64,000 nt of DNA from assembly GCF_000420325.1 (NCBI RefSeq), contig NZ_ATUS01000001.1, positions 686,463 through 750,462 on the forward strand, in the 5' to 3' direction. The DNA comes from Spongiibacter tropicus DSM 19543 (lineage in GTDB: Bacteria > Pseudomonadota > Gammaproteobacteria > Pseudomonadales > Spongiibacteraceae). The notes beneath the pieces were generated by a model that saw only the letters and a program-made list of their open reading frames with translations, made no database searches and was not told the DNA's origin. Positions 1 to 64,000 of this stretch are shown in pieces (positions within the stretch are counted from its first letter, which is position 1; every line of letters starts with the position of its first letter). A program made the translations under genes and the position numbers.

Positions 1-1353
1 ACTCAGGCTGACGGGGCCAAACATATAACGCAGCTCGGGGTAGCGAGCCAGGTATTTGCCCACGCCCTGCCAGAGGTAATCCAGGGCATTGCGCCCCCAG
101 TAGCGAGGCTGGATAAAACTGCGCCCCAGTTCCACACCCTGCGCAAACACGGCGTTCGCCGCATCGGGCTGGTAGTCAAACAGGCTGGCACTGTAGAGCG
201 CCTGCCCCGGCTCCAATGCCGCGACACGCTTCAGGCGATAGGCGCCCACCAGCTCAAGCTGGTTGTCGTCCCACAGCACGATATGGTCGTAATAGGCGTC
301 GTAGGCGTCTACGTCGCGACGCAGACCCGTGCCCTCGCCCACCGCGCGGAAGCTGATTTCGCGCAGGCGACCGATCTCACGCATGATGCAGCAGTCGCCG
401 CTGTACTCGTAGCGATAAATATCCATGCCATCGCGGTTGCTGCCCAGGTGTTCGCAGTCACGAATGGCGCTGCGCAGTTCCCGTCGGTCCTCCGGGTGCG
501 CAACCGGCTGCGCCTCGGGCATAAAGCAGGGCTCGCCACGACGGCGGCGCTTGCCGATCTTGTAAAGGTGGCGCTTGAACAGGCGCACTTTGGCCTGCGT
601 GGTCAGCGGCAGATCGCGGTAGAGAGAAGGATCAATAGCCGGGCCGATGCTGACGCGCACAGTGCGGTTGTTCTGTTTGAACATTTCGCGGATCAGCCAC
701 AATGTCGACAGCGGCTTGGCCAGCAGCGACAGTGCATAGAAAAACACCGAATTCCTGGCGTTCATGTGCACCGGCAGAATCGGCGCATTGGCCCGCTCGG
801 CAAACTTGATAAAGCCCGCCCGCCAGCGACCATCGCGAATGCCCGACGGGCTGAAACGCGAGACTTCACCGGCCGGGAAAATAATCACCGCGCCATCGCC
901 TTCCAGGTGCTCGTGGATGGCCTGAAGGTTTTCCCGGCGATTGCGTTTACCACTCATATTGTCCACCGGCAGCAACATACTGCGCAGCGGCTTGAGGGCA
1001 TACAGCACTTCGTTAGCCACGACTTTCACGTCGCTGCGCACTTCAGATACCAGCTTCAGCAGGGCCAGTCCGTCGAGGCTGCCAATAGGATGGTTGGCAA
1101 TGATTACCACGCGCCCCGTGACCGGAATACGCTCTTTGTCGAGGGCACTGACCGCGTAGCCAAAATCAAAATAGTTCAGCACCTGCTCGACAAAGTCCCT
1201 GCCACGCAGATGCGGGTAATCCCGCTCGAACTGTTTGAACTCGGCCTCGTGAAACAGGTAACGCAGCAGCGCAGTGAGCGTGCGTTTAATATGGGGATTG
1301 CCCTTGGCAATACGGGGAAAACGTTCGTCGATAACCGAATCTACGGAAATCAT
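1..1353 (-). CDS. OlsF-like two-domain acyltransferase (partial, C-terminus off left edge)
   Basis: Reads leftward from an ATG preceded by GAGGTG and stays open to the window edge, so the C-terminus is missing. The N-terminal half is a lysophospholipid acyltransferase-like domain with the acyltransferase motif NHPIGSLDG near residues 85-95 and FPAGEVSR near residue 145. The second half, with PAIDPSLY, SRDG-type loops and a segment ending GVGKYLARYPELRYMFGPVSLS, looks like the GNAT-type hemolysin/OlsB N-acyltransferase domain. Known OlsF proteins combine O- and N-acyltransferase activities to make ornithine lipids, so an acyl-amino-acid membrane lipid is a reasonable guess. The amino acid acceptor cannot be read from the sequence. 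It lies 15 bases after the LpxH-like gene and is probably cotranscribed with it. Confidence 0.72.
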   Translation of the reverse strand, partial: MISVDSVIDERFPRIAKGNPHIKRTLTALLRYLFHEAEFKQFERDYPHLRGRDFVEQVLNYFDFGYAVSALDKERIPVTGRVVIIANHPIGSLDGLALLKLVSEVRSDVKVVANEVLYALKPLRSMLLPVDNMSGKRNRRENLQAIHEHLEGDGAVIIFPAGEVSRFSPSGIRDGRWRAGFIKFAERANAPILPVHMNARNSVFFYALSLLAKPLSTLWLIREMFKQNNRTVRVSIGPAIDPSLYRDLPLTTQAKVRLFKRHLYKIGKRRRRGEPCFMPEAQPVAHPEDRRELRSAIRDCEHLGSNRDGMDIYRYEYSGDCCIMREIGRLREISFRAVGEGTGLRRDVDAYDAYYDHIVLWDDNQLELVGAYRLKRVAALEPGQALYSASLFDYQPDAANAVFAQGVELGRSFIQPRYWGRNALDYLWQGVGKYLARYPELRYMFGPVSLS

Positions 1354-1368
1354 ATTGTCACCTCGTTG

Positions 1369-2190
1369 TTATCCGACCCGTCGCAGCGGCAGCACGTCTG
1401 CCACGGGTTTTGCAGCGGGTTCACCAACCCTTGCCAACATCTGGCGGGTCTCGGTCCACTGCAGTAATTCAAGCTCACCGTGCTCGCCCTCAGCCAAGAG
1501 CGTGCAGTTCTCAATCCAGTCGCCATCGTTGCAGTACAACAGTCCGTCGATATCCTTGAGTGCAGGCTGGTGGATATGTCCGCAGATCACGCCATCCAGA
1601 CCGCGCTTTTTGGCTTCCTGCACGGCCGCGGATTCAAACACGTCGATCACCTGACGGGCATTGGGAATACGCTGCTTGATATAGGTCGCCAGCGACCAGT
1701 AGTGATGGCCGAAGCGGCGGCGGAAGAAATTGGCCCAGCGATTGAGAAACAGCAGCAGATCGTAAGCGGCATCGCCGACCAGATTCTCCCAGCGGCTGAG
1801 CTGCATGTGTTCATCCAGGCAGTCGCCGTGAAACATCAACAGACGCTTGCCTTTGAGGGTGGTGTAAACCGCTTCTTTGCGGATTTCGATAGGCCCGAAA
1901 ATATGCCCGACATAGTCGCGGAACGGTTCGTCGTGGTTACCGGGAATGTAAACCACCCGAGTGCCGCTATTGGCCTTGCGAAACAGGGTGCGCAACACCT
2001 CGTAGTGACTGGCAGGCCAGTACAGCGTGCGGGACATGGCCCAGAGATCGACCACGTCGCCCACCAGATAAATGGTGTCGCATTCAATGTGATTCAGGCA
2101 GTCCAACAGATACTCGGCGCGGCAATCCTTGAAGCCGAGGTGGATATCGGAAAGCCATAGCGTTTTGTAGCGTTTTACTTGCTCGGTCAC
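1369..2190 (-). CDS. LpxH-like metallophosphoesterase (UDP-2,3-diacylglucosamine diphosphatase family)
   Basis: A 273-residue calcineurin-type phosphoesterase with the full metal-ligand set in order: SDIHLG (residues 14-19), GDVVDLW (44-50), GNHDE (83-87), FHGD (118-121) and GHIHQP (near 204). It has no signal peptide and no membrane span. This pattern is that of the COG2908/LpxH family, which cleaves UDP-2,3-diacylglucosamine in lipid A synthesis on the cytoplasmic face. E. coli LpxH is about 240 residues, so this protein is somewhat longer and could be a paralogue with another lipid or nucleotide substrate. The start is GTG. It sits between plsB and an OlsF-like acyltransferase, which fits an envelope-lipid role. 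The family is sure; the exact substrate is inferred. Confidence 0.82.
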   Translation of the reverse strand: MTEQVKRYKTLWLSDIHLGFKDCRAEYLLDCLNHIECDTIYLVGDVVDLWAMSRTLYWPASHYEVLRTLFRKANSGTRVVYIPGNHDEPFRDYVGHIFGPIEIRKEAVYTTLKGKRLLMFHGDCLDEHMQLSRWENLVGDAAYDLLLFLNRWANFFRRRFGHHYWSLATYIKQRIPNARQVIDVFESAAVQEAKKRGLDGVICGHIHQPALKDIDGLLYCNDGDWIENCTLLAEGEHGELELLQWTETRQMLARVGEPAAKPVADVLPLRRVG

Positions 2191-2276
2191 ACCGGGCGCC
2201 TCTGTCGTTAAATTGATGACAGGCTAGAGCGCAACGATGACAAAGGCGGGACGGTTCTGAGGCAGATTTATGACAA

Positions 2277-2307
2277 CCTTGCCCACCGGAACCGGCGGTG
2301 GGCAAGG
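2277..2307 (-). terminator. Hairpin after plsB
   Basis: An 11-bp perfect stem (CCTTGCCCACC with GGTGGGCAAGG) lies just beyond the plsB stop and before the LpxH-like gene. Read on the minus strand it is followed by TTGTCATAAA, a weak U-tract, so it may be an attenuating terminator or an RNA-stability hairpin rather than a full stop. Confidence 0.55.
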
Positions 2308-2313
2308 CGTCGT

Positions 2314-4779
2314 TCAGCTGTCGCTGTTCATGGTGGGCTGGCGGATTAACTGCAACATACTTTGCTGGACATCGGGCCCCAGCAGGGCCACCCAACGCTG
2401 GCTGAACAGTTGCAGGCGGGCATCGCAGCGTACCCAGCGCTCGCCGTCACGATTTTCCTCATGCAGCAGATTCTGGGCAATCAGGGTATCGAGGTACACC
2501 CGGAACAGGTTTTTATCGAAGTACTCCGGCGCTTCCCGTCCGCTGACAATCGACAGCCGCTGGGCCATTACAATCAGGTTTTCTTCCACGGCACTGCGCG
2601 GCGCGGCGGTTTCCCCGGGCTCATGCACCAGCAGGAGACTGCTCATGGTGTAGCGTTCAAAGGTCTCGCGCAAAATCCTCCCCAGACCGGTCAGCACCGC
2701 GTAGGCATTGCTGCCCACTTCCGGGCGAGCCAGCACTGACTCGCCGCGACGCAGCAGCAAGCCCTGCTCGACCAGATTGTCGATATGCCTGTCCACGACA
2801 TCATCGCAGTTGTTTAAATCGACCCGCAAAAACAACTCGCGCTTGAGGAAGGGCAACAACTGCATGCAGGATTCGCGCAATTCATCGATGCTGACCTGCT
2901 CACTGTGGCGGAAGAAACGCGCGATCAGACTGGGCATCGCCAGTACATGCATCACCGAGTTGCGGTAATAGGTGAGCATCACCGCCTCTTTGCCTGTGGC
3001 GGTAATAATCGGCCCCCAACGGTGATCGATGCGCGACAGCCCCGCCGTGCGTGCTGCAGCGTCGAGAATTTCCCGCGCGCTGCCCTCCGGCAAGGTAACA
3101 TCCGCACTGTAGGGCAGGCGCTTCAGCAGCGCGACAAAGGCGTCGATCTGGTTCAGCAGCTCATCTTCAGCCATGGCACGCTGGGGGCTGGACAACAGAA
3201 TCATCGCCACCAGACCGATGGGGTTAATGACTGCCGCCGAATTCACCCGCTCCATATTTTCCTGGGCGATGTGGTCGACAACCGCAGGGATAAAGCTTTC
3301 ATCGCCGCTTTGCAGCTTGCTGCGCCACTCCGGCTCGATGTGGCTCAGGCAGTCTTCCAGCGCAATCGGCTCACCAAAGGCCACATGGGGGCTGCCGTAA
3401 GACGACTTGAAAATCCTTGTGGCCTTGAGCAGACCGCCCGCTGATTCGCTCTGCTTGGCGGCACCGCGCAGCTCCTTCACGTAGGACGCGCCTTCCACCA
3501 GCTTGTCGTAGCCCACATACACCGGCACCAGCGCGACCTTCCGCGCCGGCTGGGCGAGGAAACTTTCCACCGTCATCGCCAGCATGCCCTTTTTAGGTGG
3601 CAGCAGACGACCGGTACGGGAACGCCCGCCCTCCGGGAAAAACTCCACGGGGTAGCCCCGCCCCAGAATGACATCCAGATAACTTCGAAACACCGCACTA
3701 TAAAGTTTCTGCCCGGCAAAGCTGCGGCGAATATAAAAAGCACCGCCCCGGCGCAGCAGACCGCCTACCGGCCAGAAGTTCAGGTTCACCCCGGCCGCAA
3801 TATGTGGCGGCACCAACCCTTGCGTGTAGAGGCCGTAGGAAATCAGCAGATAATCGAGGTGGCTGCGGTGACTCGGCATGTACACCAATTGCCGATCGTT
3901 GGCAGTGCGGTTCAGACGCTCGACATGGTGCAGGCGAATGCCGCTGAAAATCTTGCGAAATACCCAGCTAAGAATCAGATCCAGCACCCGCAAAATCCGC
4001 GAGTCGAAATTGGCCGCCACTTCATCGGCCATTTTGCGGGCTTTTTTCTCGATTTTTGCGGCACTGAGTTTTTCTTCGGCCTGCTCCTCCTGCATGGCTT
4101 CGCGCACGGCGGGCCGACGCAGTACCAGATTGATGATCTCATGCCGCGACAGCAGACTGGGGCCCAGAGAGGCCGTTTTTCGGCGACTGAAGTAGAAGCT
4201 CAGGGTGCGGGCCAGCAGCACAGCGGCCGCTTGCGGCTCCTGCGTGCGCGCCACCAACTTCTGGAAATTAACGGGATAGGCAAAGTGCAGCATCACATTC
4301 TTGCGCTGGGCAATAATCACCAGCAGTTTGCGCAGCGCACCGGCGCGCTCACCGTCGCCCAGCAACAGTTTGAGAAACGAGGTTTCGCTGCCGGGGTCAC
4401 GTCCCCAAAATACCGACACGGGCACGATCTGCAAGCTCTGCTCACCCTGCCCGGCCATCAGCGTTTCCATGGTTGCAGTGCTGCGATCCGCACCGCGATC
4501 TCCGGCGATTACGGGCAAATACAGGCAGCCCGCCTTTTCCGCCACAGGCAGTTTGCCGGGCGTACGGTGCAGCGGGGTGAGCCCCTCGGCACGCAGAATC
4601 CGCTCCAGCAGAAACCGGTCCGTCCAGCTATAGGTGCGCAACACATAACAAACGGGGCGCCCTTCCACAGCGTCACGCAAGCCATCGTCGACCTGCACAA
4701 TATTGGGCCTTACCAGCGCCAGTACCGGCGTTGACACCAGGCGGCAGAACATGAAAAACAGCTTGGTATACCAGGACAT
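2314..4779 (-). CDS. plsB: Glycerol-3-phosphate 1-O-acyltransferase PlsB
   Basis: About 821 residues, close to the 807 of E. coli PlsB. The enzyme transfers an acyl group to sn-glycerol-3-phosphate, the first step of phospholipid synthesis, at the inner membrane. The central acyltransferase core is plain: PSHRSHLDYLL (HX4D, roughly residue 300) and FFPEGGRSRTGRLLPPK (glycerophosphate-binding block), followed by the P-containing block VALVPVYVGYDK. The long N- and C-terminal extensions are typical of gammaproteobacterial PlsB. An in-frame GTG lies six codons upstream at 4797; the ATG at 4779 is preferred because GGGAAG precedes it and the protein then begins MSWYTKLFF, like other PlsB N-termini. 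It is transcribed away from selO and toward the LpxH-like gene. Confidence 0.95.
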   Translation of the reverse strand: MSWYTKLFFMFCRLVSTPVLALVRPNIVQVDDGLRDAVEGRPVCYVLRTYSWTDRFLLERILRAEGLTPLHRTPGKLPVAEKAGCLYLPVIAGDRGADRSTATMETLMAGQGEQSLQIVPVSVFWGRDPGSETSFLKLLLGDGERAGALRKLLVIIAQRKNVMLHFAYPVNFQKLVARTQEPQAAAVLLARTLSFYFSRRKTASLGPSLLSRHEIINLVLRRPAVREAMQEEQAEEKLSAAKIEKKARKMADEVAANFDSRILRVLDLILSWVFRKIFSGIRLHHVERLNRTANDRQLVYMPSHRSHLDYLLISYGLYTQGLVPPHIAAGVNLNFWPVGGLLRRGGAFYIRRSFAGQKLYSAVFRSYLDVILGRGYPVEFFPEGGRSRTGRLLPPKKGMLAMTVESFLAQPARKVALVPVYVGYDKLVEGASYVKELRGAAKQSESAGGLLKATRIFKSSYGSPHVAFGEPIALEDCLSHIEPEWRSKLQSGDESFIPAVVDHIAQENMERVNSAAVINPIGLVAMILLSSPQRAMAEDELLNQIDAFVALLKRLPYSADVTLPEGSAREILDAAARTAGLSRIDHRWGPIITATGKEAVMLTYYRNSVMHVLAMPSLIARFFRHSEQVSIDELRESCMQLLPFLKRELFLRVDLNNCDDVVDRHIDNLVEQGLLLRRGESVLARPEVGSNAYAVLTGLGRILRETFERYTMSSLLLVHEPGETAAPRSAVEENLIVMAQRLSIVSGREAPEYFDKNLFRVYLDTLIAQNLLHEENRDGERWVRCDARLQLFSQRWVALLGPDVQQSMLQLIRQPTMNSDS

Positions 4780-4997
4780 GAATGTGTCGCTTCCCACAGT
4801 GGCTTGCCCGATGTCTCAACAGCTGAGCACCCGGTCTGAATAATCAATGCACGGCAATTTTACCCTGCCAACAGCAACCGCGTCGCCTGTTAGCAGCAAT
4901 TTCACTGCGCACATCGCAAGTGCACAGGGCCCCGCGTACAATCTACAGGTGCTTCGTGACAAAGCATTTGCCCAACACCAACACAAAAGGCCCCGCT

Positions 4998-6497
4998 ATG
5001 AGCGCCGTTCCCATCGCCTTCGACAACAGCTACCTGCAATTGCCGCTGCGCTTTTACCACCGCCAGACCGCCAGCCGCACTCCCGATCCGGCGCTGATTT
5101 TGCTCAATACTGCGCTGGCAGAGGAACTGGGGATAGATCCCGACTGGCTGCGCAGCCCGGAAGGCGTAGCGGTGCTGTCAGGTAATGCCGTGGCCGACGG
5201 CAGCGACCCTATTGCCTGCGTATATGCAGGCCATCAGTTTGGCAACTACAACCCTCAGCTCGGCGATGGCCGGGCACTGCTGCTGGGCGAGGTGATCGAT
5301 ACGCAGGGCCGGCGCCATGACCTGCAACTCAAGGGGTCTGGCCCCACGCCCTACTCCCGTGGCGGCGATGGTAAATCCCCGCTGGGGCCGGTGATTCGCG
5401 AATATCTGCTCAGCGAAGCCATGCACCGGCTGGGTGTACCAACCACTCGAGCACTGTCAGCCATGAGTACCGGCGACAAGGTGTATCGCGAGCGAGCACT
5501 GCCCGGCGGTATTCTCTGCCGGGTCGCCAGCAGCCATATCCGCGTGGGTACCGTGCAGTATTTTGCCGCCAGCAACGACGAGGGAGCCCTGCGCCAATTA
5601 CTCGACTATGTCATTGCCCGTCACTATCCCGCTGCCGCCGAGGCCAACTATCCCTATGAGCAACTTCTCGATGACATTATCGCGGCACAAGCCGCGCTGA
5701 TTGCCCATTGGCAGTCACTGGGCTTTATCCACGGTGTCATGAATACCGACAATATGCTGCTCTGCGGTGAAACCATCGACTATGGTCCCTGCGCCTTTAT
5801 GGAGGCCTACCACCCCGGCACCGTGTTCAGTTCCATCGACCATCAGGGTCGCTATGCCTTTGGTAACCAACCCGCGATTGCCCAGTGGAATCTGGTACAA
5901 CTGGCACAGGCCATACTGCCGATACTGCGCCGGGAAGGAGAGAGCGACCTCAAGCCCGCGGTGGAGCGCGCACAGAACAGCCTGAATGCCTTTACCTCGC
6001 AGTTTTTCAGCGCCTATCGACAGCATATGGCCAGCAAACTGGGCCTGAGCCACGCGGATGAGGCCGACGAACAGCGCTATCAGGCGTTTTTACAATTGCT
6101 GCAGGACCACGACGGCGATTTCACCCTCAGCTTCCGAGCCCTGCGCGATCGCGCAGCGCAGATCGGCGGTCTGACCGTCAACGATGCGATTGACGAGCTG
6201 TTTACCCTGCCCGCCGCCTTTGACGACTGGTTCGCCGACTGGCAACAGCGCCTTGATCAAGATTCGATGTCAGCGAGTGAACGCGACAGCATAATGCGCC
6301 GGGCCAACCCGGTCTTTATTCCCCGCAACCACCAAGTGGAAGCCGCCATCGCCGCCGCGTATCAGGGCGACATGGAAGGCTTTATTACCCTGAATCGGGT
6401 CTTGAGTCAGCCCTTCGAATATCGCCCGGAATGGCGTGATTATGCCCTGCCAGCAAAGGACGAAGAACGCGTAGACCAGACCTTCTGCGGAACGTAA
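4998..6497 (+). CDS. selO: SelO-family protein adenylyltransferase (YdiU)
   Basis: A 499-residue pseudokinase-fold protein that in its family uses ATP to AMPylate proteins in redox homeostasis. Diagnostic stretches are GHQFGNYNPQLGDGRA, LKGSGPTPYSRGGDGKSPLG, the HGVMNTDN catalytic-loop-like block and DYGPCAFMEAY. The protein ends FCGT, retaining the conserved C-terminal Cys that is selenocysteine in eukaryotic SelO. The chosen ATG begins MSAVPIAFDNSYLQLP, which matches the usual SelO N-terminus; an upstream in-frame ATG at 4920 adds 26 residues that do not resemble the family. It stands alone, divergent from plsB across about 200 bases. Confidence 0.94.
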   Translation: MSAVPIAFDNSYLQLPLRFYHRQTASRTPDPALILLNTALAEELGIDPDWLRSPEGVAVLSGNAVADGSDPIACVYAGHQFGNYNPQLGDGRALLLGEVIDTQGRRHDLQLKGSGPTPYSRGGDGKSPLGPVIREYLLSEAMHRLGVPTTRALSAMSTGDKVYRERALPGGILCRVASSHIRVGTVQYFAASNDEGALRQLLDYVIARHYPAAAEANYPYEQLLDDIIAAQAALIAHWQSLGFIHGVMNTDNMLLCGETIDYGPCAFMEAYHPGTVFSSIDHQGRYAFGNQPAIAQWNLVQLAQAILPILRREGESDLKPAVERAQNSLNAFTSQFFSAYRQHMASKLGLSHADEADEQRYQAFLQLLQDHDGDFTLSFRALRDRAAQIGGLTVNDAIDELFTLPAAFDDWFADWQQRLDQDSMSASERDSIMRRANPVFIPRNHQVEAAIAAAYQGDMEGFITLNRVLSQPFEYRPEWRDYALPAKDEERVDQTFCGT

Positions 6498-6613
6498 GTC
6501 TTCACCGCCGTCAGGAACCGTTGCCCCAGCATCCCCTATTTGGGAGATGAGGACACGTCAGCGCTGTGGTCCCCTTGCCTCCTTGAACACTATGTTGTTG
6601 CACTGGAGGTAAC

Positions 6614-8275
6614 ATGAACACGTACAGACTTTCTTCGCTGGCTCTGGCAGCGGCCCTCACCGCCTGCGGAGGCGGTGGCTCATCATCAGGAGGTAGCGGT
6701 TCGGAAACACCCGCCGCGGCCAACGTCGGCGTGTTTACCGACAGCGCGGTTGCCGGCATTCGCTATGAAACATCGCCGGGCAACAAAAGCGGCACAACGA
6801 CGGCGGTGGGCGAATACGACTACCTGGATGGCGATACAGTCACATTCAGTATCGGCGGCATCTCACTGCCTGCGGTCACCGCTACCGGACGCATTACACC
6901 GGCCGATATGGCCAGCACCGAACAGGCCGATCAGGTCAGCAATATTCTGCGCTTGCTCCAGTCGCTGGATGACGACGGCAATCCCGACAATGGCATCACG
7001 ATCAGTGAAGGGATTCACACTGCCCTGGAAAGTGCGACGCTGACGCTCGGACAGTCGCAAGCCGCTTTTGAAACCGAGTACGCCTCAGCGGTGGGCACCC
7101 CAACAGAGAAAACGCTGATCAGCGCCGAAGAGGCAGAGGCCCATTTTGACGCCTCGCGGCAGGCCGATCTGCGCGGTAGCTGGCTATTCGTCGAGCCGGC
7201 CGGGGAAAGCAGCAATGGCAAAGGCCCCAACGGCGAAGAAGTGAATGTGCTCACCTTCCTCGAAGGTGATCGCTATATTGTCGCTCACAAGTACGGTAAC
7301 GACGATCAGGGCACCGCAACGGCGGAATGGGGTTACTACGACTGGAACCCGAACACCGGCGATATCACCTTCAGTGCGGTCGGGCAATCCGACGGTGACG
7401 GCGGCCTTTGCGAAGAACTTGGCGAAGGCTGCGGCCAAGATACCGTTCGCCTGGTCAACGACGAGCTGCATCTGGGTAGCGAAGCCGACGCCACCGTGCC
7501 GTTTACCGCCATTCGAACCACAGATCCAGCAGTAGTGGGAAGCTGGTATCTGGCCGAAGCCGACGAGAAGTTCAACGTTGTGGTGACTATGGATGACGGC
7601 ACTTACCTGGTCAGCCACAACAACCGCGACGGGGGCGACGCCTCGCTGCCGGAGAACGCGGCCACCTCAGAATGGGGCGACTATGAGCTGGACAATGGCG
7701 TTTTCTCGGTAACGGCCATCACTTCGGAAACGGACGGCGACGGCGGTCTCTCAGATATGACGGCCAACTGCTCCGCCGTCGAATGGGGAGAACTGAACTG
7801 TGAAGATGGCGATGAGGATTTCGGACTGTTTCGCGTCGGACGATTCCCCGTTGAACTGCGCATGTTCGACGACGATGGCGAGCGCATTTACAGCAAAACC
7901 GCCACCGTAGAGCGCAGCGCCAGTGAGCGTTTTGCCGAGGGCCAGGCCACGTCTTTCCGCTACGAGCTGCCGACGGAGGAAGGCTTCATTCAGGTGAACC
8001 TGAACGCCGATGGCTCAGGCACGGTGGACTTCTTCGGCGAAGAAACGAGCAACATCGAGAATGGCTGGCGCGTGAACACGGCGGGCACTCTCGACTACTA
8101 CGAAACCATGGAAGACGGCTCAACCGGCCACTGGGTCTTTGCTCCGCTCAAGGATCGAAACGGCAAGGATATCGTGCTGGTGACCTTTTCCCACGTCGAC
8201 GGTGACACCCAACACCTGAGTGGGTTCTTTATCAGCGAACTGAGCGAACCCGACCAGGTCGTACAAGTTAAATAA
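6614..8275 (+). CDS. Acidic lipoprotein with an internal duplication
   Basis: A 553-residue lipoprotein; the N-terminus MNTYRLSSLALAAALTAC ends in a lipobox Cys, followed by a Gly/Ser-rich linker (residues 19-31). Residues about 37-150 (FTDSAVAGIRYET, GEYDYLDGDTVTFSIGG, then a SLDDDGNPDNGI segment) form a domain I have seen repeatedly in proteobacterial surface lipoproteins, without a known function. Residues about 186-300 and 307-420 are two copies of one unit: each starts GSW, continues with F or M, DG or GD, YxV and H, then ATAEWG or ATSEWG, and reaches SDGDGGL or TDGDGGL. The chain is very acidic and Cys pairs appear in both repeats. GGAGGT precedes the ATG at a good distance, and a terminator follows, so it is monocistronic. 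Function is unknown. Confidence 0.85.
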   Translation: MNTYRLSSLALAAALTACGGGGSSSGGSGSETPAAANVGVFTDSAVAGIRYETSPGNKSGTTTAVGEYDYLDGDTVTFSIGGISLPAVTATGRITPADMASTEQADQVSNILRLLQSLDDDGNPDNGITISEGIHTALESATLTLGQSQAAFETEYASAVGTPTEKTLISAEEAEAHFDASRQADLRGSWLFVEPAGESSNGKGPNGEEVNVLTFLEGDRYIVAHKYGNDDQGTATAEWGYYDWNPNTGDITFSAVGQSDGDGGLCEELGEGCGQDTVRLVNDELHLGSEADATVPFTAIRTTDPAVVGSWYLAEADEKFNVVVTMDDGTYLVSHNNRDGGDASLPENAATSEWGDYELDNGVFSVTAITSETDGDGGLSDMTANCSAVEWGELNCEDGDEDFGLFRVGRFPVELRMFDDDGERIYSKTATVERSASERFAEGQATSFRYELPTEEGFIQVNLNADGSGTVDFFGEETSNIENGWRVNTAGTLDYYETMEDGSTGHWVFAPLKDRNGKDIVLVTFSHVDGDTQHLSGFFISELSEPDQVVQVK

Positions 8276-8282
8276 CGCCGGG

Positions 8283-8330
8283 CCCTGCAGGGAGTGGGCA
8301 ATTCCACTGCCTGCAGGGATTTTCTTTTGG
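8283..8330 (+). terminator. Rho-independent terminator of the acidic lipoprotein gene
   Basis: An inverted repeat CCCTGCAG with CTGCAGGG (8283-8290 and 8311-8318), with inner pairing GTGG with CCAC, followed by ATTTTCTTTT, just after the stop codon. Confidence 0.8.
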
Positions 8331-8339
8331 CCTGTCAAT

Positions 8340-9449
8340 CTAGCGCAACAGCGCTGACAGGATGGTACTGACCAACTCTCCCTGCCGCGTGCAGGCGGTT
8401 TTCTGAAATACCTGTTTAAGCTGGTATCGCACCGTGCTGATCTTGCGTCCCAGCGTATCGGCAATATGCTGCAAATCCATTCCCGCCACCAACTGCTCAC
8501 ACACCTGCGCTTCAGCCCAAGTCAAATCAAAATACCCGGCTATCTGCTCTGCGTTAGGCAATTCACGACTGCCCGGTTCATAAATACTCACCAGCGCGCC
8601 ACCCGCCAAAAGCTCGCTGCTTTCGATAGACCGCAATACAAAGATAAGGGGTTGGCGGCCCCGCCGTTTAAGGAACAGGGTTTCGGTATAGTGGCCCTCG
8701 CGACCGATACTGGCGCGCACCACCTGAGTCGATGCAAGAAAAAAAGCTGATTGCAGCTCATTCTCCGAAAAACTCAGGCGCTCATCGCGAATCGCCAGAC
8801 TGCGTTCCCGGTCGAGCAACAACTGCGCCGCTTTGTTGGAGTACAGCACGGTGGAATAGCTATCGAGCACCAAGGTGGCGTCAGGGAGCACGTCAATCAC
8901 GGCCGCCAGCGACGATGCCGCCTCACTGCGCGATGCCAGTTGGCGATTTAACGCAACGGCTTGCCGTATGTAGGGAACGAGGCGATCCAGAGCCGCAATT
9001 TCACTTTCTTGGAATGGACCCTGTTCCACCGTCCTCTGGATGGTAAGCACAACACTGCTGGATTCCGAACTCTCGACAACAAGCCAGGCGGCATCCAGCA
9101 TTCCCTGCTCTTCTTCCCAACGAATAGAGCCCTCATCAGGATTGGATTCTTCGACAAACGAAAGTGCCGTCTGGAATGTGCCGGGCTTGTGCTGAATTGC
9201 GGTGTTAATCACCACATCAACAGCCACCATATTGCTGTCGATGTACCAACTTAAAAGCTCTTCAGAAAGTCCGTAATACCAGACGTGCTCAATTCTCAGC
9301 GGCTTGCGGCTGATAACAAGCAACTCAGCCGCATCCCCGCCAATATAAAGGGTGAGCTGCTCAAGGAATCGGTGAAAACCATCCCTATCGGTGAGGGCAC
9401 TGTACAGTGTCTGGATGAGATCAGATTCATTATTGTGTTGCAGATGCAT
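8340..9449 (-). CDS. LuxR-type helix-turn-helix transcriptional regulator
   Basis: A 369-residue protein ending in a LuxR/GerE-like HTH (about residues 305-369): FDLTWAEAQVCEQLVAGMDL, HIADTLGRKISTVRYQLKQVFQKT. The first ~200 residues look like a GAF/PAS-like sensor, and a PAS-like stretch (DVLPDATLVLDSYSTVLYSN) lies around residues 190-215. It has no receiver domain and no autoinducer-binding signature, so it is probably a one-component regulator sensing a small molecule. It is divergent from the cytochrome P450 gene, with 282 bases between them, so P450 control is the obvious guess. No clear Shine-Dalgarno precedes the ATG. Confidence 0.85.
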   Translation of the reverse strand: MHLQHNNESDLIQTLYSALTDRDGFHRFLEQLTLYIGGDAAELLVISRKPLRIEHVWYYGLSEELLSWYIDSNMVAVDVVINTAIQHKPGTFQTALSFVEESNPDEGSIRWEEEQGMLDAAWLVVESSESSSVVLTIQRTVEQGPFQESEIAALDRLVPYIRQAVALNRQLASRSEAASSLAAVIDVLPDATLVLDSYSTVLYSNKAAQLLLDRERSLAIRDERLSFSENELQSAFFLASTQVVRASIGREGHYTETLFLKRRGRQPLIFVLRSIESSELLAGGALVSIYEPGSRELPNAEQIAGYFDLTWAEAQVCEQLVAGMDLQHIADTLGRKISTVRYQLKQVFQKTACTRQGELVSTILSALLR

Positions 9450-9731
9450 AACGCGCTTTAGACCACTTGCCAGTACGTCGGCCGACGGGCGTATTACCGT
9501 TTTATTGTCATACTCATCTCGTCGCTACAGCGCGACACAATGCATGCACCATTATGGGGAAGTCAACTCTCTCCCACCCAATAGACCTTCGTCACAAGTT
9601 AATGCCTTTGATGACACTTAGCGCCAACGGTATGAATTATTAACCAACCGCAATGTAAAGCCAGTTGGCGGAAGGTGGGCCAACCGCTACCATCAGAAGT
9701 CGAATAATAATTAACCAGACAGGACTGCCCC
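9450..9731. promoter_or_regulatory. Divergent regulatory region between LuxR-type regulator and P450
   Basis: 282 bases without a gene. Two similar segments, ATTATTAACCAAC (9636-9648) and AATAATTAACCAGAC (9706-9720), form an imperfect direct repeat upstream of the P450. They could be operator half-sites, but this rests on similarity alone. Confidence 0.35.
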
Positions 9732-11114
9732 ATGAGCAATGCCAGCGCAGCGGCGAGCGACCATCGCCCGGATTACACTCGTCAACCCAACAACAGCAAA
9801 CTCAAGCACATCCCCGGCAAAAACGGCTGGCCGATCATCGGCGTACTGCCCGAACTGCGCAACGACGTTTTCAAGCTGGCGGAGACCCGCTGGAAAGAAT
9901 TCGGTCCCATTTCACGGGTTCACTTTGGCCCTCAGCCCGGCGTACTGGCACTGGGTCCGGACATGGCTCAGACCCTTTTGCTGGACGGTGATCGCAATTT
10001 TTCCACACGCATGGGCTACGATTACGCGTTGCGCCCCTTCTATGGCGACAACCTGCTTTGCCTGGATTTCGACGAGCACAAGTTCCAACGTCGGATTATG
10101 CAGACCAGTTTCAAAACCCCGTCCATGCGCAGTTATGTGGAAATCATGAACCCGATTCTTGAACGTGGCATGGACGCCTGGGTCTTCGATGATAGCTTCC
10201 GCTTCTACGAGAGCGTCAAGAACCTGCTGCTGCGCATGACCTGCAAAGTATTTTATGGTGTTGAGGAACACGATGAGGGCTCTGACGAACTCGCCCAGGC
10301 CTTTGTCGACATTCTCGATGCTCAGGAAGGCATCATTCGTTTGGATCTGCCCGGCTTGAAATATCACACCGGCAAAAACGGACAGCGTTTCCTGCGCGAC
10401 TACATCACCAAGCTGATTCCAATTCGCCGCGCCGGTGACGGGCAGGATATGCTCAGCCATATGTGCAAAGAAACCAAACCTGACGGCAGCTACTTCAGCG
10501 ATGAAGAAATTGTCGATCATGCCAGTTTTCTGTTGTTTGCCGCCCACGACACCACCACCAGCACACTCAACCATCTGATGTACTACCTCGCGAAACATCA
10601 GGACTGGCAGCAGCGGCTTCGCGACGAGGGCGCGGCGCAGCACAAGGACTATCTGGACTACGAGGATCTGGGAAATGTGGTAGAGCTCGACGCCGCTTTC
10701 AATGAAGCCCAGCGCCTCAACCCCTCGGTGACCGTACTGGTACGCCGCAGTATTCGCGAATGCGAGCTGGCCGGACACCGGATTCCCGCCAATACCATGA
10801 TTTTCCAGTTACCCATGTTCACCAATCGCATGAGTGATTATTGGACAAATCCACACAGTTTCGACCCCGAACGCTTCTTCCCGGAGCGCGCTGAGCAGAA
10901 AGGCCATCCCTTCTGCTTTATGCCCTTTGGTGGCGGCGCCCACAAATGTATCGGCATGCATTTCGCCGCCATGCAGTCGAAGCTGTTTATGCACCAGTTC
11001 CTGAGAAAATATGAATTCCGCCTGCCGGACGACTACAAGGTGGCGTTCACCTATATCCCCATGCCCAAAATCAAAGATGGTCTGCCGCTGGTCGTGGAGA
11101 AACGTCGCGCCTGA
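9732..11114 (+). CDS. Cytochrome P450
   Basis: A 460-residue soluble P450 (heme-thiolate monooxygenase). The I-helix oxygen-activation motif FAAHDTTTS lies near residue 270, the K-helix ExxR is EAQR near 325, and the heme-binding loop FGGGAHKCIG places the ligand Cys at residue 406. There is no N-terminal membrane anchor, as usual for bacterial P450s that use separate ferredoxin partners; no ferredoxin or reductase gene lies beside it. Length and the heme-loop sequence resemble sterol- or lipid-oxidising P450 groups, but the substrate cannot be told. It is a single gene between a divergent LuxR-type regulator and a convergent histidine kinase. Confidence 0.95.
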   Translation: MSNASAAASDHRPDYTRQPNNSKLKHIPGKNGWPIIGVLPELRNDVFKLAETRWKEFGPISRVHFGPQPGVLALGPDMAQTLLLDGDRNFSTRMGYDYALRPFYGDNLLCLDFDEHKFQRRIMQTSFKTPSMRSYVEIMNPILERGMDAWVFDDSFRFYESVKNLLLRMTCKVFYGVEEHDEGSDELAQAFVDILDAQEGIIRLDLPGLKYHTGKNGQRFLRDYITKLIPIRRAGDGQDMLSHMCKETKPDGSYFSDEEIVDHASFLLFAAHDTTTSTLNHLMYYLAKHQDWQQRLRDEGAAQHKDYLDYEDLGNVVELDAAFNEAQRLNPSVTVLVRRSIRECELAGHRIPANTMIFQLPMFTNRMSDYWTNPHSFDPERFFPERAEQKGHPFCFMPFGGGAHKCIGMHFAAMQSKLFMHQFLRKYEFRLPDDYKVAFTYIPMPKIKDGLPLVVEKRRA

Positions 11115-11120
11115 ATCGTT

Positions 11121-11140
11121 GCCCGGCCTCAGGGCCGGGC
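11121..11140. terminator. Hairpin between convergent P450 and histidine kinase genes
   Basis: A perfect 8-bp stem GCCCGGCC, loop TCAG, then GGCCGGGC. It overlaps the last codons of the kinase gene. No strong U-run follows on either strand, so efficiency is uncertain. Confidence 0.5.
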
Positions 11141-12484
11141 GACTCCTTCGCTGGCAGGCAGGCGAATTTGTGCACGCAAGCCTCCGCCGTGACGATTAAA
11201 GAGCGTGAGACTTCCGCCATGGCCCTGCACAATGCCTTGCGCAATGGCCAGCCCCAGCCCCAAACCACCACTGCGCTCACTGCGTGAGGCATCGACCCGC
11301 ACAAAAGGGCGCAAGACTTCGCCCAGCATGCCCTCGGGGATTCCCGGTCCCTCATCTTCTACATCGAGGTAAAAAAACAAATCATCGCGGCTAAGGCTGA
11401 CCACGGCCCGTCCCCCGTAGCGCAAGGCATTGTCGATCAGATTTTGCAGGGCCCTTCGCAGCGCTACCGGACGGCATTCGACGGTGCCGGTGCCGCGGCT
11501 GACATAACTGACCGGCAAGCCCTCCTCGGCCAAGTCATCACAGAGACTCTCAAGCAGATTATCCAACTGGGTGCGGCGAGGCTGTTCGCCGCTGGCATTG
11601 CCGCGCACGAAATCGATAATGGCCGCCACCATCGTGCGCATATCCACCACCACCCGCTCCAATCCCTCTCGTTCGCGGTCATTGCTGAGCAGTTCCGTGC
11701 GCAGTTGCAGGCGGGTCAGTGCCGACTTCAGATCATGGGAAATGGCGGCCACCATCTCTGCCTGACTTTTCAGCAGGCGCTGCACATGGGCCTGCATAGT
11801 ATTCAAGGCTTTCGATGCCTGTACCAATTCCTTTGGTCCCTGCTCCACCAGCGGCGGCGCATCCAGGTTTCTCCCCAAGCGCGAAGCCGCCTCGCCAAAC
11901 TGCTCAAGGGGGCGAATCAGCCGCCGGATCAACAGCCAGGCCAGCAGCAGAGACAGCGCCATGACTAACAGCAGATAGAGCGCAATGGGCTCGTGCAGCA
12001 AGGAGCCCGCTTCGGGCAAGCGCGCACGAAAAGCGGCGGTTTCTCCATCGGGAAAACGAATGTTCACCAGCATATCGATGTCATCGCGCCACTCTCCCCG
12101 CAATGCCGGGTCGGCACCCCGCAGACAGACGCGAATATCGTAGTCGGGGTGCTGGGAAAACGCCTTGTCGATATTCAACGCCACATCGTTCGCGAAGGTA
12201 TTTTTCAGGCAGGCGTCGTCGACCGTGCTCTGCAAATCATCGTAAGCGGCCAGAAAACCCGTTTGCGCAGCCGCCAGAATCTTGCCGCGCTCGGCAGCCG
12301 GAAAACCGTAGGCTAAATCGACAATCCCGCTGATACGCTGGGCAAGATCCGCCGCTTCGGCGAGCAATACCCTCTCGTTACGGTGCTGCTCAAACAACCA
12401 CAGACTGAGCAGATGCGACAACACAAACACAGCACTGAGCAGCAACATGCTGCGGGCTTTGAGCGTATCGGGCAGGCGCGGCAT
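11129..12484 (-). CDS. EnvZ/QseC-type sensor histidine kinase
   Basis: An inner-membrane kinase of 451 residues: TM1 about 13-31, a periplasmic sensor to about 164 with two Cys near residues 92 and 120, TM2 about 166-187, HAMP about 188-240, then HisKA with SHDLKSALTRL (phosphorylated His about 250), N-box LIDNALRYGG, and ATP-lid motifs DEGPGIP and GLGLGLAIAQG. The H-box reads DLKSALT where DLRTPLT is usual, so the conserved Pro is lost. The ATG at 12484 overlaps the stop of the response-regulator gene as TGATG, which shows translational coupling. The signal is unknown. Its neighbours on the other side are a Rap1a-like gene and the Mrp antiporter operon, which makes ionic or pH stress a possible cue. 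Confidence 0.92.
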   Translation of the reverse strand: MPRLPDTLKARSMLLLSAVFVLSHLLSLWLFEQHRNERVLLAEAADLAQRISGIVDLAYGFPAAERGKILAAAQTGFLAAYDDLQSTVDDACLKNTFANDVALNIDKAFSQHPDYDIRVCLRGADPALRGEWRDDIDMLVNIRFPDGETAAFRARLPEAGSLLHEPIALYLLLVMALSLLLAWLLIRRLIRPLEQFGEAASRLGRNLDAPPLVEQGPKELVQASKALNTMQAHVQRLLKSQAEMVAAISHDLKSALTRLQLRTELLSNDREREGLERVVVDMRTMVAAIIDFVRGNASGEQPRRTQLDNLLESLCDDLAEEGLPVSYVSRGTGTVECRPVALRRALQNLIDNALRYGGRAVVSLSRDDLFFYLDVEDEGPGIPEGMLGEVLRPFVRVDASRSERSGGLGLGLAIAQGIVQGHGGSLTLFNRHGGGLRAQIRLPASEGVARP

Positions 12485-13203
12485 CACACCGTGTCGACAG
12501 GACAGGAAAACAGGTACCCCGATCCCCAGGCGGTTTTGATAATTTCCGGCTGCTTGGCATCCTCGCGGAGTTTGCGGCGCAGGCGGCTGACGTGGGAATC
12601 GATACTGCGGTCAAAGGCGGCACTGTTGCGCCCCTTGGTGAGACTCAACAGTCGGTCGCGGGAAAGGGGAATCTGCGGATTCTGAACAAAGGCCAGTAAC
12701 AGGTCATTCTCACTGGTGGAAAGCTGTATGACCGTGCCTTCAGCATCCAGCAGCTCCATACGGGCGGGTTTGAAGTGCCAGCCGGAAAAGCGATAGGCGA
12801 ATTGTCCGCGGCGGCTGTTGACCCCATTTACCCGGCGCAACACCGCTTTAATGCGCGCGACCAACTCATGGCGCCCAAAGGGCTTGGCAATATAGTCATC
12901 GGCCCCCAGCTCCAGACCGACGACGCGATCAATCTCTTCGTCCTTGGCGCTTAGCATAATAATCGGCGGCATTTCCGGGTCTGAGCGCAGCTTCCTGCAC
13001 AGCGCAAAGCCGTCCTGACCGGGCAACATCACATCCAGCAGGATCAGATCCGCCTGCTGTTGCGACAGGCAGGCAAACATTTCTTCGCCGTCTTCGGCGG
13101 TCATCACCTGATAGCCTTCCGTCTCCAACAATTCCGACACCAAATGCCGGATATCGGCATTGTCGTCGACAAGCAAAATACAGGACTGAGGTTCAATACT
13201 CAT
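12484..13203 (-). CDS. OmpR/PhoB-family response regulator
   Basis: A 239-residue two-domain regulator. The receiver (about residues 9-122) has the acidic pocket LLVDDNAD, phospho-acceptor LILLDVMLPGQDG, the Ser of MLSAKDEEID and the Lys of DDYIAKPFG. The winged-helix output domain (about 140-236) ends with the recognition helix region SRDRLLSLTKGR and RSIDSHVSRLRRKLREDAKQPEIIKT. The start at 13203 (MSIEPQSCILLVDD) was chosen because the longer reading frame upstream adds residues unlike the family. It is the partner of the histidine kinase that overlaps its stop codon, and it is transcribed away from the Rap1a-like and Mrp genes. Confidence 0.94.
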   Translation of the reverse strand: MSIEPQSCILLVDDNADIRHLVSELLETEGYQVMTAEDGEEMFACLSQQQADLILLDVMLPGQDGFALCRKLRSDPEMPPIIMLSAKDEEIDRVVGLELGADDYIAKPFGRHELVARIKAVLRRVNGVNSRRGQFAYRFSGWHFKPARMELLDAEGTVIQLSTSENDLLLAFVQNPQIPLSRDRLLSLTKGRNSAAFDRSIDSHVSRLRRKLREDAKQPEIIKTAWGSGYLFSCPVDTV

Positions 13204-13390
13204 ACGAGGAGGCTGGTTTCCTAAAATTTGCCATAGTCTGTCGAAAAGCACTGCGCATTGACAAGCTTTATTAGCATGCAGATCAGCGTCGATCTTAGCG
13301 GTCTCGCCACACTTTTTTACAAATCTGACAATACTTTTCTCGACGACAATGCCAACATGCTGGGCGCAAACCAGAAGGAGGTGCCGCGCT

Positions 13391-13828
13391 ATGCAGGATC
13401 CAGGCAAGCGCCTAAGCCGTATATTTGTAGGGTTTTTTTGTACACTTCTCATGCTCCCTGCGGTGGCTGTTGAAGAGATGTCAGCGAATACACTGCGCGG
13501 AAGTTGTACCCGCATGCTGAACGAAAGCGGGGACGTTTATGGCGAAGTGTGTAAAGCCTACCTTCAGGGGTTTGTGAGTGGCAGCACCAAGGTATCGGTT
13601 GCCGCACCGCGCTCAGAATTTATGGAGCGCGCCTTGAGAACTCGCGCACCCGGTGGTTCAACAGATATCGACACGCTGAAAATGTCACGGTACTGTTTAC
13701 CCGAGGGCGTGGATACCGAGGTACTGGCCCAACAGATTATTGATTCCGAGCAGAATGCCAGGGATGCCGATGCCAGCTCGCTGTTGGAGGCGGTGCTGAA
13801 AGCACACTACCCCTGCAAAAACCTATAA
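13391..13828 (+). CDS. Rap1a/Tai-like exported small protein
   Basis: 145 residues with a probable signal peptide (RLSRIFVGFFCTLLMLPAVA, cut near residue 26). The mature part has the pattern of the Rap1a/Tai immunity family: a first Cys (GSCTRM), VCKAYLQGFVSGS, YCLPEGVD, a helical segment and a terminal YPC, giving four spaced Cys. Known family members neutralise type VI secretion amidase toxins in the periplasm, but many relatives are simply exported proteins of unknown role, and no toxin or T6SS gene is in this window. The start is set by a strong AAGGAGGT eight bases before the ATG at 13391. It precedes mnhE by 49 bases and could be read with the Mrp operon. Confidence 0.7.
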   Translation: MQDPGKRLSRIFVGFFCTLLMLPAVAVEEMSANTLRGSCTRMLNESGDVYGEVCKAYLQGFVSGSTKVSVAAPRSEFMERALRTRAPGGSTDIDTLKMSRYCLPEGVDTEVLAQQIIDSEQNARDADASSLLEAVLKAHYPCKNL

Positions 13829-13877
13829 AGAATAGACCGCGTGAGCACAGCGCTAACGCGGATCAACTGAGACCGCA

Positions 13878-14348
13878 ATGCGCCACACCATCAGTCTTTC
13901 TCTACTACTCAGCATTATCTGGCTGGCCAATTCGGGCCACTATAACGGTCTGTTGCTCAGCCTTGGCGCCGTATCAGTGGCGCTTGTCGTGTGGATCTGC
14001 CACCGCATGGACGTGGTAGATCACGAATCACAGCCTGTGCACCTTACCCGCAATATTCCCCGCTACTACGGCTGGCTGGCCTGGCAAATCCTATTGAGCA
14101 ATATCGATGTGGTAAAACGCATTTGGCGCGGCAATGCGAGTATCGACCCGCAAATGAAAACCCTGCCGGTCGCACAGAAGACCGATTTGGGACGGGTTAT
14201 CTACGCAAACTCGATTAATCTGACGCCGGGAACACTGGCCGTTGAACTGGACGACGACACGGTATTGGTTCATGCGCTGACCTCGGCCAACATCAACGAC
14301 TTGGAAACCGGCGAAATGAGCCGCCGGGCCTGTGAGCTGGAAAAATGA
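13878..14348 (+). CDS. mnhE: Mrp-type Na+/H+ antiporter subunit E
   Basis: 156 residues of the MnhE/MrpE/PhaE family: two or three N-terminal hydrophobic segments (residues about 5-45 and 60-75) and a cytoplasmic domain with NSINLTPGTLAVELDDDTVLVHAL, the family hallmark. It is the first gene of a nine-gene antiporter operon. MrpE supports assembly and activity of the complex in the inner membrane. It overlaps mnhF by ATGA. Confidence 0.93.
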   Translation: MRHTISLSLLLSIIWLANSGHYNGLLLSLGAVSVALVVWICHRMDVVDHESQPVHLTRNIPRYYGWLAWQILLSNIDVVKRIWRGNASIDPQMKTLPVAQKTDLGRVIYANSINLTPGTLAVELDDDTVLVHALTSANINDLETGEMSRRACELEK

Positions 14349-14611
14349 TGCTGGCAGTTTGTGCAATCACTCTCGTACTGGTCATGCTGATGGCAATGAT
14401 CCGCGCCTTCGCCGGCCCGACGTTTTTCGACCGCGTTCTGGCGGTCAATCTGTTCGGCACCAAGACCGTATTGCTGATCTCCGTACTCGGCTTTCTATTC
14501 GGTCGCCCTGAGTTTCTGGATATCGCGCTGGTTTATGCGCTAATGAACTTCATCAGCGTGATAGCCCTGCTGCGCTACGTGGAATACAGCGAGGGCAAAG
14601 ACGCCTCATGA
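14345..14611 (+). CDS. mnhF: Mrp-type Na+/H+ antiporter subunit F
   Basis: 88 residues with three membrane helices. RAFAGPTFFDRVLAVNLFGT and FLDIALVYALMNFIS are the MnhF/MrpF signature (the D-R-V-x-A loop). It overlaps mnhE upstream and mnhG downstream by four bases each, so translation is coupled. It is a small structural subunit of the antiporter. Confidence 0.94.
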   Translation: MMLAVCAITLVLVMLMAMIRAFAGPTFFDRVLAVNLFGTKTVLLISVLGFLFGRPEFLDIALVYALMNFISVIALLRYVEYSEGKDAS

Positions 14612-14916
14612 GCGAGATCATTCCTATCATCAGCGGCATTCTGTTGGCCCTGGGCAGCTTTCTGATGTTTACCGGTGCGCTGGGGGTACTGCGCTTCCCC
14701 GATCTATTCAGTCGCATGCACGCTGCCGGTATTACTGAAACTCTCGCCACCTCTCTGTTGCTAGCCGGGCTGATGCTGCTGGCTGGCTGGGGACTGGTTC
14801 TGCTCAAGCTGCTGTTTATTCTTATTTTCGTGCTGTTTACCAGCCCGACAGCGAGCCACGCACTCGCCAAAGCAGCATGGCGCCATCGCGACCATAACGA
14901 CGGCGACAAGGAATAG
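14608..14916 (+). CDS. mnhG: Mrp-type Na+/H+ antiporter subunit G
   Basis: 102 residues with three membrane helices. GALGVLRFPDLFSRMHAAG near residues 28-46 is the MnhG/MrpG signature, and FTSPTASHALAKAAWR near the end matches the TxPxxAHxLAxAA pattern of the family. Four-base overlap with mnhF, and a four-base gap to the next gene. Confidence 0.94.
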   Translation: MSEIIPIISGILLALGSFLMFTGALGVLRFPDLFSRMHAAGITETLATSLLLAGLMLLAGWGLVLLKLLFILIFVLFTSPTASHALAKAAWRHRDHNDGDKE

Positions 14917-14920
14917 CGAC

Positions 14921-15913
14921 GTGGAACTGTTTATCAATATCTCACTGCTCAGCCTGCTGCTGGCCACCGCCATCGGCATTGTCGTCAGTCGCGACCTGCT
15001 GGTGTCAGTGATGCTCACCGGGATCTACGGCTTCCTGTCTGCCAGCTTCTTTGTGCTGATGGACGCCGTAGACGTTGCCTTCACCGAAGCCGCTGTAGGG
15101 TCCGGTATTTCACCGCTGCTGATGCTGCTGACGCTGGCCATGGTCGGTCGCTACGAAACCTGCCAGCGCAGCTACCGCTTGCCGGCGCTGATTCTGGTAA
15201 TCATCACCGGCGGCCTGCTGATTGTCGGCACCATCGACATGCCCGCTTTCGGCACCGCCGATGCCCCCGTTCATCAGCATGTTGCCCCCCGTTACCTTGA
15301 AGCTTCTTACGGCGAGATCGGCATTCCCAATGTCGTCACCTCAGTGCTGGCCAGCTACCGGGCCTTCGATACCTTCGGCGAAGTCGTGGTGGTGTTTGCC
15401 GCGGGTATTGGCGTGATGTCACTGCTGAGTATTGGCGCGCAACCCGCCAGCGGCCCCCGCGACGACGGTGCCCGGCACCACACAATTCTGCGCGTCGTCA
15501 GCAAGATTCTGATTCCACCCATCATGCTGTTTGCTTTTTATGTCCAATTTCACGGCGATTACGGTCCGGGCGGCGGCTTCCAGGCCGGGGTCATTTTCGC
15601 GGCGTCGGTGATTCTCTATACCCTGTTTTTCGGCATCGACCTGGCCCGTCAGGTGCTGTCGGAAAACCTCTTGCGCGTTCTCGCGGCAATGGGAGCGCTG
15701 CTCTATGGATCGGTGGGCGTGGTGTCTCTGCTCAGTGGCGGCAACTTCCTCGACTACAACGTGCTGCTGGCAGATCCCATTGCCGGCCAGCATCTCGGGA
15801 TTATCGTTATTGAAGCCGGTGTCGGCATCACCGTTGCCTCGGTGATGGTGCTGATTTTCTACAGCTTCATCGGACAGCTCAGCAATAAAGACAGCGGAGA
15901 TACCGCGCAATGA
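14921..15913 (+). CDS. MbhD/MbhE (MrpA C-terminal)-MnhB fusion subunit
   Basis: 330 residues with many membrane helices. The first ~90 residues (DLLVSVMLTGIYGFLSASFFV, DVAFTEAAVGSGIS) match the MbhD/DUF4040 module that forms the C-terminal part of canonical MrpA. A middle segment resembles MbhE. From about residue 185 (HTILRVVSKILIPPIMLFAFY, HGDYGPGGGFQAGVI) it is a full MnhB domain. So one protein carries pieces that are separate, or attached to MrpA, in the standard seven-subunit Mrp complex. In MBH/Mrp structures these modules lie beside the proton/Na+ pathway. It overlaps mnhC by ATGA. Confidence 0.88.
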   Translation: MELFINISLLSLLLATAIGIVVSRDLLVSVMLTGIYGFLSASFFVLMDAVDVAFTEAAVGSGISPLLMLLTLAMVGRYETCQRSYRLPALILVIITGGLLIVGTIDMPAFGTADAPVHQHVAPRYLEASYGEIGIPNVVTSVLASYRAFDTFGEVVVVFAAGIGVMSLLSIGAQPASGPRDDGARHHTILRVVSKILIPPIMLFAFYVQFHGDYGPGGGFQAGVIFAASVILYTLFFGIDLARQVLSENLLRVLAAMGALLYGSVGVVSLLSGGNFLDYNVLLADPIAGQHLGIIVIEAGVGITVASVMVLIFYSFIGQLSNKDSGDTAQ

Positions 15914-16266
15914 GCCAGTTTCTGACGCATTACAACTACTGGGTGGTGATCGCCCTGATGATGATCGGCTTCTTCGTGGTCATTGCACAAGGCAATCTTG
16001 TGAAGAAGCTGATTGGCCTGAACATTTTCCAGACCTCTGTATTCATCATGTATATCAGTGCGGGCAAGGTGTCGGGGGGCAGTGCTCCCATTCTCAGCGA
16101 CAGCGTGGCGCTGTACTCAAACCCCCTGCCCCATGTACTGATTCTTACCGCCATTGTCGTCGGCATCGCGACCACCGCACTGGGCCTGTCCCTGGTGCTG
16201 CGCATTAAAAAAGCCTACGGCAGTATTGAAGAAGACGACATTCAACGGCGAGATCCTTCGTGTTAA
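15910..16266 (+). CDS. mnhC: Mrp-type Na+/H+ antiporter subunit C (NuoK-like)
   Basis: 118 residues with three helices, homologous to complex I NuoK: LVKKLIGLNIFQTSVFIMYIS, and PLPHVLILTAIVVGIATTALGL, where the P-LPxxLxLTAIVV run is diagnostic for MnhC. It overlaps the next gene by seven bases. Confidence 0.94.
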   Translation: MSQFLTHYNYWVVIALMMIGFFVVIAQGNLVKKLIGLNIFQTSVFIMYISAGKVSGGSAPILSDSVALYSNPLPHVLILTAIVVGIATTALGLSLVLRIKKAYGSIEEDDIQRRDPSC

Positions 16267-17738
16267 GCCATTTACCCATACTTCAGGTTATTGTGCCCCT
16301 GCTGGGCGCACCTGCCTGCCTTATTCTAGGCCGGGCCCGTTTGGCCTGGGCATTCTCGCTGCTGGTCAGCATGTTGAGCCTTTTCATGGCGGCACTGCTG
16401 CTATTGCAGGTCTACGACACCGGAACCATCAGCTATGCGCTCGGTGGCTGGGATGCCCCCTGGGGAATTGAATACCGCATCGACTTGCTCAACGCCTGGC
16501 TGCTGTTAATCGTTGCCGGTAGCAGTACTCTGGCACTTCTTGCTGCGCAGACAAGCATCAGCCGGGAAATCGCCGCGGAAAAGCAGGTCTTTTTCTACGT
16601 CGCCTGGCTGCTTTGCCTGGCCGGGCTATTGGGGATTCTGGCCACTGGCGATGCCTTCAACGTATTCGTTTTTCTGGAAATTTCCTCGCTGTCGACCTAC
16701 ACACTGGTGTCACTCGGCAAGGACCGCAAAGCCCTCTGGGCCGCATTCCGCTACCTGATTCTGGGCACCATCGGCGCGACGTTTATCCTGATCGGCATCG
16801 GCTTCATGTACATGATGACCGGCACACTGAACATGGCCGATCTGGCCCAGCGACTGCCAGCCATCAATGATTCCTACACCGTCGTCGCAGCGTATGCCTT
16901 TATCATTGTGGGCATCTGCCTGAAGCTGGCGCTGTTCCCGCTGCACAACTGGCTGCCCGGCGCCTACAGTCAGGCCCCCTCGGTTGTCACTGTCTTTCTG
17001 GCGGCCAGCTCGACCAAGGTGGCGGTCTACCTGCTGATTCGCTTCACGTACACGGTCTTCCCCGCCAACTTCCGCGCCGGGGACTTCCCCCTGTATGACA
17101 TCTTCGTCGCACTGGGTGTACTGGCAGTCTTTATGGCCTCTGCAGCAGCCATCTATCAGGGCAATATAAAACGCGCCATCGCCTACTCCAGTATCGGTCA
17201 AATCGGCTACATGATTATTGGCCTTGGCCTGGGCACCGCGATGGGACTGCAAGCCACGCTGCTGCACCTGTTCAATCACGCATTAATGAAAGCGGCTCTG
17301 TTTATGGCCTTGGCAGCGATGATTTATCGCGTAGGCAGTGCGCAGCTTAGCGACATGAAAGGGCTGGGCAAACAAATGCCCTGGACCAGCATGAGCTTTG
17401 TGCTGGGCGGTCTGAGCCTGATCGGCGTACCCCTTACCGTCGGTTTTGTCAGCAAGTGGTATTTGGTGAGCGCCGCCGTAGCAGAGGGCCGCTGGCCTGT
17501 CGCGTTTCTGGTGGTATTCGGCTCGCTGCTCGCCATCGCCTACATCTGGCGCGTGGTGGAAACCCTGTATTTCCAGAAGCCCAGCGAAACCGCACTCACT
17601 GTCAAAGAGGCACCGCTACCGTTTTTGCTGCCGATTTGGCTGCTGATTATCGGCAACCTCTACTTCGGTATCGATACCCGTCTGCCGGTGGTGATTACGG
17701 CTGAAGCGGCGATGACGCTGATGGGAGGAACGCCATAA
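16260..17738 (+). CDS. mnhD: Mrp-type antiporter subunit D (first of three NuoL/M/N-like subunits)
   Basis: 492 residues with about 14 predicted helices. It carries the antiporter-family features: FVFLEISSLSTYTLVSLG with the conserved TM5 Glu, FPLHNWLPGAYSQAPSVVTVFLAA-type TM7-8 region with Lys in the following helix, and HLFNHALMKAALFM in TM12. The order relative to mnhC and the sequence place it closest to MnhD/MrpD. The start is GTG inside the end of mnhC. It pumps or exchanges protons against cations as part of the complex. Confidence 0.9.
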   Translation: MLSHLPILQVIVPLLGAPACLILGRARLAWAFSLLVSMLSLFMAALLLLQVYDTGTISYALGGWDAPWGIEYRIDLLNAWLLLIVAGSSTLALLAAQTSISREIAAEKQVFFYVAWLLCLAGLLGILATGDAFNVFVFLEISSLSTYTLVSLGKDRKALWAAFRYLILGTIGATFILIGIGFMYMMTGTLNMADLAQRLPAINDSYTVVAAYAFIIVGICLKLALFPLHNWLPGAYSQAPSVVTVFLAASSTKVAVYLLIRFTYTVFPANFRAGDFPLYDIFVALGVLAVFMASAAAIYQGNIKRAIAYSSIGQIGYMIIGLGLGTAMGLQATLLHLFNHALMKAALFMALAAMIYRVGSAQLSDMKGLGKQMPWTSMSFVLGGLSLIGVPLTVGFVSKWYLVSAAVAEGRWPVAFLVVFGSLLAIAYIWRVVETLYFQKPSETALTVKEAPLPFLLPIWLLIIGNLYFGIDTRLPVVITAEAAMTLMGGTP

Positions 17739-19201
17739 TGTTCAGCCCCGCAGATTTGATCAACCTCGCTATAGCACTGCCGGTATTTGCCGCAGTGGGA
17801 ATCGCCGCCACCGGGCGCTTCCCGAACCTGCGCGAAGCCGTATCGGTGCTCAGCGGCATCGCGCTGCTCGCTGTCAATATCGCACTGTATCAAGCCCATC
17901 AGCAGGGCCCTGCCCCCGCTGCACATTGGCTGGACATGCTGCCGGGCCTGGGCCTGAGCTTTGAGGTGGAAACCTTGGGCCTGCTGTTTGCGCTGGTCGC
18001 CAGCTCCCTGTGGCCGGTAACGGTGGTTTACGCCATCGGCTATATGCGCGGTCACAACGAGCAGAACCAGACGCGCTTCTACGCCTGTTTTGCATTGGCG
18101 TTATCGGCCGTCATGGCCATTGCCTATGCCGAAAACCTGCTGACGCTGTTTGTGTTTTACGAAGTGCTGTCGTTAGCGACCTATCCGCTGGTCACCCATG
18201 CGGGCACCGACAAAGCCCGCCATGGCGGACGGGTATATTTGGGCATTTTGATGGGCACCTCTATCGCCTTCTTCCTGCCTGCAATCATTATCACCAGCTT
18301 TATCAGTGGCACTGTCTCGTTTACGCCCGGCGGCATTCTGCCGGATGACGCGCCGGTCTGGTTGCTAAGTCTGCTGTTGCCGCTGTTTGTATTCGGCATC
18401 GGTAAAGCCGCCATGATGCCCTTCCACCGCTGGCTGCCGGCCGCCATGGTCGCACCAACACCGGTCAGCGCCCTGCTGCACGCCGTGGCTGTCGTGAAGG
18501 CCGGGGTGTTCAGCGTCGTGAAGATTCTGGTCTATGTGTTCGGTTTGGACACCCTCAGCGAACTGGTAATGACCGACTACCTGCTGTACCTGGCCGCCGC
18601 CGGTATTTTGCTGGCCTCGCTGGTCGCGATGCGGCAGGACAATATCAAGGCGCGACTGGCCTACTCCACCATCAGCCAACTGGGCTACATCACGCTGGGC
18701 GTCTTGTTGGCCAGCGCTACCGGCGTCATCGGCAGCGCCATGCACATTGCCATGCACGCCGCGGGTAAAATTACCCTGTTCTTCTGTGCCGGTGCCATTT
18801 ATGTCGCCGCCCACAAAACTCTGGTCAGCGAACTCGACGGCCTTGGCAGAAAGATGCCCTATACCTTTGTCGCTTTCAGCATTGCCGCGCTGTCGATTAT
18901 CGGTCTGCCGCCCACGGGCGGTACTTGGAGCAAGTGGACACTGATGCTCGGCGCTGTGGACAGCGGTCACCTGTTCGTTATCGCCGTGCTGGCCTTGAGT
19001 TCTCTGCTGAACATTGTGTATCTGCTGGAATTGCCGGCCCGCGCCTTTTTGCGCGAACCCGCTGCGGGGCACGACGACCATCACGGCGGTGAAGCGCCGT
19101 GGCCATCGTTACTGGCGCTGTGCTTTACCGCACTGAGCTGCCTGCTGCTGTTTTTCTATGCCGGCGCGATCCAGCAATTTCTGCAAGGGATGAACCTCTG
19201 A
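17738..19201 (+). CDS. NuoL/MrpA-N-like antiporter subunit (second)
   Basis: 487 residues, multi-spanning. FYEVLSLATYPLVTH carries the TM5 Glu; MPFHRWLPAAMVAPTPVSALLHAVAV-type sequence (APTPVSALLH, then VVKAG) is the hallmark of NuoL and of the N-terminal half of MrpA rather than of MrpD. Thus the MrpA antiporter module appears here as a stand-alone gene, while its C-terminal MbhD/E part is fused to MnhB upstream. It starts in a TAATG overlap with the previous gene and stops in a TGATG overlap with the next. Confidence 0.87.
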   Translation: MFSPADLINLAIALPVFAAVGIAATGRFPNLREAVSVLSGIALLAVNIALYQAHQQGPAPAAHWLDMLPGLGLSFEVETLGLLFALVASSLWPVTVVYAIGYMRGHNEQNQTRFYACFALALSAVMAIAYAENLLTLFVFYEVLSLATYPLVTHAGTDKARHGGRVYLGILMGTSIAFFLPAIIITSFISGTVSFTPGGILPDDAPVWLLSLLLPLFVFGIGKAAMMPFHRWLPAAMVAPTPVSALLHAVAVVKAGVFSVVKILVYVFGLDTLSELVMTDYLLYLAAAGILLASLVAMRQDNIKARLAYSTISQLGYITLGVLLASATGVIGSAMHIAMHAAGKITLFFCAGAIYVAAHKTLVSELDGLGRKMPYTFVAFSIAALSIIGLPPTGGTWSKWTLMLGAVDSGHLFVIAVLALSSLLNIVYLLELPARAFLREPAAGHDDHHGGEAPWPSLLALCFTALSCLLLFFYAGAIQQFLQGMNL

Positions 19202-19452
19202 TGAAAACGCCCAACGAGCCGGGCTGGTTCGAGAAGCCCGCCAATGTCGACAAGATTGTCTATGCCGTGTGGATCATCTGTGGCCTGCTGGTACTGGCCG
19301 AGTTCTTCTACGAAAAGCATCCCCATTTTGCGGCCGAGAGCTGGTTCGGTTTCTACGCCGGTTATGGCTTTCTGGCCTACTGCTTCATCGTGTTCTCTGC
19401 CAAGGCGCTGCGTCGCCTGCTGAAACGCAGCGAGGACTACTATGGTGAATGA
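19201..19452 (+). CDS. Small two-helix membrane protein of the antiporter operon
   Basis: 83 residues, MKTPNEPGWFEKPANVDKIV at the start, two hydrophobic helices (about 20-38 and 50-66) separated by a short EKHPHF loop, and a basic/acidic tail (RRLLKRSEDYYGE). It begins in a TGATG overlap with the upstream subunit gene and overlaps the next by 11 bases, so it is tightly coupled and very likely a component of the complex. I do not recognise it as any of the standard Mrp subunits A-G. Its position suggests an accessory subunit. Confidence 0.85.
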   Translation: MKTPNEPGWFEKPANVDKIVYAVWIICGLLVLAEFFYEKHPHFAAESWFGFYAGYGFLAYCFIVFSAKALRRLLKRSEDYYGE

Positions 19453-21151
19453 TTGGCTGATGAACCCCGCCTTGCTGATGATGCTGGCGGGCCTGCTGGC
19501 GATTCGACTGCCCGCGCGCCTGCTGGGACCGCTGGCGATTGTCACGCCGGCGTTGGGCCTGCTGATGCTCTGGCAATTGCCCGAGGGCGAACACGGTGCC
19601 GTAACACTGTACGGCATGGCCCTGACCACCCTTCGAGTCGATGGTCTGAGTTTCGTCTGGGGAGTGATTTTCCATATTGCCGCCATGCTGGCGGGACTTT
19701 ACGCTTGGCATGTAAAAGACCGGATGCAACAGTCTGCGGCGCTGATTTACGCCGGCGCTGCCATCGGTGCGGTACTGGCGGGCGATCTGCTGACCCTGTT
19801 CCTTTACTGGGAGCTGACCGCATTGTCCTCGGTGCTGCTGATCTGGGCCAATCGCACACCACGCGCCTACAAGGTGGGCCTGCGCTACCTGATTATTCAA
19901 GTGATTTCCGGCCTGCTGCTGATGGCCGGGGCGATTATTTACTACCGGGAAACCGGTTCGCTGGCCTTCGATCATCTGGGCCTGAATGCCCCCGGTGCCT
20001 GGCTGATTTTCCTGGCCTTCGGTATCAAGTGCGCCTTCCCGCTGCTGCATAACTGGCTGCAGGATGCCTACCCTGAGGCTACCGTCACCGGCACGGTGGT
20101 GCTGTCGGCCTTCACCACCAAACTGGCGGTGTATTCACTGGCACGCGGCTTTGCCGGGGAAGAAATACTGATCACCATCGGCGCGGTGATGACCGCCTTC
20201 CCGATCTTCTTCGCCGTCATCGAAAATGACCTGCGGCGGGTGCTGTCCTACAGCCTGAACAACCAGCTCGGCTTTATGGTGGTAGGTGTGGGTCTGGGCA
20301 CCGAGATGGCACTGAATGGTGCGGCGGCTCACGCCTTTGCCCACATCCTCTACAAAGCGCTGCTGTTCATGTCGATGGGCGCCGTGCTGCTGCGCGTGGG
20401 CACCGTAAAAGCCAGCGAGCTGGGCGGTCTCTACAAGTCCATGCCCTGGACTACCGTATTCTGCATTATCGGCGGCATGTCGATCTCGGCCTTCCCGCTG
20501 TTTTCCGGCTTTGTCACCAAATCAATGATCCTCACGGCGGCGGCCGCCGAGCACCATTGGCTGGTATGGGGCGTGCTGCTGTTTGCCTCAGCCGGGGTAC
20601 TGGATCACTCGGGCATCAAGGTGCCGTTCTTCTCTTTCTTCTATCACGATGCGGGTCACCGGGTAAAAGAAGCGCCACTCAACATGCTGCTGGCGATGGG
20701 GATTACCGCCTTTCTGTGTATTGGCATCGGCATTTGGCCGGAGCCACTGTACGCGATTCTGCCCTACCCGGTGGATTACGCCCCGTATACCAGCTACCAC
20801 GTCATCACCCAGCTGCAGCTGCTGATGTTTGCCGCGCTGGCCTTCTGTGTACTGATACGCAAGGGCTGGTACCCGCCGGAAATACGTTCGGTAAATCTGG
20901 ACAGCGACTGGCTGTATCGCCGTCTGGCACCGAAAGTCATCAGTGGCGTGGGTAGCGTCGTCGTAAAACTGGATCAGGGAATCCGCGCCACCGCCATGCA
21001 ATGGCTCCGCGCTTTCCTGCAACGCGTTGCCACGCTGAACAGCGATAGCGGATTGTTGGCGCGCAACACAAGTATTGGCAGCATGGTGGCGTGGGTCGTT
21101 CTGTTCCTCGCACTGCTGCTGGTACTGGCCCTGTTCAGGCAGGGCGTCTGA
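19442..21151 (+). CDS. NuoM/N-like antiporter subunit (third)
   Basis: 569 residues. TM5 carries FLYWELTALSSVLLIW with its Glu; FPLLHNWLQDAYPEATVTGT and FTTKLAVYSLARGF give the TM7-8 region and Lys; AHAFAHILYKALLFMSMG gives the TM12 Lys. The C-terminal ~120 residues extend beyond a normal MnhD with a further helix and an amphipathic stretch (DQGIRATAMQWLRAFLQRV), recalling the long C-terminal arm of NuoL that braces the complex. It is the last gene of the operon; a terminator follows within about 55 bases. Confidence 0.88.
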   Translation: MVNDWLMNPALLMMLAGLLAIRLPARLLGPLAIVTPALGLLMLWQLPEGEHGAVTLYGMALTTLRVDGLSFVWGVIFHIAAMLAGLYAWHVKDRMQQSAALIYAGAAIGAVLAGDLLTLFLYWELTALSSVLLIWANRTPRAYKVGLRYLIIQVISGLLLMAGAIIYYRETGSLAFDHLGLNAPGAWLIFLAFGIKCAFPLLHNWLQDAYPEATVTGTVVLSAFTTKLAVYSLARGFAGEEILITIGAVMTAFPIFFAVIENDLRRVLSYSLNNQLGFMVVGVGLGTEMALNGAAAHAFAHILYKALLFMSMGAVLLRVGTVKASELGGLYKSMPWTTVFCIIGGMSISAFPLFSGFVTKSMILTAAAAEHHWLVWGVLLFASAGVLDHSGIKVPFFSFFYHDAGHRVKEAPLNMLLAMGITAFLCIGIGIWPEPLYAILPYPVDYAPYTSYHVITQLQLLMFAALAFCVLIRKGWYPPEIRSVNLDSDWLYRRLAPKVISGVGSVVVKLDQGIRATAMQWLRAFLQRVATLNSDSGLLARNTSIGSMVAWVVLFLALLLVLALFRQGV

Positions 21152-21205
21152 CCGGGCTTCTGGTGTAATCCCCACCGAAAACGCTCATAGAGCCCCTCTC
21201 TCCCG

Positions 21206-21240
21206 GAAGCAGTGCCAAGTCACTGCTTCTTTCGTTTATC
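21206..21240 (+). terminator. Terminator of the antiporter operon
   Basis: A 9-bp perfect stem GAAGCAGTG / CACTGCTTC with a six-base loop, followed by TTTCGTTT. Confidence 0.82.
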
Positions 21241-21355
21241 CCTCCCTCTCCAGCGAGATACCCCCAGCTCACCGGCAATAGCCTGCCAAGGCTTCACGAG
21301 ACCACTGTTTCACACCGCGCAAACCGTTTGCATTTGCGAAAGCCAAACCCTAAAA

Positions 21356-21370
21356 TGAAATTGATTCTCA
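21356..21370 (+). promoter_or_regulatory. Probable Fur box upstream of heme oxygenase
   Basis: TGAAATTGATTCTCA matches the 7-1-7 Fur consensus TGATAATnATTATCA at 11 of 14 defined positions and is embedded in AT-rich promoter-like sequence. The downstream gene, heme oxygenase, is a classic Fur target. Confidence 0.75.
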
Positions 21371-21402
21371 TTTTATCCTTTATACCTATTTATTGATCCG
21401 CC

Positions 21403-21498
21403 ATGTCCAAAGACCTCCGGACCAGCCAGTACCTCGCGACCGATGCGCGCGCCACTCCTGACCGGACTGCTGCCGCAGTACGGCAATCCATGCGATGA
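21403..21498 (+). CDS. Candidate 31-residue peptide under the Fur box
   Basis: ATG to TGA, 31 codons, beginning MSKDLRTSQYLATDARATPD and ending VRQSMR, charged and without a membrane segment. It lies between the Fur box and hemO. No strong Shine-Dalgarno is seen. It could be a leader peptide, a remnant of a longer gene, or chance; I do not recognise it. Confidence 0.3.
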   Translation: MSKDLRTSQYLATDARATPDRTAAAVRQSMR

Positions 21499-21603
21499 AA
21501 AATACGGCGCACTCGCTCGTTTACTGTTTTTGAGACACCGCTATCCACACACGACCGCAATCAATCTCGGCGGGTGTCTATTTCACCATCACAGGAAGAT
21601 GCT

Positions 21604-22194
21604 ATGACCACCACTGTAAGCCCGGGCCACTGTGCTCGTTTCCGCGCCCTGACCCACGATACTCACGATGTGCTGGACAAGCGCATCATGGCATACAGCC
21701 CCTTTTCGGGCCGCGAGCGCTATGCGGCTTTTCTTAAAGTGCAGTACTGTTTTCACCGGGATGTAGCCGCCCTGTTTGACAACACCTCGCTCAACACTCT
21801 GTTACCCGGTCTCAAAGAACGGGGACGATTTGCCGCTGTCGCACAGGATCTGAAAGATCTCGGGCAGGCATTACCTGAGCCGGAAATGCCCCCGGTATTC
21901 GGCGAGCAAATCGATCTCCCCACGGCTATTGGCTGGCTGTATGTCGAAGAAGGCTCCAACCTCGGTGGCGCCATCCTGTTTAAAATGGCGGGCAAACTGG
22001 ACCTCAGCGCCGACTTCGGCGCCCGGCATCTGGCGCCACATCCTGAAGGAAGAGCGCCTAGCTGGCGCGCCTTTATGCAGCAACTGGATGCCATTGAGCT
22101 GGACGATAAAGAGCAACAACGCGCTAACAATGGCGCCGAAGCGGCATTCACTCAGGTATTATCCTACGTGGAGCGCTATTGCCCGATATCATGA
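21604..22194 (+). CDS. hemO: Biliverdin-producing heme oxygenase
   Basis: 196 residues, the usual size for bacterial HemO/PigA-type enzymes, which open heme to biliverdin, CO and free iron in the cytoplasm. ALTHDTHDVLDKRIMAYSPF gives the proximal region with the heme-ligand His, and GWLYVEEGSNLGGAILFK matches the distal helix with its Gly-rich kink. The ATG at 21604 follows AGGAAG; the frame extends ten codons upstream (21574) without family similarity. A Fur box lies upstream. The gene overlaps ybaN by ATGA. It supplies iron from heme taken up by receptors such as that at 27.7 kb. Confidence 0.87.
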   Translation: MTTTVSPGHCARFRALTHDTHDVLDKRIMAYSPFSGRERYAAFLKVQYCFHRDVAALFDNTSLNTLLPGLKERGRFAAVAQDLKDLGQALPEPEMPPVFGEQIDLPTAIGWLYVEEGSNLGGAILFKMAGKLDLSADFGARHLAPHPEGRAPSWRAFMQQLDAIELDDKEQQRANNGAEAAFTQVLSYVERYCPIS

Positions 22195-22604
22195 CAACTG
22201 AGGTTACCCCAGAAGTGACACCGCCCCAGGCAAAAGGTCCGCTGCGTTACCTGCTGCTCTTGCTGGCCGTCGTCAGCCTGTGTATTGCCATGTTGGGTGT
22301 GATCTTGCCGGGTCTGCCTACCACGGAGTTTTTGCTGATTGCCGCCTGGGCTGCTGCGCGCAGCTCACCGCGATTTCACAATTGGCTTACGCAGCACCGG
22401 ATATTCGGTCCAATTCTCGAACAGTGGCAGCAAGGCTATTTGCCTCGCAAAGTAAAACTGGCGACCACCTTCACTATGAGTATCGCCGCACTGGTTCTGG
22501 TGCTGACCGTGTCGCACCGCATCAGTGTGGTCGTCACGCTGCTGTGCATGGCCGCCGTATTAATCTGGCTGTGGCGATGGCCGGAAAAAGCCCCCCCGCA
22601 ATAG
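22191..22604 (+). CDS. YbaN/DUF454-family inner-membrane protein
   Basis: 137 residues. After a short polar N-terminus comes a helix (about 19-40), then the DUF454 hallmark GVILPGLPTTEFLLIAAWAA, then SSPRFHNWLTQHRIFGPIL and W, and two C-terminal helices (about 90-130). The start ATG overlaps the hemO stop as ATGA; an in-frame ATG four codons earlier is less likely. YbaN-like genes often accompany heme or iron genes, but the molecular function is unknown. It ends seven bases from the convergent DUF6607-like gene. Confidence 0.88.
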   Translation: MTTEVTPEVTPPQAKGPLRYLLLLLAVVSLCIAMLGVILPGLPTTEFLLIAAWAAARSSPRFHNWLTQHRIFGPILEQWQQGYLPRKVKLATTFTMSIAALVLVLTVSHRISVVVTLLCMAAVLIWLWRWPEKAPPQ

Positions 22605-22611
22605 CTCGCAC

Positions 22612-23727
22612 TTACTCCCGCCGGTAATCATCCAGTATTTGAGCAACCGCTCGTTGGGCTGGCGCTTCTGAAAAAGCGCCGCCCTTATACTTATCAGCCA
22701 ATTCAAATAACGCCGCAAACAGTGGCTTGCCGTCTTTCACTTTGCGCAAAGAGAAGCCCGGATGTGCATCAAACATCTGCGTCCACTGCTGTCTCACTAA
22801 CTGCCAATAGGCGCCGGTTTCCCGCCAATAGCGATCACCCTCGCTGAAATCAAAGTCTACTATTCGCTGATATCGATTATTGCCCAGTTCTTTGGCGAGA
22901 TACGCGGCAGGCTGCGCCTTGTCGCCCAGAACGAGCTTCAGATTTTCTTCTTCCTGCACCCAACCGCTTGGCAGAATGACGTGTCGGTTGACGCCCTCCA
23001 GCACCTGGTAATCACTCCGCACACTCGATTCACGACGCGGCAGAGGCCGCCAGGTCGTCTCACTCTCCCAGGCGGAAAAACTACCGGTATGCTGCCAGCG
23101 TCCCACCGAAGCATAGCGCGGTGAATCATCGACCTGATACACACTCTGCACCCAGCGACCCTTGGCCTCTGAGCGACTCAGGCGCTGGCGCTGCCAGCGC
23201 GCTTTCCCCACATAGGCCAACAGCTCGTGTCCCTCATACTGCCAGTCCTGACGCCAGTGCTTCATGACCATCGGCTCACTGAGACGACCTTCCTCATTCT
23301 GAAACACCATCACCATGATGTGCTGAAGGCTAATGAAGTCGCCGCGATCTTCCACAACGTAGATATATTCTGTTCCCCAGCTTTGATATGGCTGCGCCGG
23401 CGTGTAATCGGCACTGAATCCCATGGTTTCAACAAACTCGAAGCTGGCGCGATAGCCCCCTGTCATTGCCAGAATGGCTCGGCGATCCCGCTCAAAATCG
23501 CTTAAGCCGGGTGCCTGCAACGCCTTCCAGGCTGCACTTGGCTCAGTTGACAGTGTCACCGGCGCTCCCTGTGTGGTGCCGCCACGGGGGGCGTCAAAAC
23601 AGGGGCCACTGAGATTCCAGCTAAACACATACTGCGGGGTGGGACACCCGACCGTGGCCTTTTCATCGGCCTGGCTCCAGGCCGATGTCATCACAAGCAG
23701 ACCGACAACGAGTACGTTTAACATCAT
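22612..23727 (-). CDS. DUF6607-like exported protein
   Basis: About 371 residues with a signal peptide (MMLNVLVVGLLVMTSAWSQA, cut after about residue 20). The body has the stretch MTGGYRASFEFVETMGF, then EYIYVVEDRGDFISLQHIMV and MKHWRQDWQYEGHELL, which I recall as the core of the DUF6607 family, periplasmic proteins of unknown function often near heme or iron uptake genes. AAGGTGAG precedes two consecutive ATGs, so 23727 or 23724 is preferred to the GTG at 23736. It is convergent with hemO-ybaN and divergent from the NlpE/META lipoprotein. Confidence 0.72.
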   Translation of the reverse strand: MMLNVLVVGLLVMTSAWSQADEKATVGCPTPQYVFSWNLSGPCFDAPRGGTTQGAPVTLSTEPSAAWKALQAPGLSDFERDRRAILAMTGGYRASFEFVETMGFSADYTPAQPYQSWGTEYIYVVEDRGDFISLQHIMVMVFQNEEGRLSEPMVMKHWRQDWQYEGHELLAYVGKARWQRQRLSRSEAKGRWVQSVYQVDDSPRYASVGRWQHTGSFSAWESETTWRPLPRRESSVRSDYQVLEGVNRHVILPSGWVQEEENLKLVLGDKAQPAAYLAKELGNNRYQRIVDFDFSEGDRYWRETGAYWQLVRQQWTQMFDAHPGFSLRKVKDGKPLFAALFELADKYKGGAFSEAPAQRAVAQILDDYRRE

Positions 23728-23902
23728 TACGCTCACCTTATGCCTGACTCTCTATCACCGTGTTCACGCATTGTAAGTACGCGACCGCTCACCATCAAAA
23801 CCGCACGCTCCAGCAGGAACCCGCCTGCGACAGGATTGTCACTGCAAGCGCCGTTTATCATTGATAGACTTTGCTGTATTCCATTTCGAGACTGACTTCA
23901 CC

Positions 23903-24667
23903 ATGACAACACGCACTTCTCTTCTATCCCTTTTCATCGCAGTCACCTTGCTGATCAGCGCTTGCAGCAATACGCCTGAGCAATACCCCGACTCGGCGCA
24001 CAATGCCCGCAATGCGCTGGACTGGATGGGTGTCTATCGCGGCGTACTGCCCTGCGCCGACTGTGCGGGCATAGAAACTGTCGTCGTTTTGCGCAGCGAC
24101 GGTCACTACACCAGCCAGTCAAAATATCTGGGGCGGAGCGATGACATTTTCTCGGCTCAGGGGCGCATCGAGTGGAACAAAGCCGGTCACACCATCACAC
24201 TGCCCGAGCAGGACGTCCGCTATTTCGTGGCTGAAAATCGCCTGCTTCACCTCAATCAGAATGGCGCAGGCATTCATGGGGCTCTTGCCAATCAATACGC
24301 GCTGAACAAGCTTGCCGATGGCGTTACCGGGCGCTATTGGACTCTGGTGGAACTCAATGGCAAAGCCCTGGAACCATCGCCCCAAACGCCGTATTTTTCG
24401 CTGGACAGTGAAACCGGACGGATCACTGGCTACGCTGGCTGCAACCGTTTCTTCGGTGGCTATGAGCTGGATGCCGCCGCGTCACGACTGCGCTTTACCC
24501 AGTTGGCATCGACTATGATGGCCTGTCCCGACCGCCGGGAAACTGAAGCCGCATTCATGGATATGCTCCGCAGTATCGACAACTTCAGTATCAGCAACGA
24601 AACACTGAGCCTTAACCGCGCGCGCATGGCTCCGTTGGCGCGCTTTGAGGCGGTCTATATTCGCTGA
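23903..24667 (+). CDS. NlpE-N / META domain lipoprotein
   Basis: 254 residues. The lipobox LLISAC gives a lipid-anchored Cys near residue 18. Residues about 40-140 are an NlpE N-terminal domain: GVYRGVLPCADCAGIETVVV with its CxxC, and DGHYTSQSKYLGR. Residues about 155-250 are a META (HslJ-type) domain: YWTLVELNGK, ITGYAGCNRFFGGYEL and LASTMMACP, with its Cys pair. E. coli NlpE senses outer-membrane and copper/redox stress through Cpx; the META domain is found in stress-related outer-membrane lipoproteins. An outer-membrane-lipoprotein stress sensor is inferred. It is divergent from the DUF6607-like gene. Confidence 0.88.
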   Translation: MTTRTSLLSLFIAVTLLISACSNTPEQYPDSAHNARNALDWMGVYRGVLPCADCAGIETVVVLRSDGHYTSQSKYLGRSDDIFSAQGRIEWNKAGHTITLPEQDVRYFVAENRLLHLNQNGAGIHGALANQYALNKLADGVTGRYWTLVELNGKALEPSPQTPYFSLDSETGRITGYAGCNRFFGGYELDAAASRLRFTQLASTMMACPDRRETEAAFMDMLRSIDNFSISNETLSLNRARMAPLARFEAVYIR

Positions 24668-24692
24668 TTTAGCGAATAAAACAGCAGGGAAG

Positions 24693-25832
24693 TCACTGTG
24701 CGGGCCAGACCATAACCCCTCCGGGGTTATAGATGATCGCCATCAGTACCCGCACCGTTTCACCCTCCGCCACGGGCTTCACCATACGCAGCGTGGTGGT
24801 TCTGGCAGCTCGCTCTGACGGCCGCTCAAAGCCTTTTTCCGCCGGGCGAGCAAAGATCACCTCGGCGTCATCCACCTGCCCCTTATGGTCCACAAGCACA
24901 TGGAGCACGACCCAGCCCCAGCTCTCCCCGCTCGCCACTCTGCGCGGTAACGTCGGAATTCTGAAGGACTTCACGTCAAAATCTGTCTGGGGCACAAGCG
25001 GCAGCTTGCCTGGAACCAGTTTCCCCTTGTCATCCAAAAATTGGATTGCCCGAGCCCGCCTCACTACCGCATCACCCTCTGGCCAGGACGCCAAACGCTG
25101 CACATGATCTTCGAGAGACGCCCTCGCCCATTCGCTTTTCGGCCCGCGATTCACCAGATGTAAAACACGCCACCAGCTCTGCGCGCAGGCCGCTTTCGCC
25201 TCGCCATAGCAGTCTGCATGCATGGCCAGCACACCCCATCTTCGCTCTTCCTCAAATAGCGCATCCAGCACTAAGGGAAGCGTCGGCAGGACCGACTCCA
25301 AGTAGTGGAAGGCTTGCCGGGTGATGCGCCTAACGCCGTCATAATCCTGCAGATACAGCTTGGCCAGCCCCAACTCGAAGGAAGGTTTGACGAAAGGCCC
25401 GTCGCAAACAGCGGCATTTTCATACAGATCAAGCACTGCCGCGTACTGCCCTTTGTCCAGCAGCACATTAGCCTGCTCTGCCAGAATCTGGTGTCGCAGC
25501 ATATTCGAGGGCGTCGCGAGCGCCATCGCCCGAGCGAGATACTCGTGAGCCCGCGCCAAGTCGCCTGATGCACGAGACAGACTGCCGGCAAACATCAGCA
25601 GCGAGGCTTCCGTATTCGGCGAATCCGCGGCTTGCACCGCGCGATCAAGTTCACCGATTGCCGCGTCAAACTGCTTATCCATGGCGAGTCGCTGAGTGTA
25701 TTGGAGTGTGGCGGTAAGGGCTTGAGGGTGCGCGTAGGACCCGCAACTGGCAGGCGTCTCAGCGGCTAACAGTCCCAAGGGAAAGCAGAGAATCAATAAG
25801 CGGGGTATACGCAGAAGCGGTATCAAAATCAT
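24693..25832 (-). CDS. Exported TPR protein with TonB C-terminal domain
   Basis: 379 residues: signal peptide (MILIPLLRIPRLLILCFPLG, cut near 24), then helical repeats at about 40-210 with TPR spacing (AAIGELDRAVQAADSP, ARAHEYLARAMALATP, AAVLDLYENAAVCDG), then a TonB-C domain at about 290-379 (RRVASGESWGWVVLHVLVDH, GQVDDAEVIFARP, ERAARTTTLRMVKPV). There is no N-terminal TonB-type membrane anchor with ExbB contacts nor a long Pro-rich spacer, so it is probably periplasmic and not a classical energy transducer. The ATG at 25832 starts a good signal peptide; the frame opens earlier at 25874. It shares an upstream region with fecI. Confidence 0.82.
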   Translation of the reverse strand: MILIPLLRIPRLLILCFPLGLLAAETPASCGSYAHPQALTATLQYTQRLAMDKQFDAAIGELDRAVQAADSPNTEASLLMFAGSLSRASGDLARAHEYLARAMALATPSNMLRHQILAEQANVLLDKGQYAAVLDLYENAAVCDGPFVKPSFELGLAKLYLQDYDGVRRITRQAFHYLESVLPTLPLVLDALFEEERRWGVLAMHADCYGEAKAACAQSWWRVLHLVNRGPKSEWARASLEDHVQRLASWPEGDAVVRRARAIQFLDDKGKLVPGKLPLVPQTDFDVKSFRIPTLPRRVASGESWGWVVLHVLVDHKGQVDDAEVIFARPAEKGFERPSERAARTTTLRMVKPVAEGETVRVLMAIIYNPGGVMVWPAQ

Positions 25833-25997
25833 CACATCCCTGTCAGCACACTGTGGCGCAGACTCCCTCTGCACCGTTGTTTTTACTGTATCAGGCCCAA
25901 TAGTGCGCAGCCATCACCACCCAGCGCTAGCCGCGCCTCAACGGCTCTCGCCCGCGGGCTTCTGCATTCGGGCCATTCCCTGCAGAAACGACAGCGA

Positions 25998-26049
25998 TTG
26001 CATCGGTACACGCCCAAGCCATATAATGAGACTTATTATCATTATCATC
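25998..26049 (+). promoter_or_regulatory. fecI promoter with overlapping Fur box
   Basis: A -35 TTGCAT (25998-26003), 18-base spacer and perfect -10 TATAAT (26022-26027) precede fecI. From 26022 to 26049 the sequence is built of Fur hexamers (ATAATG then ATTATC twice), so Fur would cover the -10 and start site. This is the standard arrangement for iron-repressed fecIR-type operons. Confidence 0.8.
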
Positions 26050-26075
26050 TAAAAAGATCTTCAGAGGAAGCCGCT

Positions 26076-26591
26076 GTGCCGGGCACCGATGCCACCATAA
26101 CTGCCAACGTTCGTGATCTATACAGCGACCACCACAACTGGTTACAGCGTTGGCTGGGTGGCAAGCTGGGATGCAGCGACAGAGCCGCCGACCTGATGCA
26201 CGACACCTTCCTGCGCCTGCTGACGCGAGGGGAATACACGCCTTTAAAACAGCCTCGCGCCTACCTGCAAACCATTGCCAAGCGCGTTTTGATTGATCAC
26301 TGGCGCCGCGAACACATTGAAAAAGCCTATCTGGAAGCCTTGGCAAACCGGCCCGACGAATACGCTCCCGGACCGGAAGAGAAGCACCTGTTGCTGGAAA
26401 CCCTAGTAGAGATAGATCGACGTCTATCCGGCCTGCCCATCGTCGTCAAGCGGGCATTTTTACTGGCACAACTCAGCGGGTGCAAACAGCACCAGATCGC
26501 CGAGGAGCTGGAAATATCACTGAGTACCGTCAAGCGTCATCTGGTCCGCGCCTATACGCAATGTTATTTCGCACTGGACAGCGACCACTGA
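26076..26591 (+). CDS. FecI-type ECF sigma factor
   Basis: 171 residues from a GTG start preceded by AGAGGAAG; E. coli FecI has 173. Region 2 includes DLMHDTFLRLLTRG and PRAYLQTIAKRVLIDHWRR; region 4 has LSGLPIVVKRAFLLAQLSG followed by the HTH HQIAEELEISLSTVKRHLVRA. These are FecI-subfamily signatures. The frame opens at 25998, but that part overlaps the Fur box and promoter. Its stop overlaps the start of the anti-sigma gene (TGATG). It probably directs transcription of the receptor gene downstream when its ligand is sensed. Confidence 0.92.
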   Translation: MPGTDATITANVRDLYSDHHNWLQRWLGGKLGCSDRAADLMHDTFLRLLTRGEYTPLKQPRAYLQTIAKRVLIDHWRREHIEKAYLEALANRPDEYAPGPEEKHLLLETLVEIDRRLSGLPIVVKRAFLLAQLSGCKQHQIAEELEISLSTVKRHLVRAYTQCYFALDSDH

Positions 26592-27574
26592 TGCAAGCAC
26601 AGAAATCGCCAGGGAGCCGCCATATCCGAAACGACTTTGCGCCCGACGTTGTCCAGCAAGCGGTTGAGTGGATTCTGGCCCTGCAGGACGCGCAGCAACC
26701 TCAAAAAATCCGGGCAGACATCGCCAACTGGTGCGCGGCTTCCCCCGAGCACCTGCAGGCATGGCAACAGGTTGAACAGCTCAGTGGTCGCTTCGGTCTG
26801 CTGGCAAACCCCGAACACGCCCAGTTGGCTCAAGATACGCTGACGGCGACAAGTCCTTCACGCCGCACGGTTCTGAAAGGCTTCTCGGCAATACTGATCG
26901 CCAGCTCCGTCGCCTACGTCAGCCGAGAAAGCGGATTGATCCGGCAATGGCAGTCAGATATCCACACCGCGACCGGCGAGCAACGCAAGTTGACGCTTAA
27001 CAATGGCACAACGGTGGTATTAAACAGCAACACAGCCATTCAACTGGACGACTCACACTCGACGCTGTCACTGTTGGAGGGAGAAATCCATGTCTCCAGC
27101 AAGGCAAACGGCGACGAGCCAATAAGCCTGCTTAGCCCGAACGGCCACATTCAACTGTCTCCTGGCTCCCGATTGGCGCTACGCCAGTTCAAGGATAACT
27201 GCCGGCTGGCAGTCTATGAGGGAGAAGCACGGTTACGCCCCGCGCAAGCCTCAAACAGTTGCCTGATCAGCGCAGGCCAAGCCACCCGTTTCACCGCGCA
27301 TGAGTGGTCCCCTTTAACAGCAGTGCGTCAGGACGAAGCCGCCTGGATTGACGGCATGATAGTGGTTCGCGACATGCCGCTGGCCGAGTTTATCGCCGAG
27401 CTGCAACGCTACCGGCCCGGCATCCTTCGCCTCGATCCATCGCTGGCCGCCTATCCGGTTTCCGGCACCTATCCGATCAGCCAAACCGATCAGGTGCTGG
27501 AAGCATTAAGTGACGCGCTGCCTATCCGTCAACGACGCGTCACCCGTTACTGGATCACGCTCCTGCCCGTTTAA
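26591..27574 (+). CDS. FecR-type anti-sigma/sigma regulator
   Basis: 327 residues, similar to FecR (317). The cytoplasmic N-terminal DUF4880-like domain is APDVVQQAVEWILALQDA followed by WCAASPEHLQAWQQVEQLS; a single TM lies around residues 95-115 (VLKGFSAILIASSVAYVS); the periplasmic FecR domain has TATGEQRKLTLNNGTTVVLN and LLEGEIHVSS. The C-terminal part (LAEFIAELQRYRPGILRLDP) is the STN-like region that receives the signal from the receptor. One-base overlap with fecI; 88 bases to the receptor gene. Confidence 0.94.
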   Translation: MQAQKSPGSRHIRNDFAPDVVQQAVEWILALQDAQQPQKIRADIANWCAASPEHLQAWQQVEQLSGRFGLLANPEHAQLAQDTLTATSPSRRTVLKGFSAILIASSVAYVSRESGLIRQWQSDIHTATGEQRKLTLNNGTTVVLNSNTAIQLDDSHSTLSLLEGEIHVSSKANGDEPISLLSPNGHIQLSPGSRLALRQFKDNCRLAVYEGEARLRPAQASNSCLISAGQATRFTAHEWSPLTAVRQDEAAWIDGMIVVRDMPLAEFIAELQRYRPGILRLDPSLAAYPVSGTYPISQTDQVLEALSDALPIRQRRVTRYWITLLPV

Positions 27575-27662
27575 AAAAATACTGAGATCGCTGAGCCATT
27601 TTCGGCGCTCATCCGACAAGTAGAGGTAAGCACCTCTATTTCATTGTCGAAAGGATCACATC

Positions 27663-29882
27663 ATGTCATCGCAATTTCCTCACTGGCATCTGTTTCGCCC
27701 ATCGCTTATCGCGCTGGCGTTAAGTGCCCCTCTGGCGTTGCCCATCACCGCCCAGGCGGCGTCCGCGCAAACGGTCGTCCAGCGATATCAGATTCCTGCA
27801 GGCACACTCGAGCAGGCATTGAATGCGCTGGGACGCCAGGCGGGCATTGTTCTGATGTTTCCCAGTGAGCTGGTCCGCGGCCAGCAGAGCGCGGGGCTGC
27901 AAGGAGAATTCACGGTGGATGCCGCGCTGATGCGTCTGCTGGCGGGAACGTCACTTACCGCGACCCGACAGGATGGCGGCGGTTACAGTATTCGCCAGAC
28001 GCAGGAAGGCACGACGACTCTGCCGCCCCTGACCATCAGCGCCTCCAGCCCCGCCAGCACCCAAACCACCCTCGGCTATAACTATGAGGAGCTGCAGGCA
28101 CAGCAACCGCAAAGTATTAAGGACGTATTTCGCGATCAATCTGCCGTTGCCGTTGGCGGCTCAATCCCCGTCAATCAGAAAGTCTATGTCCGCGGCGTGG
28201 AAGAAAGTGCCATGCTGGTCACGGTCGATGGCGCACGCCAGAACAACAAGGTCTTTCACCACAACGCCACCAACTTGATTGATCCGGCACTGCTAAAAGC
28301 GGCGAGTGCCTCCGCGGGTGTCCCGGCGGCCGACGACGGCCCCGGCGCTCTGGGTGGCAGCCTGAAATATGAAACTGTCGATGTCGCCGATGTGCTCACA
28401 CCCGGTCAATCGCTTGGCGGCTTTCTGAATGGCCGCTATGCGTCCAACGGCGACCAACTCACCACGGCGGGCTCGCTGTACGGTAAAAGCGGGGGGCTGG
28501 AAGCACTGGCTTTCCTCAATCACAGCAATGGCAACAGCTATGAGAATGGCGAGGGAGACACGGTACGCTTTACCGCTCCCGACTTGCTCAGTCGACTGAT
28601 AAAGGTCGCCTACGAAACCGAGCAACAGGACCGCTTCGAACTGTCTCATGAGCGGGTCAATGACAACTCACTTCGACCCTATCGCGCCAACTTTGTCGGA
28701 CTGACTGCGGGGCGCCCGGTCCCCGAGTCACGGGTCTATGATCTCACCAGAGAGAACACGACCTTTAACTACAGCCGTGAAACCGGCAGCGGCCTCTGGA
28801 ACCCCAGCATTACGTTGGCCAAAAGTGAGACGGAACTGGAAACGCGCGAACATCCGCTTGCCGCCCCCAGCACCACACTGGTGTACACCGGTTTGACGGA
28901 AAGCCAGTCCGCAACCGTGAAAAACCGCTTTCACAGCCGTTTTGGCGAGATCACTGCTGGCCTGGATTACTACGATGACCGCGCGGCATTCATGTCCGCC
29001 GGTTCCCCTACACTCGAAGAGAAGGCCGACAACACCGGGGCCTTTATTCAGCTTCGGCAGACACTGGCGGACGGCACACTGGATCTGTCTTATGGTTTGC
29101 GGCATGACCGAGAGTCGTTTACCGGCACTGACGGCTCGGATCACAGTGACTCCGGCAGCAGCGGCAATGTATTTGCCGATTATCGCGTCAACAATATGCT
29201 CAGCGTCAACGCGGGGTATGCCAAGGTGTGGGGCGGGATTGCCTTAGCCGAAAACTTTATCCTGAACAGCGCCTGGGATTACCGCGATCTGAACGCCGTT
29301 GATGCCAGCAACTATACCGTCGGCCTGCGCCTGCTGCTGGGGGATATCATGGTGGAAGCCAACCGCTACCGCACCAAGATCGAAAATGGCCGTGTACCGT
29401 CTTACAGCGGCGGCTCTGCGCTGGTCGCTGACTTCGACATTGACGGCTATGACCTCGCCTTCAGCTATAACACTGCGCTCACTGAGCTCTCTCTCAAATA
29501 CGCCGACATCGAGTCTGAGAAAGATGGCGAACCGGCAAGCTCTTACGACGGCAACTACTTTACCGCTCCGCTCGGCAAGCTGATCACGCTGAATGGCAAA
29601 CTCAAACTGCTGGCGGACCAACTGATGCTGGGAATGAGCGCAGAAGTTGCACTGGGCAATGACGACACCCGCGACAGTGGCGCCAAGCAAAAGGGCTACA
29701 CGGTCGTCAATCTCTACGCCGACTATGCCGTCCTTTCCTGTTTGTCGCTGCGAGTGGAGGTCGATAACCTGACAGACCGCGCGTACACCGATCGCGCCAG
29801 TTACGGACAGGAATTCACCACGGTGAAACCACTGCTGGAACCGGGTCGCTCCGTCGCCGTAAGCGCGCGCTACACTTTCTGA
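27663..29882 (+). CDS. TonB-dependent heme-type receptor with N-terminal signalling (STN) domain
   Basis: 739 residues. Signal peptide to about residue 36; STN (secretin/TonB short) domain about 40-115 (IPAGTLEQALNALGRQAGIVL), which contacts FecR; TonB box region TLPPLTISASS; plug with KVYVRGVEESAMLVTVDGAR and GALGGSLKYET; then a 22-strand barrel ending SVAVSARYTF with terminal Phe. The plug sequence resembles heme/hemoglobin receptors of the HasR/TonB-hemin class rather than ferric citrate FecA. With hemO, and with fecI/fecR directly upstream, a heme or hemoprotein substrate is likely. It is smaller than HasR (about 860), so the ligand remains open. Confidence 0.88.
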   Translation: MSSQFPHWHLFRPSLIALALSAPLALPITAQAASAQTVVQRYQIPAGTLEQALNALGRQAGIVLMFPSELVRGQQSAGLQGEFTVDAALMRLLAGTSLTATRQDGGGYSIRQTQEGTTTLPPLTISASSPASTQTTLGYNYEELQAQQPQSIKDVFRDQSAVAVGGSIPVNQKVYVRGVEESAMLVTVDGARQNNKVFHHNATNLIDPALLKAASASAGVPAADDGPGALGGSLKYETVDVADVLTPGQSLGGFLNGRYASNGDQLTTAGSLYGKSGGLEALAFLNHSNGNSYENGEGDTVRFTAPDLLSRLIKVAYETEQQDRFELSHERVNDNSLRPYRANFVGLTAGRPVPESRVYDLTRENTTFNYSRETGSGLWNPSITLAKSETELETREHPLAAPSTTLVYTGLTESQSATVKNRFHSRFGEITAGLDYYDDRAAFMSAGSPTLEEKADNTGAFIQLRQTLADGTLDLSYGLRHDRESFTGTDGSDHSDSGSSGNVFADYRVNNMLSVNAGYAKVWGGIALAENFILNSAWDYRDLNAVDASNYTVGLRLLLGDIMVEANRYRTKIENGRVPSYSGGSALVADFDIDGYDLAFSYNTALTELSLKYADIESEKDGEPASSYDGNYFTAPLGKLITLNGKLKLLADQLMLGMSAEVALGNDDTRDSGAKQKGYTVVNLYADYAVLSCLSLRVEVDNLTDRAYTDRASYGQEFTTVKPLLEPGRSVAVSARYTF

Positions 29883-29902
29883 GGCAACTACCTGCTGATA
29901 TC

Positions 29903-29926
29903 GCGCTCCCCGTCTACGGGGAGCGC
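29903..29926 (+). terminator. Hairpin after the heme-type receptor
   Basis: A 10-bp perfect GC-rich stem GCGCTCCCCG / CGGGGAGCGC with loop TCTA, 20 bases after the stop codon. Only TTCA follows, so it may be a weak terminator or an mRNA-end stabiliser. Confidence 0.6.
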
Positions 29927-30198
29927 TTCACCACTCCGTCGCATTGCACTGACACCACCCAGCGTCTATAACACGAGAAGCGTTTGCCTTGGCAACAGGC
30001 GCCCCACGTTTCCTTCTCACTGAATACCGGAATACCTCACAGCCTTAACGTGCAACGCCAGCCATTGCACAATGCTTGATACCGATCAAACGCCTATCGT
30101 TTCGATAGGAATAATATTCTTTACGATTATTAGCTTATTCCGTAAAAGTATATATACAGACACGCACTACTCATGCTACCCACAATGGAGTGAATACA
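29927..30198 (+). other. Intergenic region before peroxiredoxin
   Basis: About 270 bases (316 including the hairpin above) without a gene. It contains two adjacent inverted repeats (30076-30109, listed separately) and an AT-rich segment with TATATA-like -10 candidates near 30150. Confidence 0.5.
30076..30109 (+). promoter_or_regulatory. Paired palindromes upstream of peroxiredoxin (possible operator)
   Basis: TTGAT-ACCG-ATCAA (30076-30089) is followed three bases later by CCTATCG-TTT-CGATAGG (30093-30109), both perfect. They lie about 90-120 bases before the peroxiredoxin start. The second contains ATAG/CTAT elements like those used by OxyR, but the spacing does not fit the OxyR consensus, so the regulator is not assigned. 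Confidence 0.45.
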
Positions 30199-30828
30199 AT
30201 GAGCTTACGACTTGGTGATACCGCCCCCAACTTCCAGATTGCCACCACTAGCGGTGATATTGATTTCCACGACTGGGCCGGTGATTCCTGGGTGTTTTTC
30301 TTCAGCCACCCCGCCGACTTTACCCCGGTGTGCACCACGGAAATGGGCCGCACAGCGCAGCTTTCCGGCGAGTTTGAGGCCCGCAATGTCAAACCGCTGG
30401 GCCTGTCTACCGACTCGGTGGAAGAACACCTGAAATGGATCGAAGACGTGAACGACACACAGAACACCAGCCTGCGCTTCCCCATTGTTGCCGACAAAGA
30501 CCACAAGGTCGCGCAGATGTACGAAATGATTCACCCCGGTGAAAGCGAAACTGCCGCGGTGCGCTCGGTGTTCATCATCGACCCCAACAAGAAAATCCGC
30601 CTGACCATGACCTACCCAATGAGCGTAGGCCGTAACTTCACGGAAATTCTTCGGGTCATCGACTCGCTGCAACTGAGCGATGCCAAGCGCATTGCCACCC
30701 CGGCAGACTGGACACCGGGCGGCAAGGTCATCATTCCGCCCAGCATCAGCAACGACGAGGCGAAAGACCTGTTCCCGCAGGGCTGGGATGAACTGCGCCC
30801 CTACCTGCGACTGACCGACGTCAAGTAA
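30199..30828 (+). CDS. 1-Cys peroxiredoxin (Prx6/AhpC-TSA family)
   Basis: 209 residues. The peroxidatic site PVCTTEMG follows FFSHPADFT, with the Cys at residue 45 and upstream Thr and Pro in place; the C-terminal half has the Prx6-type FIIDPNKKIRLTMTYPMSVGRN and TPGGKVIIPPSIS with no resolving Cys. It reduces peroxides in the cytoplasm. The ATG at 30199 is preferred to the GTG at 30190 because GGAG sits eight bases before it. It lies beside the iron-uptake genes, a common place for peroxide defence, and has its own terminator. Confidence 0.94.
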   Translation: MSLRLGDTAPNFQIATTSGDIDFHDWAGDSWVFFFSHPADFTPVCTTEMGRTAQLSGEFEARNVKPLGLSTDSVEEHLKWIEDVNDTQNTSLRFPIVADKDHKVAQMYEMIHPGESETAAVRSVFIIDPNKKIRLTMTYPMSVGRNFTEILRVIDSLQLSDAKRIATPADWTPGGKVIIPPSISNDEAKDLFPQGWDELRPYLRLTDVK

Positions 30829-30851
30829 GCCTCTGCGGTGCTTGAAAGAAA

Positions 30852-30883
30852 GGAGGTGTCCGGAAAACCCGGCGCCTCCTTTT
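30852..30883 (+). terminator. Rho-independent terminator of the peroxiredoxin gene
   Basis: Stem GGAGGTGTCCGG / CCCGGCGCCTCC (one internal mismatch) with AAAA loop, then TTTT, directly after the coding region. Confidence 0.82.
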
Positions 30884-30987
30884 CGATTGTCGATAAGTGC
30901 CATCACCGCCTAAAAACGCCCGACGCCCAGTCATGAGCGAGGCCAATACCTGAACGCCAGTATGATCGAAGGCGGCGTGATCCGCAT

Positions 30988-31953
30988 TCAGCAGCGAAAC
31001 TGCGCAGGCGTCATCCCCGCCCAGCGTTTGAAGGCTTTGCTGAAGGCACTTTCATCGGAAAAACCCAATGCCGACGCGACATCGCTGACCGGCTCTCCCG
31101 CCAGTAACTGTTCCTCTGCCATCTTCTGCAGCAGGCGACTGCGCAGCAGTTTGAAGGTGGTGCCCTCCTCCTGCAGTTTTCGCACAAGGTGGCGACCGCT
31201 CATCCCCAACTGCTCGGCGATGCGCTCTTTACCCCAGCGGGGCTGCTCGCGAATCAGGTTCTGGACCTGTGCGCTAAGGCCGATGCGCTCCAGCTCCGCC
31301 AGCATCTGATCGGCCAGTAATCGCAGTTGATCACGCATGGCTTTATTTGCCTGTATCAACGGTGTGGCTTGCAAGCCGGGAGCAAATACCAGCGCGTTGC
31401 CGTCCTGGTCGAACTTCACCGGCACCTTCAGCAAATTTTCGTAGAGGGCTTTCTCTTCCGCTGGCGGCTCCGGCATCGTCAGCTGCAGGGCCTCGGCTTC
31501 AAAATACCCGCCCGTCACCCAACGCGCCATATTCAGCACACAAGCCAGCACAGCGTCGACGCGCTCGCGTTGGCGAATCTGGTAGTGGGGTTCGTAACTC
31601 AACAGGCAGTGTTGTCCGCGGTGACGAAGAGAGAAGTCGCCGCCCTCACCGACAATGGGGTGATACTCCAGCAGCAGGTCCAGTGCTTCCCCCTGGGTTT
31701 CGCAACTCATCAGCAACATGCCGACCAGATCCAGATGGCCAACCTGAAGATTCAGACCCAGCCGCAGTCCCGCCAGCGGGTCGTCGGCCGCTGCGCAGTA
31801 GTGCTCCCAAACCTCGTCCTGAATGTGCATGGGCGTTCGCCCCTGGGCCGTCGCCTGCTGACATAAGTCAGACGGCAGACAAATCCCGTTGCGTTCCGCC
31901 GCCTGCAGAATGCCCTGGGTATACGACAGAGTGACTGACGTCTGTTCTAACAT
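30988..31953 (-). CDS. AraC-family regulator (arabinose-binding-like N-domain type)
   Basis: 321 residues. The N-terminal ~190 residues resemble the AraC-type ligand-binding domain of the OruR/ArgR/PF12625 group (LRLGLNLQVGHLDLVGMLLM, LLLEYHPIVGEGG). The C-terminal ~90 residues hold two HTHs: RIAEQLGMSGRHLVRKLQEE and SDVASALGFSDESAFSKAFK, then RWAGMTPAQFR. It is divergent from the FMO operon with about 120 bases between, so it is probably the activator of that operon, with the imported substrate or a product as ligand. Confidence 0.92.
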   Translation of the reverse strand: MLEQTSVTLSYTQGILQAAERNGICLPSDLCQQATAQGRTPMHIQDEVWEHYCAAADDPLAGLRLGLNLQVGHLDLVGMLLMSCETQGEALDLLLEYHPIVGEGGDFSLRHRGQHCLLSYEPHYQIRQRERVDAVLACVLNMARWVTGGYFEAEALQLTMPEPPAEEKALYENLLKVPVKFDQDGNALVFAPGLQATPLIQANKAMRDQLRLLADQMLAELERIGLSAQVQNLIREQPRWGKERIAEQLGMSGRHLVRKLQEEGTTFKLLRSRLLQKMAEEQLLAGEPVSDVASALGFSDESAFSKAFKRWAGMTPAQFRC

Positions 31954-32073
31954 TGTCCTGAATCGCCCTTACTGCGTCCCGAATAAGCCATCACAGGGCT
32001 GCCGGGAATGCGTATTCTTATTCTCGCGCTAACCGAGACATAAAAGCATAACAACTTGCCCGGAGTCGACAGC

Positions 32074-33399
32074 ATGTACGCCGTTATTGGCGCAGGCCCA
32101 ATGGGGCTTGCCACCGCTCGCAATCTGAAGAAATACCATATTCCCTTTGTCGGCTTTGAGCTGCACGCCGATGTGGGCGGTCTCTGGGATATCGACAATC
32201 CCCACAGCACCATGTACGAATCGGCCCATTTGATCTCGTCGCGGCGAATGACGGAATACGCGGAATTTCCCATGGGGGATGGTGCACCCTACCCCCATCA
32301 CAGCGAGCTGCGTCAGTACTTTCGCGATTACGCCAAACATTTTGATCTCTATGCCGACTACCGTTTTAACACCCGCGTCGTGTCTGTGGCGCCCAACGAC
32401 GATGGCAGCTGGTCGCTGACTTCCGCAAAAGACGGCGTTGAAAAAACCGAGAACTTTGATGGCGTGCTGATCGCCAATGGCACGCTGCATGAGCCCAATA
32501 TGCCGAGCCTGCCCGGTGAGTTCGAGGGCGAACTGATGCATTCGGCGCAGTATTGCAGCGCCGACGTCTTTGCAAGCAAACGCGTGCTGGTGGTGGGCTG
32601 CGGCAATTCCGCCTGCGATATCGCGGTCGATGCCGTGCACCGTGCAAGCAGCGTGGATATTTCCGTACGCCGCGGTTACTACTTCCTGCCGAAGTTTATT
32701 GCCGGCCGCCCCACCGACACGCTGGGCGGCAAAACACCGCTGCCACGCGCCATGAAACAAAAAGTCGATGCGACCATGGTACGCATGGTGGTGGGCAAGC
32801 CCTCAGACTACGGCCTGCCCGAACCCGACTACAAAATGTATGAGTCCCATCCGGTCATCAATTCCTTGGTACTGCACCATCTCGGTCATGGCGATATCCG
32901 GGCACGCTCAGGCATCGACAGCGTAAACGGCAAAACCGTCACCTTCAGCGATGGCCACCAGCAGGACTACGACCTGATTCTGATGGCCACCGGCTACCTT
33001 CTGCATTATCCGTTTATCGACAAAGCCCTGCTCAACTGGAACGGTGGCGATGCGCCGTCGCTCTATCTGAACTGCTTTCATCCGCAGCGCGACAACCTGT
33101 TTCTGATGGGCATGATTGAAGCCACCGGCCTCGGTTGGGAAGGTCGCAACGAACAGGCGGAAACGGTTGCGCTGTATATTCGCCAACTGCGCGACGGCAA
33201 AGCCTCTGCCGCCGCGCTGCAAAGTCGCATTCGCCGGTTTGGTGGCGAACGCCTGGATGGCGGCTATAACTATCTCAAGCTGGAGCGCATGGCTTACTAC
33301 GTTCACAAGGACAGCTATCGCAAGGCGCTGAAGCAACACACGGCCTCGCTGAGGGCAGATCTGGATAACCGCACATCGCGCTCGGCAAACGCAGTTTAA
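32074..33399 (+). CDS. Flavin-containing monooxygenase (class B, FMO type)
   Basis: 441 residues. The FAD site is VIGAGPMG near the N-terminus; the FMO fingerprint FxGxxxHxxxY is present as FEGELMHSAQY (about residues 149-159); the NADPH site is VVGCGNSACDIA right after it; and LMATGYLLHYPF is the conserved ATG motif. Such enzymes use NADPH and O2 to oxygenate soft nucleophiles or, in some members, ketones (Baeyer-Villiger). An upstream TTG at 32056 is in frame, but CGGAG lies eight bases before the ATG at 32074. It is the first gene of a five- or six-gene cluster. Confidence 0.9.
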   Translation: MYAVIGAGPMGLATARNLKKYHIPFVGFELHADVGGLWDIDNPHSTMYESAHLISSRRMTEYAEFPMGDGAPYPHHSELRQYFRDYAKHFDLYADYRFNTRVVSVAPNDDGSWSLTSAKDGVEKTENFDGVLIANGTLHEPNMPSLPGEFEGELMHSAQYCSADVFASKRVLVVGCGNSACDIAVDAVHRASSVDISVRRGYYFLPKFIAGRPTDTLGGKTPLPRAMKQKVDATMVRMVVGKPSDYGLPEPDYKMYESHPVINSLVLHHLGHGDIRARSGIDSVNGKTVTFSDGHQQDYDLILMATGYLLHYPFIDKALLNWNGGDAPSLYLNCFHPQRDNLFLMGMIEATGLGWEGRNEQAETVALYIRQLRDGKASAAALQSRIRRFGGERLDGGYNYLKLERMAYYVHKDSYRKALKQHTASLRADLDNRTSRSANAV

Positions 33400-33426
33400 C
33401 CCTGCCCAGACGCGAGAGACGCTGTT

Positions 33427-34338
33427 ATGTATGAATCGGTTCCCATCAGTTTCAGCACACAGAATCTGATCGTTCTCAACGGCATTCTCGCCGGCATGAT
33501 CTTTGGCGTGTCCATGGGACTGAAAGGTGAAGACCTGTTGCGGGTCATTCGCAAACCCAAAGCCCCCGTCGCCGGTCTGATTGCCCAATTCCTGCTGTTG
33601 CCCGCGGCCACCGGCCTGCTGACCTGGTGGTTCGGGGTTGAACCGGAACTGGCGCTGGGGATGATCCTGATCGCCTCCTGTCCCGGCGGCACCTTCTCCA
33701 ACATCATGACCTGGATCGGCCGCGCCAGTGTGCCGGTGTCGATCAGTATGACGGCGGTCTCCAGCCTGGCGGCCATCGTCATGACACCGCTGAATTTTGC
33801 GCTTTACGGCTACCTCAACCCGCTTACCCGGCCACTGTTACAGGATATTTCCCTCGAGCCGCTCAGCATACTCACACTGGTCGCCTTGGTACTGGTGATT
33901 CCCATGTTGCTGGGTATGGCCGTGGGCAAGCGCCACCCGCAGTGGGCCGAGCGTGCAGAGAAACCGATGCGCGTCGTCACGCTTATGGTCTTCGTGGTGT
34001 TTGTCGCGATTGCCTTTATCAACAATCAGCAGGCAGCGGCGGAGTACGCCGATGAGATATTGATCTTTGTCGCCCTGCAAAACCTCGGCGCTCTGCTGCT
34101 CGGCGATCTTGCCAGCCGCGCCGCTCGCCTGCCTCAAAACGAGCGCCGCGCCGTCACCATGGAAGTCGGCATTCAGAATTCCGCGCTGGGGCTGTCGATC
34201 ATATTCACCTTCTTCCCCAACGCTGGCGGCATGATGCTGATTGCCGGGTTCTGGAGCTTCTGGCATCTGCTGGTCGGCCTGCTGCTCGCGCTCTACTGGT
34301 CAAAAACTGCGGAGGCGACATGTCTGACGTCATCTTGA
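33427..34338 (+). CDS. Bile acid:sodium symporter (BASS) family transporter
   Basis: 303 residues with nine to ten predicted helices. The family pattern is clear: GVSMGLKGEDLLRVIRKPK near the start, GMILIASCPGGTFSNIMTWIGRA (the conserved CPGG-x-SN motif of the Na+ site) and EVGIQNSALGLSI (the matching second Na+ site motif, ExGxQN). BASS members import steroids, organic acids or keto acids with Na+. Between an FMO and two SDRs it probably imports the cluster's substrate across the inner membrane. It overlaps the next gene by 19 bases. Confidence 0.93.
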   Translation: MYESVPISFSTQNLIVLNGILAGMIFGVSMGLKGEDLLRVIRKPKAPVAGLIAQFLLLPAATGLLTWWFGVEPELALGMILIASCPGGTFSNIMTWIGRASVPVSISMTAVSSLAAIVMTPLNFALYGYLNPLTRPLLQDISLEPLSILTLVALVLVIPMLLGMAVGKRHPQWAERAEKPMRVVTLMVFVVFVAIAFINNQQAAAEYADEILIFVALQNLGALLLGDLASRAARLPQNERRAVTMEVGIQNSALGLSIIFTFFPNAGGMMLIAGFWSFWHLLVGLLLALYWSKTAEATCLTSS

Positions 34339-35258
34339 TTACCGGTGCCGCCGGTTATATCGGCAGCAAACTGGCCGAGCGCCTGAGTAAAACGCACACC
34401 GTGGTGGGCGTGGATATCCGCGAACCACAACAGGCCTATGGCAAAGTCATTTGCTGCGATATTCGCGACGCCGTGCTGACGAATATTATTCGCGAATATG
34501 GTGTGACTCAGGTCGTTCATCTCGCCTCGGTGCTGGAAAGCAGTGGCGACGAACAGCGCGACTACGATATCGATGTGAACGGCACTCGCAATGTGGTCGA
34601 AGCCTGTCTTGCCAATGGTGTCAGTCAGTTGATTGTCACCAGCTCCGGCGCCGCCTACGGCTATCACCCCGATTCACCGGAATGGCTGGATGAACAGGAC
34701 GCCCTGCGCGGCAATCGCGAAATTCCCTATTCCTGGCACAAATATCTGGTGGAGCAGTATCTGGCCGAGGTTCGCCAAGCGCATCCGGAACTGAAGCAAC
34801 TGGTGCTGCGCCCCGGCACCGTACTTGGCAAAAACACCCGCAATCAGATTACCAATCTGTTCGAGAAAAAACGGGTACTGGGCATTCGCGGTTCCCGATC
34901 GCCCTTCGTGTTTATCTGGGACGAAGACCTGGTCGCCGTGATCGAAAAAGGTCTGCGGGAACATCGCGAGGGCATCTACAACCTTGCGGGCGACGGCGCG
35001 CTGACCATCAGCGAAGTCGCTCAGCGACTGCGCAAGCCCCTGATTAATTTACCGGCCGGACTGATTCGCGCCGCGCTGACGGTTGGCCACGCACTGCGCC
35101 TGAGCCGTTATTCTCCGGTGCAGGTCAAGTTTCTGCGCTACCGCCCGGTACTGAGTAACCGCCGACTCAAAGAGGAATTCGGTTACCAGCCACAACTGAG
35201 TTCCGCGCAAACCTTCGAACTGTTTCTCGATCACGCTCGCCAGCGAGGGCAACTCTGA
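34320..35258 (+). CDS. NAD-dependent epimerase/dehydratase-family (extended SDR)
   Basis: 312 residues. GAAGYIGSKLAERL is the extended-SDR nucleotide site; DIREPQ supplies the Asp after beta-2 expected for NAD; TSSGAAYG is the Ser region and YSWHK is the YxxxK catalytic pair (about residue 137-141). The C-terminal part (RYSPVQVKFLRYRPVLSNRR) recalls 3-beta-hydroxysteroid-dehydrogenase or sugar-epimerase relatives. The substrate is unknown. It overlaps both neighbours. Confidence 0.9.
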   Translation: MSDVILITGAAGYIGSKLAERLSKTHTVVGVDIREPQQAYGKVICCDIRDAVLTNIIREYGVTQVVHLASVLESSGDEQRDYDIDVNGTRNVVEACLANGVSQLIVTSSGAAYGYHPDSPEWLDEQDALRGNREIPYSWHKYLVEQYLAEVRQAHPELKQLVLRPGTVLGKNTRNQITNLFEKKRVLGIRGSRSPFVFIWDEDLVAVIEKGLREHREGIYNLAGDGALTISEVAQRLRKPLINLPAGLIRAALTVGHALRLSRYSPVQVKFLRYRPVLSNRRLKEEFGYQPQLSSAQTFELFLDHARQRGQL

Positions 35259-36070
35259 TGGCCGTTTCGATGACAGCGCCGACGAAATCCGTCCTCATTA
35301 CCGGCGCCGCCAGCGGACTGGGCTGGGAACTGGCGCAGCAGTGTTTCGCGCGGGGCGACCGGCTGCTGCTGGTCGATCGCGATGCCGTGTTGCTCACGCA
35401 GCGCGAGGCCACACTCAATGATCCGACGCGGGTGTTGAGCTGCGTGGCGGATCTGTCCGAAGCCAGCGGCATTGCCGCCACCCTCGACGCAGCAAAGCAG
35501 CTGCCGCAACTGGATGTACTGATCAATAACGCGGGAATTACCCATCGCTCACTGGCAGGCAATACCGACCCCAAAGTGTTTCGCAAGGTCATGGCCATCG
35601 ACTGGCAGGCACCGGTTGAGCTGGCGGTCGGTCTGCTTCCCGCACTGCGCCAACAGCGCGGCTGCATTATCAATATCGGTTCAATGGCGGGCTGGATGCC
35701 GGTGCTGGGCCGGGCGGCGTACTGCAGCGCCAAATCGGCGCTGGGACAGTTCTTTGAAGTGCTGCGCGCGGAAGAGAAAGACAACGGCGTCAAGGTGTTG
35801 ATGGTCTACCCCGCTTTTGTGAACACCTCCATTGAGCAAAATGCCTTGGGCGCCGATGGCGGCAAAGCGCAACACGCCCGCTCCACCATCGGTGGCATAG
35901 GCGAAGCCGCCCCGCTGGCGACGGCGATTCTGCGCGCCATGGATCGCGGTCAGGCTCAGCTCTTCCCGCACCGGGGAATCTGGCTGGCAAGCCTGTTGTG
36001 GCGACTGGCCCCCGGACTGTTTCACACCCTGATGCGCCGCAAGTTTGCGGTGGAATTGCAACAGATTTGA
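35258..36070 (+). CDS. Classical short-chain dehydrogenase/reductase
   Basis: 270 residues. GAASGLGWELA is the TGxxxGxG cofactor site, VDRD gives an Asp suggesting NAD preference, NNAG is present, and SMAGWMPVLGRAAYCSAKSA contains the Ser and YxxxK catalytic set. A TGATG overlap with the preceding SDR shows coupled translation. Oxidation or reduction of an alcohol/ketone in the pathway is inferred. Confidence 0.93.
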   Translation: MAVSMTAPTKSVLITGAASGLGWELAQQCFARGDRLLLVDRDAVLLTQREATLNDPTRVLSCVADLSEASGIAATLDAAKQLPQLDVLINNAGITHRSLAGNTDPKVFRKVMAIDWQAPVELAVGLLPALRQQRGCIINIGSMAGWMPVLGRAAYCSAKSALGQFFEVLRAEEKDNGVKVLMVYPAFVNTSIEQNALGADGGKAQHARSTIGGIGEAAPLATAILRAMDRGQAQLFPHRGIWLASLLWRLAPGLFHTLMRRKFAVELQQI

Positions 36071-36084
36071 GTTTGGAGACCACA

Positions 36085-36816
36085 ATGGACCCATGGATGT
36101 GGCTGGGCCTGTGTATTTTTATCGCCTTTGGCATCGAGGCCATTACCGGCTTTGGCAGCATTGTCATCGCGCTTTCATTGGGCGCCCTGCTGCTGCCCAT
36201 TGACGCCATGCTGCCGGTACTGGTGCCGTTGAACATCTGTATGACCAGCTATCTCGCCATTCGCCACCGCCAGCATATTCACTGGCCGACCCTGCTGAAA
36301 ATGATTCTGCCATTGATGGTGGGCGGCACACTGCTGGGCTATCTGCTGCGCCCGGCACTGGGTGACAACACCCTGCAAATCCTGTTTGGCGCCTTGGTTA
36401 TCTGGTTTGCGGCTAGAGAACTGTGGCGCAGCATCCGGGGATTAAAGGTCAGTCAGCACGGCAGCGGGTGGACCCGTAGCTGGATGTTGGTCGCGGGCAT
36501 CACCCACGGCCTGTTCGCCTCGGGCGGACCGCTGCTGGTCTACGCGCTGACCGGCACGCAACTGTCGAAATCGGCCTTTCGCGCCACGCTGATCAGCGTC
36601 TGGCTGAGCCTCAACGGCCTGCTGACAGTGGTCTTTGCACTCGATGGCAGCCTGCTGCCAGCACTGCCCCGCATTGGCATGATGCTGCCAGTGCTGCTGG
36701 CCGGTGTAGTGATTGGCGAATTTCTGCATCACCGGGTCAACGAGAACCGATTCAAGCAACTGGTCTATACCCTGCTATTACTGACGGGCGCCCTGCTCAT
36801 CATCACCACGCTGTAA
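36085..36816 (+). CDS. TauE/SafE-family permease
   Basis: 243 residues with about eight helices. GIEAITGFGSIVIALSLGA near the N-terminus and ITHGLFASGGPLLVYALTG in the second half are the paired TauE/SafE repeats (TGFG and GxxGGGGP-like). The family moves organosulfonates, sulfite or other small anions. The ATG at 36085 follows GGAGAC; the open frame extends upstream to 35998 without family similarity. In this cluster it may export a small acid such as sulfite or a carboxylate. Its transported compound is not known. Confidence 0.88.
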   Translation: MDPWMWLGLCIFIAFGIEAITGFGSIVIALSLGALLLPIDAMLPVLVPLNICMTSYLAIRHRQHIHWPTLLKMILPLMVGGTLLGYLLRPALGDNTLQILFGALVIWFAARELWRSIRGLKVSQHGSGWTRSWMLVAGITHGLFASGGPLLVYALTGTQLSKSAFRATLISVWLSLNGLLTVVFALDGSLLPALPRIGMMLPVLLAGVVIGEFLHHRVNENRFKQLVYTLLLLTGALLIITTL

Positions 36817-36849
36817 GCGCAGGCCGATAACAACAATAAGGAGTACGCC

Positions 36850-39240
36850 ATGACTAAGAATACCGCCCATCGCGCCTCGCGCCTCAGACAGGTGCCGGCG
36901 AGTCTGGCCGTTGCCACCCTGGCGCTGTCCGGCACGGCGCTGGCACAGCCGAATAAACCCGCACGCGTCATCGAAGAAGTGGTGGTAACCGCCCAGAAAT
37001 CCCAGCAGAGCCTGCAGGATGTGCCCATCTCCATCAGCGCCCTGTCCGGCGACTTCATGCAGGAGAATGCGATAGGCGACCTCGTGGAAGTCTCCACCTA
37101 CGTGCCCAATGTGCGGGTGGAATTTACCAGTCCCTCCTCGCCGCAGGTGTTTATCCGCGGCTTCGGCACCAACAGCTTCAACCCCAGCTTTGAACCCGCC
37201 GTAGGGCTGGTGCAGGACGAAGTCTTCTTCGGCCGTCCCTCGTATTTCAGCGAATCGATGTACGACCTCGATCGCGTGGAAGTGTTGCGCGGCCCCCAGG
37301 GCACGCTATTCGGCAAAAACACCATTGCCGGGGTCTTCAACGTCGCCAGCCGCGGCGCACCGGCCAACGTCGGCAGTGAAGGCAGACTGGCCTATAAACA
37401 CGAAGAATACGGCGAACAACGGCTTGAAGCGGCTCTCGGCTACCGCCTCTCGCCCAGCCTCGGCCTGCGCATCGCCGTGCTGGACTGGCAGCGCGACGGG
37501 CGACTGGAAAACACCTTTTTGGACCGTAAAGAAGACGACCGCGATCAGCAGGCCTGGCGCCTGAAACTGGAGTGGCAACCCCGCGATGATCTCAGCCTGG
37601 AGCTGCTTGCCCAGCAATCCGATACCCACGTCAACTTCTGGCCCCGGCAGTTGATGGCGCTGGATCAGGATACGCGGGACTACCTGCAGAACTTCGACCC
37701 CGAGATCGAAGACGATCCCTATGACTTCCAGACCAGTTTCAGCGAACCCGGTACGCTCTATCAGGGCTCCGATACTCTGAGCGTGAAAGCAAATTGGGAT
37801 ATCGGCCCCGTCGGTGGCTTGAATGCGCTGGACACAACCATTATCGCGGCTGTGTCATGGCTGGACGTGGAGCAAAGTCAGGATCTCGATGTCTCCCCTG
37901 CCGACCTGCTGAATTTGGACGAAGTGGACGACTACCGCCAAACCTCGCTGGAATGGCGTTTCAGCGGCAGCGCCGATAGCCTGTTCGGGCTCGGGCAGAG
38001 CGTCGAGTTTATTGCCGGTGCCTACTACTTCCAGTCCGACTTCAATATCATCGCCGATATTATCGTGGGGCAGGACATCGCCTCCTACCTGGTCACCAAG
38101 GACGCCCAGCAAATGCTGACCGGCAGCCTGGATGTGCCCGGCAATCCACTGGGCGGGCTGCTCGGTGGCCTCGTTCCGCCGCTGACAGACCTGATTAATG
38201 AAACCGACTACTACCGTTTCGACTACTTTCAGGACACGGAAGCTGTCGCCCTGTTCGGTCAGGTATCCTGGGACATTACCGACAAGTGGGTACTGACACC
38301 GGGACTGCGCTACAACTCGGAAACCAAGAAATCCACGCCCACCGGCACCGCAGTCTGTACCAATAAAGGGCTGCTGCCCTGCCTGACGGCCACGCTGGTC
38401 GGCGGCCAGGATTACGCGCCGGGCACCATCGAGCGCAAAGAGAGCAAGCTGTCACCCAAGCTGTCGCTCAGCTATTACCTCACCGATGCCATCTCCTTTT
38501 ACGCCGCCGCCTCCATGGGTTTCAAAAGCGGGGGCGTAAACGCCATCTCCTTCTCCGGCGAGGGTCTGGAATACGAGCCGGAGCAGGCGCGCTCCATCGA
38601 GCTAGGGATGCGCAGCCAACTGCTGGACAACACCCTTAAATTTAACGCCACCTTGTACCGCATGGATTTCGACGACCTGCAAGTGCTCGCCTTCAACGGC
38701 CTGTTCTTCGACGTCAATAACGCCGCTGCCGCCTACTCAGAAGGCCTGGAAACTGACATTCAATGGCTGACACCCTACACACCGCTGAGCATCGATGCCT
38801 CCATTGGCTACCTGCGCGCCCGCTACAAAGACTACGACTCAGCCCCGGCACCGATCACAATGGGCATGGGTGCCCAGCAGGACCTGAGCGGAAAAACCCT
38901 CGCCTTTGCACCGGAAGTCAGCGCCACCCTGAGCCCATCACTGGAATACAGTTTCGGCAACCTACAACTGAAAGCGACTTTGAATATCCAGTACCGCAGC
39001 GAACACTTCACCGACACCGACCTCGACCCCAACACAGAGATTCCCGACACCACCCAGTACGCCGGGAATCTCTCCCTGCGTCATGCCTTGCAGGGCTGGG
39101 CACTGACTATCGGCGGCAAAAATCTCACGGACGAACGCCGCCTGAATCAGGTCATTGATACGGCGCTGTTCCCCGGCACCTACAACCCCAGCCAGAATCC
39201 GGGGCGCAGTGTGTTTGCCAGTGTGAGTGTGGATTGGTAG
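36850..39240 (+). CDS. TonB-dependent receptor (FMO cluster)
   Basis: 796 residues. Signal peptide to about residue 34; TonB-box-like IEEVVVTAQKSQQSLQDVPI; plug with VFIRGFGTNSFNPSFEPAVG, LDRVEVLRGPQGTLFGKNT and GVFNVASRG; a barrel ending GRSVFASVSVDW with C-terminal Trp. AAGGAG precedes the start. This is the Caulobacter/sphingomonad-like TBDR class that takes up plant, terpenoid, steroid or aromatic compounds rather than siderophores. It closes the FMO/BASS/SDR/TauE cluster and probably provides the outer-membrane step. Confidence 0.94.
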   Translation: MTKNTAHRASRLRQVPASLAVATLALSGTALAQPNKPARVIEEVVVTAQKSQQSLQDVPISISALSGDFMQENAIGDLVEVSTYVPNVRVEFTSPSSPQVFIRGFGTNSFNPSFEPAVGLVQDEVFFGRPSYFSESMYDLDRVEVLRGPQGTLFGKNTIAGVFNVASRGAPANVGSEGRLAYKHEEYGEQRLEAALGYRLSPSLGLRIAVLDWQRDGRLENTFLDRKEDDRDQQAWRLKLEWQPRDDLSLELLAQQSDTHVNFWPRQLMALDQDTRDYLQNFDPEIEDDPYDFQTSFSEPGTLYQGSDTLSVKANWDIGPVGGLNALDTTIIAAVSWLDVEQSQDLDVSPADLLNLDEVDDYRQTSLEWRFSGSADSLFGLGQSVEFIAGAYYFQSDFNIIADIIVGQDIASYLVTKDAQQMLTGSLDVPGNPLGGLLGGLVPPLTDLINETDYYRFDYFQDTEAVALFGQVSWDITDKWVLTPGLRYNSETKKSTPTGTAVCTNKGLLPCLTATLVGGQDYAPGTIERKESKLSPKLSLSYYLTDAISFYAAASMGFKSGGVNAISFSGEGLEYEPEQARSIELGMRSQLLDNTLKFNATLYRMDFDDLQVLAFNGLFFDVNNAAAAYSEGLETDIQWLTPYTPLSIDASIGYLRARYKDYDSAPAPITMGMGAQQDLSGKTLAFAPEVSATLSPSLEYSFGNLQLKATLNIQYRSEHFTDTDLDPNTEIPDTTQYAGNLSLRHALQGWALTIGGKNLTDERRLNQVIDTALFPGTYNPSQNPGRSVFASVSVDW

Positions 39241-39258
39241 CGGCCAAACGATCGCCGC

Positions 39259-40461
39259 TTAACAGAGCTCCAACAGCATCGCCGTTCCCGTGCCAGCAGC
39301 GCCGCTGGCGGCGACAATACCCCGCCGCTGGCCGCGACGCTCAAGCTCATCCAGCAGCGTGCCAGCCATCATGGCGCCGGTCGCCCCCATGGGGTGGCCG
39401 AGGGCAATCACACCGCCGTTAACATTCAGCTTGTCCTCGCTGATACCGAGGTCACGCTGACATTTCACAACGGTGGCGGCAAAAGCCTCATGCAGTTCAA
39501 ACAGGTCGATATCATCGGCCGTTAAACCCTGTTCGCGCATTAATTTTTGCGCGGCGGCACTGCAGCCAGAGATCACCGTCAGCGGGTCATCACAAATACT
39601 GGCAACCGCGCATATACGTGCCCGGGGCTGGTGGCCCAGCCGTTCTCCCAGTGCCTGATTACCCACTAGCACCAGTGCCGCACCGTCCGCCATCGCCGGG
39701 GAGTTCCCCGCTGAGTGAATATGCTGAATTTCACGCAACTCGCTATTTGCCTTGAGCTGGAGGGCGTCAACACCTTTGGCACCTGGCTCAGCAAAAGCCG
39801 GCGGCATTTGTGCCAACGACGCCAGAGTGGTGCTGTCGCGAATGCACTCGTCCCGCTCGATGCGAATGCCTCTTACCGGGTTTTCGACGGGAATAATCGA
39901 GCTAAACCACCCTTCATCGCGGGCGCGGGCCGCCCGCTGCTGGCTGAGCAAGGCAATACAATCCGCCTCTTCGCGGCTAACCCCGTATTGTGACGCAATT
40001 AAATCTGCGCCATTACCCATCATCAGCATCTGACAACGCGCCGCCATTTTCGGGTCGAGAAAAACGCTTGCTTTGTCAGACAGCATCGGCACGCGCGACA
40101 TCATTTCCACGCCACCAGCCAACACCATCCCCGCCTGACCAGCCTGTACTTTCAACGCGGCGAAATTGATCGCGTCCAGTCCCGACGAGCAGAAGCGATT
40201 GATAGTAATACCGGGAATATGTGTCGGCCACCCGGCATACAAGAGAGAGGTTTTAGCGATATTAGCGGCCTGCTCCTCCGCTTGCGTTACGCAGCCGAGA
40301 ATGACATCGTCTACTTGATTTCTGTCGATACCATTTCTATCCACCACAGCGTCGAACAGCACTGCCATCAGACCTTGTGGGAGTAGGTCATAGAGACCAC
40401 CACTCTCCTTGGCACGCCCGCGCGGTGTGCGAATGGCATCGTAAATATAGGCTGAGTTCAT
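39259..40461 (-). CDS. Thiolase-family acetyl-CoA acetyltransferase with Cys-to-Ser at the second active site
   Basis: 400 residues, standard size for degradative thiolases. The nucleophile Cys91 is in [10 protein letters not shown] and the His is in [17 protein letters not shown]. The C-terminal motif, normally CxGGGxG, reads [12 protein letters not shown] (Ser386 replaces the proton-shuttling Cys). Family knowledge says the first Cys carries the acyl group and the second activates or protonates the acetyl carbanion, so activity may be altered toward a different chemistry or slowed. Its start overlaps the stop of the next gene upstream in the operon (TGATG), so it is the last gene of the minus-strand four-gene operon. 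Confidence 0.9.
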
Positions 40462-41693
40462 CAGTTCACCCCAACAATAATGCTGGCGCAGGTTGTTGCA
40501 CTGCCACCGAGATTAAAAGTCGCCATGTTCTCGGCGCCCGCAATTTGATTTTTCCCTGCCTGACCAGTCACCTGCTTATAGCAATCGAGCAACATACGAA
40601 CGCCTGTCGCCCCAACAGGGTGCCCTTGACCAATGAGTCCCCCGCTGGCATTGATGGGAAAGTCACCGTCACGAGCAATACGCCCCTCCTCCACAGCCTT
40701 CCAACTTTCGCCCGGCGCAGTGAGCCCGCAGTGATCGATCACCATGTACTCGGTAATGGAGAAACAGTCGTGCACCTCGAGGCCATCAAGCGCCTTCAGA
40801 TCAGACATACCTGCCCGGCTAAGGGCATCGCGGATAAGTTGATTCACATGGGGGAACAGCAGCGGCTTGCCCTCGCTCAACTGCAGCTTGGTATCTAGCG
40901 CGATGGCGGATGAACGGTGCCCCCAGCCTTTAATGCGTGGAATATCGCTTAACGAGAGGCCGTGAGCGGCGGCGTAATCCTTTGCCGCCGCCTCACTCGC
41001 CAGAAAGACGCAGGCGGCGCCATCGGTAATCTGTCCGCAATCAGATTTTCGAATGCGCCCGTCGATAACAGGGTTGTGGATATCACTGTTGCTGAAAAAG
41101 GCGTCGTCAACACTCCAGCCCCGCGTCTGCGCCAGCGGATTGTCTTTGGCGTTACCGTAATTGATGCGCGAGATCGCCTTGAGATGATCGGTGTTTATGC
41201 CGTGACGCCGCTCATATTCGTCGACGATACGATTAAACATGTGGGGCCAGGGGTATTCGCAGTGCTGAGCCTCGTAACCCCGCCAAGTTGCGGACCCGAG
41301 GTATTCGGCGCCGGTCTTACCCGGCACATTGCGCATCAGCTCCATACCCAGCACACAGGCGATATCATAGTCGCCGCAGCGAATATCTCTGATGGCGCCC
41401 AGCAAAGCCATCGACCCCGAAGCGCAGGCCGCTTCGTGGCGGCTGGTCGGCATGCCATTCAACTCTGGATAGGCCTGGGCGAAAAACCCACCCAGCAGGC
41501 CCTGCCCCGCGAACAGGTCGCCGACAAAGTTGCCGACGTGTCCAACCTGAATCTGCTCGGGTGACAAGCCCGTCGCCGCCAAGGCGTCATCCAGTACCGC
41601 CTTGAATAAGTCAAAACTGTCCAAGTCTTCTCGGGCCCAATTGCGGGCAAAATCGGTTTGGCTGCCGCCAAGCACATATACCGTCATGTTCAT
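40461..41693 (-). CDS. SCP2-type thiolase
   Basis: 410 residues of the SCP-x/SCP2-thiolase (acetyl-CoA acetyltransferase-like, lipid-transfer) family. EAACASGSMALLGAI contains the nucleophile Cys; EVHDCFSITEY is the HDCF motif of the group; NASGGLIGQGHPVGATG and FNLGGSATTCASIIVG follow. The ATG at 41693 has GAGGGAG ahead of it; the frame runs further up to 41870 without similarity. Close relatives act on 3-oxoacyl-CoA side chains, or as retro-aldolases with a DUF35 partner, which is absent here. Confidence 0.9.
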   Translation of the reverse strand: MNMTVYVLGGSQTDFARNWAREDLDSFDLFKAVLDDALAATGLSPEQIQVGHVGNFVGDLFAGQGLLGGFFAQAYPELNGMPTSRHEAACASGSMALLGAIRDIRCGDYDIACVLGMELMRNVPGKTGAEYLGSATWRGYEAQHCEYPWPHMFNRIVDEYERRHGINTDHLKAISRINYGNAKDNPLAQTRGWSVDDAFFSNSDIHNPVIDGRIRKSDCGQITDGAACVFLASEAAAKDYAAAHGLSLSDIPRIKGWGHRSSAIALDTKLQLSEGKPLLFPHVNQLIRDALSRAGMSDLKALDGLEVHDCFSITEYMVIDHCGLTAPGESWKAVEEGRIARDGDFPINASGGLIGQGHPVGATGVRMLLDCYKQVTGQAGKNQIAGAENMATFNLGGSATTCASIIVGVN

Positions 41694-41736
41694 GCTCCCT
41701 CGTATTGTTATGGTAGTCAGGAAAAACCGCGCAAGC

Positions 41737-43383
41737 TCAGCCCGCGATCTGCTCTTGCAAGACGAAACGCTGAACTTTGCCCAGCGCATTTCTCGGCAAT
41801 ACCTCCAGTAACTCCAGACGCTCGGGCAACTTGATACGGGAAACGCCCTTGGCCTGCAGATAACGAACAATGTCGTCCAAGGATGGCGCTAGTTCTTGCG
41901 ACACCGGCACCACGCAGGCACAAATACGCTCTCCCAGCACGCTGTCGGGATAGGCGCAAACGGCCGCCTCTCTCGCACCGGGCAGCCCTTCCAGCAACAC
42001 ATCCAGCTCGGATGGCGACAGCTTCATGCCGCCGCGATTAATGATGTCTTTGCAACGCCCGGCAATGCGATAAAACTGCTGTGCATCCCCGCAGATCTCC
42101 ACCAGATCACCGGTGAGGAAATATCCATCCTCAGTAAAGACCTCGGTATTGTCGCTATGCCAGTAGCCGTCAAAGACGGTGGGACCTTTCACCGCCAGCT
42201 CCCCGGCGATACCCGGCTCGGTGATCTCATCGCCGGTTTCGGGGTTCAGCACCTTTGTCCAGATCGTTTTACTCGCGGCAGAGGGCCACTCCAGCCCGGG
42301 GCTGCCGAAGCGAGGGAACATATAGGCGCGTACACTGGGATCGGGAACATCTTTGGGCTTGGAGAGCAGGTTGATTCCCTCATTCGAGCCGTAGTAATTG
42401 ACGATGCACTTCCCATAGTCGTGCTCAAACTTTTCCATCATCCAGGGCGACAGCGGCGCTGACCCCGAGCCAATAGACCGTAGCGAGCTAAAATCAAACT
42501 GCTGCCACATCGACTCGTCCTTGGCGAGCTGATTGAGAACCGCCGGAGGAATGATGGTGAAGTTCACTCGTTCGATCTGCATCTGTGTCAAAAACACCGC
42601 GGGATCAAAAGGGTGGTGAAGAATCAGGCTGCAGCCCTGTAACACCCACGCGTAGAGAAACGCGCTTATCGATGCCATATTTACCATCGGAAAAGCGTTA
42701 AGTAGCACGTCTCCCGTTTGATAATCACCCGCTTCAATACAGTTACGCGCAACCGTTACCCACATATTGTGTGACCGTGGCACACCCTTCGGCAGCCCGG
42801 TTGTACCGGAAGTCCAGCACAGGGAAAGAATACGGTTGGCATCCGAATAATCTGGCAGGTTTGGCAGTTCCGTCGTCGTCAGCCTCAGCGTCAGCTTATC
42901 GCCAAACAGCGCGACAGCCACATCTGGTGAAAAGCAAGCAGAGCGTCGGCTGCCAAATGCTTCGCCCTTAAAAACGTCCACCGAAATAAAGGCCTTTGCG
43001 CGCGCGGCCTTGGCAAAATGCTCTAGTTCATAATCGCCATACTGAACCGGCACTGGCGAAATAATGGCGCCAATACGGCTAATCGCGAGATAGCAGACGA
43101 CCAGTTCCACGATATTAGGAAGCTGGACGATGACGACGTCATCTTCGCAAACACCAAGTTGCAATAAGTCTTGCGCCAGATTGAGACTGGCCGTTTGTAA
43201 TTCGGCATAGTTAAGGCGATGTGGTACTGATGCCACCAACGCCTCCCGATTGGGCGCATCGGCAACAGCCAACTGCGTCGGCGCCTTCTGCGCATAGTCG
43301 TCCAACAACTGGTGGAGAACCTTGCCTTCCCAAAGGCCACTTGCCTGATAGCGGTCTATCGTTGTTTGCTTGGATGTAATCAT
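41737..43383 (-). CDS. Acyl-CoA synthetase (AMP-forming)
   Basis: 548 residues, adenylate-forming. The P-loop-like motif is WTSGTTGLPKGVPRSHN (about residues 190-206), motif A5 is YYGSNEGIN, the linker is YFLTGDLVEI, and NALGKVQRF near the end carries the catalytic Lys. It activates a carboxylic acid to its CoA thioester with ATP. Second gene of the minus operon (nitronate-monooxygenase-like, ligase, SCP2 thiolase, thiolase), so it probably activates an intermediate degraded by those thiolases. Confidence 0.92.
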   Translation of the reverse strand: MITSKQTTIDRYQASGLWEGKVLHQLLDDYAQKAPTQLAVADAPNREALVASVPHRLNYAELQTASLNLAQDLLQLGVCEDDVVIVQLPNIVELVVCYLAISRIGAIISPVPVQYGDYELEHFAKAARAKAFISVDVFKGEAFGSRRSACFSPDVAVALFGDKLTLRLTTTELPNLPDYSDANRILSLCWTSGTTGLPKGVPRSHNMWVTVARNCIEAGDYQTGDVLLNAFPMVNMASISAFLYAWVLQGCSLILHHPFDPAVFLTQMQIERVNFTIIPPAVLNQLAKDESMWQQFDFSSLRSIGSGSAPLSPWMMEKFEHDYGKCIVNYYGSNEGINLLSKPKDVPDPSVRAYMFPRFGSPGLEWPSAASKTIWTKVLNPETGDEITEPGIAGELAVKGPTVFDGYWHSDNTEVFTEDGYFLTGDLVEICGDAQQFYRIAGRCKDIINRGGMKLSPSELDVLLEGLPGAREAAVCAYPDSVLGERICACVVPVSQELAPSLDDIVRYLQAKGVSRIKLPERLELLEVLPRNALGKVQRFVLQEQIAG

Positions 43384-43434
43384 GGGCTTTCCGTGTCGTT
43401 ATTATGAATTATCGTGTCGCTACGCCGCGGTAAC

Positions 43435-44400
43435 TTAAAGCGCCAGTGCCTCGCGGTACTCGCGCTGCAGTTGCTCAACAAGCTCTGCAATGGATTGCCG
43501 CGCATGGATCGCCCCGACACCCTGGCCCGCCGCCCAGATGTCGCGCCAACGCTTCGCGTCTCCGGCGGCTTTCATAAAATTGATATCCGCAGCCGCGGGC
43601 ATATTGGAAGGATCGTAGCCTCCCTGTATGAGGCTTTGACGCAGCCAGTTGGCTTTCACCCCGGTGATCGCATCGCTGGTGATAATGTCGCTACCCGATG
43701 CCTCCACGACCATTTTCTTGTATGCCTCCTGGGCCCGGCTTTCATGCGTGGGAATAAACCGCGTTCCCATATACACATAATCGGCCCCCATCACTTGTGC
43801 AGCTCGCAGAGACCGTCCCGTCGTGATCGCCCCAGACAGAATGATTTCACCGTCGAAAAATCCGCGAACCTCTTCCACAAAAGCAAAAGGAGACAGTTGC
43901 CCGGTATGACCTCCTGCGCCGGCACAAACCAGCGCCAGACCGTCGACGCCTGAGGCCGCCGCCTTGCGCGCGAAATCCAGAGAAACCACATCTGCATACA
44001 CCTTGCCGCCGTAGCTGTGTACCTGATCGACCGCATCCCGCGGACTCCCCAAGGCGGTAATTACAATCGGCGCCTGGTACTTCACTGCCAGCGCCAAATC
44101 GTCGTAGCAGCGAGGATTCGTGCGATGCATCACCAAGTTCATCGCCCAGGGCGCCGCCTCAGGGCTCTCTGCCAGAGCGGAAGTAATCTCCTGTAACCAA
44201 TGTTCAAGGTCCTCAAGTGTCCGCGCATTGGGCGATGGAAAGGACCCCACAATCCCGGCGCGACACGAGGCGATCACCATTTCAGGACCTGACAGCAGAA
44301 ACATTGGCGCCTGGATAATCGGCAACCGGAGGCGACTTTGGGTAGCGTCGGGGCCCGGCTCAGGGCGGACTCCAGAACCACGAGAAACTTCTTCTGACAT
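43435..44400 (-). CDS. Nitronate monooxygenase-like FMN protein
   Basis: 321 residues, TIM-barrel of the 2-nitropropane dioxygenase family. LPIIQAPMFLLSGPEMVIAS is the N-terminal barrel start; CAGAGGHTG and FFDGEIILSGAITTG, ALQ-like AAQVMGADYVYMGTRF give the FMN phosphate-binding part. In catabolic operons such proteins are often annotated nitronate monooxygenases, although some relatives have other FMN-dependent roles (for example enoyl reductase-like). It is the first gene of the minus operon and is divergent from the carotenoid-oxygenase operon. Confidence 0.87.
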   Translation of the reverse strand: MSEEVSRGSGVRPEPGPDATQSRLRLPIIQAPMFLLSGPEMVIASCRAGIVGSFPSPNARTLEDLEHWLQEITSALAESPEAAPWAMNLVMHRTNPRCYDDLALAVKYQAPIVITALGSPRDAVDQVHSYGGKVYADVVSLDFARKAAASGVDGLALVCAGAGGHTGQLSPFAFVEEVRGFFDGEIILSGAITTGRSLRAAQVMGADYVYMGTRFIPTHESRAQEAYKKMVVEASGSDIITSDAITGVKANWLRQSLIQGGYDPSNMPAAADINFMKAAGDAKRWRDIWAAGQGVGAIHARQSIAELVEQLQREYREALAL

Positions 44401-44713
44401 CGGTTAGCAACTCCACATCGGACGAATATTTACTTTTGTTATTGAACCAATATGCTATATCAACCCAACACATAACGACAACAAGCAGATACAAAAACCC
44501 ATAATAAAACATATAACTTATTGTTTTTTAAATAACTTAACCAAAAATAACTCAATGCCGGAAAGGCACCTGCAAAAAACACTTGCACTATTAGACTAAT
44601 AATTTATAGACTCGACAGCAAGACAAGAACAACCAGCGCGGCATTACATAGCACTGCCATATGCCAAGCACGCGTTAACCGCCAAATAACCGTATAAAAA
44701 TAGGGAGAGTTTT
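44401..44713. promoter_or_regulatory. Divergent promoter region of the two catabolic operons
   Basis: 313 AT-rich bases without a gene, between the minus-strand ligase/thiolase operon and the plus-strand carotenoid-oxygenase operon. It contains ACTTTTGTTATT (44432-44443), an ATTG-AAC-CAAT inverted repeat directly after it, and the 13-base palindrome at 44589-44601. GGGAGAG (44704-44710) is the ribosome site of the oxygenase gene. Confidence 0.6.
44589..44601. promoter_or_regulatory. Candidate HxlR operator, copy 1 (TATTAG-A-CTAATA)
   Basis: A perfect 6-1-6 palindrome. Its core TTAG-N-CTAA recurs at 51258-51266 beside the HxlR gene. HxlR proteins bind short inverted repeats near their targets, so this is a plausible site. 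The link is inference from the shared sequence and position. Confidence 0.5.
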
Positions 44714-46225
44714 ATGACCGCCAATAGCCATAGCAGCTACCCACTGACCGAGCGCTGCCTGGGCAGCGCGCCTCGGCTCGACGACAGCCCTGAATGGATC
44801 TATGACATCGACAACCCCTATTTACATGGGGTGTATGCACCAACAAACCACATTGATGTCAGCGCTACCGCACTGGAAGTAGAGGGTGAAATTCCCAAAG
44901 ATATGGACGGCGCCTATTTGCGTAATGGCCCCAATCCCCGCCAAAAGCCCAAGAACCCCTACCACCCCTTCGATGGTGACGGCTTTGTTCACGGCCTGTA
45001 CTTTCGCGACGGACAAGTCAGTTATCGCAACAGCCAGATTCAGACGGCTGCGCTCTTGCGTGAGCAGGAAGAAGGCCAGGCAGTATGGCCAGGCGTTATG
45101 GGGCCCTTTGACTTTTCACTGCCCGACTCCCCCATAAAAGACACGGCCAATACAGACATCATCTGGCACAACGGGCGGCTAATTGCGCTGTGGTATAACT
45201 CGGGGATCCCCTACACACTTGACCCCGTCACGCTTGAGAACCTCGGCCCTCTCGAGTCGCCGAGTACGCTATCGCGCAAAATGTCAGCGCATTCACGCGT
45301 CGACTGGCAAACCGGGGAAATGTTTTTCTTTGAATTTGGCGACGAGCCACCCTACATGACCTATGGCGTGCTCAATCCCGACGGCACACTGAAACATGAA
45401 AGCCCAATAGATTTGCCCGGACCACGCCTTCCCCACGAAATCAGTTTCACCGAAAACTATGCGGTGCTGCACGACCACCCGCTATTCCACGATATTAATG
45501 TGCTCAAACGGCACAATATGCGGGTCGTACACTTTCACCGTGATATGCCGACACGCTTTGGTTTGATTCCTCGGCTCGGCACGGAAGTACGATGGTTCGA
45601 ATGCGAGCCTTGCTATGTTCTGCACACCTCTAATGCCTGGGAAGATGGTGACTGGGTAGTAATCGATGGCAGCCGTTCGACCAACCCGATGCCTCAGGCC
45701 GACCCCAGCGAAGGCGCGCTGTCGCATATGCTGGCCTATATGCGCCTGGAGGCGAATAACTACCGGTGGCGCCTCAACCTGCGTACCGGCGAAGTGCGCG
45801 AGGGACCCATCTGCGACCTCAACTCAGAATTCAATAAGTCGAACCAGATCTTCCATGGCGTGAAAAGCCGCTACGCCTATCACCAAAAAATACCGCTGCT
45901 TGCCGATGGTGGTCACACACTGCGTTTTACCGGCCTGATCAAATACGACAATGAAACCGGACAACGCCAGGAGTGGGACTACGGCCCAGGCGTTTTCGGC
46001 AGCGAAGCTCCTTTCGTACCGAAGCGCGGCGCTGATCGCAGCAGTGAAGAAGACGACGGCTATGTAACGACGTTTATCACCGACACCAACAACTGGAGCT
46101 CACACTGTCTGGTGTTCGATGCCAAAGACATCACCCAAGGCCCCATTGCCAAAATCAAACTCCCTCACCGACTACCGGCAGGCTTCCACGGCTGGTGGGC
46201 GCGCGGCGAGGACATTTATCGCTGA
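44714..46225 (+). CDS. Carotenoid/stilbene-cleaving dioxygenase (carotenoid oxygenase family)
   Basis: 503 residues, seven-bladed propeller non-heme iron enzyme. GEIPKDMDGAYLRNGPNP is the family N-terminal block; the four iron His are visible in SAHSRVD (about 195), FTENYAVLHDHPLF (about 245), CYVLHTSNAWE (about 304) and AGFHGWWARG near the end. Sequence style (PFDGDGFVHGL, no membrane-binding leader) is nearer to bacterial lignostilbene/isoeugenol dioxygenases and apocarotenoid oxygenases than to plant NCEDs. It splits an alkene C=C bond with O2 to give two aldehydes or ketones. First gene of a three-gene operon with an esterase and a TBDR. Confidence 0.92.
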   Translation: MTANSHSSYPLTERCLGSAPRLDDSPEWIYDIDNPYLHGVYAPTNHIDVSATALEVEGEIPKDMDGAYLRNGPNPRQKPKNPYHPFDGDGFVHGLYFRDGQVSYRNSQIQTAALLREQEEGQAVWPGVMGPFDFSLPDSPIKDTANTDIIWHNGRLIALWYNSGIPYTLDPVTLENLGPLESPSTLSRKMSAHSRVDWQTGEMFFFEFGDEPPYMTYGVLNPDGTLKHESPIDLPGPRLPHEISFTENYAVLHDHPLFHDINVLKRHNMRVVHFHRDMPTRFGLIPRLGTEVRWFECEPCYVLHTSNAWEDGDWVVIDGSRSTNPMPQADPSEGALSHMLAYMRLEANNYRWRLNLRTGEVREGPICDLNSEFNKSNQIFHGVKSRYAYHQKIPLLADGGHTLRFTGLIKYDNETGQRQEWDYGPGVFGSEAPFVPKRGADRSSEEDDGYVTTFITDTNNWSSHCLVFDAKDITQGPIAKIKLPHRLPAGFHGWWARGEDIYR

Positions 46226-46275
46226 ACAACACGCTAGCCATATTCCAATAATAAAACCGTCAAGGCGTAGAAAGC

Positions 46276-47802
46276 ATGAACCTAAAACTCTCCCTCGCAG
46301 CGCTGGTTGCGGGGTTGGCGGCGAGCACCGTCGCGACAGCGCTTCCCCTTAATCCAGCCGATGCCGCTGCCCGTTGTCACGCGATAGAAGCACCGGGCAA
46401 CACACAGCTCGTTGAGCCGGGGCAATGGCAAACTGGCGGCGCACTGCCGCCACACTGTCAGCTTCGTGGACAAATCAATAAGCGCACCCGCTTCGAGCTG
46501 CGGCTGCCGCAGGACTGGAACGGCCGCTTTGTCATGGCCGGTTGTGGTGGCTTCTGCGGCAGCTTGCTTCCCGACAAACCCGGCTACTCCAATAGCATCA
46601 ATGCCGCCTTGAAAAAGGGATATGCCGCTATCAGTCACGACGGCGGACATCAGGGACAAAGCTGGGAAACTCAGTGGGCCTATAGCGACCCGGAGGCCCT
46701 TGAGTTATACGCGCATAAAGTTTTGCCCGTGGTAAGCGACGTCGGCCTTAGCTTAACAACGGCATTCTATGGCGAAGCTCCTCACCACCGTTATTTCTCG
46801 GGCTGCTCAAACGGCGGTCGACTGGGAATGATGGCCGCACAGCGCTACCCCGAGCTATTCGATGGTATTGCGGCGGGCGGTGCCATCTTCAGCCTTAGCG
46901 AGGTTGCCGGTAAATGGGGAAACTGGATGACCCGCCAGACCATGCACCAAGGCAAACCGGCATTGTCACGACAAAAAAATGCACTGCTCAAGCAAAGCGT
47001 CATCGAGCAGTGCGATCAGCTTGATGGTCAGCTCGATGGCATTATTTCAGCACCTAAGCGATGTCGGCCGGATTTCAGCGGGCTGCAATGTCAATCCAAT
47101 ACAACTGGGAAAGACTGTTTTAGCCAAGACGAAGTCATGCGGTTACAGCGGCTGTACAGCGGTAAACGAGATGACGGTACGCGCGTCACCGAAACCCTGG
47201 AACCGGGCGCCGAGCACTACACCGACATCTGGCTGTTTGGCGAAGACAATAAACCGGCCTGGGGACTCTCAGCATCGGCGGGCTATCGCAACCTGCTCTC
47301 GCAGGAATTATTCCAGCGCGAACACTCCGCCCCCCTCGATGCCCAGACGCTGCAGCAATGGGTCTCTACGTCGCGTCTACCTGCACTGCTTGATGCCGAT
47401 AACCCGGATCTGTCAGGCCTGCGCAATGCAGGAGGCAAATTATTTATCTATCACGGTTGGGCCGACCCGCTAATTATCCCACAGCCCATGCTGGACTATT
47501 ACCAGCGGGCGGCCGCGCACAGCGGTGGGGTTACAAAACTGGCAGATCACGCACGCCTGTTCATGGTTCCCGGTTGGGGCCACTGCTGGGAGCGCCCCGC
47601 CGATGCCCCCGACCAGTTTGATCCCTTGGAAATTGTCGCCAACTGGGTGGAGAACGGCGCTGCGCCCGATCACTTCATTGCCAGCCAGCTTGATAGCAAT
47701 GGTGAAATCCTACGGCAGCGTCCGGTTTGCGCCTATCCGCAGCAAGCGCGTCTGGTCGATAAAGACCAGCCGGAAAAAGTGGCGAGCTATCAGTGTCAGT
47801 AA
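46276..47802 (+). CDS. Tannase/feruloyl-esterase family hydrolase
   Basis: 508 residues with a signal peptide (MNLKLSLAALVAGLAASTVA, cut near 22). The nucleophile motif GCSNGGR is at residues 176-182 with Ser178; the acid is in HGWADPLIIP (Asp near 400) and the His in VPGWGHCWERP, framed by the CS-D-HC disulfide pattern typical of this family. Members hydrolyse esters of hydroxycinnamic or gallic acids, or polyester monomers. Exported, it would act in the periplasm on the imported compound before or after the dioxygenase step. Fifty bases separate it from the oxygenase gene. Confidence 0.92.
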   Translation: MNLKLSLAALVAGLAASTVATALPLNPADAAARCHAIEAPGNTQLVEPGQWQTGGALPPHCQLRGQINKRTRFELRLPQDWNGRFVMAGCGGFCGSLLPDKPGYSNSINAALKKGYAAISHDGGHQGQSWETQWAYSDPEALELYAHKVLPVVSDVGLSLTTAFYGEAPHHRYFSGCSNGGRLGMMAAQRYPELFDGIAAGGAIFSLSEVAGKWGNWMTRQTMHQGKPALSRQKNALLKQSVIEQCDQLDGQLDGIISAPKRCRPDFSGLQCQSNTTGKDCFSQDEVMRLQRLYSGKRDDGTRVTETLEPGAEHYTDIWLFGEDNKPAWGLSASAGYRNLLSQELFQREHSAPLDAQTLQQWVSTSRLPALLDADNPDLSGLRNAGGKLFIYHGWADPLIIPQPMLDYYQRAAAHSGGVTKLADHARLFMVPGWGHCWERPADAPDQFDPLEIVANWVENGAAPDHFIASQLDSNGEILRQRPVCAYPQQARLVDKDQPEKVASYQCQ

Positions 47803-47860
47803 CCCTTAGTAGAACGTTCTTTTGATCTAGCGATAACAATAAAGCACCGGAGAAAAATTG

Positions 47861-50164
47861 ATGTTTACACAGACTCATCACACGCTTAAAGCCTTGCCCG
47901 CAGCGCTGTTGGCCAGCGCGGTTATCAGCAGCAGTGCAGTAGCCGCGCAGCTTGAAGAGGTATTGGTTACCGCCGAAAAGAAATCGGCCAGTATTCAGGA
48001 TGTGCCTATGTCAGTCGCCGCAATTGCCGGCGACGATGTTGGCATGGGTAAAGTCACCGAGATGAATGATGTCGCTCTGAAGACCCCCGGCATGTCATTT
48101 ACCCAGTTCAACCTCGGGGAACCCCGTGTCTACATTCGCGGCATCGGCAACAGCTCCGATTCAGCGGCCAGCGATTCGGCTGTCGGTATTTTTATCGATG
48201 AAATCTATATCGGCCGGGCGGGTGGCAGTGGCTTCGACCTCTTCGATCTGGAACGCATCGAGATTCTGAAGGGACCGCAGGGTACTCTCTACGGCAAAAA
48301 CACCAACGGTGGCGCCATCAACTTTATTACCAGCCGCCCGGACTACGAGCCGATGAGCAAGCTCAGTTTCACTGCCGGAAATAAGGGCTTGTTTCATGCC
48401 CAAGCACTGGTGACCGGCGGACTGACCGATACCATCGCAGGCAAGTTGAGCGTGGCCAGCAAGCAGCGCGATGGCTTTCAGAAGAACGTCATTCGCCCCT
48501 CAGACGTAACCGTCGATACCAATCTGAGTAACAGCCCGATTATCGGCAACTCCCAGGGAGCGAAAGGCGGCGGCGATGAGCTGGGCGATATTGAGAGCGT
48601 CAATGTGCGCGGACAGCTGCTGTTTGACCTCAGCGATACCACCATGCTGTTACTGAGCGCCGATTATTCCAAAGACGAAACCAACGGCAACTGCAGCCAC
48701 CTGTTGGATTTATCGGCGGGCGTTATGGGCACTGGCGCGCTGTGGCAAGCGGGGGTCGATAGCCTATCGCCCGCCTATCGCAGCAATATTCGTAACTGCG
48801 CCTCTCAGTTTGATACCGGCCAGGAGCGCGAAGTCCAGGGGGTAAGCGCCCGCATCGAGCACGGTTTCGCTTGGGCAGACCTGCTTTCAATTACCGCCTG
48901 GCGCGCCAGCGATGTCTTTCATGTGGATGATTTGACCAGCCTGCCGCTGACTGACATTAACGTCGCGAACTCGGTGCCCGAAAATGTCATCAATGGCGCC
49001 GAAGAAAGCGCCTCACAGTTTTCACAAGAGTTCCGGCTGAGCGGCACTCACAATAATATCGACTGGATTACCGGTATCTTTTACATGCAGGAAGATGTGG
49101 AGCGCGACGAGCAATTCTACACCCGCTACAACGCGGCGCTGAGTGGCGGCCTCGGCCTCGCGCCGGAAGGGAATGTGCTGTTCCTGCAGGACAACACCAC
49201 AACCAGTCTGGCCGTCTATGGGCAGGCGGACTGGCACGTCGACAACTGGACTTTCACCTATGGCCTGCGCTGGAGCATGGATGAAAAAGAGATTACCCAG
49301 GATGCCAAAGACCTGCTCGGTACTGGCATGCCAACCGGTGTTCCGCTGATTTTGCCGGAATTCCCCACGGCCGTTAAAGGAAAAGAGGATTGGGAAGAAA
49401 TAACGCACAAAGCGTCTGTGAACTACCGTTTTGGTGAAGATGCGATGGTATACCTTACCTATTCCGAAGGTTTTAAAAGCGGCGCCTTCCCCTCACAGAC
49501 GAACTTGCCGGAAAACGCCACGAAAACCGTCGATCCCGAATTTGTGGAAAATATCGAAGTTGGACTGAAATCGACCTGGTTCGACAGCCGCCTGCAATTC
49601 AACATTGCCTATTACGATATCGACTACGACAATCTGCAGGTCTTTGAGCTGACTCCAACACTGTTGCTGGTACTCAATAGTGCCCAGGCCGAGTCTTCTG
49701 GCTTCGAGACCAGCATCGCTCTCGCCGCATCGGAACGCCTGACGCTCAGCGCCAACTACAACCATGGGAAAGCTCGCTACGAAGACTTTGTTACGGCGGG
49801 AGGCAGTGATTACAGCGGCAACCAGCTACAGTGGTCACCCGATCGCTCGGGAAGCGTGGACGCCGACTACACCCTGCCCCTGCGTGGCGGTTCAAGGTTG
49901 GACTTCAACGTCAACTATTCCTGGAAAGACGATTACTACACAGCCGCCAGCAACGCTGACGTTACCAAGCAGAAATCGCTATCCAACCTGGGCGTCTCAG
50001 CAGGCTGGACCAGTTCGGATGAGTCACTGTCTGTTCGTCTCTGGGGTAAGAACCTGGGGGACAAAGCGCAGACGCAAAATGTCGTTGTCGACCCAACGGG
50101 TATTACCTCCAACAAATTCGGTGACCCGACGACCTACGGCATTACCGTCAGCAAAACCTTTTAA
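47861..50164 (+). CDS. TonB-dependent receptor (oxygenase cluster)
   Basis: 767 residues from the ATG at 47861, with CGGAG eight bases before it (a TTG lies one codon earlier). Signal peptide to about 29; TonB box region LEEVLVTAEKKSASIQDVPM; plug with RVYIRGIGNSSDSAASDSAV and LERIEILKGPQGTLYGKNT; barrel ending YGITVSKTF with terminal Phe. It belongs to the same TBDR class as the receptor at 36.9 kb. It closes the operon and is followed by a strong terminator; it probably imports the compound cleaved by the oxygenase and esterase. Confidence 0.94.
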   Translation: MFTQTHHTLKALPAALLASAVISSSAVAAQLEEVLVTAEKKSASIQDVPMSVAAIAGDDVGMGKVTEMNDVALKTPGMSFTQFNLGEPRVYIRGIGNSSDSAASDSAVGIFIDEIYIGRAGGSGFDLFDLERIEILKGPQGTLYGKNTNGGAINFITSRPDYEPMSKLSFTAGNKGLFHAQALVTGGLTDTIAGKLSVASKQRDGFQKNVIRPSDVTVDTNLSNSPIIGNSQGAKGGGDELGDIESVNVRGQLLFDLSDTTMLLLSADYSKDETNGNCSHLLDLSAGVMGTGALWQAGVDSLSPAYRSNIRNCASQFDTGQEREVQGVSARIEHGFAWADLLSITAWRASDVFHVDDLTSLPLTDINVANSVPENVINGAEESASQFSQEFRLSGTHNNIDWITGIFYMQEDVERDEQFYTRYNAALSGGLGLAPEGNVLFLQDNTTTSLAVYGQADWHVDNWTFTYGLRWSMDEKEITQDAKDLLGTGMPTGVPLILPEFPTAVKGKEDWEEITHKASVNYRFGEDAMVYLTYSEGFKSGAFPSQTNLPENATKTVDPEFVENIEVGLKSTWFDSRLQFNIAYYDIDYDNLQVFELTPTLLLVLNSAQAESSGFETSIALAASERLTLSANYNHGKARYEDFVTAGGSDYSGNQLQWSPDRSGSVDADYTLPLRGGSRLDFNVNYSWKDDYYTAASNADVTKQKSLSNLGVSAGWTSSDESLSVRLWGKNLGDKAQTQNVVVDPTGITSNKFGDPTTYGITVSKTF

Positions 50165-50186
50165 CATCGCCTGAGACGCACCTTAT

Positions 50187-50211
50187 GCCGCAGCCATTGC
50201 TGCGGCTTTTT
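50187..50211 (+). terminator. Strong rho-independent terminator of the oxygenase operon
   Basis: An 8-bp perfect stem GCCGCAGC, loop CATT, GCTGCGGC, followed by TTTTT, 23 bases after the receptor stop. Confidence 0.9.
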
Positions 50212-50259
50212 CCGAATAGACAGAACGGAGCGGCTGCGCCGACAAGAACACCCTCTGCG

Positions 50260-51177
50260 TTATCGGAAACGAACTTCGTCGGTCCTGGGCACAGTATGGC
50301 AGCCACTGCAAATCACATCGGTCGCCAGCTCATTGCCGCAGGGACGATGAACCAGAGTAAGAGGGTGTTTGACCTTTGGCAGCCACTCGAGCACCCACTG
50401 ACGCAGCGCCATGGTCAGCGGGTAAAGAGCTTTGCCTTTTTCAGTGAGGTGATACTCATAGCGCGGCGGATTACTGCGGTACTCCTCACGGGAGAAGATG
50501 CCAGTATCAACCAGCAACTTAAGCCGGTCGGCGAGGATATTCGTCGCCACACCGAGCTGTTGGCGGAAATCGTCGTAGCGGCTCAAACCAACAAACGCCA
50601 TCGCCATTAACAACAACGTCCAGCGGTCACCGATAATATCAGTGATATGTCCGAGCATTTGATCGCCACTGCCACGGGTTCGACGCTGACTGCCAATTTC
50701 CGTGAGACTGCCAGTTGGCGCCCCCTGCGGCGAGGCATTCACGACCCGCTCGACATCATCGTAGTGCAGAGGCTCGCCACAATGCCGGCACACGGCCAAT
50801 GGCCGCAATTGATGGCCCTCACCAAACGCGTGCCAGAGCTGCGTGGGCAGCTCCGCATCGTTTGCGTCGGCCCATTCGGTTTCCCATTGCCAGATCAGCA
50901 GCGCCCAGGGATAAAGCGCCAAGCCTTTCCCCGTCAGGCGATATTCATAGCGCAGCGGCGATGTCTGATAGGGGTTTTTATAAAGAATGCCATTGGCGAC
51001 CAGAGTCTCCAGGCGGCTGCTCAAGCTGCCGCGCGACGCCCCGGTCCGTCGGCGAAATTCATCGAAGCGATGCTGCCCCAGGAAGGTCTCCCTAAGGATC
51101 AGGATAGTCCAGCGATCCCCGAGAATATTTAATCCTCGGGCAACAGGGTTAGACAGTAATTGTTGGGCAGCTTGCAT
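50260..51177 (-). CDS. Tandem HxlR-family transcriptional regulator
   Basis: 305 residues, nearly three times a usual HxlR protein (about 110-130). Two winged-helix HxlR domains are fused: residues about 10-115 (NILGDRWTILILRETFLG, RRTGASRGSLSSRLETLVANG, YRLTGKGLALYPWALLIWQW) and about 175-275 (DIIGDRWTLLLMAMAFVGLS, LGVATNILADRLKLLVDTG, YHLTEKGKALYPLTMALRQW). Each is followed by a Cys motif: CRHCGEPL after the first, and C-x9-C-x2-C (CGNELATDVICSGC) after the second, suggesting bound zinc or a thiol sensor. A fused dimer would bind a two-half-site operator as a monomer. It is divergent from the aldehyde dehydrogenase operon. Confidence 0.9.
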   Translation of the reverse strand: MQAAQQLLSNPVARGLNILGDRWTILILRETFLGQHRFDEFRRRTGASRGSLSSRLETLVANGILYKNPYQTSPLRYEYRLTGKGLALYPWALLIWQWETEWADANDAELPTQLWHAFGEGHQLRPLAVCRHCGEPLHYDDVERVVNASPQGAPTGSLTEIGSQRRTRGSGDQMLGHITDIIGDRWTLLLMAMAFVGLSRYDDFRQQLGVATNILADRLKLLVDTGIFSREEYRSNPPRYEYHLTEKGKALYPLTMALRQWVLEWLPKVKHPLTLVHRPCGNELATDVICSGCHTVPRTDEVRFR

Positions 51178-51257
51178 GCAGCGAACACTACAACAAAAGT
51201 CGCTAGCGATAAATAAAAAACCGCATTGACTGGCTTGCCGAAGATTACTACAGCCTG

Positions 51258-51276
51258 TTAGTCTAATAACAAAAGT
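51258..51276. promoter_or_regulatory. Candidate HxlR operator, copy 2 (TTAG-T-CTAA plus adjacent box)
   Basis: TTAGTCTAA (51258-51266) lies between the HxlR gene and the aldehyde dehydrogenase operon. Overlapping it, AATAACAAAAGT (51265-51276) is the exact complement of ACTTTTGTTATT at 44432-44443 in the other regulatory region. Both shared elements point to one regulator acting on the two regions. Confidence 0.5.
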
Positions 51277-51345
51277 TACAATAAAACACGGCGCGACGAG
51301 GCGTTGTAAATATCCGGTTCAATACCCCCGATAAGAGAAATAATC

Positions 51346-53022
51346 ATGAACAACTGGTTTACCCAACACCAAGCGACGCTGAATAAAGCCTTGGATGCCT
51401 GTGAAAAGCGCTATGCCTGGACCGCCTATACTGAAAGTCCGAGCAGTAAAATACACGGCAGCGAAAAACCCGCCGCTGGGAAAGCTCGCTTTGAAGCGAT
51501 GCTCGGACAAGCCTACCCGCTGCAACAGACGGGAGAACGCGGCAGAATCGGGGCAGAGATCTCACCGTACACGCGCCAGGCGCTGGGCGTTAGCTATCCA
51601 GACGTCGATATCGACAGCCTGTTCAATGCGATTACCGACGCCCAGCCCGCTTGGCGGGATGCCAACATCGAAACCCGTATGGGCGTTTGTTTGGAAATAT
51701 TGGAGCGCTGCGCCAAGCAACTTTTTGAGAACGCTCATGCCACCATGCATACCGCCGGTCAGAGCTACATCATGGCGTTTGCAGGCAGCGGCGCGAATGC
51801 ACTGGATCGCGGCCTTGAAGCGCTGGCCTACGCGTATAAAGCAATGCGCGATGTGCCCGAACGGGCCGAATGGGAACGGGCTTTTGGCAGCGATGGCGCC
51901 GCCAAACTCAGCAAACAGTACCGGCTTATGCCACGCGGTATAGCGGTCAATATTTGCTGCGCCACCTTCCCGCTCTGGAACGGCTACCCCGCCCTATTCG
52001 CCAGTTTAGCCACGGGTAATCCGGTCGTGTTTAAACCACATCCCAATGCCATTCTTCCAGTAGCGATGGTGGTGAGCGTTTGCCAACAGGTGCTCGCTGA
52101 AGCGGGTTTCGATACGCATCTTGTTACCCTGGTTGCAGATACCCGCGACCAACCCGCCACGATGAAGCTATTGGAACACCCAAAAACCGCCATCATCGAT
52201 TTTACGGGCAGCCCGAAGTTTGGCAGCTGGATAGAACAACACTGCCGCCGCGCCCTGGTGTTCACCGAAACGGCCGGCTGCAACTCGGTCATAATCGAAT
52301 CCACCAATGACTTTGACGGTATGTGCAAGGCCATTGCCCATTCTCTTTGCCAGGCCTCCGCGCAAATGTGTACCAGTGTTCAGAACATTCACATTCCCGC
52401 CGGCGGCATTCGCGTTAACGGCGACCACATCAGCTTCGACACCGTTGTGCAGGGGCTGATTGACGCCGTCGATACGCACCTAGCCAACGCCGCATTCCTT
52501 TGCGGCACCCTGGTCAGCGACGATATTTACCAAACGCTGAAGCGGATGCGCCAACAAGGTGCAGAGCGCGGATATATTCGCCGGGATAGCGGCCCGTATG
52601 CGCATCCGGAGTTCCCGAATGCCCGAACTGCCACTCCCTTAATGATCGAGGTGACCGAGCAGGAACGCGATATGTACCGCAACGAATTTTTCGGTCCGAT
52701 CTCCTTTCTTATCAAAGGCGAGAGTATCCACAGTTGCCTGACGGATGCGACCGGGAACGTAAGAGATTGCGGCGCGATTACCTCACATGTGTATTCAACC
52801 GATCCGGCCTTTTTGGCAGAGGCACAAGACGCCTACAACGAAGCCGGAGCCTCGGTTGCCTGCAACCTTATGGGGATGCCGATCAACTTCGCCGCCGCCT
52901 ACAGTGACTACCACGTGACCGGCCTTAATCCGGCGGGCAATGCTTGCCTGACCGACCTCGCGTTTGTCGCCAGTCGATTCCGCATTGTGCAACGCAAAAT
53001 CATGCAGACGAAAACAGACTGA
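51346..53022 (+). CDS. PaaN-like aldehyde dehydrogenase
   Basis: 558 residues, of the PaaN (phenylacetic acid degradation) subgroup of aldehyde dehydrogenases. AWRDANIETRMGVCLEILER and MPRGIAVNICCATFPLWNGYP are group-typical; FTGSPKFGSW is the NAD loop; catalytic Glu308 is in FTETAGC and the nucleophile Cys342 is in SAQMCTSVQ. There is no hydratase domain. In the PaaN-associated pathways such enzymes oxidise ring-opened aldehydes; no PaaA-E epoxidase genes are here, so its substrate may instead be an aldehyde from the carotenoid-oxygenase cleavage. First gene of a four-gene operon. Confidence 0.88.
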   Translation: MNNWFTQHQATLNKALDACEKRYAWTAYTESPSSKIHGSEKPAAGKARFEAMLGQAYPLQQTGERGRIGAEISPYTRQALGVSYPDVDIDSLFNAITDAQPAWRDANIETRMGVCLEILERCAKQLFENAHATMHTAGQSYIMAFAGSGANALDRGLEALAYAYKAMRDVPERAEWERAFGSDGAAKLSKQYRLMPRGIAVNICCATFPLWNGYPALFASLATGNPVVFKPHPNAILPVAMVVSVCQQVLAEAGFDTHLVTLVADTRDQPATMKLLEHPKTAIIDFTGSPKFGSWIEQHCRRALVFTETAGCNSVIIESTNDFDGMCKAIAHSLCQASAQMCTSVQNIHIPAGGIRVNGDHISFDTVVQGLIDAVDTHLANAAFLCGTLVSDDIYQTLKRMRQQGAERGYIRRDSGPYAHPEFPNARTATPLMIEVTEQERDMYRNEFFGPISFLIKGESIHSCLTDATGNVRDCGAITSHVYSTDPAFLAEAQDAYNEAGASVACNLMGMPINFAAAYSDYHVTGLNPAGNACLTDLAFVASRFRIVQRKIMQTKTD

Positions 53023-53031
53023 GGCAAGGCA

Positions 53032-54279
53032 ATGACAGACGTCTTTATTCTCGGCATTGGCATGACCGGGCTAGGCAAGTTTCCCAATCGCAGCGTCAAA
53101 GACCTGACTCGGGAAGCTGTTGACCTGGCGATAGCCGATGCCGATATCGAGCAACGCGCCATTCAGGCCGCCTGGTTTTCCAATACACGCCAGGGACTGC
53201 TGGAAGGGCAAAATGGTATCCGCGGACAGTGCGCCCTGCGGCCGCTGGGCTTCGAAGGCATCCCCATCGCCAACATCGAAAACGCCTGCGCTTCAGGTTC
53301 TACCGCGATGCTACAAGCGATCGCTCACATCAAAGCGGGCATGTGCGATGTGGCACTGGTCGTCGGTGCAGAGAAAATGTTCTACCCCGATAAACGCGAC
53401 GCCATGTTCAATGCCTTCAAAGGCGGCACCGATATTCATCGTCTGCAGGAATTCCACCAGATTGTGAGTCAGCAAGCTGCGGAGCTGATCCCTGAGCAAT
53501 ACAGAGACATCGATGAGCAGCGCAGTTTTTTTATGGATAGCTACGCCGCCCAGGCCCGCCTGCATATGCAAAAATACGGCACAACTCAGCGGCAGTTTGC
53601 CGCTGCGGCAGCGAAAAACCATTGGCACTCCACCATGAATCCGCTGGCCCAATATCAGGCATCGATGACTGTTGAGCAGGTATTATCTGACCGCGTTATC
53701 GCTTGGCCCTTTACGCTGCCAATGTGCGCACCGATTTCCGATGGCGCCGCCGCGGCCATCGTCTGCTCACGACATGCCCTAAAGCAATTGGGAGGCAGCC
53801 GCCGCGCAATTCGCATCCGCGCGCTATCACTTTGCAGCGGAACCACGCGCTCTGCAGACGACTTCGCCAAGCATATTGGCAGACACGCTGCGTTATTAGC
53901 CTATGAACAAGCTGCCATTGGCTCCGCCGATATTGATGTTGCGGAAGTCCACGATGCCAGCGCCTATGCGGAAATCCAGCAGGTGGAAAACCTGGGCCTT
54001 TGCTCACCCGGTGACGGCGGCCCATTCACAGAGCGAGGCAACACGACACTGGGTGGGGCGATTCCGGTCAACCCGTCGGGAGGCTTGGTATCCAAGGGGC
54101 ATCCCGTCGGTGCCACTGGCATCATGCAACTGCATGAACTGGTGTGCCAGCTTCGTGGCGAGGCTGGGCGACGACAAGTCGAAGGCGCGCGTATTGCCGT
54201 TGCGGAAAACGGCGGGGGCTTCTACGAAACCGAGGAGGCGGCAACGACCGTCACTGTGTTGGAGGCCAGCTCCCGATGA
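53032..54279 (+). CDS. SCP2-type thiolase (second)
   Basis: 415 residues. ENACASGSTAMLQAIAHIKA has the nucleophile Cys; EVHDASAYAEIQQVENLG, NPSGGLVSKGHPVGATG and NGGGFYETEEAATTVTVLE are lipid-transfer-protein/SCP2-thiolase group motifs. HDAS replaces the HDCF of the paralogue at 40.5 kb, so the two are not recent duplicates. Ten bases follow the aldehyde dehydrogenase stop, and its own stop overlaps the ligase start by ATGA. Confidence 0.9.
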   Translation: MTDVFILGIGMTGLGKFPNRSVKDLTREAVDLAIADADIEQRAIQAAWFSNTRQGLLEGQNGIRGQCALRPLGFEGIPIANIENACASGSTAMLQAIAHIKAGMCDVALVVGAEKMFYPDKRDAMFNAFKGGTDIHRLQEFHQIVSQQAAELIPEQYRDIDEQRSFFMDSYAAQARLHMQKYGTTQRQFAAAAAKNHWHSTMNPLAQYQASMTVEQVLSDRVIAWPFTLPMCAPISDGAAAAIVCSRHALKQLGGSRRAIRIRALSLCSGTTRSADDFAKHIGRHAALLAYEQAAIGSADIDVAEVHDASAYAEIQQVENLGLCSPGDGGPFTERGNTTLGGAIPVNPSGGLVSKGHPVGATGIMQLHELVCQLRGEAGRRQVEGARIAVAENGGGFYETEEAATTVTVLEASSR

Positions 54280-55790
54280 TGCTTCCTATAGAGCACCTTT
54301 ACCAAGGCCTTGATCGCAACCCCAACGGCATCGCCGCCATTGATGCAGATGAATGTATTGATTATCGCGAGTTAGTCACGCGCGTTGAAGCATTCGCCCA
54401 GGGCCTCTTGCATCACCTTCCAGCCAACGCCCGAGTCGCACTTTGCGCGCAGAATCATATCGACCACCTGCTTGCCCACTTGGCGCTAGTAGCTGCGAAT
54501 ATGATTTGGATCCCGATCAATCCCAAAAACGGCGCGATACTGAATGCACAGCTCCTGAGTCAGAGTCGCCCTGAGTTAATTCTTGTCGACACGCAAAGCC
54601 TGTCCAGCCTGCCGGACACCGATATTCGCACCGAACTGCTAGATCACCCAACCCAAGGTTGCCGCAAGTGGATACGCGATTATCGCGACCAACCGTTTCT
54701 TCCAACGATTCCGGCTTTCGATGCGCCAATGGGCATCAAATTTACCGGAGGGACCACCGGTCAACCCAAGGGAGTGGTTCAAACCCACGGGAATGTTGTG
54801 GCCGTCATCGACAATATGCAGGCTCAATTTCAGTTCACCGGCCATGACCGCAACCTCGCGGTGGCCCCGCTCACGCACGGCGGCTCACACTATATTTTTC
54901 CGCTGCTGAGTGTCGGCGGCAGTCACCATCTGCTACCACGACCGGACGTTGACGCCATAACCCAGGCCCTCGCAACGTGTACCGTCAGCTTCATGCCGCC
55001 GACACTGATTTATAAGCTGCTTGATCAGGCAGAGCACAAACAGCCCTGTCGATTGCGGCACCTCACCTATAGCGCAGCACCCATGCCGCCGGAAAAAATC
55101 AATGAGGTCATCGCCCGCTTCGGCCCTTGCCTCTCGACACTTTATGGTCAGACTGAGGCACCTATGACCATCACCGCGATGAGCGCCGACGATATGCAAC
55201 AAGCCGCCCTGCAGCACTCGGTAGGTAGAGCCTGCAAGCACAGCGAGCTTGCGATACTGGATCCGGACGGCAGGACTCTGCCGCCAAACAAAACTGGCGA
55301 AGTCGCCGTGCGGGGCGCCATCGTCATGCCCGGCTACCTCGACGCGCCAAGACAGAACGAGGAAGTCTTCAAGAATGGCTGGTTGCTGACTGGCGACCTG
55401 GGCTACGTCAATGACGACGGATACCTTTTCCTTCAGGGACGCAGCAAGGAGGTCATTATCTCCGGCGGCTTCAACGTCTACCCAGCGGAGGTGGAAAATG
55501 CCCTGATGCAGATGCCAAATATTCGAGAATGCGCCGCTTTCGGTGTCGAAGACGATTATTGGGGCGAGCGAGTAGAGGCGGCCATTTGCCTTCGCGGTGA
55601 TGTAGCCGTAGACCCGGACCTGCTGAAGAGAGAATTAAAAGCATTGCTTGGTGATGTCAAAACACCCAAAAGCATCCACGTTTTGAAAAACTTGCCGCGC
55701 AACCCGGTTGGCAAAGTCGTGCGCAGAGATGTTAAAGCCCTGTGTCTCGCCAACTCACAGCGGCCTAGCGAAGAGAACCCCTCACAATGA
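54276..55790 (+). CDS. Acyl-CoA synthetase (AMP-forming), second
   Basis: 504 residues from an ATG overlapping the thiolase stop. Core motifs: GIKFTGGTTGQPKGVVQTHGN, STLYGQTEAPMTITAM, the A8 region WLLTGDLGYVNDDGYLFLQG then KEVIISGGFNVYPAEVE, and NPVGKVVRRDV with the catalytic Lys. The GGFN-xYPxEVE hinge is typical of aryl- and medium-chain acyl-CoA ligases. It likely activates the acid made by the aldehyde dehydrogenase. Four-base overlap with the thioesterase gene. Confidence 0.93.
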   Translation: MMLPIEHLYQGLDRNPNGIAAIDADECIDYRELVTRVEAFAQGLLHHLPANARVALCAQNHIDHLLAHLALVAANMIWIPINPKNGAILNAQLLSQSRPELILVDTQSLSSLPDTDIRTELLDHPTQGCRKWIRDYRDQPFLPTIPAFDAPMGIKFTGGTTGQPKGVVQTHGNVVAVIDNMQAQFQFTGHDRNLAVAPLTHGGSHYIFPLLSVGGSHHLLPRPDVDAITQALATCTVSFMPPTLIYKLLDQAEHKQPCRLRHLTYSAAPMPPEKINEVIARFGPCLSTLYGQTEAPMTITAMSADDMQQAALQHSVGRACKHSELAILDPDGRTLPPNKTGEVAVRGAIVMPGYLDAPRQNEEVFKNGWLLTGDLGYVNDDGYLFLQGRSKEVIISGGFNVYPAEVENALMQMPNIRECAAFGVEDDYWGERVEAAICLRGDVAVDPDLLKRELKALLGDVKTPKSIHVLKNLPRNPVGKVVRRDVKALCLANSQRPSEENPSQ

Positions 55791-56227
55791 ACCAGTGGAG
55801 TAATGACAAAGCACTGAGCGGCATGGAGCGCGTAAAGCGCTTTGAAATGCAAACTGAACGCAGTGGCATGGCCGCCAATCTCGGCTATGAGATCATCGCG
55901 ATCAGCGATGGCGAAGTCCGGTATCGCTACACGCCAAAGGACCGTCATCAGAATCTGATTGGCTCCCTGCATGGCGGCATACTCGCCTCACTACTAGACA
56001 CCGCGATGGGCGCCGCCGTGATGACCAAACTGTCGGCTGGTGAATTCCATACCATGACCGACCTCTCGATCAAATTCATTGGCGCAGTCAGGGACACGGA
56101 CGACGAACTGACCATAGAGGCGCGCATTGACCATGCCGGTAAGCGGATGTTGGCTGCCGAAGGCACCATCAAAAACCAGCGCGGGCAACTTATTGCCCGC
56201 GCTATCGGCAGCGCGATCCGGCTTTAG
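55787..56227 (+). CDS. PaaI-type hotdog-fold thioesterase
   Basis: 146 residues. SLHGGILASLLDTAMGAAV is the hotdog helix with the HGG-x-x-A-x-x-D catalytic pattern of the PaaI/4HBT group, and TMTDLSIKFIGAVR, GTIKNQRGQLIARAIGS complete the fold. It would release free acid from an aromatic or aliphatic acyl-CoA, either as a salvage step or to prevent CoA sequestration. Last gene of the aldehyde dehydrogenase operon. Confidence 0.9.
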   Translation: MNQWSNDKALSGMERVKRFEMQTERSGMAANLGYEIIAISDGEVRYRYTPKDRHQNLIGSLHGGILASLLDTAMGAAVMTKLSAGEFHTMTDLSIKFIGAVRDTDDELTIEARIDHAGKRMLAAEGTIKNQRGQLIARAIGSAIRL

Positions 56228-56268
56228 GGCAACAAGGAAAAGGCGCTGATCGAAAACACTGGCATCGG

Positions 56269-56790
56269 TTATTTTTTTACCGAGGCCTTAACGGCAATTG
56301 TCTTACCACCAGCGCAAGACAACGTTGCCGCCATTGCGACGTCATAAGTTTTACGGTCCAAACTGTTTACGGTGACGGCTTCGCTGCCATCTCCCTGCAG
56401 GCGACAGCTTGTCCCATCTTCAAGCGTGACATCGAGTTGCTTAAGCGACGGCGCCTGTCCTGACAGGGTCATCACTTTCGCCGACATCGCCGCAGTTCCC
56501 ATTGATTTCATGTCTTTCGACATGCTGGCACCGCGAACCATCGACACCATCGGTGTCCCGCCGGGCACTACAATGCCGCCGCCGACTGAACCGTTCAGGT
56601 CACCGCTGTAGTTCACTTGCCAACCACTGCTTGCGGCACTTGCCATACCCGCCTGAGCAAGACACAGGCCCAATATTGCCGCTCTCGATGCTGTCGCGAG
56701 CCGCCCCATCGCGAAAGTGCTTTCCAGAATAGTCTTTGCGTCGTCATGACGCAGTGACAACGGTGTCTTCGTGTTTGCTAGAAATACCAT
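56269..56790 (-). CDS. Small exported protein of unknown function
   Basis: Up to 173 residues. Two starts are possible. The ATG at 56790 has GGAG at a good distance but gives 27 extra residues before the signal-like segment; the ATG at 56709 begins directly with MGRLATASRAAILGLCLAQAG, cut near ASA. The mature part is Ser/Gly/Met-rich (VGGGIVVPGGTPMVSMVRGA), with Cys in GTSCRLQGDG and LSCAGGKT. I do not recognise a family. It is convergent with the thioesterase gene. Confidence 0.6.
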   Translation of the reverse strand: MVFLANTKTPLSLRHDDAKTILESTFAMGRLATASRAAILGLCLAQAGMASAASSGWQVNYSGDLNGSVGGGIVVPGGTPMVSMVRGASMSKDMKSMGTAAMSAKVMTLSGQAPSLKQLDVTLEDGTSCRLQGDGSEAVTVNSLDRKTYDVAMAATLSCAGGKTIAVKASVKK

Positions 56791-57020
56791 CCTTAGTCTC
56801 CAAGATAATGGGAATTACCCAAAGCACCTTAGTGTCCGACGTCGCCGACAACCGGTCAATTCTTATGCGTCACAATTCGACAGTCGGCAAGCAACAATCA
56901 TGACTTGGGAACAGCAACCGATTACAGGGGCTTGCCAATATGATTGCGGCCCGTTCGCCAGAAATATCCGTGCGGGTCATACATCAGGATGGACGTAAGG
57001 AGAGAGAAGTATTCAGGCAT

Positions 57021-57057
57021 AAAAAAACCGGCGCTGCCTGGGCAGTGCCGGTTTTTT
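57021..57057 (-). terminator. Terminator of tRNA-Arg
   Basis: Stem CCGGC-GCTGCC / GGCAGT-GCCGG, with A-run 57021-57027 and T-run 57051-57057, so it can work on both strands. On the minus strand it lies just beyond the tRNA. Confidence 0.85.
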
Positions 57058-57063
57058 AAATAG

Positions 57064-57140
57064 TGGCGCGCTCGGGAGGATTCGAACCTCCGACCGCCTG
57101 GTTCGTAGCCAGGTACTCTATCCAGCTGAGCTACGAGCGC
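57064..57140 (-). tRNA. tRNA-Arg (anticodon ACG)
   Basis: 77 nucleotides on the minus strand: acceptor GCGCTCG pairs with CGAGCGC; the D-arm has AGCTCAGCTGGATAGAG; the anticodon arm CCTGG-CTACGAA-CCAGG gives ACG; the T-arm contains GGTTCGAATCC; CCA is encoded (57064-57066). Its own terminator follows. Confidence 0.97.
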
Positions 57141-57244
57141 GTCGAGGTGGCGTACTATATTCAAGGGCCATTTTGCTGTCAACGCATTTTTTAAAAAAAG
57201 CTTAAAAATCCTCGCCTTGTACGAGATTTGAGCAATGCGGCCCG

Positions 57245-58321
57245 CTACTTGGCCACGTACGGGACGCTCATCATCCGGTCGCCGATGAAGGAGCCGATGT
57301 AAAGGCGATCTCCCACCTGCTGAGCAACCGTTCCCGCGCCCATCGGCGCGCCCTGCTGGGTGAGGACGACCTCGGTCTGCATGGTTTCCGGATCAAGTCT
57401 CACAATACGGAACTTGGCCGGACAAGCCCCCTGCTCGGCCCCCAGGCAGATAACAAAGTCCCATAGACTCAAGTCGTGGCTGGCAATCAGCAGTTTGCCG
57501 CTGGCATCCCACTCGCTGTTGTCGGGGCTCTTCACTTCCGCTTCGCCCAAAAGCTCACCCGTGAAGCGATCGAGCTTCTGTACACGCGAGCCCGCCCACA
57601 GGTTGATGAACAGGCTTTTGCCATCGGCTGACAGCTGTATGCCATTCGGGTAGTCACCCTTGAAGTTGGGCAGTTCACTGAAATCTTGTCCATCCCAATG
57701 GAGAATGCGGCCCGGGTTGAAGCCTGCAAGCGCGGTGATTTCCTGCCACCCCAATTCACCCACAGGGGTGTCGCCACGGGGGTACATATGGCTGGCCATA
57801 AAACCGCCCTCCGGCAGCGCAACAACATCGTTGAGATTGCTGCCCTCAGGAGGAATAACACAGCCCTGCCAGCGCAACTGGCTTTGCAGGCCTCTACCCT
57901 CGATTTCGAAAAATTCAATGGATTCCCGGCCGCCATGATTGATGACCAGCAGCTGCTGTCGGCCATCAGGACGCTCGGAGAGGGAAATACCGTGAGGGGC
58001 AAAATGATGGATATCGGGCGCGGAGCATTCCGCACTCCCCCACGGTTCGCTGGGCGTCTTCACCGCCAGTCCAAGGTCGATGCGACGCTTTTCCCCGCTC
58101 CCGGTATCGAACAGCGCCAGCGCACCGGGCTTGCCGCTGCCGTGGGCTTCCATTTCACTCACGATTAATGTCTGACGATCCCCCAGTACTTCCATGTCTT
58201 CGGGCTTCTGCCAACCACAGAGCGCAAGGCGATCCCCCACGTCTTCGCAGTCGCTGATCAGGCGCGGTCGCTCCCAGCACGCCACCAGTAGCAATAGGGG
58301 AATCAGCAGTAAAATGCGCAT
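57245..58321 (-). CDS. Lipoprotein beta-propeller (SMP-30/strictosidine-synthase-like)
   Basis: 358 residues with lipobox LLLLVAC, so anchored in a membrane after residue about 16. The body has repeated propeller-like strands with WDGQ, LSADGKSLFINLWAGSRVQK, HHFAPHGISLSERPDGRQQL and NGIQLSADG motifs, the spacing of SMP-30/gluconolactonase and paraoxonase-like arylesterases. Lactonase or esterase activity is possible but no catalytic set is clear. The ATG at 58321 is preferred to the TTG nine bases earlier. It is divergent from the copper operon. Confidence 0.72.
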   Translation of the reverse strand: MRILLLIPLLLLVACWERPRLISDCEDVGDRLALCGWQKPEDMEVLGDRQTLIVSEMEAHGSGKPGALALFDTGSGEKRRIDLGLAVKTPSEPWGSAECSAPDIHHFAPHGISLSERPDGRQQLLVINHGGRESIEFFEIEGRGLQSQLRWQGCVIPPEGSNLNDVVALPEGGFMASHMYPRGDTPVGELGWQEITALAGFNPGRILHWDGQDFSELPNFKGDYPNGIQLSADGKSLFINLWAGSRVQKLDRFTGELLGEAEVKSPDNSEWDASGKLLIASHDLSLWDFVICLGAEQGACPAKFRIVRLDPETMQTEVVLTQQGAPMGAGTVAQQVGDRLYIGSFIGDRMMSVPYVAK

Positions 58322-58403
58322 CTCAATCAACCTTATCTGTTATTGTTTTGACGAGCGGTAACGCTGCCGTAATTGCGCGATAAAAACCAGTAGAAAACAG
58401 GAC

Positions 58404-58434
58404 TTGACCCTGAAGTGGACTCAAGGCCTACACT
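58404..58434 (+). promoter_or_regulatory. MerR-family-type promoter of the copper operon
   Basis: TTGACC (58404-58409) and TACACT (58429-58434) are separated by 19 bases, the elongated spacing of MerR-activated promoters, and the spacer holds an inverted repeat (CTTGA with TCAAG, 13 bases apart). The sequence resembles CadR/PbrR/CueR operators of the form TTGACCCT-N-AGTGGCT. No merR-type gene lies beside it, so the activator must be elsewhere. Confidence 0.7.
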
Positions 58435-58483
58435 CGGCACTCGATTCGCAACTATTTTTTTGCTGCTGACGTATACTTTCACA

Positions 58484-58879
58484 ATGCCTCGTATCGCCCT
58501 GCTCAGTATCTTGCTTCTGCTCTGCCAGCCCCTGCTGGCGGCGCTGGTGCCTGCTAGTCACGCACATGTTATGCATGCCCATGACGAGGCACCGGCATCC
58601 GCGATGAGGATGGGCGATACACATGCGGCCAGCGCACACGATTGCTGCGATGGAACAACGTCTCACGCTATGGCGCCCCACAGTTCAGCGCACACTCAGG
58701 ACAACAGCTGCTGTGACGACAACTGTCAGTGCAGTATCGGCTGTCAATTGAGCTTGCTGTCATCGATGACAATTCCGGGGCAGGCGGTCATTCAGGCGCA
58801 GTTCAACCGCCCGCCAGATGCCCTGAAGCATGTCCCCCCGACTCGCCGACTGAGGCCGCCCATTCACCTGTTTGGTTGA
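58484..58879 (+). CDS. His/Met/Cys-rich exported protein of the copper operon
   Basis: 131 residues. The N-terminal MPRIALLSILLLLCQPLLA is a signal peptide; the mature part has many His, Met and Cys pairs (HAHVMHAHDEAP, HDCCDGTTSHAM, DNSCCDDNCQCSIGC), a composition suited to binding copper or zinc. It then has a hydrophobic stretch and a basic C-terminus (RRLRPPIHLFG). It is the first gene behind the MerR-type promoter and is followed by DUF411, copA and copB. It resembles DUF2946-like copper-associated proteins only in composition. Confidence 0.7.
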   Translation: MPRIALLSILLLLCQPLLAALVPASHAHVMHAHDEAPASAMRMGDTHAASAHDCCDGTTSHAMAPHSSAHTQDNSCCDDNCQCSIGCQLSLLSSMTIPGQAVIQAQFNRPPDALKHVPPTRRLRPPIHLFG

Positions 58880-58934
58880 TTGCCCGCGCCCTGAGCGCAA
58901 AACCAACATATCGCTTCAACACAGGTGAAATACC

Positions 58935-59393
58935 ATGACACGACTACCGAGATTCCTCGTTGCCCTGCTATGCCTTTGGGCAGCCAATACCTCGCTGGCC
59001 GAGACCGCCAGCATGACCGTGTATAAAAGTCCGACTTGCGGCTGCTGTACGGCCTGGGCCGAACATATCAATCGTGCGGGCGTTGCGACTGAACTGCATA
59101 ACCGCCAGGACATGCATACCATCAAGACGCAACTGGGTATCCCCAATGAGCTGCAGTCCTGCCATACCGGGACGATCGACGGCTATGTCTTTGAAGGTCA
59201 CGTCCCTGCCGCCACCATCGAGCGCTTTCTGGCAGCCCCGCCCGAGGGCGCGTATGGGCTGAGTGTACCCGGCATGCCCATTGGCAGCCCCGGCATGGAA
59301 ATGGGCGAACGTCTGGATCCCTACGCCATCATTCTGCTCAGCAAAGATGGCCAGCACCACGTTTACGAACGCATTACCGAGCTGCAGCCATAG
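58935..59393 (+). CDS. DUF411 metal-binding protein
   Basis: 152 residues. Signal peptide to about residue 22, then YKSPTCGCCTAWAEHI with the CGCC motif typical of DUF411, and a C-terminal part HVPAATIERFLAAPPEGAYG and GLSVPGMPIGSPGMEMG. DUF411 proteins commonly travel with copper resistance operons and are thought to bind copper in the periplasm. Second gene of the operon; copA starts nine bases after it. Confidence 0.92.
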   Translation: MTRLPRFLVALLCLWAANTSLAETASMTVYKSPTCGCCTAWAEHINRAGVATELHNRQDMHTIKTQLGIPNELQSCHTGTIDGYVFEGHVPAATIERFLAAPPEGAYGLSVPGMPIGSPGMEMGERLDPYAIILLSKDGQHHVYERITELQP

Positions 59394-59401
59394 GAGGGAT
59401 C

Positions 59402-61324
59402 ATGAGCAAGATACTCTCGACTCCCCTGCCCCGCCGCCGCTTTGTTACCGGCGCGGCGGCGGGCGCGGCCTTGCTTGGCCTGTCTCCGGGCAGCGTGCTG
59501 GCACGCTCGCCACAGCGCCAGCCCGGCCAGGTACCCGAGCTGCGCGGTCAACGCTTCGATCTGCATATTGCTTACCAGTCGGTGAACATTACCGGGCGCG
59601 ACGCACTGGCAACCGTCGTCAACAACTCGCTTCCCGCTCCGACCCTGCGCTGGAAAGAAGGCGAGCGCGTGCATCTTCGGGTACACAACCATCTTGCAGC
59701 CGACAGCTCGATTCACTGGCACGGTATGATTTTGCCCAGCAATATGGACGGCGTGCCGGGTATGAGCTTCGCCGGAATAAAGCCCGGCAGCTACTACGAC
59801 TACACATTTGATGTGCAGCAAAGCGGCACCTACTGGTATCACAGCCATTCGGGCTTTCAGGAGCAGACCGGCGTCTACGGCGCCATTGTTATCGATCCGG
59901 CAGAACCCGACCCGGTGCAGGCTGACCGCGAGCATGTGGTGGTGCTGTCAGACTGGACCGATCAGGCACCGGAAGCCCTGTATGCCCGGCTGAAAAAGCA
60001 GAGTCACTATTACAACCGCCGCGAGCGCACCGTGGGCGATCTGTGGCAAGACCTGCGGGAGAAAGGCTTGAGTGCTACCTGGCAGGATCGCGCCATGTGG
60101 AATCGTATGCGCATGAGTGACAGCGATATCGCCGATATCAACGGTCTGGCCTACACCTTTCTGGTCAACGGCCACAGCCCCGATGACAATTGGCGCGCGC
60201 TGTTCAAGGCAGGGGAAACGGTTCGCCTGCGCATTATCAATGCGGCGGCAATGACGCTGTTCGACCTGCGCATTCCCGGCCTGGAAATGACCGTAGTCGC
60301 TGCCGACGGGCAGAATGTCGAGCCGGTCACCGTAGACGAATTCCGTATTGCACCAGCGGAAACCTACGATGTTCTGGTTCGCCCCAGTGCCGATCGCGCT
60401 TACACCTTGTTTGCCCAGAGTATCGACCGCAGCGGCTACGCCTGCGCCACACTCAGCCCCAACAGCGAGTGGCAGGCCGAGATTCCCGCCATGGATCACG
60501 CCCCGCGGTTACATCACCGCGACATGGGCATGGACCACAGCGCAATGGCGATGGCCGGGGCGGCACATGCGGGTCATACACCCAATCCTGCCACACCGTC
60601 GGGTGATATGAACCACGGCAGTATGAACCACGGAAAGATGGACCAACGTGATATGTCGCGCGACGTGGACAGCCATGCCGGACACGGGCCGCCAGCGGAG
60701 ATGGATCACCGTCACCACGGCATGCACAGCCAGACCGTGCCTCCAGATGCGCCGATTGCCCCTGCAGGCGCTGGCAGCCGCGCGGTAATTAGTCACCCTG
60801 CCAGTGAAAACAACCCGGGCGTGGATATGCAGGCGCAGATGCCCGCCAATGGCCTCGACGATCCCGGCATTGGACTGCGCGAGCACGCACAGCGCTACGG
60901 TCGCCGAGTGCTGCGATACAGTCAGCTGTTCAATCTCGGTAAAACACTGGATCGCCGCGACCCGGAGCGGGAATTGGCAATCCATCTGACCGGTAATATG
61001 AGCCGCTATATGTGGTCGATGGACGGCGTAATGTTCGACGATGCCGAACCGATTCTGCTGCGCTTCGGTGAGCGCCTGCGCATCGTATTGATTAACGACA
61101 CCATGATGACTCACCCCATTCATTTACACGGATTGTGGAGTGAACTGGAAACCGGTGAGCCGCTGCGTATTCCACGCAAGCATACGATCATTGTGCAGCC
61201 CGGCTCCAAAATCAGCTATCTGGTCAGCGCCGATGCGGTCGGCCGCTGGGCCTATCACTGCCACCTGAGTTTCCACATGCCCGGCATGTTTCGCGAGGTG
61301 CGAGTGATTGGAGGTGCCGCATGA
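59402..61324 (+). CDS. copA: Multicopper oxidase CopA
   Basis: 640 residues. A Tat signal (PRRRFVTGAAAGAALLGLSPG) leads to the periplasm. Type 2/3 copper ligands are in HWHGMILP, HSHSGFQ, HPIHLHGLW and HCHLSFHMPGMF, the last with the type 1 Cys-His-Met. Between about residues 375 and 450 is a His/Met-rich loop (DMGMDHSAMAMAGAAHAGH, then MNHGSMNHGKMDQRDMSRD) typical of CopA/PcoA. It oxidises Cu(I) to less toxic Cu(II). It overlaps copB by ATGA. Confidence 0.96.
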   Translation: MSKILSTPLPRRRFVTGAAAGAALLGLSPGSVLARSPQRQPGQVPELRGQRFDLHIAYQSVNITGRDALATVVNNSLPAPTLRWKEGERVHLRVHNHLAADSSIHWHGMILPSNMDGVPGMSFAGIKPGSYYDYTFDVQQSGTYWYHSHSGFQEQTGVYGAIVIDPAEPDPVQADREHVVVLSDWTDQAPEALYARLKKQSHYYNRRERTVGDLWQDLREKGLSATWQDRAMWNRMRMSDSDIADINGLAYTFLVNGHSPDDNWRALFKAGETVRLRIINAAAMTLFDLRIPGLEMTVVAADGQNVEPVTVDEFRIAPAETYDVLVRPSADRAYTLFAQSIDRSGYACATLSPNSEWQAEIPAMDHAPRLHHRDMGMDHSAMAMAGAAHAGHTPNPATPSGDMNHGSMNHGKMDQRDMSRDVDSHAGHGPPAEMDHRHHGMHSQTVPPDAPIAPAGAGSRAVISHPASENNPGVDMQAQMPANGLDDPGIGLREHAQRYGRRVLRYSQLFNLGKTLDRRDPERELAIHLTGNMSRYMWSMDGVMFDDAEPILLRFGERLRIVLINDTMMTHPIHLHGLWSELETGEPLRIPRKHTIIVQPGSKISYLVSADAVGRWAYHCHLSFHMPGMFREVRVIGGAA

Positions 61325-62001
61325 AAAAGGTAGCCATTCTTTTACTCGGCAGCTGCCTGGGCAATACCGCACTGGCGGGTGGTAAAGCCGACCCGATGCT
61401 TGGCAGCGTAATCATCAACGAACTGGAACGTCGCAGCGACCAGCGCGAAAGTGCAGTGGATATGGAGGCCTGGCTGGGCCACGATATCGACAAACTCTGG
61501 GTCAAGCTGGAGCGCAGCGCCGAGGCGGGCAGTACCGACGAAGCCGCGCTGCAACTGCTGTATAGCCGCGCGATCGCCCCGTTCTGGGATCTGCAAACAG
61601 GACTGCGCCGCCATATTGATGACGGAGACGCTGACAACGCCCTGGTGCTCGGTGTACAGGGGCTCGCCCCGTTCAATGTCGAAACTGACGCGGCACTGTT
61701 TGTGGATGACGACGGCATGGTGACGGCGGAAATTGAGCTGGGCTACGAACTGCGATTCACACAGCAGTGGATTCTGGAGCCGGAAATCACCCTTATCGCC
61801 CACAGCGAGACGGATCGCGAGCGCTCGCTGGGTAGCGGACTGGCAGAGGTGGAGACAGCGCTGCGACTGTTCTACTACCCGCAACGCGAGTGGGCGCCGT
61901 ATGTTGGACTGGCGTGGCACCGAACGCTGGGGGACCAGCGCGATTTTGCGGAAACAGCGCAGAGCGAGCAGTGGCTTATCGGGATCCGAGGCTGGTTCTA
62001 A
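61321..62001 (+). CDS. copB: Copper resistance protein CopB (short form)
   Basis: 226 residues with a signal peptide (MKKVAILLLGSCLGNTALA). The family pattern is ESAVDMEAWLGHDIDKLWVK, YSRAIAPFWDLQTGLR, and outer-membrane beta-strands to the end (YVGLAWHRTLG). Classical CopB/PcoB proteins have an additional His/Met-rich N-terminal block, absent here, so this is a shorter variant. It acts at the outer membrane with CopA. Last gene of the operon. Confidence 0.9.
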   Translation: MKKVAILLLGSCLGNTALAGGKADPMLGSVIINELERRSDQRESAVDMEAWLGHDIDKLWVKLERSAEAGSTDEAALQLLYSRAIAPFWDLQTGLRRHIDDGDADNALVLGVQGLAPFNVETDAALFVDDDGMVTAEIELGYELRFTQQWILEPEITLIAHSETDRERSLGSGLAEVETALRLFYYPQREWAPYVGLAWHRTLGDQRDFAETAQSEQWLIGIRGWF

Positions 62002-62033
62002 CATCACTTGAAGCCCCTCATCGTCACAGACAC

Positions 62034-62057
62034 AAAAAAGCCCGCCAATTGGCGGGC
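62034..62057 (-). terminator. Terminator of the rightmost TonB-dependent receptor gene
   Basis: An 18-base perfect palindrome GCCCGCCAA-TTGGCGGGC; on the minus strand it is followed by TTTTTT, so it ends the receptor gene that reads leftward. It lies 35 bases past that gene's stop. Confidence 0.85.
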
Positions 62058-62091
62058 CTGAAGTGTTATTGCAAAGAGCGATCCGGGTGAA

Positions 62092-64000
62092 TCAGAAGCG
62101 CAGAGTGACCTCTGCACCGTAGCTGCGGGGCTCGCCAGCCAAGTACTGGTCAAAGCCAAAACCGGCCTGCAGGTTGATGGCGTAGACATCGTACTCCTCA
62201 TCGGCGAGGTTCTTGCCCCAGAGAGAGATGCTGTAACTGTCATCGCTGGCATACCAGCTCAGTCGCGCATTGTAGAGCCAGTAGGCATCCTGACCGATCT
62301 CTCCATAGCCATTGTCGTCGTTGTACGCGCTGTACCACTGATCGTCCTGGAAGTTGGCGTTCACGTTCAGACTCAGATAGCCCGACTCCAATACCAGCAG
62401 ATCGTAGTCGGCAGAGATGCTGTAGTTCCACTTCGGCGCAGAAATCAGCTCGTTGCCAGCCAGATCAACCGTATCGTCGGTGTCGGCAATGGTTTCGGTA
62501 TTCGCCAGCGTCAACTCCGAGTACTCCGTCTCGAGATAGCCAACCGCCAGCTGCAAGGTCAAGCGCTCGGTCACGCGCGCCCACAACTCGGCTTCGACCC
62601 CTTGAATGCTTGAACCGCCGGCATTCTCGAGGAAGTTCGACAGGTTCACCACGTTAATGAACTGCTGATCGGTGTAGTCGTAGAGGAACGCAGCCACGTT
62701 CAAACGCATGCTGTTTTCAAACAGGTCGGCCTTGAAGCCCACTTCGTAGGCATCGATGTATTCCGGCGCCGCATAGGCGGTTTCCAGGGGGCGCTCCTCG
62801 TAATACACGCCACCGTTGAAGCTGCCACTCCGATAACCACGGCTGATGCTGGTGTACACCATCCACTCATCGTTGAAGCGATAGTCCAGACCGAGTTTCC
62901 CGGTCCACTCGTTCTCGACGGCCTCAAGCTGTTTGGCCGACGCGGTCGTGTAGGGACCGTGGGTATAGCCGACTTGCAGCAACTCGGCCAGCGAACCCAG
63001 CGGATCAGACAGCAGATCCTGCAGGTCGGTAATCGTCAGCGGCAGCGTAATCCAGCCATTGTCGACACCGGTATTATTGCCCGGCACGTAGGAGCCGACA
63101 GGCTCTCCGTCGTTGGTCAGACGAGAAATATTCAGGTAGGTCAGGCGGTTCTCATCACGGGTATAACGCAGGCCGAGATCCATACCGAAGTTGGCCGTGA
63201 AGTCGAAGCGCATCTGGGTATATGCCGCTGCGCTGGTCTTCTCGGTAATCATGCGCTGATCCAACTGACCGAAGTCCAGCAGATACGGGAAGATGGGGAT
63301 ATTGTCCGGTCTGGAGACCCCTACGCGCAGATCGGGGATCTGGTCGTAAATATCGTAGAGGTTGTGCATATCCATGGTTTCTTCACTGTAGAAGACACCG
63401 GCAATAATGTTGAACATGCCGTCGAAGTTCGACGTGAAGCGCAGGTCCTGACTGTAGCTGATCGAGTCGGAACCCCAGGTAATTTCCAGCAGGCCATTGG
63501 GGCTGCCATCGGTATCCGCCGCCTGAGAGTAGTCGGCATCCAGGTAAGAGGTGACGGAGGTCAGGGTGTAGTTGTCGGCGTTGTAGTTCACCGTCAACAC
63601 CGCCAGATCGGTATTGGTCACCAGCGCGCCAACACGGTTGGCTTCCGTTTCATGGAAGTCCAAACCACGGCTGGGGCGGGAATAGCCGATATAGTCGATA
63701 TAGCCGTTGGAGTCGCCTTGCAGCGGACCCCGCACATCGGTACGCGGTTCATTGCGCGGCGGTGTGCTCAGCGAATCGTTGCCGGACTTGGTATAGCGCA
63801 GTACCGCGTCCCAGGATTCATTGATGCGCCAATTCAATACCATGCGCCCACCGAGAAAATCCGTCTGCGCGCCGTTGGCGTCTTTGCCCACGATTTCTAC
63901 GTAGCCGTCATTGCGTTTGGCACTGGCGGCGATACGACCGGACAACACGCCGGGAATCAATTCCATCTCACCTGCCGCCTCGGCAGTGGTGGCACCGTAT
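62092..64000 (-). CDS. TonB-dependent receptor (partial, N-terminus off right edge)
   Basis: Reads leftward and is open to the window edge, so signal peptide and TonB box are missing; the visible part starts in the plug (a YGATTAEAAGEMELIPG stretch, corresponding to the GTLYG-x-x-x-x-G-G-A region of other TBDRs) and ends with barrel strands and the terminal EVTLRF (Phe). About 636 residues are visible. An internal ATG at 63966 is not the real start. The barrel (GLDYRFNDEWMVYTSISRGY, SGSFNGGV) is of the same uptake class as the other two catabolic receptors. Ligand unknown. Confidence 0.9.
   Translation of the reverse strand, partial: YGATTAEAAGEMELIPGVLSGRIAASAKRNDGYVEIVGKDANGAQTDFLGGRMVLNWRINESWDAVLRYTKSGNDSLSTPPRNEPRTDVRGPLQGDSNGYIDYIGYSRPSRGLDFHETEANRVGALVTNTDLAVLTVNYNADNYTLTSVTSYLDADYSQAADTDGSPNGLLEITWGSDSISYSQDLRFTSNFDGMFNIIAGVFYSEETMDMHNLYDIYDQIPDLRVGVSRPDNIPIFPYLLDFGQLDQRMITEKTSAAAYTQMRFDFTANFGMDLGLRYTRDENRLTYLNISRLTNDGEPVGSYVPGNNTGVDNGWITLPLTITDLQDLLSDPLGSLAELLQVGYTHGPYTTASAKQLEAVENEWTGKLGLDYRFNDEWMVYTSISRGYRSGSFNGGVYYEERPLETAYAAPEYIDAYEVGFKADLFENSMRLNVAAFLYDYTDQQFINVVNLSNFLENAGGSSIQGVEAELWARVTERLTLQLAVGYLETEYSELTLANTETIADTDDTVDLAGNELISAPKWNYSISADYDLLVLESGYLSLNVNANFQDDQWYSAYNDDNGYGEIGQDAYWLYNARLSWYASDDSYSISLWGKNLADEEYDVYAINLQAGFGFDQYLAGEPRSYGAEVTLRF

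Follow-up and report, generated by a model that had tools for sequence, protein, structure and literature searches.

Gene content and organization of the locus

The 64-kb window, by which we mean the whole stretch of DNA analyzed, contains a block of about 17 kb that comprises twelve genes in three operons with one tandem HxlR regulator (Table 1). Pfam and NCBIfam scans found all of them at the positions given in the original prediction. The minus operon is transcribed in the order nmo, ligA, scp2a and thlA. The two plus operons read cco, tan and tbdr, and paaN, scp2b, ligB and the thioesterase gene (operon 2), respectively. The start of scp2a was taken near 41690, since the listed open reading frame (40461-41870) overlaps ligA and the homologues are about 410 aa long. 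The G+C content of the block is 0.55-0.57 in 4-kb steps, slightly under that of most of the window. A tRNA-Arg gene lies at 57064-57140, and a putative genomic island at that place was considered.

Table 1. Features of the block, with coordinates in the window and the basis of each assignment.
Feature	Position	Strand	Basis or remark
thlA, FadA-type thiolase	39259..40461	-	Pfam/NCBIfam; aligned with 4b3h, the FadA of M. tuberculosis
scp2a, SCP2-type thiolase with canonical motifs	40461..41690	-	Pfam; PRK06289 above cut-off
ligA, AMP-forming acyl/aryl-CoA ligase	41737..43383	-	Pfam/NCBIfam; PDB relatives
nmo, flavoenzyme of the FabK/nitronate monooxygenase family	43435..44400	-	Pfam/NCBIfam
TATTAGACTAATA, palindrome (6+1+6), candidate HxlR operator	44589..44601	.	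between nmo and cco
cco, carotenoid-cleavage-type (RPE65-family) Fe(II) oxygenase	44714..46225	+	Pfam/NCBIfam; iron-His alignment
tan, exported tannase/feruloyl esterase/MHETase-family esterase	46276..47802	+	Pfam; motifs; signal peptide by eye
tbdr, TonB-dependent outer-membrane receptor	47858..50164	+	Pfam/NCBIfam
hxlr, two HxlR winged-helix domains in one protein	50260..51177	-	Pfam, two stretches; divergent from paaN
TGTTAGTCTAATA, second palindrome copy, one mismatch	51256..51268	.	between hxlr and paaN
paaN, PaaN-type aldehyde dehydrogenase	51346..53022	+	TIGR02288
scp2b, SCP2-type thiolase-fold enzyme	53032..54279	+	Pfam/NCBIfam; motif alignment
ligB, AMP-forming acyl-CoA ligase	54270..55790	+	Pfam; start taken near 54270
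4HBT-family thioesterase	55787..56227	+	Pfam; motif alignment

Joint inheritance of the three operons

DNA similarity to Spongiibacter marinus spans positions 39256-56226 with sharp edges and unrelated flanks on both sides. The similarity ends at the edges of the block, and therefore the three operons were inherited as one block. S. marinus DSM 17750 carries the block at locus L014. The complete twelve-gene set recurs as a unit in Microbulbifer, Parahaliea and Pseudomaricurvus, while Lacimicrobium carries the set without the esterase, the receptor and the regulator.

We then quantified which genes accompany related oxygenases at 70 loci, using gene-caller predictions, which makes the counts slightly low (tblastn adds a 22nd four-gene locus, L041). 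The core thlA-scp2a-ligA-nmo was found near the oxygenase in 21 of the 70 loci, at least one minus-operon gene in 49, and none of the scored partner genes in 15. Where both 10-kb flanks were available (39 loci), 31 had at least one minus-operon gene and 17 had all four. Of the 21 loci with the complete minus-operon set, 19 showed identical gene order and divergence. This constancy and the sharp homology edges against S. marinus indicate an arrangement beyond chance. Overall, gene co-occurrence and order across genomes did not refute the idea of a single-substrate route, yet operon 2 accompanied the oxygenase in only five of the 70 loci (L014, L015, L043, L052 and L053).

The same gene families are drawn upon by eight paralogous clusters, whose oxygenase belongs to the same family at 41-44%. 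The oxygenase of genome G035 is at 80% and its scp2b at 73%, the scp2b orthologues standing at 73% or more. At one locus (L104), a family III CoA-transferase occupies the place of ligB and the thioesterase gene, which would be expected of a step where CoA is put on one acid and taken off another.

A 13-bp palindrome, TATTAGnCTAATA, sits in each of the two divergent promoters; elsewhere in the 64 kb, no copy with one mismatch or fewer was found. This makes it a candidate HxlR operator. The copy on the paaN side is retained in L014 and L015, and in L052 with two mismatches. On the cco side the palindrome is exact only in the window, and L014 and L015 have only 3-mismatch sites there. The 12 bases common to the two promoters gave P = 0.014 in shuffles, a value to be read for a motif that was found by looking. 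Neither divergent region gave a consensus sigma-70 site under the rule applied by the promoter scan. The proposal that the three operons serve a single-substrate route is supported by the one block, its sharp edges, the joint recurrence of the genes and the common candidate operator.

The oxygenase lacks the phenol-binding pair of lignostilbene dioxygenases

The cco product matches the carotenoid cleavage oxygenase superfamily (PF03055, 406 bits), and its iron ligands His193, His241, His304 and His492 are invariant in 31 of 31 aligned proteins. Its best sequence relative in the PDB is Osmanthus CCD1, a carotenoid 9,10-dioxygenase (261 bits), while lignostilbene dioxygenases reach at most 181 bits. 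The best NCBIfam model, that of an 8'-apo-carotenoid 13,14-cleaving dioxygenase, gave 253 bits, below its cut-off of 675; the two lignostilbene dioxygenase models likewise stayed below their cut-offs, at 226 bits (cut-off 800) and 205 bits (cut-off 650). Foldseek did not separate carotenoid from stilbene enzymes, with TM scores by query length of 0.82 for CCD1 and 0.79-0.82 for the listed lignostilbene and NOV1 entries.

Tyr101 and Lys134 of LSD4, which bind the 4-hydroxyl, align with Val128 and Trp160 of cco, with the LSD4 positions carried over via the 5v2d alignment and counted by hand. The first position is Val in 29 of 31 sequences and Ile or Leu in the other two; Trp160 is present in all 31. 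The tyrosine of the RYVQT motif was rejected as the lignostilbene Tyr, as it is also found in plant CCD1. With the Tyr/Lys pair absent, we rejected the assignment of cco as a lignostilbene dioxygenase. For the same reason, stilbenoids, the substrates listed first in the original prediction, are not supported as the first candidate.

Two thiolase-fold enzymes have lost the second catalytic cysteine

In thlA, the Cys of the CxG loop is replaced by Ser (ASGAAG), and the NEAF motif reads HEAF. The CxG-loop Cys is missing in 40 of 43 thlA rows, and the three that have it are rows from paralogous clusters (L084-L086). The other thiolase genes of the same genome retain it (12/12). Judged by this residue, thlA is not a classical FadA-type thiolase. 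By contrast, scp2a has the complete classical SCP2-type set, with the CxS Cys, the HDCF Cys and the GHP His each present in 54 of 54 sequences. In scp2b, Cys86 (CxS) and His357 (GHP) are retained and the HDCF loop reads HDAS, so that the second Cys is Ala in 6 of 6 sequences and the protein departs from the classical SCP2 type at this position. It had been predicted that one thiolase is a variant. This was right for thlA but too few, since two of the three thiolase-fold enzymes are without the second catalytic Cys. The absence of this cysteine from two of three enzymes is a new observation of this study.

Motifs are conserved in tan, paaN and nmo as well. The tan product matches PF07519 (334 bits), and all five aligned sequences, the window's included, carry the GCSNGG, Asp and GHC motifs. 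The paaN product lies above the TIGR02288 (PaaN_2) cut-off (606 vs 578.75 bits), and all 28 aligned sequences carry the QMCT Cys and the TET(A/S)G Glu. The GAGGHTG motif of nmo, whose cofactor we take to be FMN, is likewise found in 28 of 28. In the PDB, ligA comes closest to salicylate- and dihydroxybenzoate-AMP ligases.

Beta-oxidation, carotenoid synthesis and ring-cleavage genes

Among 49 window ORFs scanned with Pfam, a selection from those listed, none matched the acyl-CoA dehydrogenase or enoyl-CoA hydratase families. We therefore rejected plain beta-oxidation, as had been predicted. The accompanying claim that the window is without beta-oxidation genes holds for these families but is misleading, because the clusters of relatives do include genes of the beta-oxidation type. 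They carry a DUF1295 protein and an MFE-2-like short-chain dehydrogenase (SDR; 11 of 70 loci), for which the top PDB match is a hydroxyacyl-CoA dehydrogenase. The prediction that the route is not plain beta-oxidation is thus half right: with these two proteins in relatives, it looks like a modified form of it.

No match to phytoene/squalene synthase (PF00494) was found in any of the four genomes holding all or part of the set. Therefore, the substrate is probably external to the cell, and endogenous carotenoid or retinal turnover is unlikely. Intradiol and homogentisate dioxygenase families were also unmatched in all four. The window's own genome has two LigB-family genes, two PaaA/PaaC-family genes and one catechol 2,3-dioxygenase-family gene above cut-off. 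As the PaaA/PaaC family (PF05138) was matched in this one genome of the four, we do not count a phenylacetate pathway as part of the picture. In G035, PF00775, PF02900, PF05138 and PF04209 were unmatched, and matches to the catechol 2,3-dioxygenase family were weak (at most 50.9 bits vs 320).

A proposed route for an esterified unsaturated compound

From these data we infer a substrate class, a set of reactions with their order, and a mode of regulation. Our tentative reading, held with slightly less than even confidence, is that the co-inherited block forms a self-contained cassette that serves to break down an unsaturated ester from outside the cell. Within this reading, the substrate is most likely an apocarotenoid or another polyene of the isoprenoid type. 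The TonB-dependent receptor would import the substrate, and the exported tannase-family esterase would hydrolyze the ester. The Fe(II) oxygenase would then cut a C=C bond in an O2-dependent reaction, and the PaaN-type dehydrogenase would oxidize the resulting aldehyde or aldehydes. The acids would be activated with CoA by ligA and ligB. The FabK/NMO-family flavoenzyme may handle a conjugated or alpha,beta-unsaturated acyl-CoA, possibly assisted in relatives by the DUF1295 protein and the MFE-2-like 3-hydroxyacyl-CoA dehydrogenase. C-C cleavage is assigned putatively to scp2a, while thlA and scp2b could have modified thiolase-fold roles, such as acyl transfer, retro-Claisen hydrolysis or aldol-type cleavage. 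The thioesterase would free the last acid. The tandem HxlR protein may repress both divergent promoters via TATTAGnCTAATA, with the substrate or the aldehyde relieving the repression.

Peroxisomal oxidation of methyl-branched isoprenoid chains uses an SCP2-type thiolase together with MFE-2. The combination of an SCP2-type thiolase and an MFE-2-like dehydrogenase recalls this system, and we counted it in favor of an isoprenoid. On the other hand, at L074 and L081 a related oxygenase lies near a TRAP transporter (of which only the binding protein was tested at L081), a setting that suits a small acid more than a carotenoid. The literature searched offered nothing pertinent to abscisic acid catabolism, another possibility that we weighed.

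A wider claim, which we regard as rather doubtful, is that marine Gammaproteobacteria (Spongiibacteraceae, Halieaceae, Microbulbifer and others) possess a dedicated pathway for external carotenoid-derived polyenes. Such a pathway would begin with the oxidative cutting of a C=C bond and go on to a CoA-dependent breakdown, in which two thiolase-fold enzymes without the second Cys would cleave C-C bonds non-thiolytically or act in transfer; one tandem HxlR repressor would control the whole. According to excerpts of PMC12542645, citing Arakawa 2017, carotenoid degradation products are a major class of compounds within marine dissolved organic carbon, and the means by which they resist microbes are described there as unknown. 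If the cassette handles such polyenes, it provides genes and a candidate operator to test which microbes consume them. Even with an aromatic substrate, it would be a defined, portable alkene-cleaving pathway with two altered thiolases of testable chemistry.

Alternative explanations

An aromatic alkene ester (a phenylpropanoid, vinyl phenol, stilbenoid or aryl polyene) as the substrate is possible, though on the unlikely side. The oxygenase would then yield an aryl aldehyde, and the PaaN-type dehydrogenase, ligase, SCP2 enzyme and thioesterase would convert an aryl beta-keto acid to a benzoate, as in hydroxyphenyl-beta-ketopropionate routes. Structurally known tannase-family esterases act on aromatic acyl esters. 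The tannase family of tan and the aryl-AMP-ligase relatives of ligA favor such a substrate over a polyene, and the LigB-, Paa- and catechol dioxygenase-family genes of the window's genome point the same way. In addition, the dehydrogenase-ligase-thiolase-thioesterase set resembles a route that turns aryl beta-keto acids into benzoates by way of CoA, as outlined in excerpts of PMC11837543 and PMC9618137. Nevertheless, cco is without the Tyr/Lys pair for phenolic stilbenes. G035, moreover, has none of the ring-cleavage families tested apart from the weak catechol 2,3-dioxygenase-family matches, and therefore benzoate would be hard to mineralize there, as far as these families go.

It is improbable that the oxygenase cuts the side chain of a steroid-like or other cyclic terpenoid, with the cassette joined to the operon on its left (30988-39240). 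NMO-family and SCP2-type enzymes do occur in steroid catabolism, the DUF1295 proteins in the related clusters have a further match, to the steroid 5-alpha-reductase family, and the left operon holds FMO, 3beta-HSD-like, SDR and bile-acid-symporter-like (SBF) genes. However, the S. marinus homology ends at 39256, and the left operon was unmatched in the S. marinus flank examined (about 17 kb on that side).

That independent operons adjoin by chance is more improbable still. The rarity of operon 2 near the oxygenase would agree with it, as would a contig of only 8 kb (G265:C135) with paaN, scp2b with hxlr, nmo and ligA but without the oxygenase; the block edges, the recurrence in further genera and the common palindrome argue against it. 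Least probable of all is a biosynthetic cluster whose modified thiolases condense or transfer acyl groups without cleavage, like PhlC, an acyl transferase of SCP2-type kinship (PMC6392133, in excerpt): thlA and scp2b, both without the second Cys, would suit it, but the TonB receptor, exported esterase, O2-dependent cleavage, dehydrogenase, ligases and thioesterase speak for import and degradation, and PKS or exporter families were unmatched among the twelve genes at the threshold used.

Comparison with known systems

We found no description of this gene set in the literature searched, which covered titles and abstract openings, with most subscription journals outside its scope. The lignostilbene dioxygenase pathways of Sphingobium and Novosphingobium (LSD4 and others) likewise employ a CCD-fold oxygenase that turns a C=C bond into two carbonyls. 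Unlike them, the cassette lacks the Tyr/Lys phenol-binding pair and unites CoA ligases, three thiolase-fold enzymes, a flavoenzyme, a receptor and a tandem HxlR protein in one block. The nearest among solved structures and NCBIfam models are Osmanthus CCD1, a plant enzyme, and the bacterial dioxygenases that cleave apocarotenoids, with the four His aligned and 32% identity between cco and CCD1 in the Foldseek alignment; cco differs in falling below the NCBIfam cut-off and in its place in a catabolic cluster.

VceA/VceB and HpeE/HpeF, as described in partial texts, also convert a beta-keto acid by way of CoA and set the shortened acid free, whereas the cassette uses thiolase-fold enzymes; the likeness is one of descriptions rather than of sequences. 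With peroxisomal MFE-2 and SCPx, the related clusters share an SCP2-type thiolase with an MFE-2-like SDR. The bacterial proteins, however, are separate, and an alkene-cleaving oxygenase stands in place of an acyl-CoA oxidase or dehydrogenase (none in the 49 ORFs). The phenylacetate pathway is similar in that a dehydrogenase above the TIGR02288 cut-off adjoins a thiolase-type gene, whereas the PaaA/PaaC-family genes, in the one genome that has them, lie away from the cassette.

A sharply bounded block shared with Spongiibacter marinus

The ORF listing and family searches place all twelve genes of the block where the original prediction had put them, and that finding was both real and well framed. 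The window occupies C1:686463-750462 of a 3.95-Mb genome in which the oxygenase (cco) is the one match to the RPE65 family. Among the named genomes its nearest relative is that of Spongiibacter marinus DSM 17750, at 84%, and the same-genus genome G011, which we take as S. marinus, likewise encodes a relative at 84%. We compared the window by blastn with the cluster in S. marinus plus the sequence on either side of it (L014, L137 and L138, reaching about 17 kb past the left edge and about 14 kb past the right). The combined matches, with short gaps, ran from 39256 to 56226, and outside the block there was a single match to these stretches. Of fourteen flanking window proteins, only two had a match; both are receptors, and what they matched was the island's own receptor. 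The block's edges therefore fall sharply at its first and last genes, and its neighbours differ between the two species. Only 2 of 18 genomes of the genus, the window's own counted, have an oxygenase at 84% or above; the rest have more distant relatives or none.

Coordinates of the features, in the window unless stated otherwise
Feature	Coordinates	Remarks
Cytochrome P450 gene	9732-11114	28 kb off the block
Mrp-type Na+/H+ antiporter operon	13878-21151	
Heme oxygenase, DUF6607, sigma-70-family factor, FecR, TonB receptor	21574-29882	Probably heme or iron uptake
Sole blastn match to S. marinus outside the block	30199-30684	65%
AraC regulator, FMO-like monooxygenase, bile-acid-symporter-like SBF, 3beta-HSD-like epimerase, SDR, TauE, TonB receptor	30988-39240	Left of the block; no match in the S. 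marinus flanks compared; perhaps another terpenoid or steroid operon
Twelve-gene block	39259-56227	
TATTAGnCTAATA, exact	44589	Between nmo and cco
TATTAGnCTAATA, one mismatch	51256	Between hxlr and paaN
Two ORFs, no Pfam match	56269-58330	Separate the block from the copper genes
tRNA-Arg (acg)	57064-57140	About 840 bases off the block's right edge; possible integration site
DUF411, multicopper oxidase, CopB	58935-62001	Copper-resistance operon
Second scp2b-like gene of the window genome	8902-10137 of L112	Beside a ligase-like gene

Recurrence of the gene set

A scan of GTDB genomes yielded 70 loci encoding a relative of the oxygenase, many of them titled Halieaceae, Haliea, Halioglobus or Luminiphilus. 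At set identity thresholds, these loci contained scp2a (47), thlA (39), ligA (25), nmo (24), paaN (24), an HxlR relative (22) and the receptor (15). All four minus-operon genes were present in 21 loci, and paaN as well in 16; among the 39 loci with both 10-kb flanks, 31 had one or more of the four and 17 the complete set. The order thlA-scp2a-ligA-nmo, on the strand opposite the oxygenase, was kept in 19 of the 21 complete loci, L052 and L053 being rearranged. No scored partner gene was found in 15 of the 70, 8 of these on loci shorter than 15 kb. Oxygenases at 58-59% in Pseudoteredinibacter and a Cellvibrionaceae MAG (L057, L054, L055 and L080) have no partner genes, so the oxygenase can stand alone; in L057 and L054 its neighbour is, by eye, an ABC ATPase, with a TonB receptor some 7 kb away.

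Operon 2 (paaN, scp2b, ligB and a thioesterase) accompanies the oxygenase in five of the 70 loci, from S. marinus, an uncultured Microbulbifer, Parahaliea mediterranea, Pseudomaricurvus alkylphenolicus and Lacimicrobium alkaliphilum. The esterase is present in four, adjoining the receptor in two and lying beyond thlA in the other two. Across 293 genomes of the order, the oxygenase had matches in 40 (20 at 55% or above, 20 at 42-45%) and scp2b in 29 (4 at 73% or above, 25 at 52% or below). The block joins known families in a combination that is new, without amounting to a new kind of system.

Eight paralogous clusters in the same family (L084-L091) carry oxygenases at 41-44%. A scp2a-like gene, a receptor and an HxlR-like gene of similar length occur in all eight, and a thlA-like gene in six. 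In three, ligA-, nmo- and paaN-like genes occur together with a lipocalin-like gene, and five have a DUF1295-type gene (Pfam was run on a single lipocalin-like and a single DUF1295-type member). L092 and L093, with oxygenases at 28%, are without the gene set recruited in these eight.

A likely modified beta-oxidation

Among the 70 loci, a DUF1295-type gene was added in 13 and an SDR in 11 (Pfam on one each), between nmo and cco in most of the carrier loci whose gene order was listed. The best PDB relatives of the SDR are the MFE-2 (3R)-hydroxyacyl-CoA dehydrogenase and 17-beta-HSD type 4; against NCBIfam, nothing exceeded the cut-off among the matches listed. Since the clusters of relatives add this MFE-2-like SDR and the DUF1295-type gene, the pathway is likely to be a modified beta-oxidation whose missing steps would be encoded partly in the relatives' cluster and partly elsewhere in the genome.

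The thiolase-fold enzymes differ in their cysteines. Canonical motifs are kept in all 54 scp2a sequences, and Ala replaces the HDCF Cys in all six of scp2b. Of the two other SCP2-type genes of the window genome whose motif was extracted, that in L132 has the same change and that in L133 keeps the Cys. The HDAS loop seen in L132 is that of the second scp2b-like gene, listed under L112, and suggests a broader subfamily of SCP2-type enzymes that lack the second Cys. M. tuberculosis FadA gives the best alignment to the thlA product, which has Ser in place of the CxG Cys. That column holds Ser, Ala or Thr in 40 of 43 homologues; Cys occurs in the other three, which belong to the paralogous clusters L084-L086, and in none of the 37 main-cluster rows. 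The Cys is present in all 12 other thiolase genes of the window genome found with thlA as query. PhlC, an SCP2-type relative, is described as an acyl transferase acting through Cys88 (PMC6392133). That thlA and scp2b, two of the three thiolase-fold enzymes, have lost the second Cys suggests that they may catalyze transfer, hydrolysis or aldol-type cleavage.

A different gene arrangement was seen in G265: on an 8-kb contig (L104), paaN-scp2b precede a family III CoA-transferase gene, beyond which lie hxlr, nmo and ligA, and the contig carries neither ligB nor the thioesterase. The CoA-transferase could be a one-step equivalent of ligase plus thioesterase, loading the incoming acid and unloading the product acid.

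Polyene or aromatic substrate

In a phmmer search of the PDB, the oxygenase scored highest against Osmanthus CCD1 (261 bits) and VP14 (193), followed by the lignostilbene dioxygenase (LSD) of P. brassicacearum (181), NOV1 and LsdA (about 164-166) and Synechocystis ACO (157). Four His are invariant in all 31 oxygenases aligned. In LSD4, Tyr-101 and Lys-134 are reported to hydrogen-bond the 4-hydroxyl (PMC8191317), whereas the corresponding residues of the window oxygenase are Val128 (V in 29 of the 31 sequences) and Trp160 (in all 31), as transferred via the 5v2d alignment with positions counted by hand. Although the AlphaFold model is of good quality (pLDDT 88.5), Foldseek with this model did not separate carotenoid from stilbene enzymes. 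The PDB relatives, the absence of the LSD residues and the SCP2/MFE-2 chemistry speak for an isoprenoid polyene, as do the PF00494, PF00775, PF04209, PF02900 and PF05138 results below; we place it ahead of an aromatic substrate, though not far ahead.

An aromatic compound would agree with the esterase family, the relatives of ligA and the aromatic genes that the window genome carries, and LigB-family genes occur in G011 and G265 too. We searched four genomes: the window's own, G011 and G035, with oxygenases at 80% or above, and G265, which carries the incomplete set of L104 and, at another place, an oxygenase at 44%. PF00775 and PF04209 had no match in any of them, nor did PF02900 or PF05138 in G035. 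PF00494 likewise had no match in any of the four, which suggests an external substrate. A TRAP transporter near the related oxygenase in L074 and L081 hints at a soluble acid.

A candidate operator

The pattern TATTAGWCTAAYA, allowing one mismatch, had no site in the 64-kb window beyond the two in the table (expected matches, 0.02). TTAGnCTAA occurred five times in 1.44 Mb (79 sequences), four of them in nmo/cco-type or hxlr/paaN-type promoters. Upstream of paaN the site is kept in L014 and L015 (one mismatch) and L052 (two); upstream of cco, L014 and L015 have 3-mismatch sites only, and three regions scanned in L043 had none within four mismatches. One repressor would likely govern all three operons. 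At least 12 bases common to two such promoter stretches arose by chance in 1.4% of shuffles.
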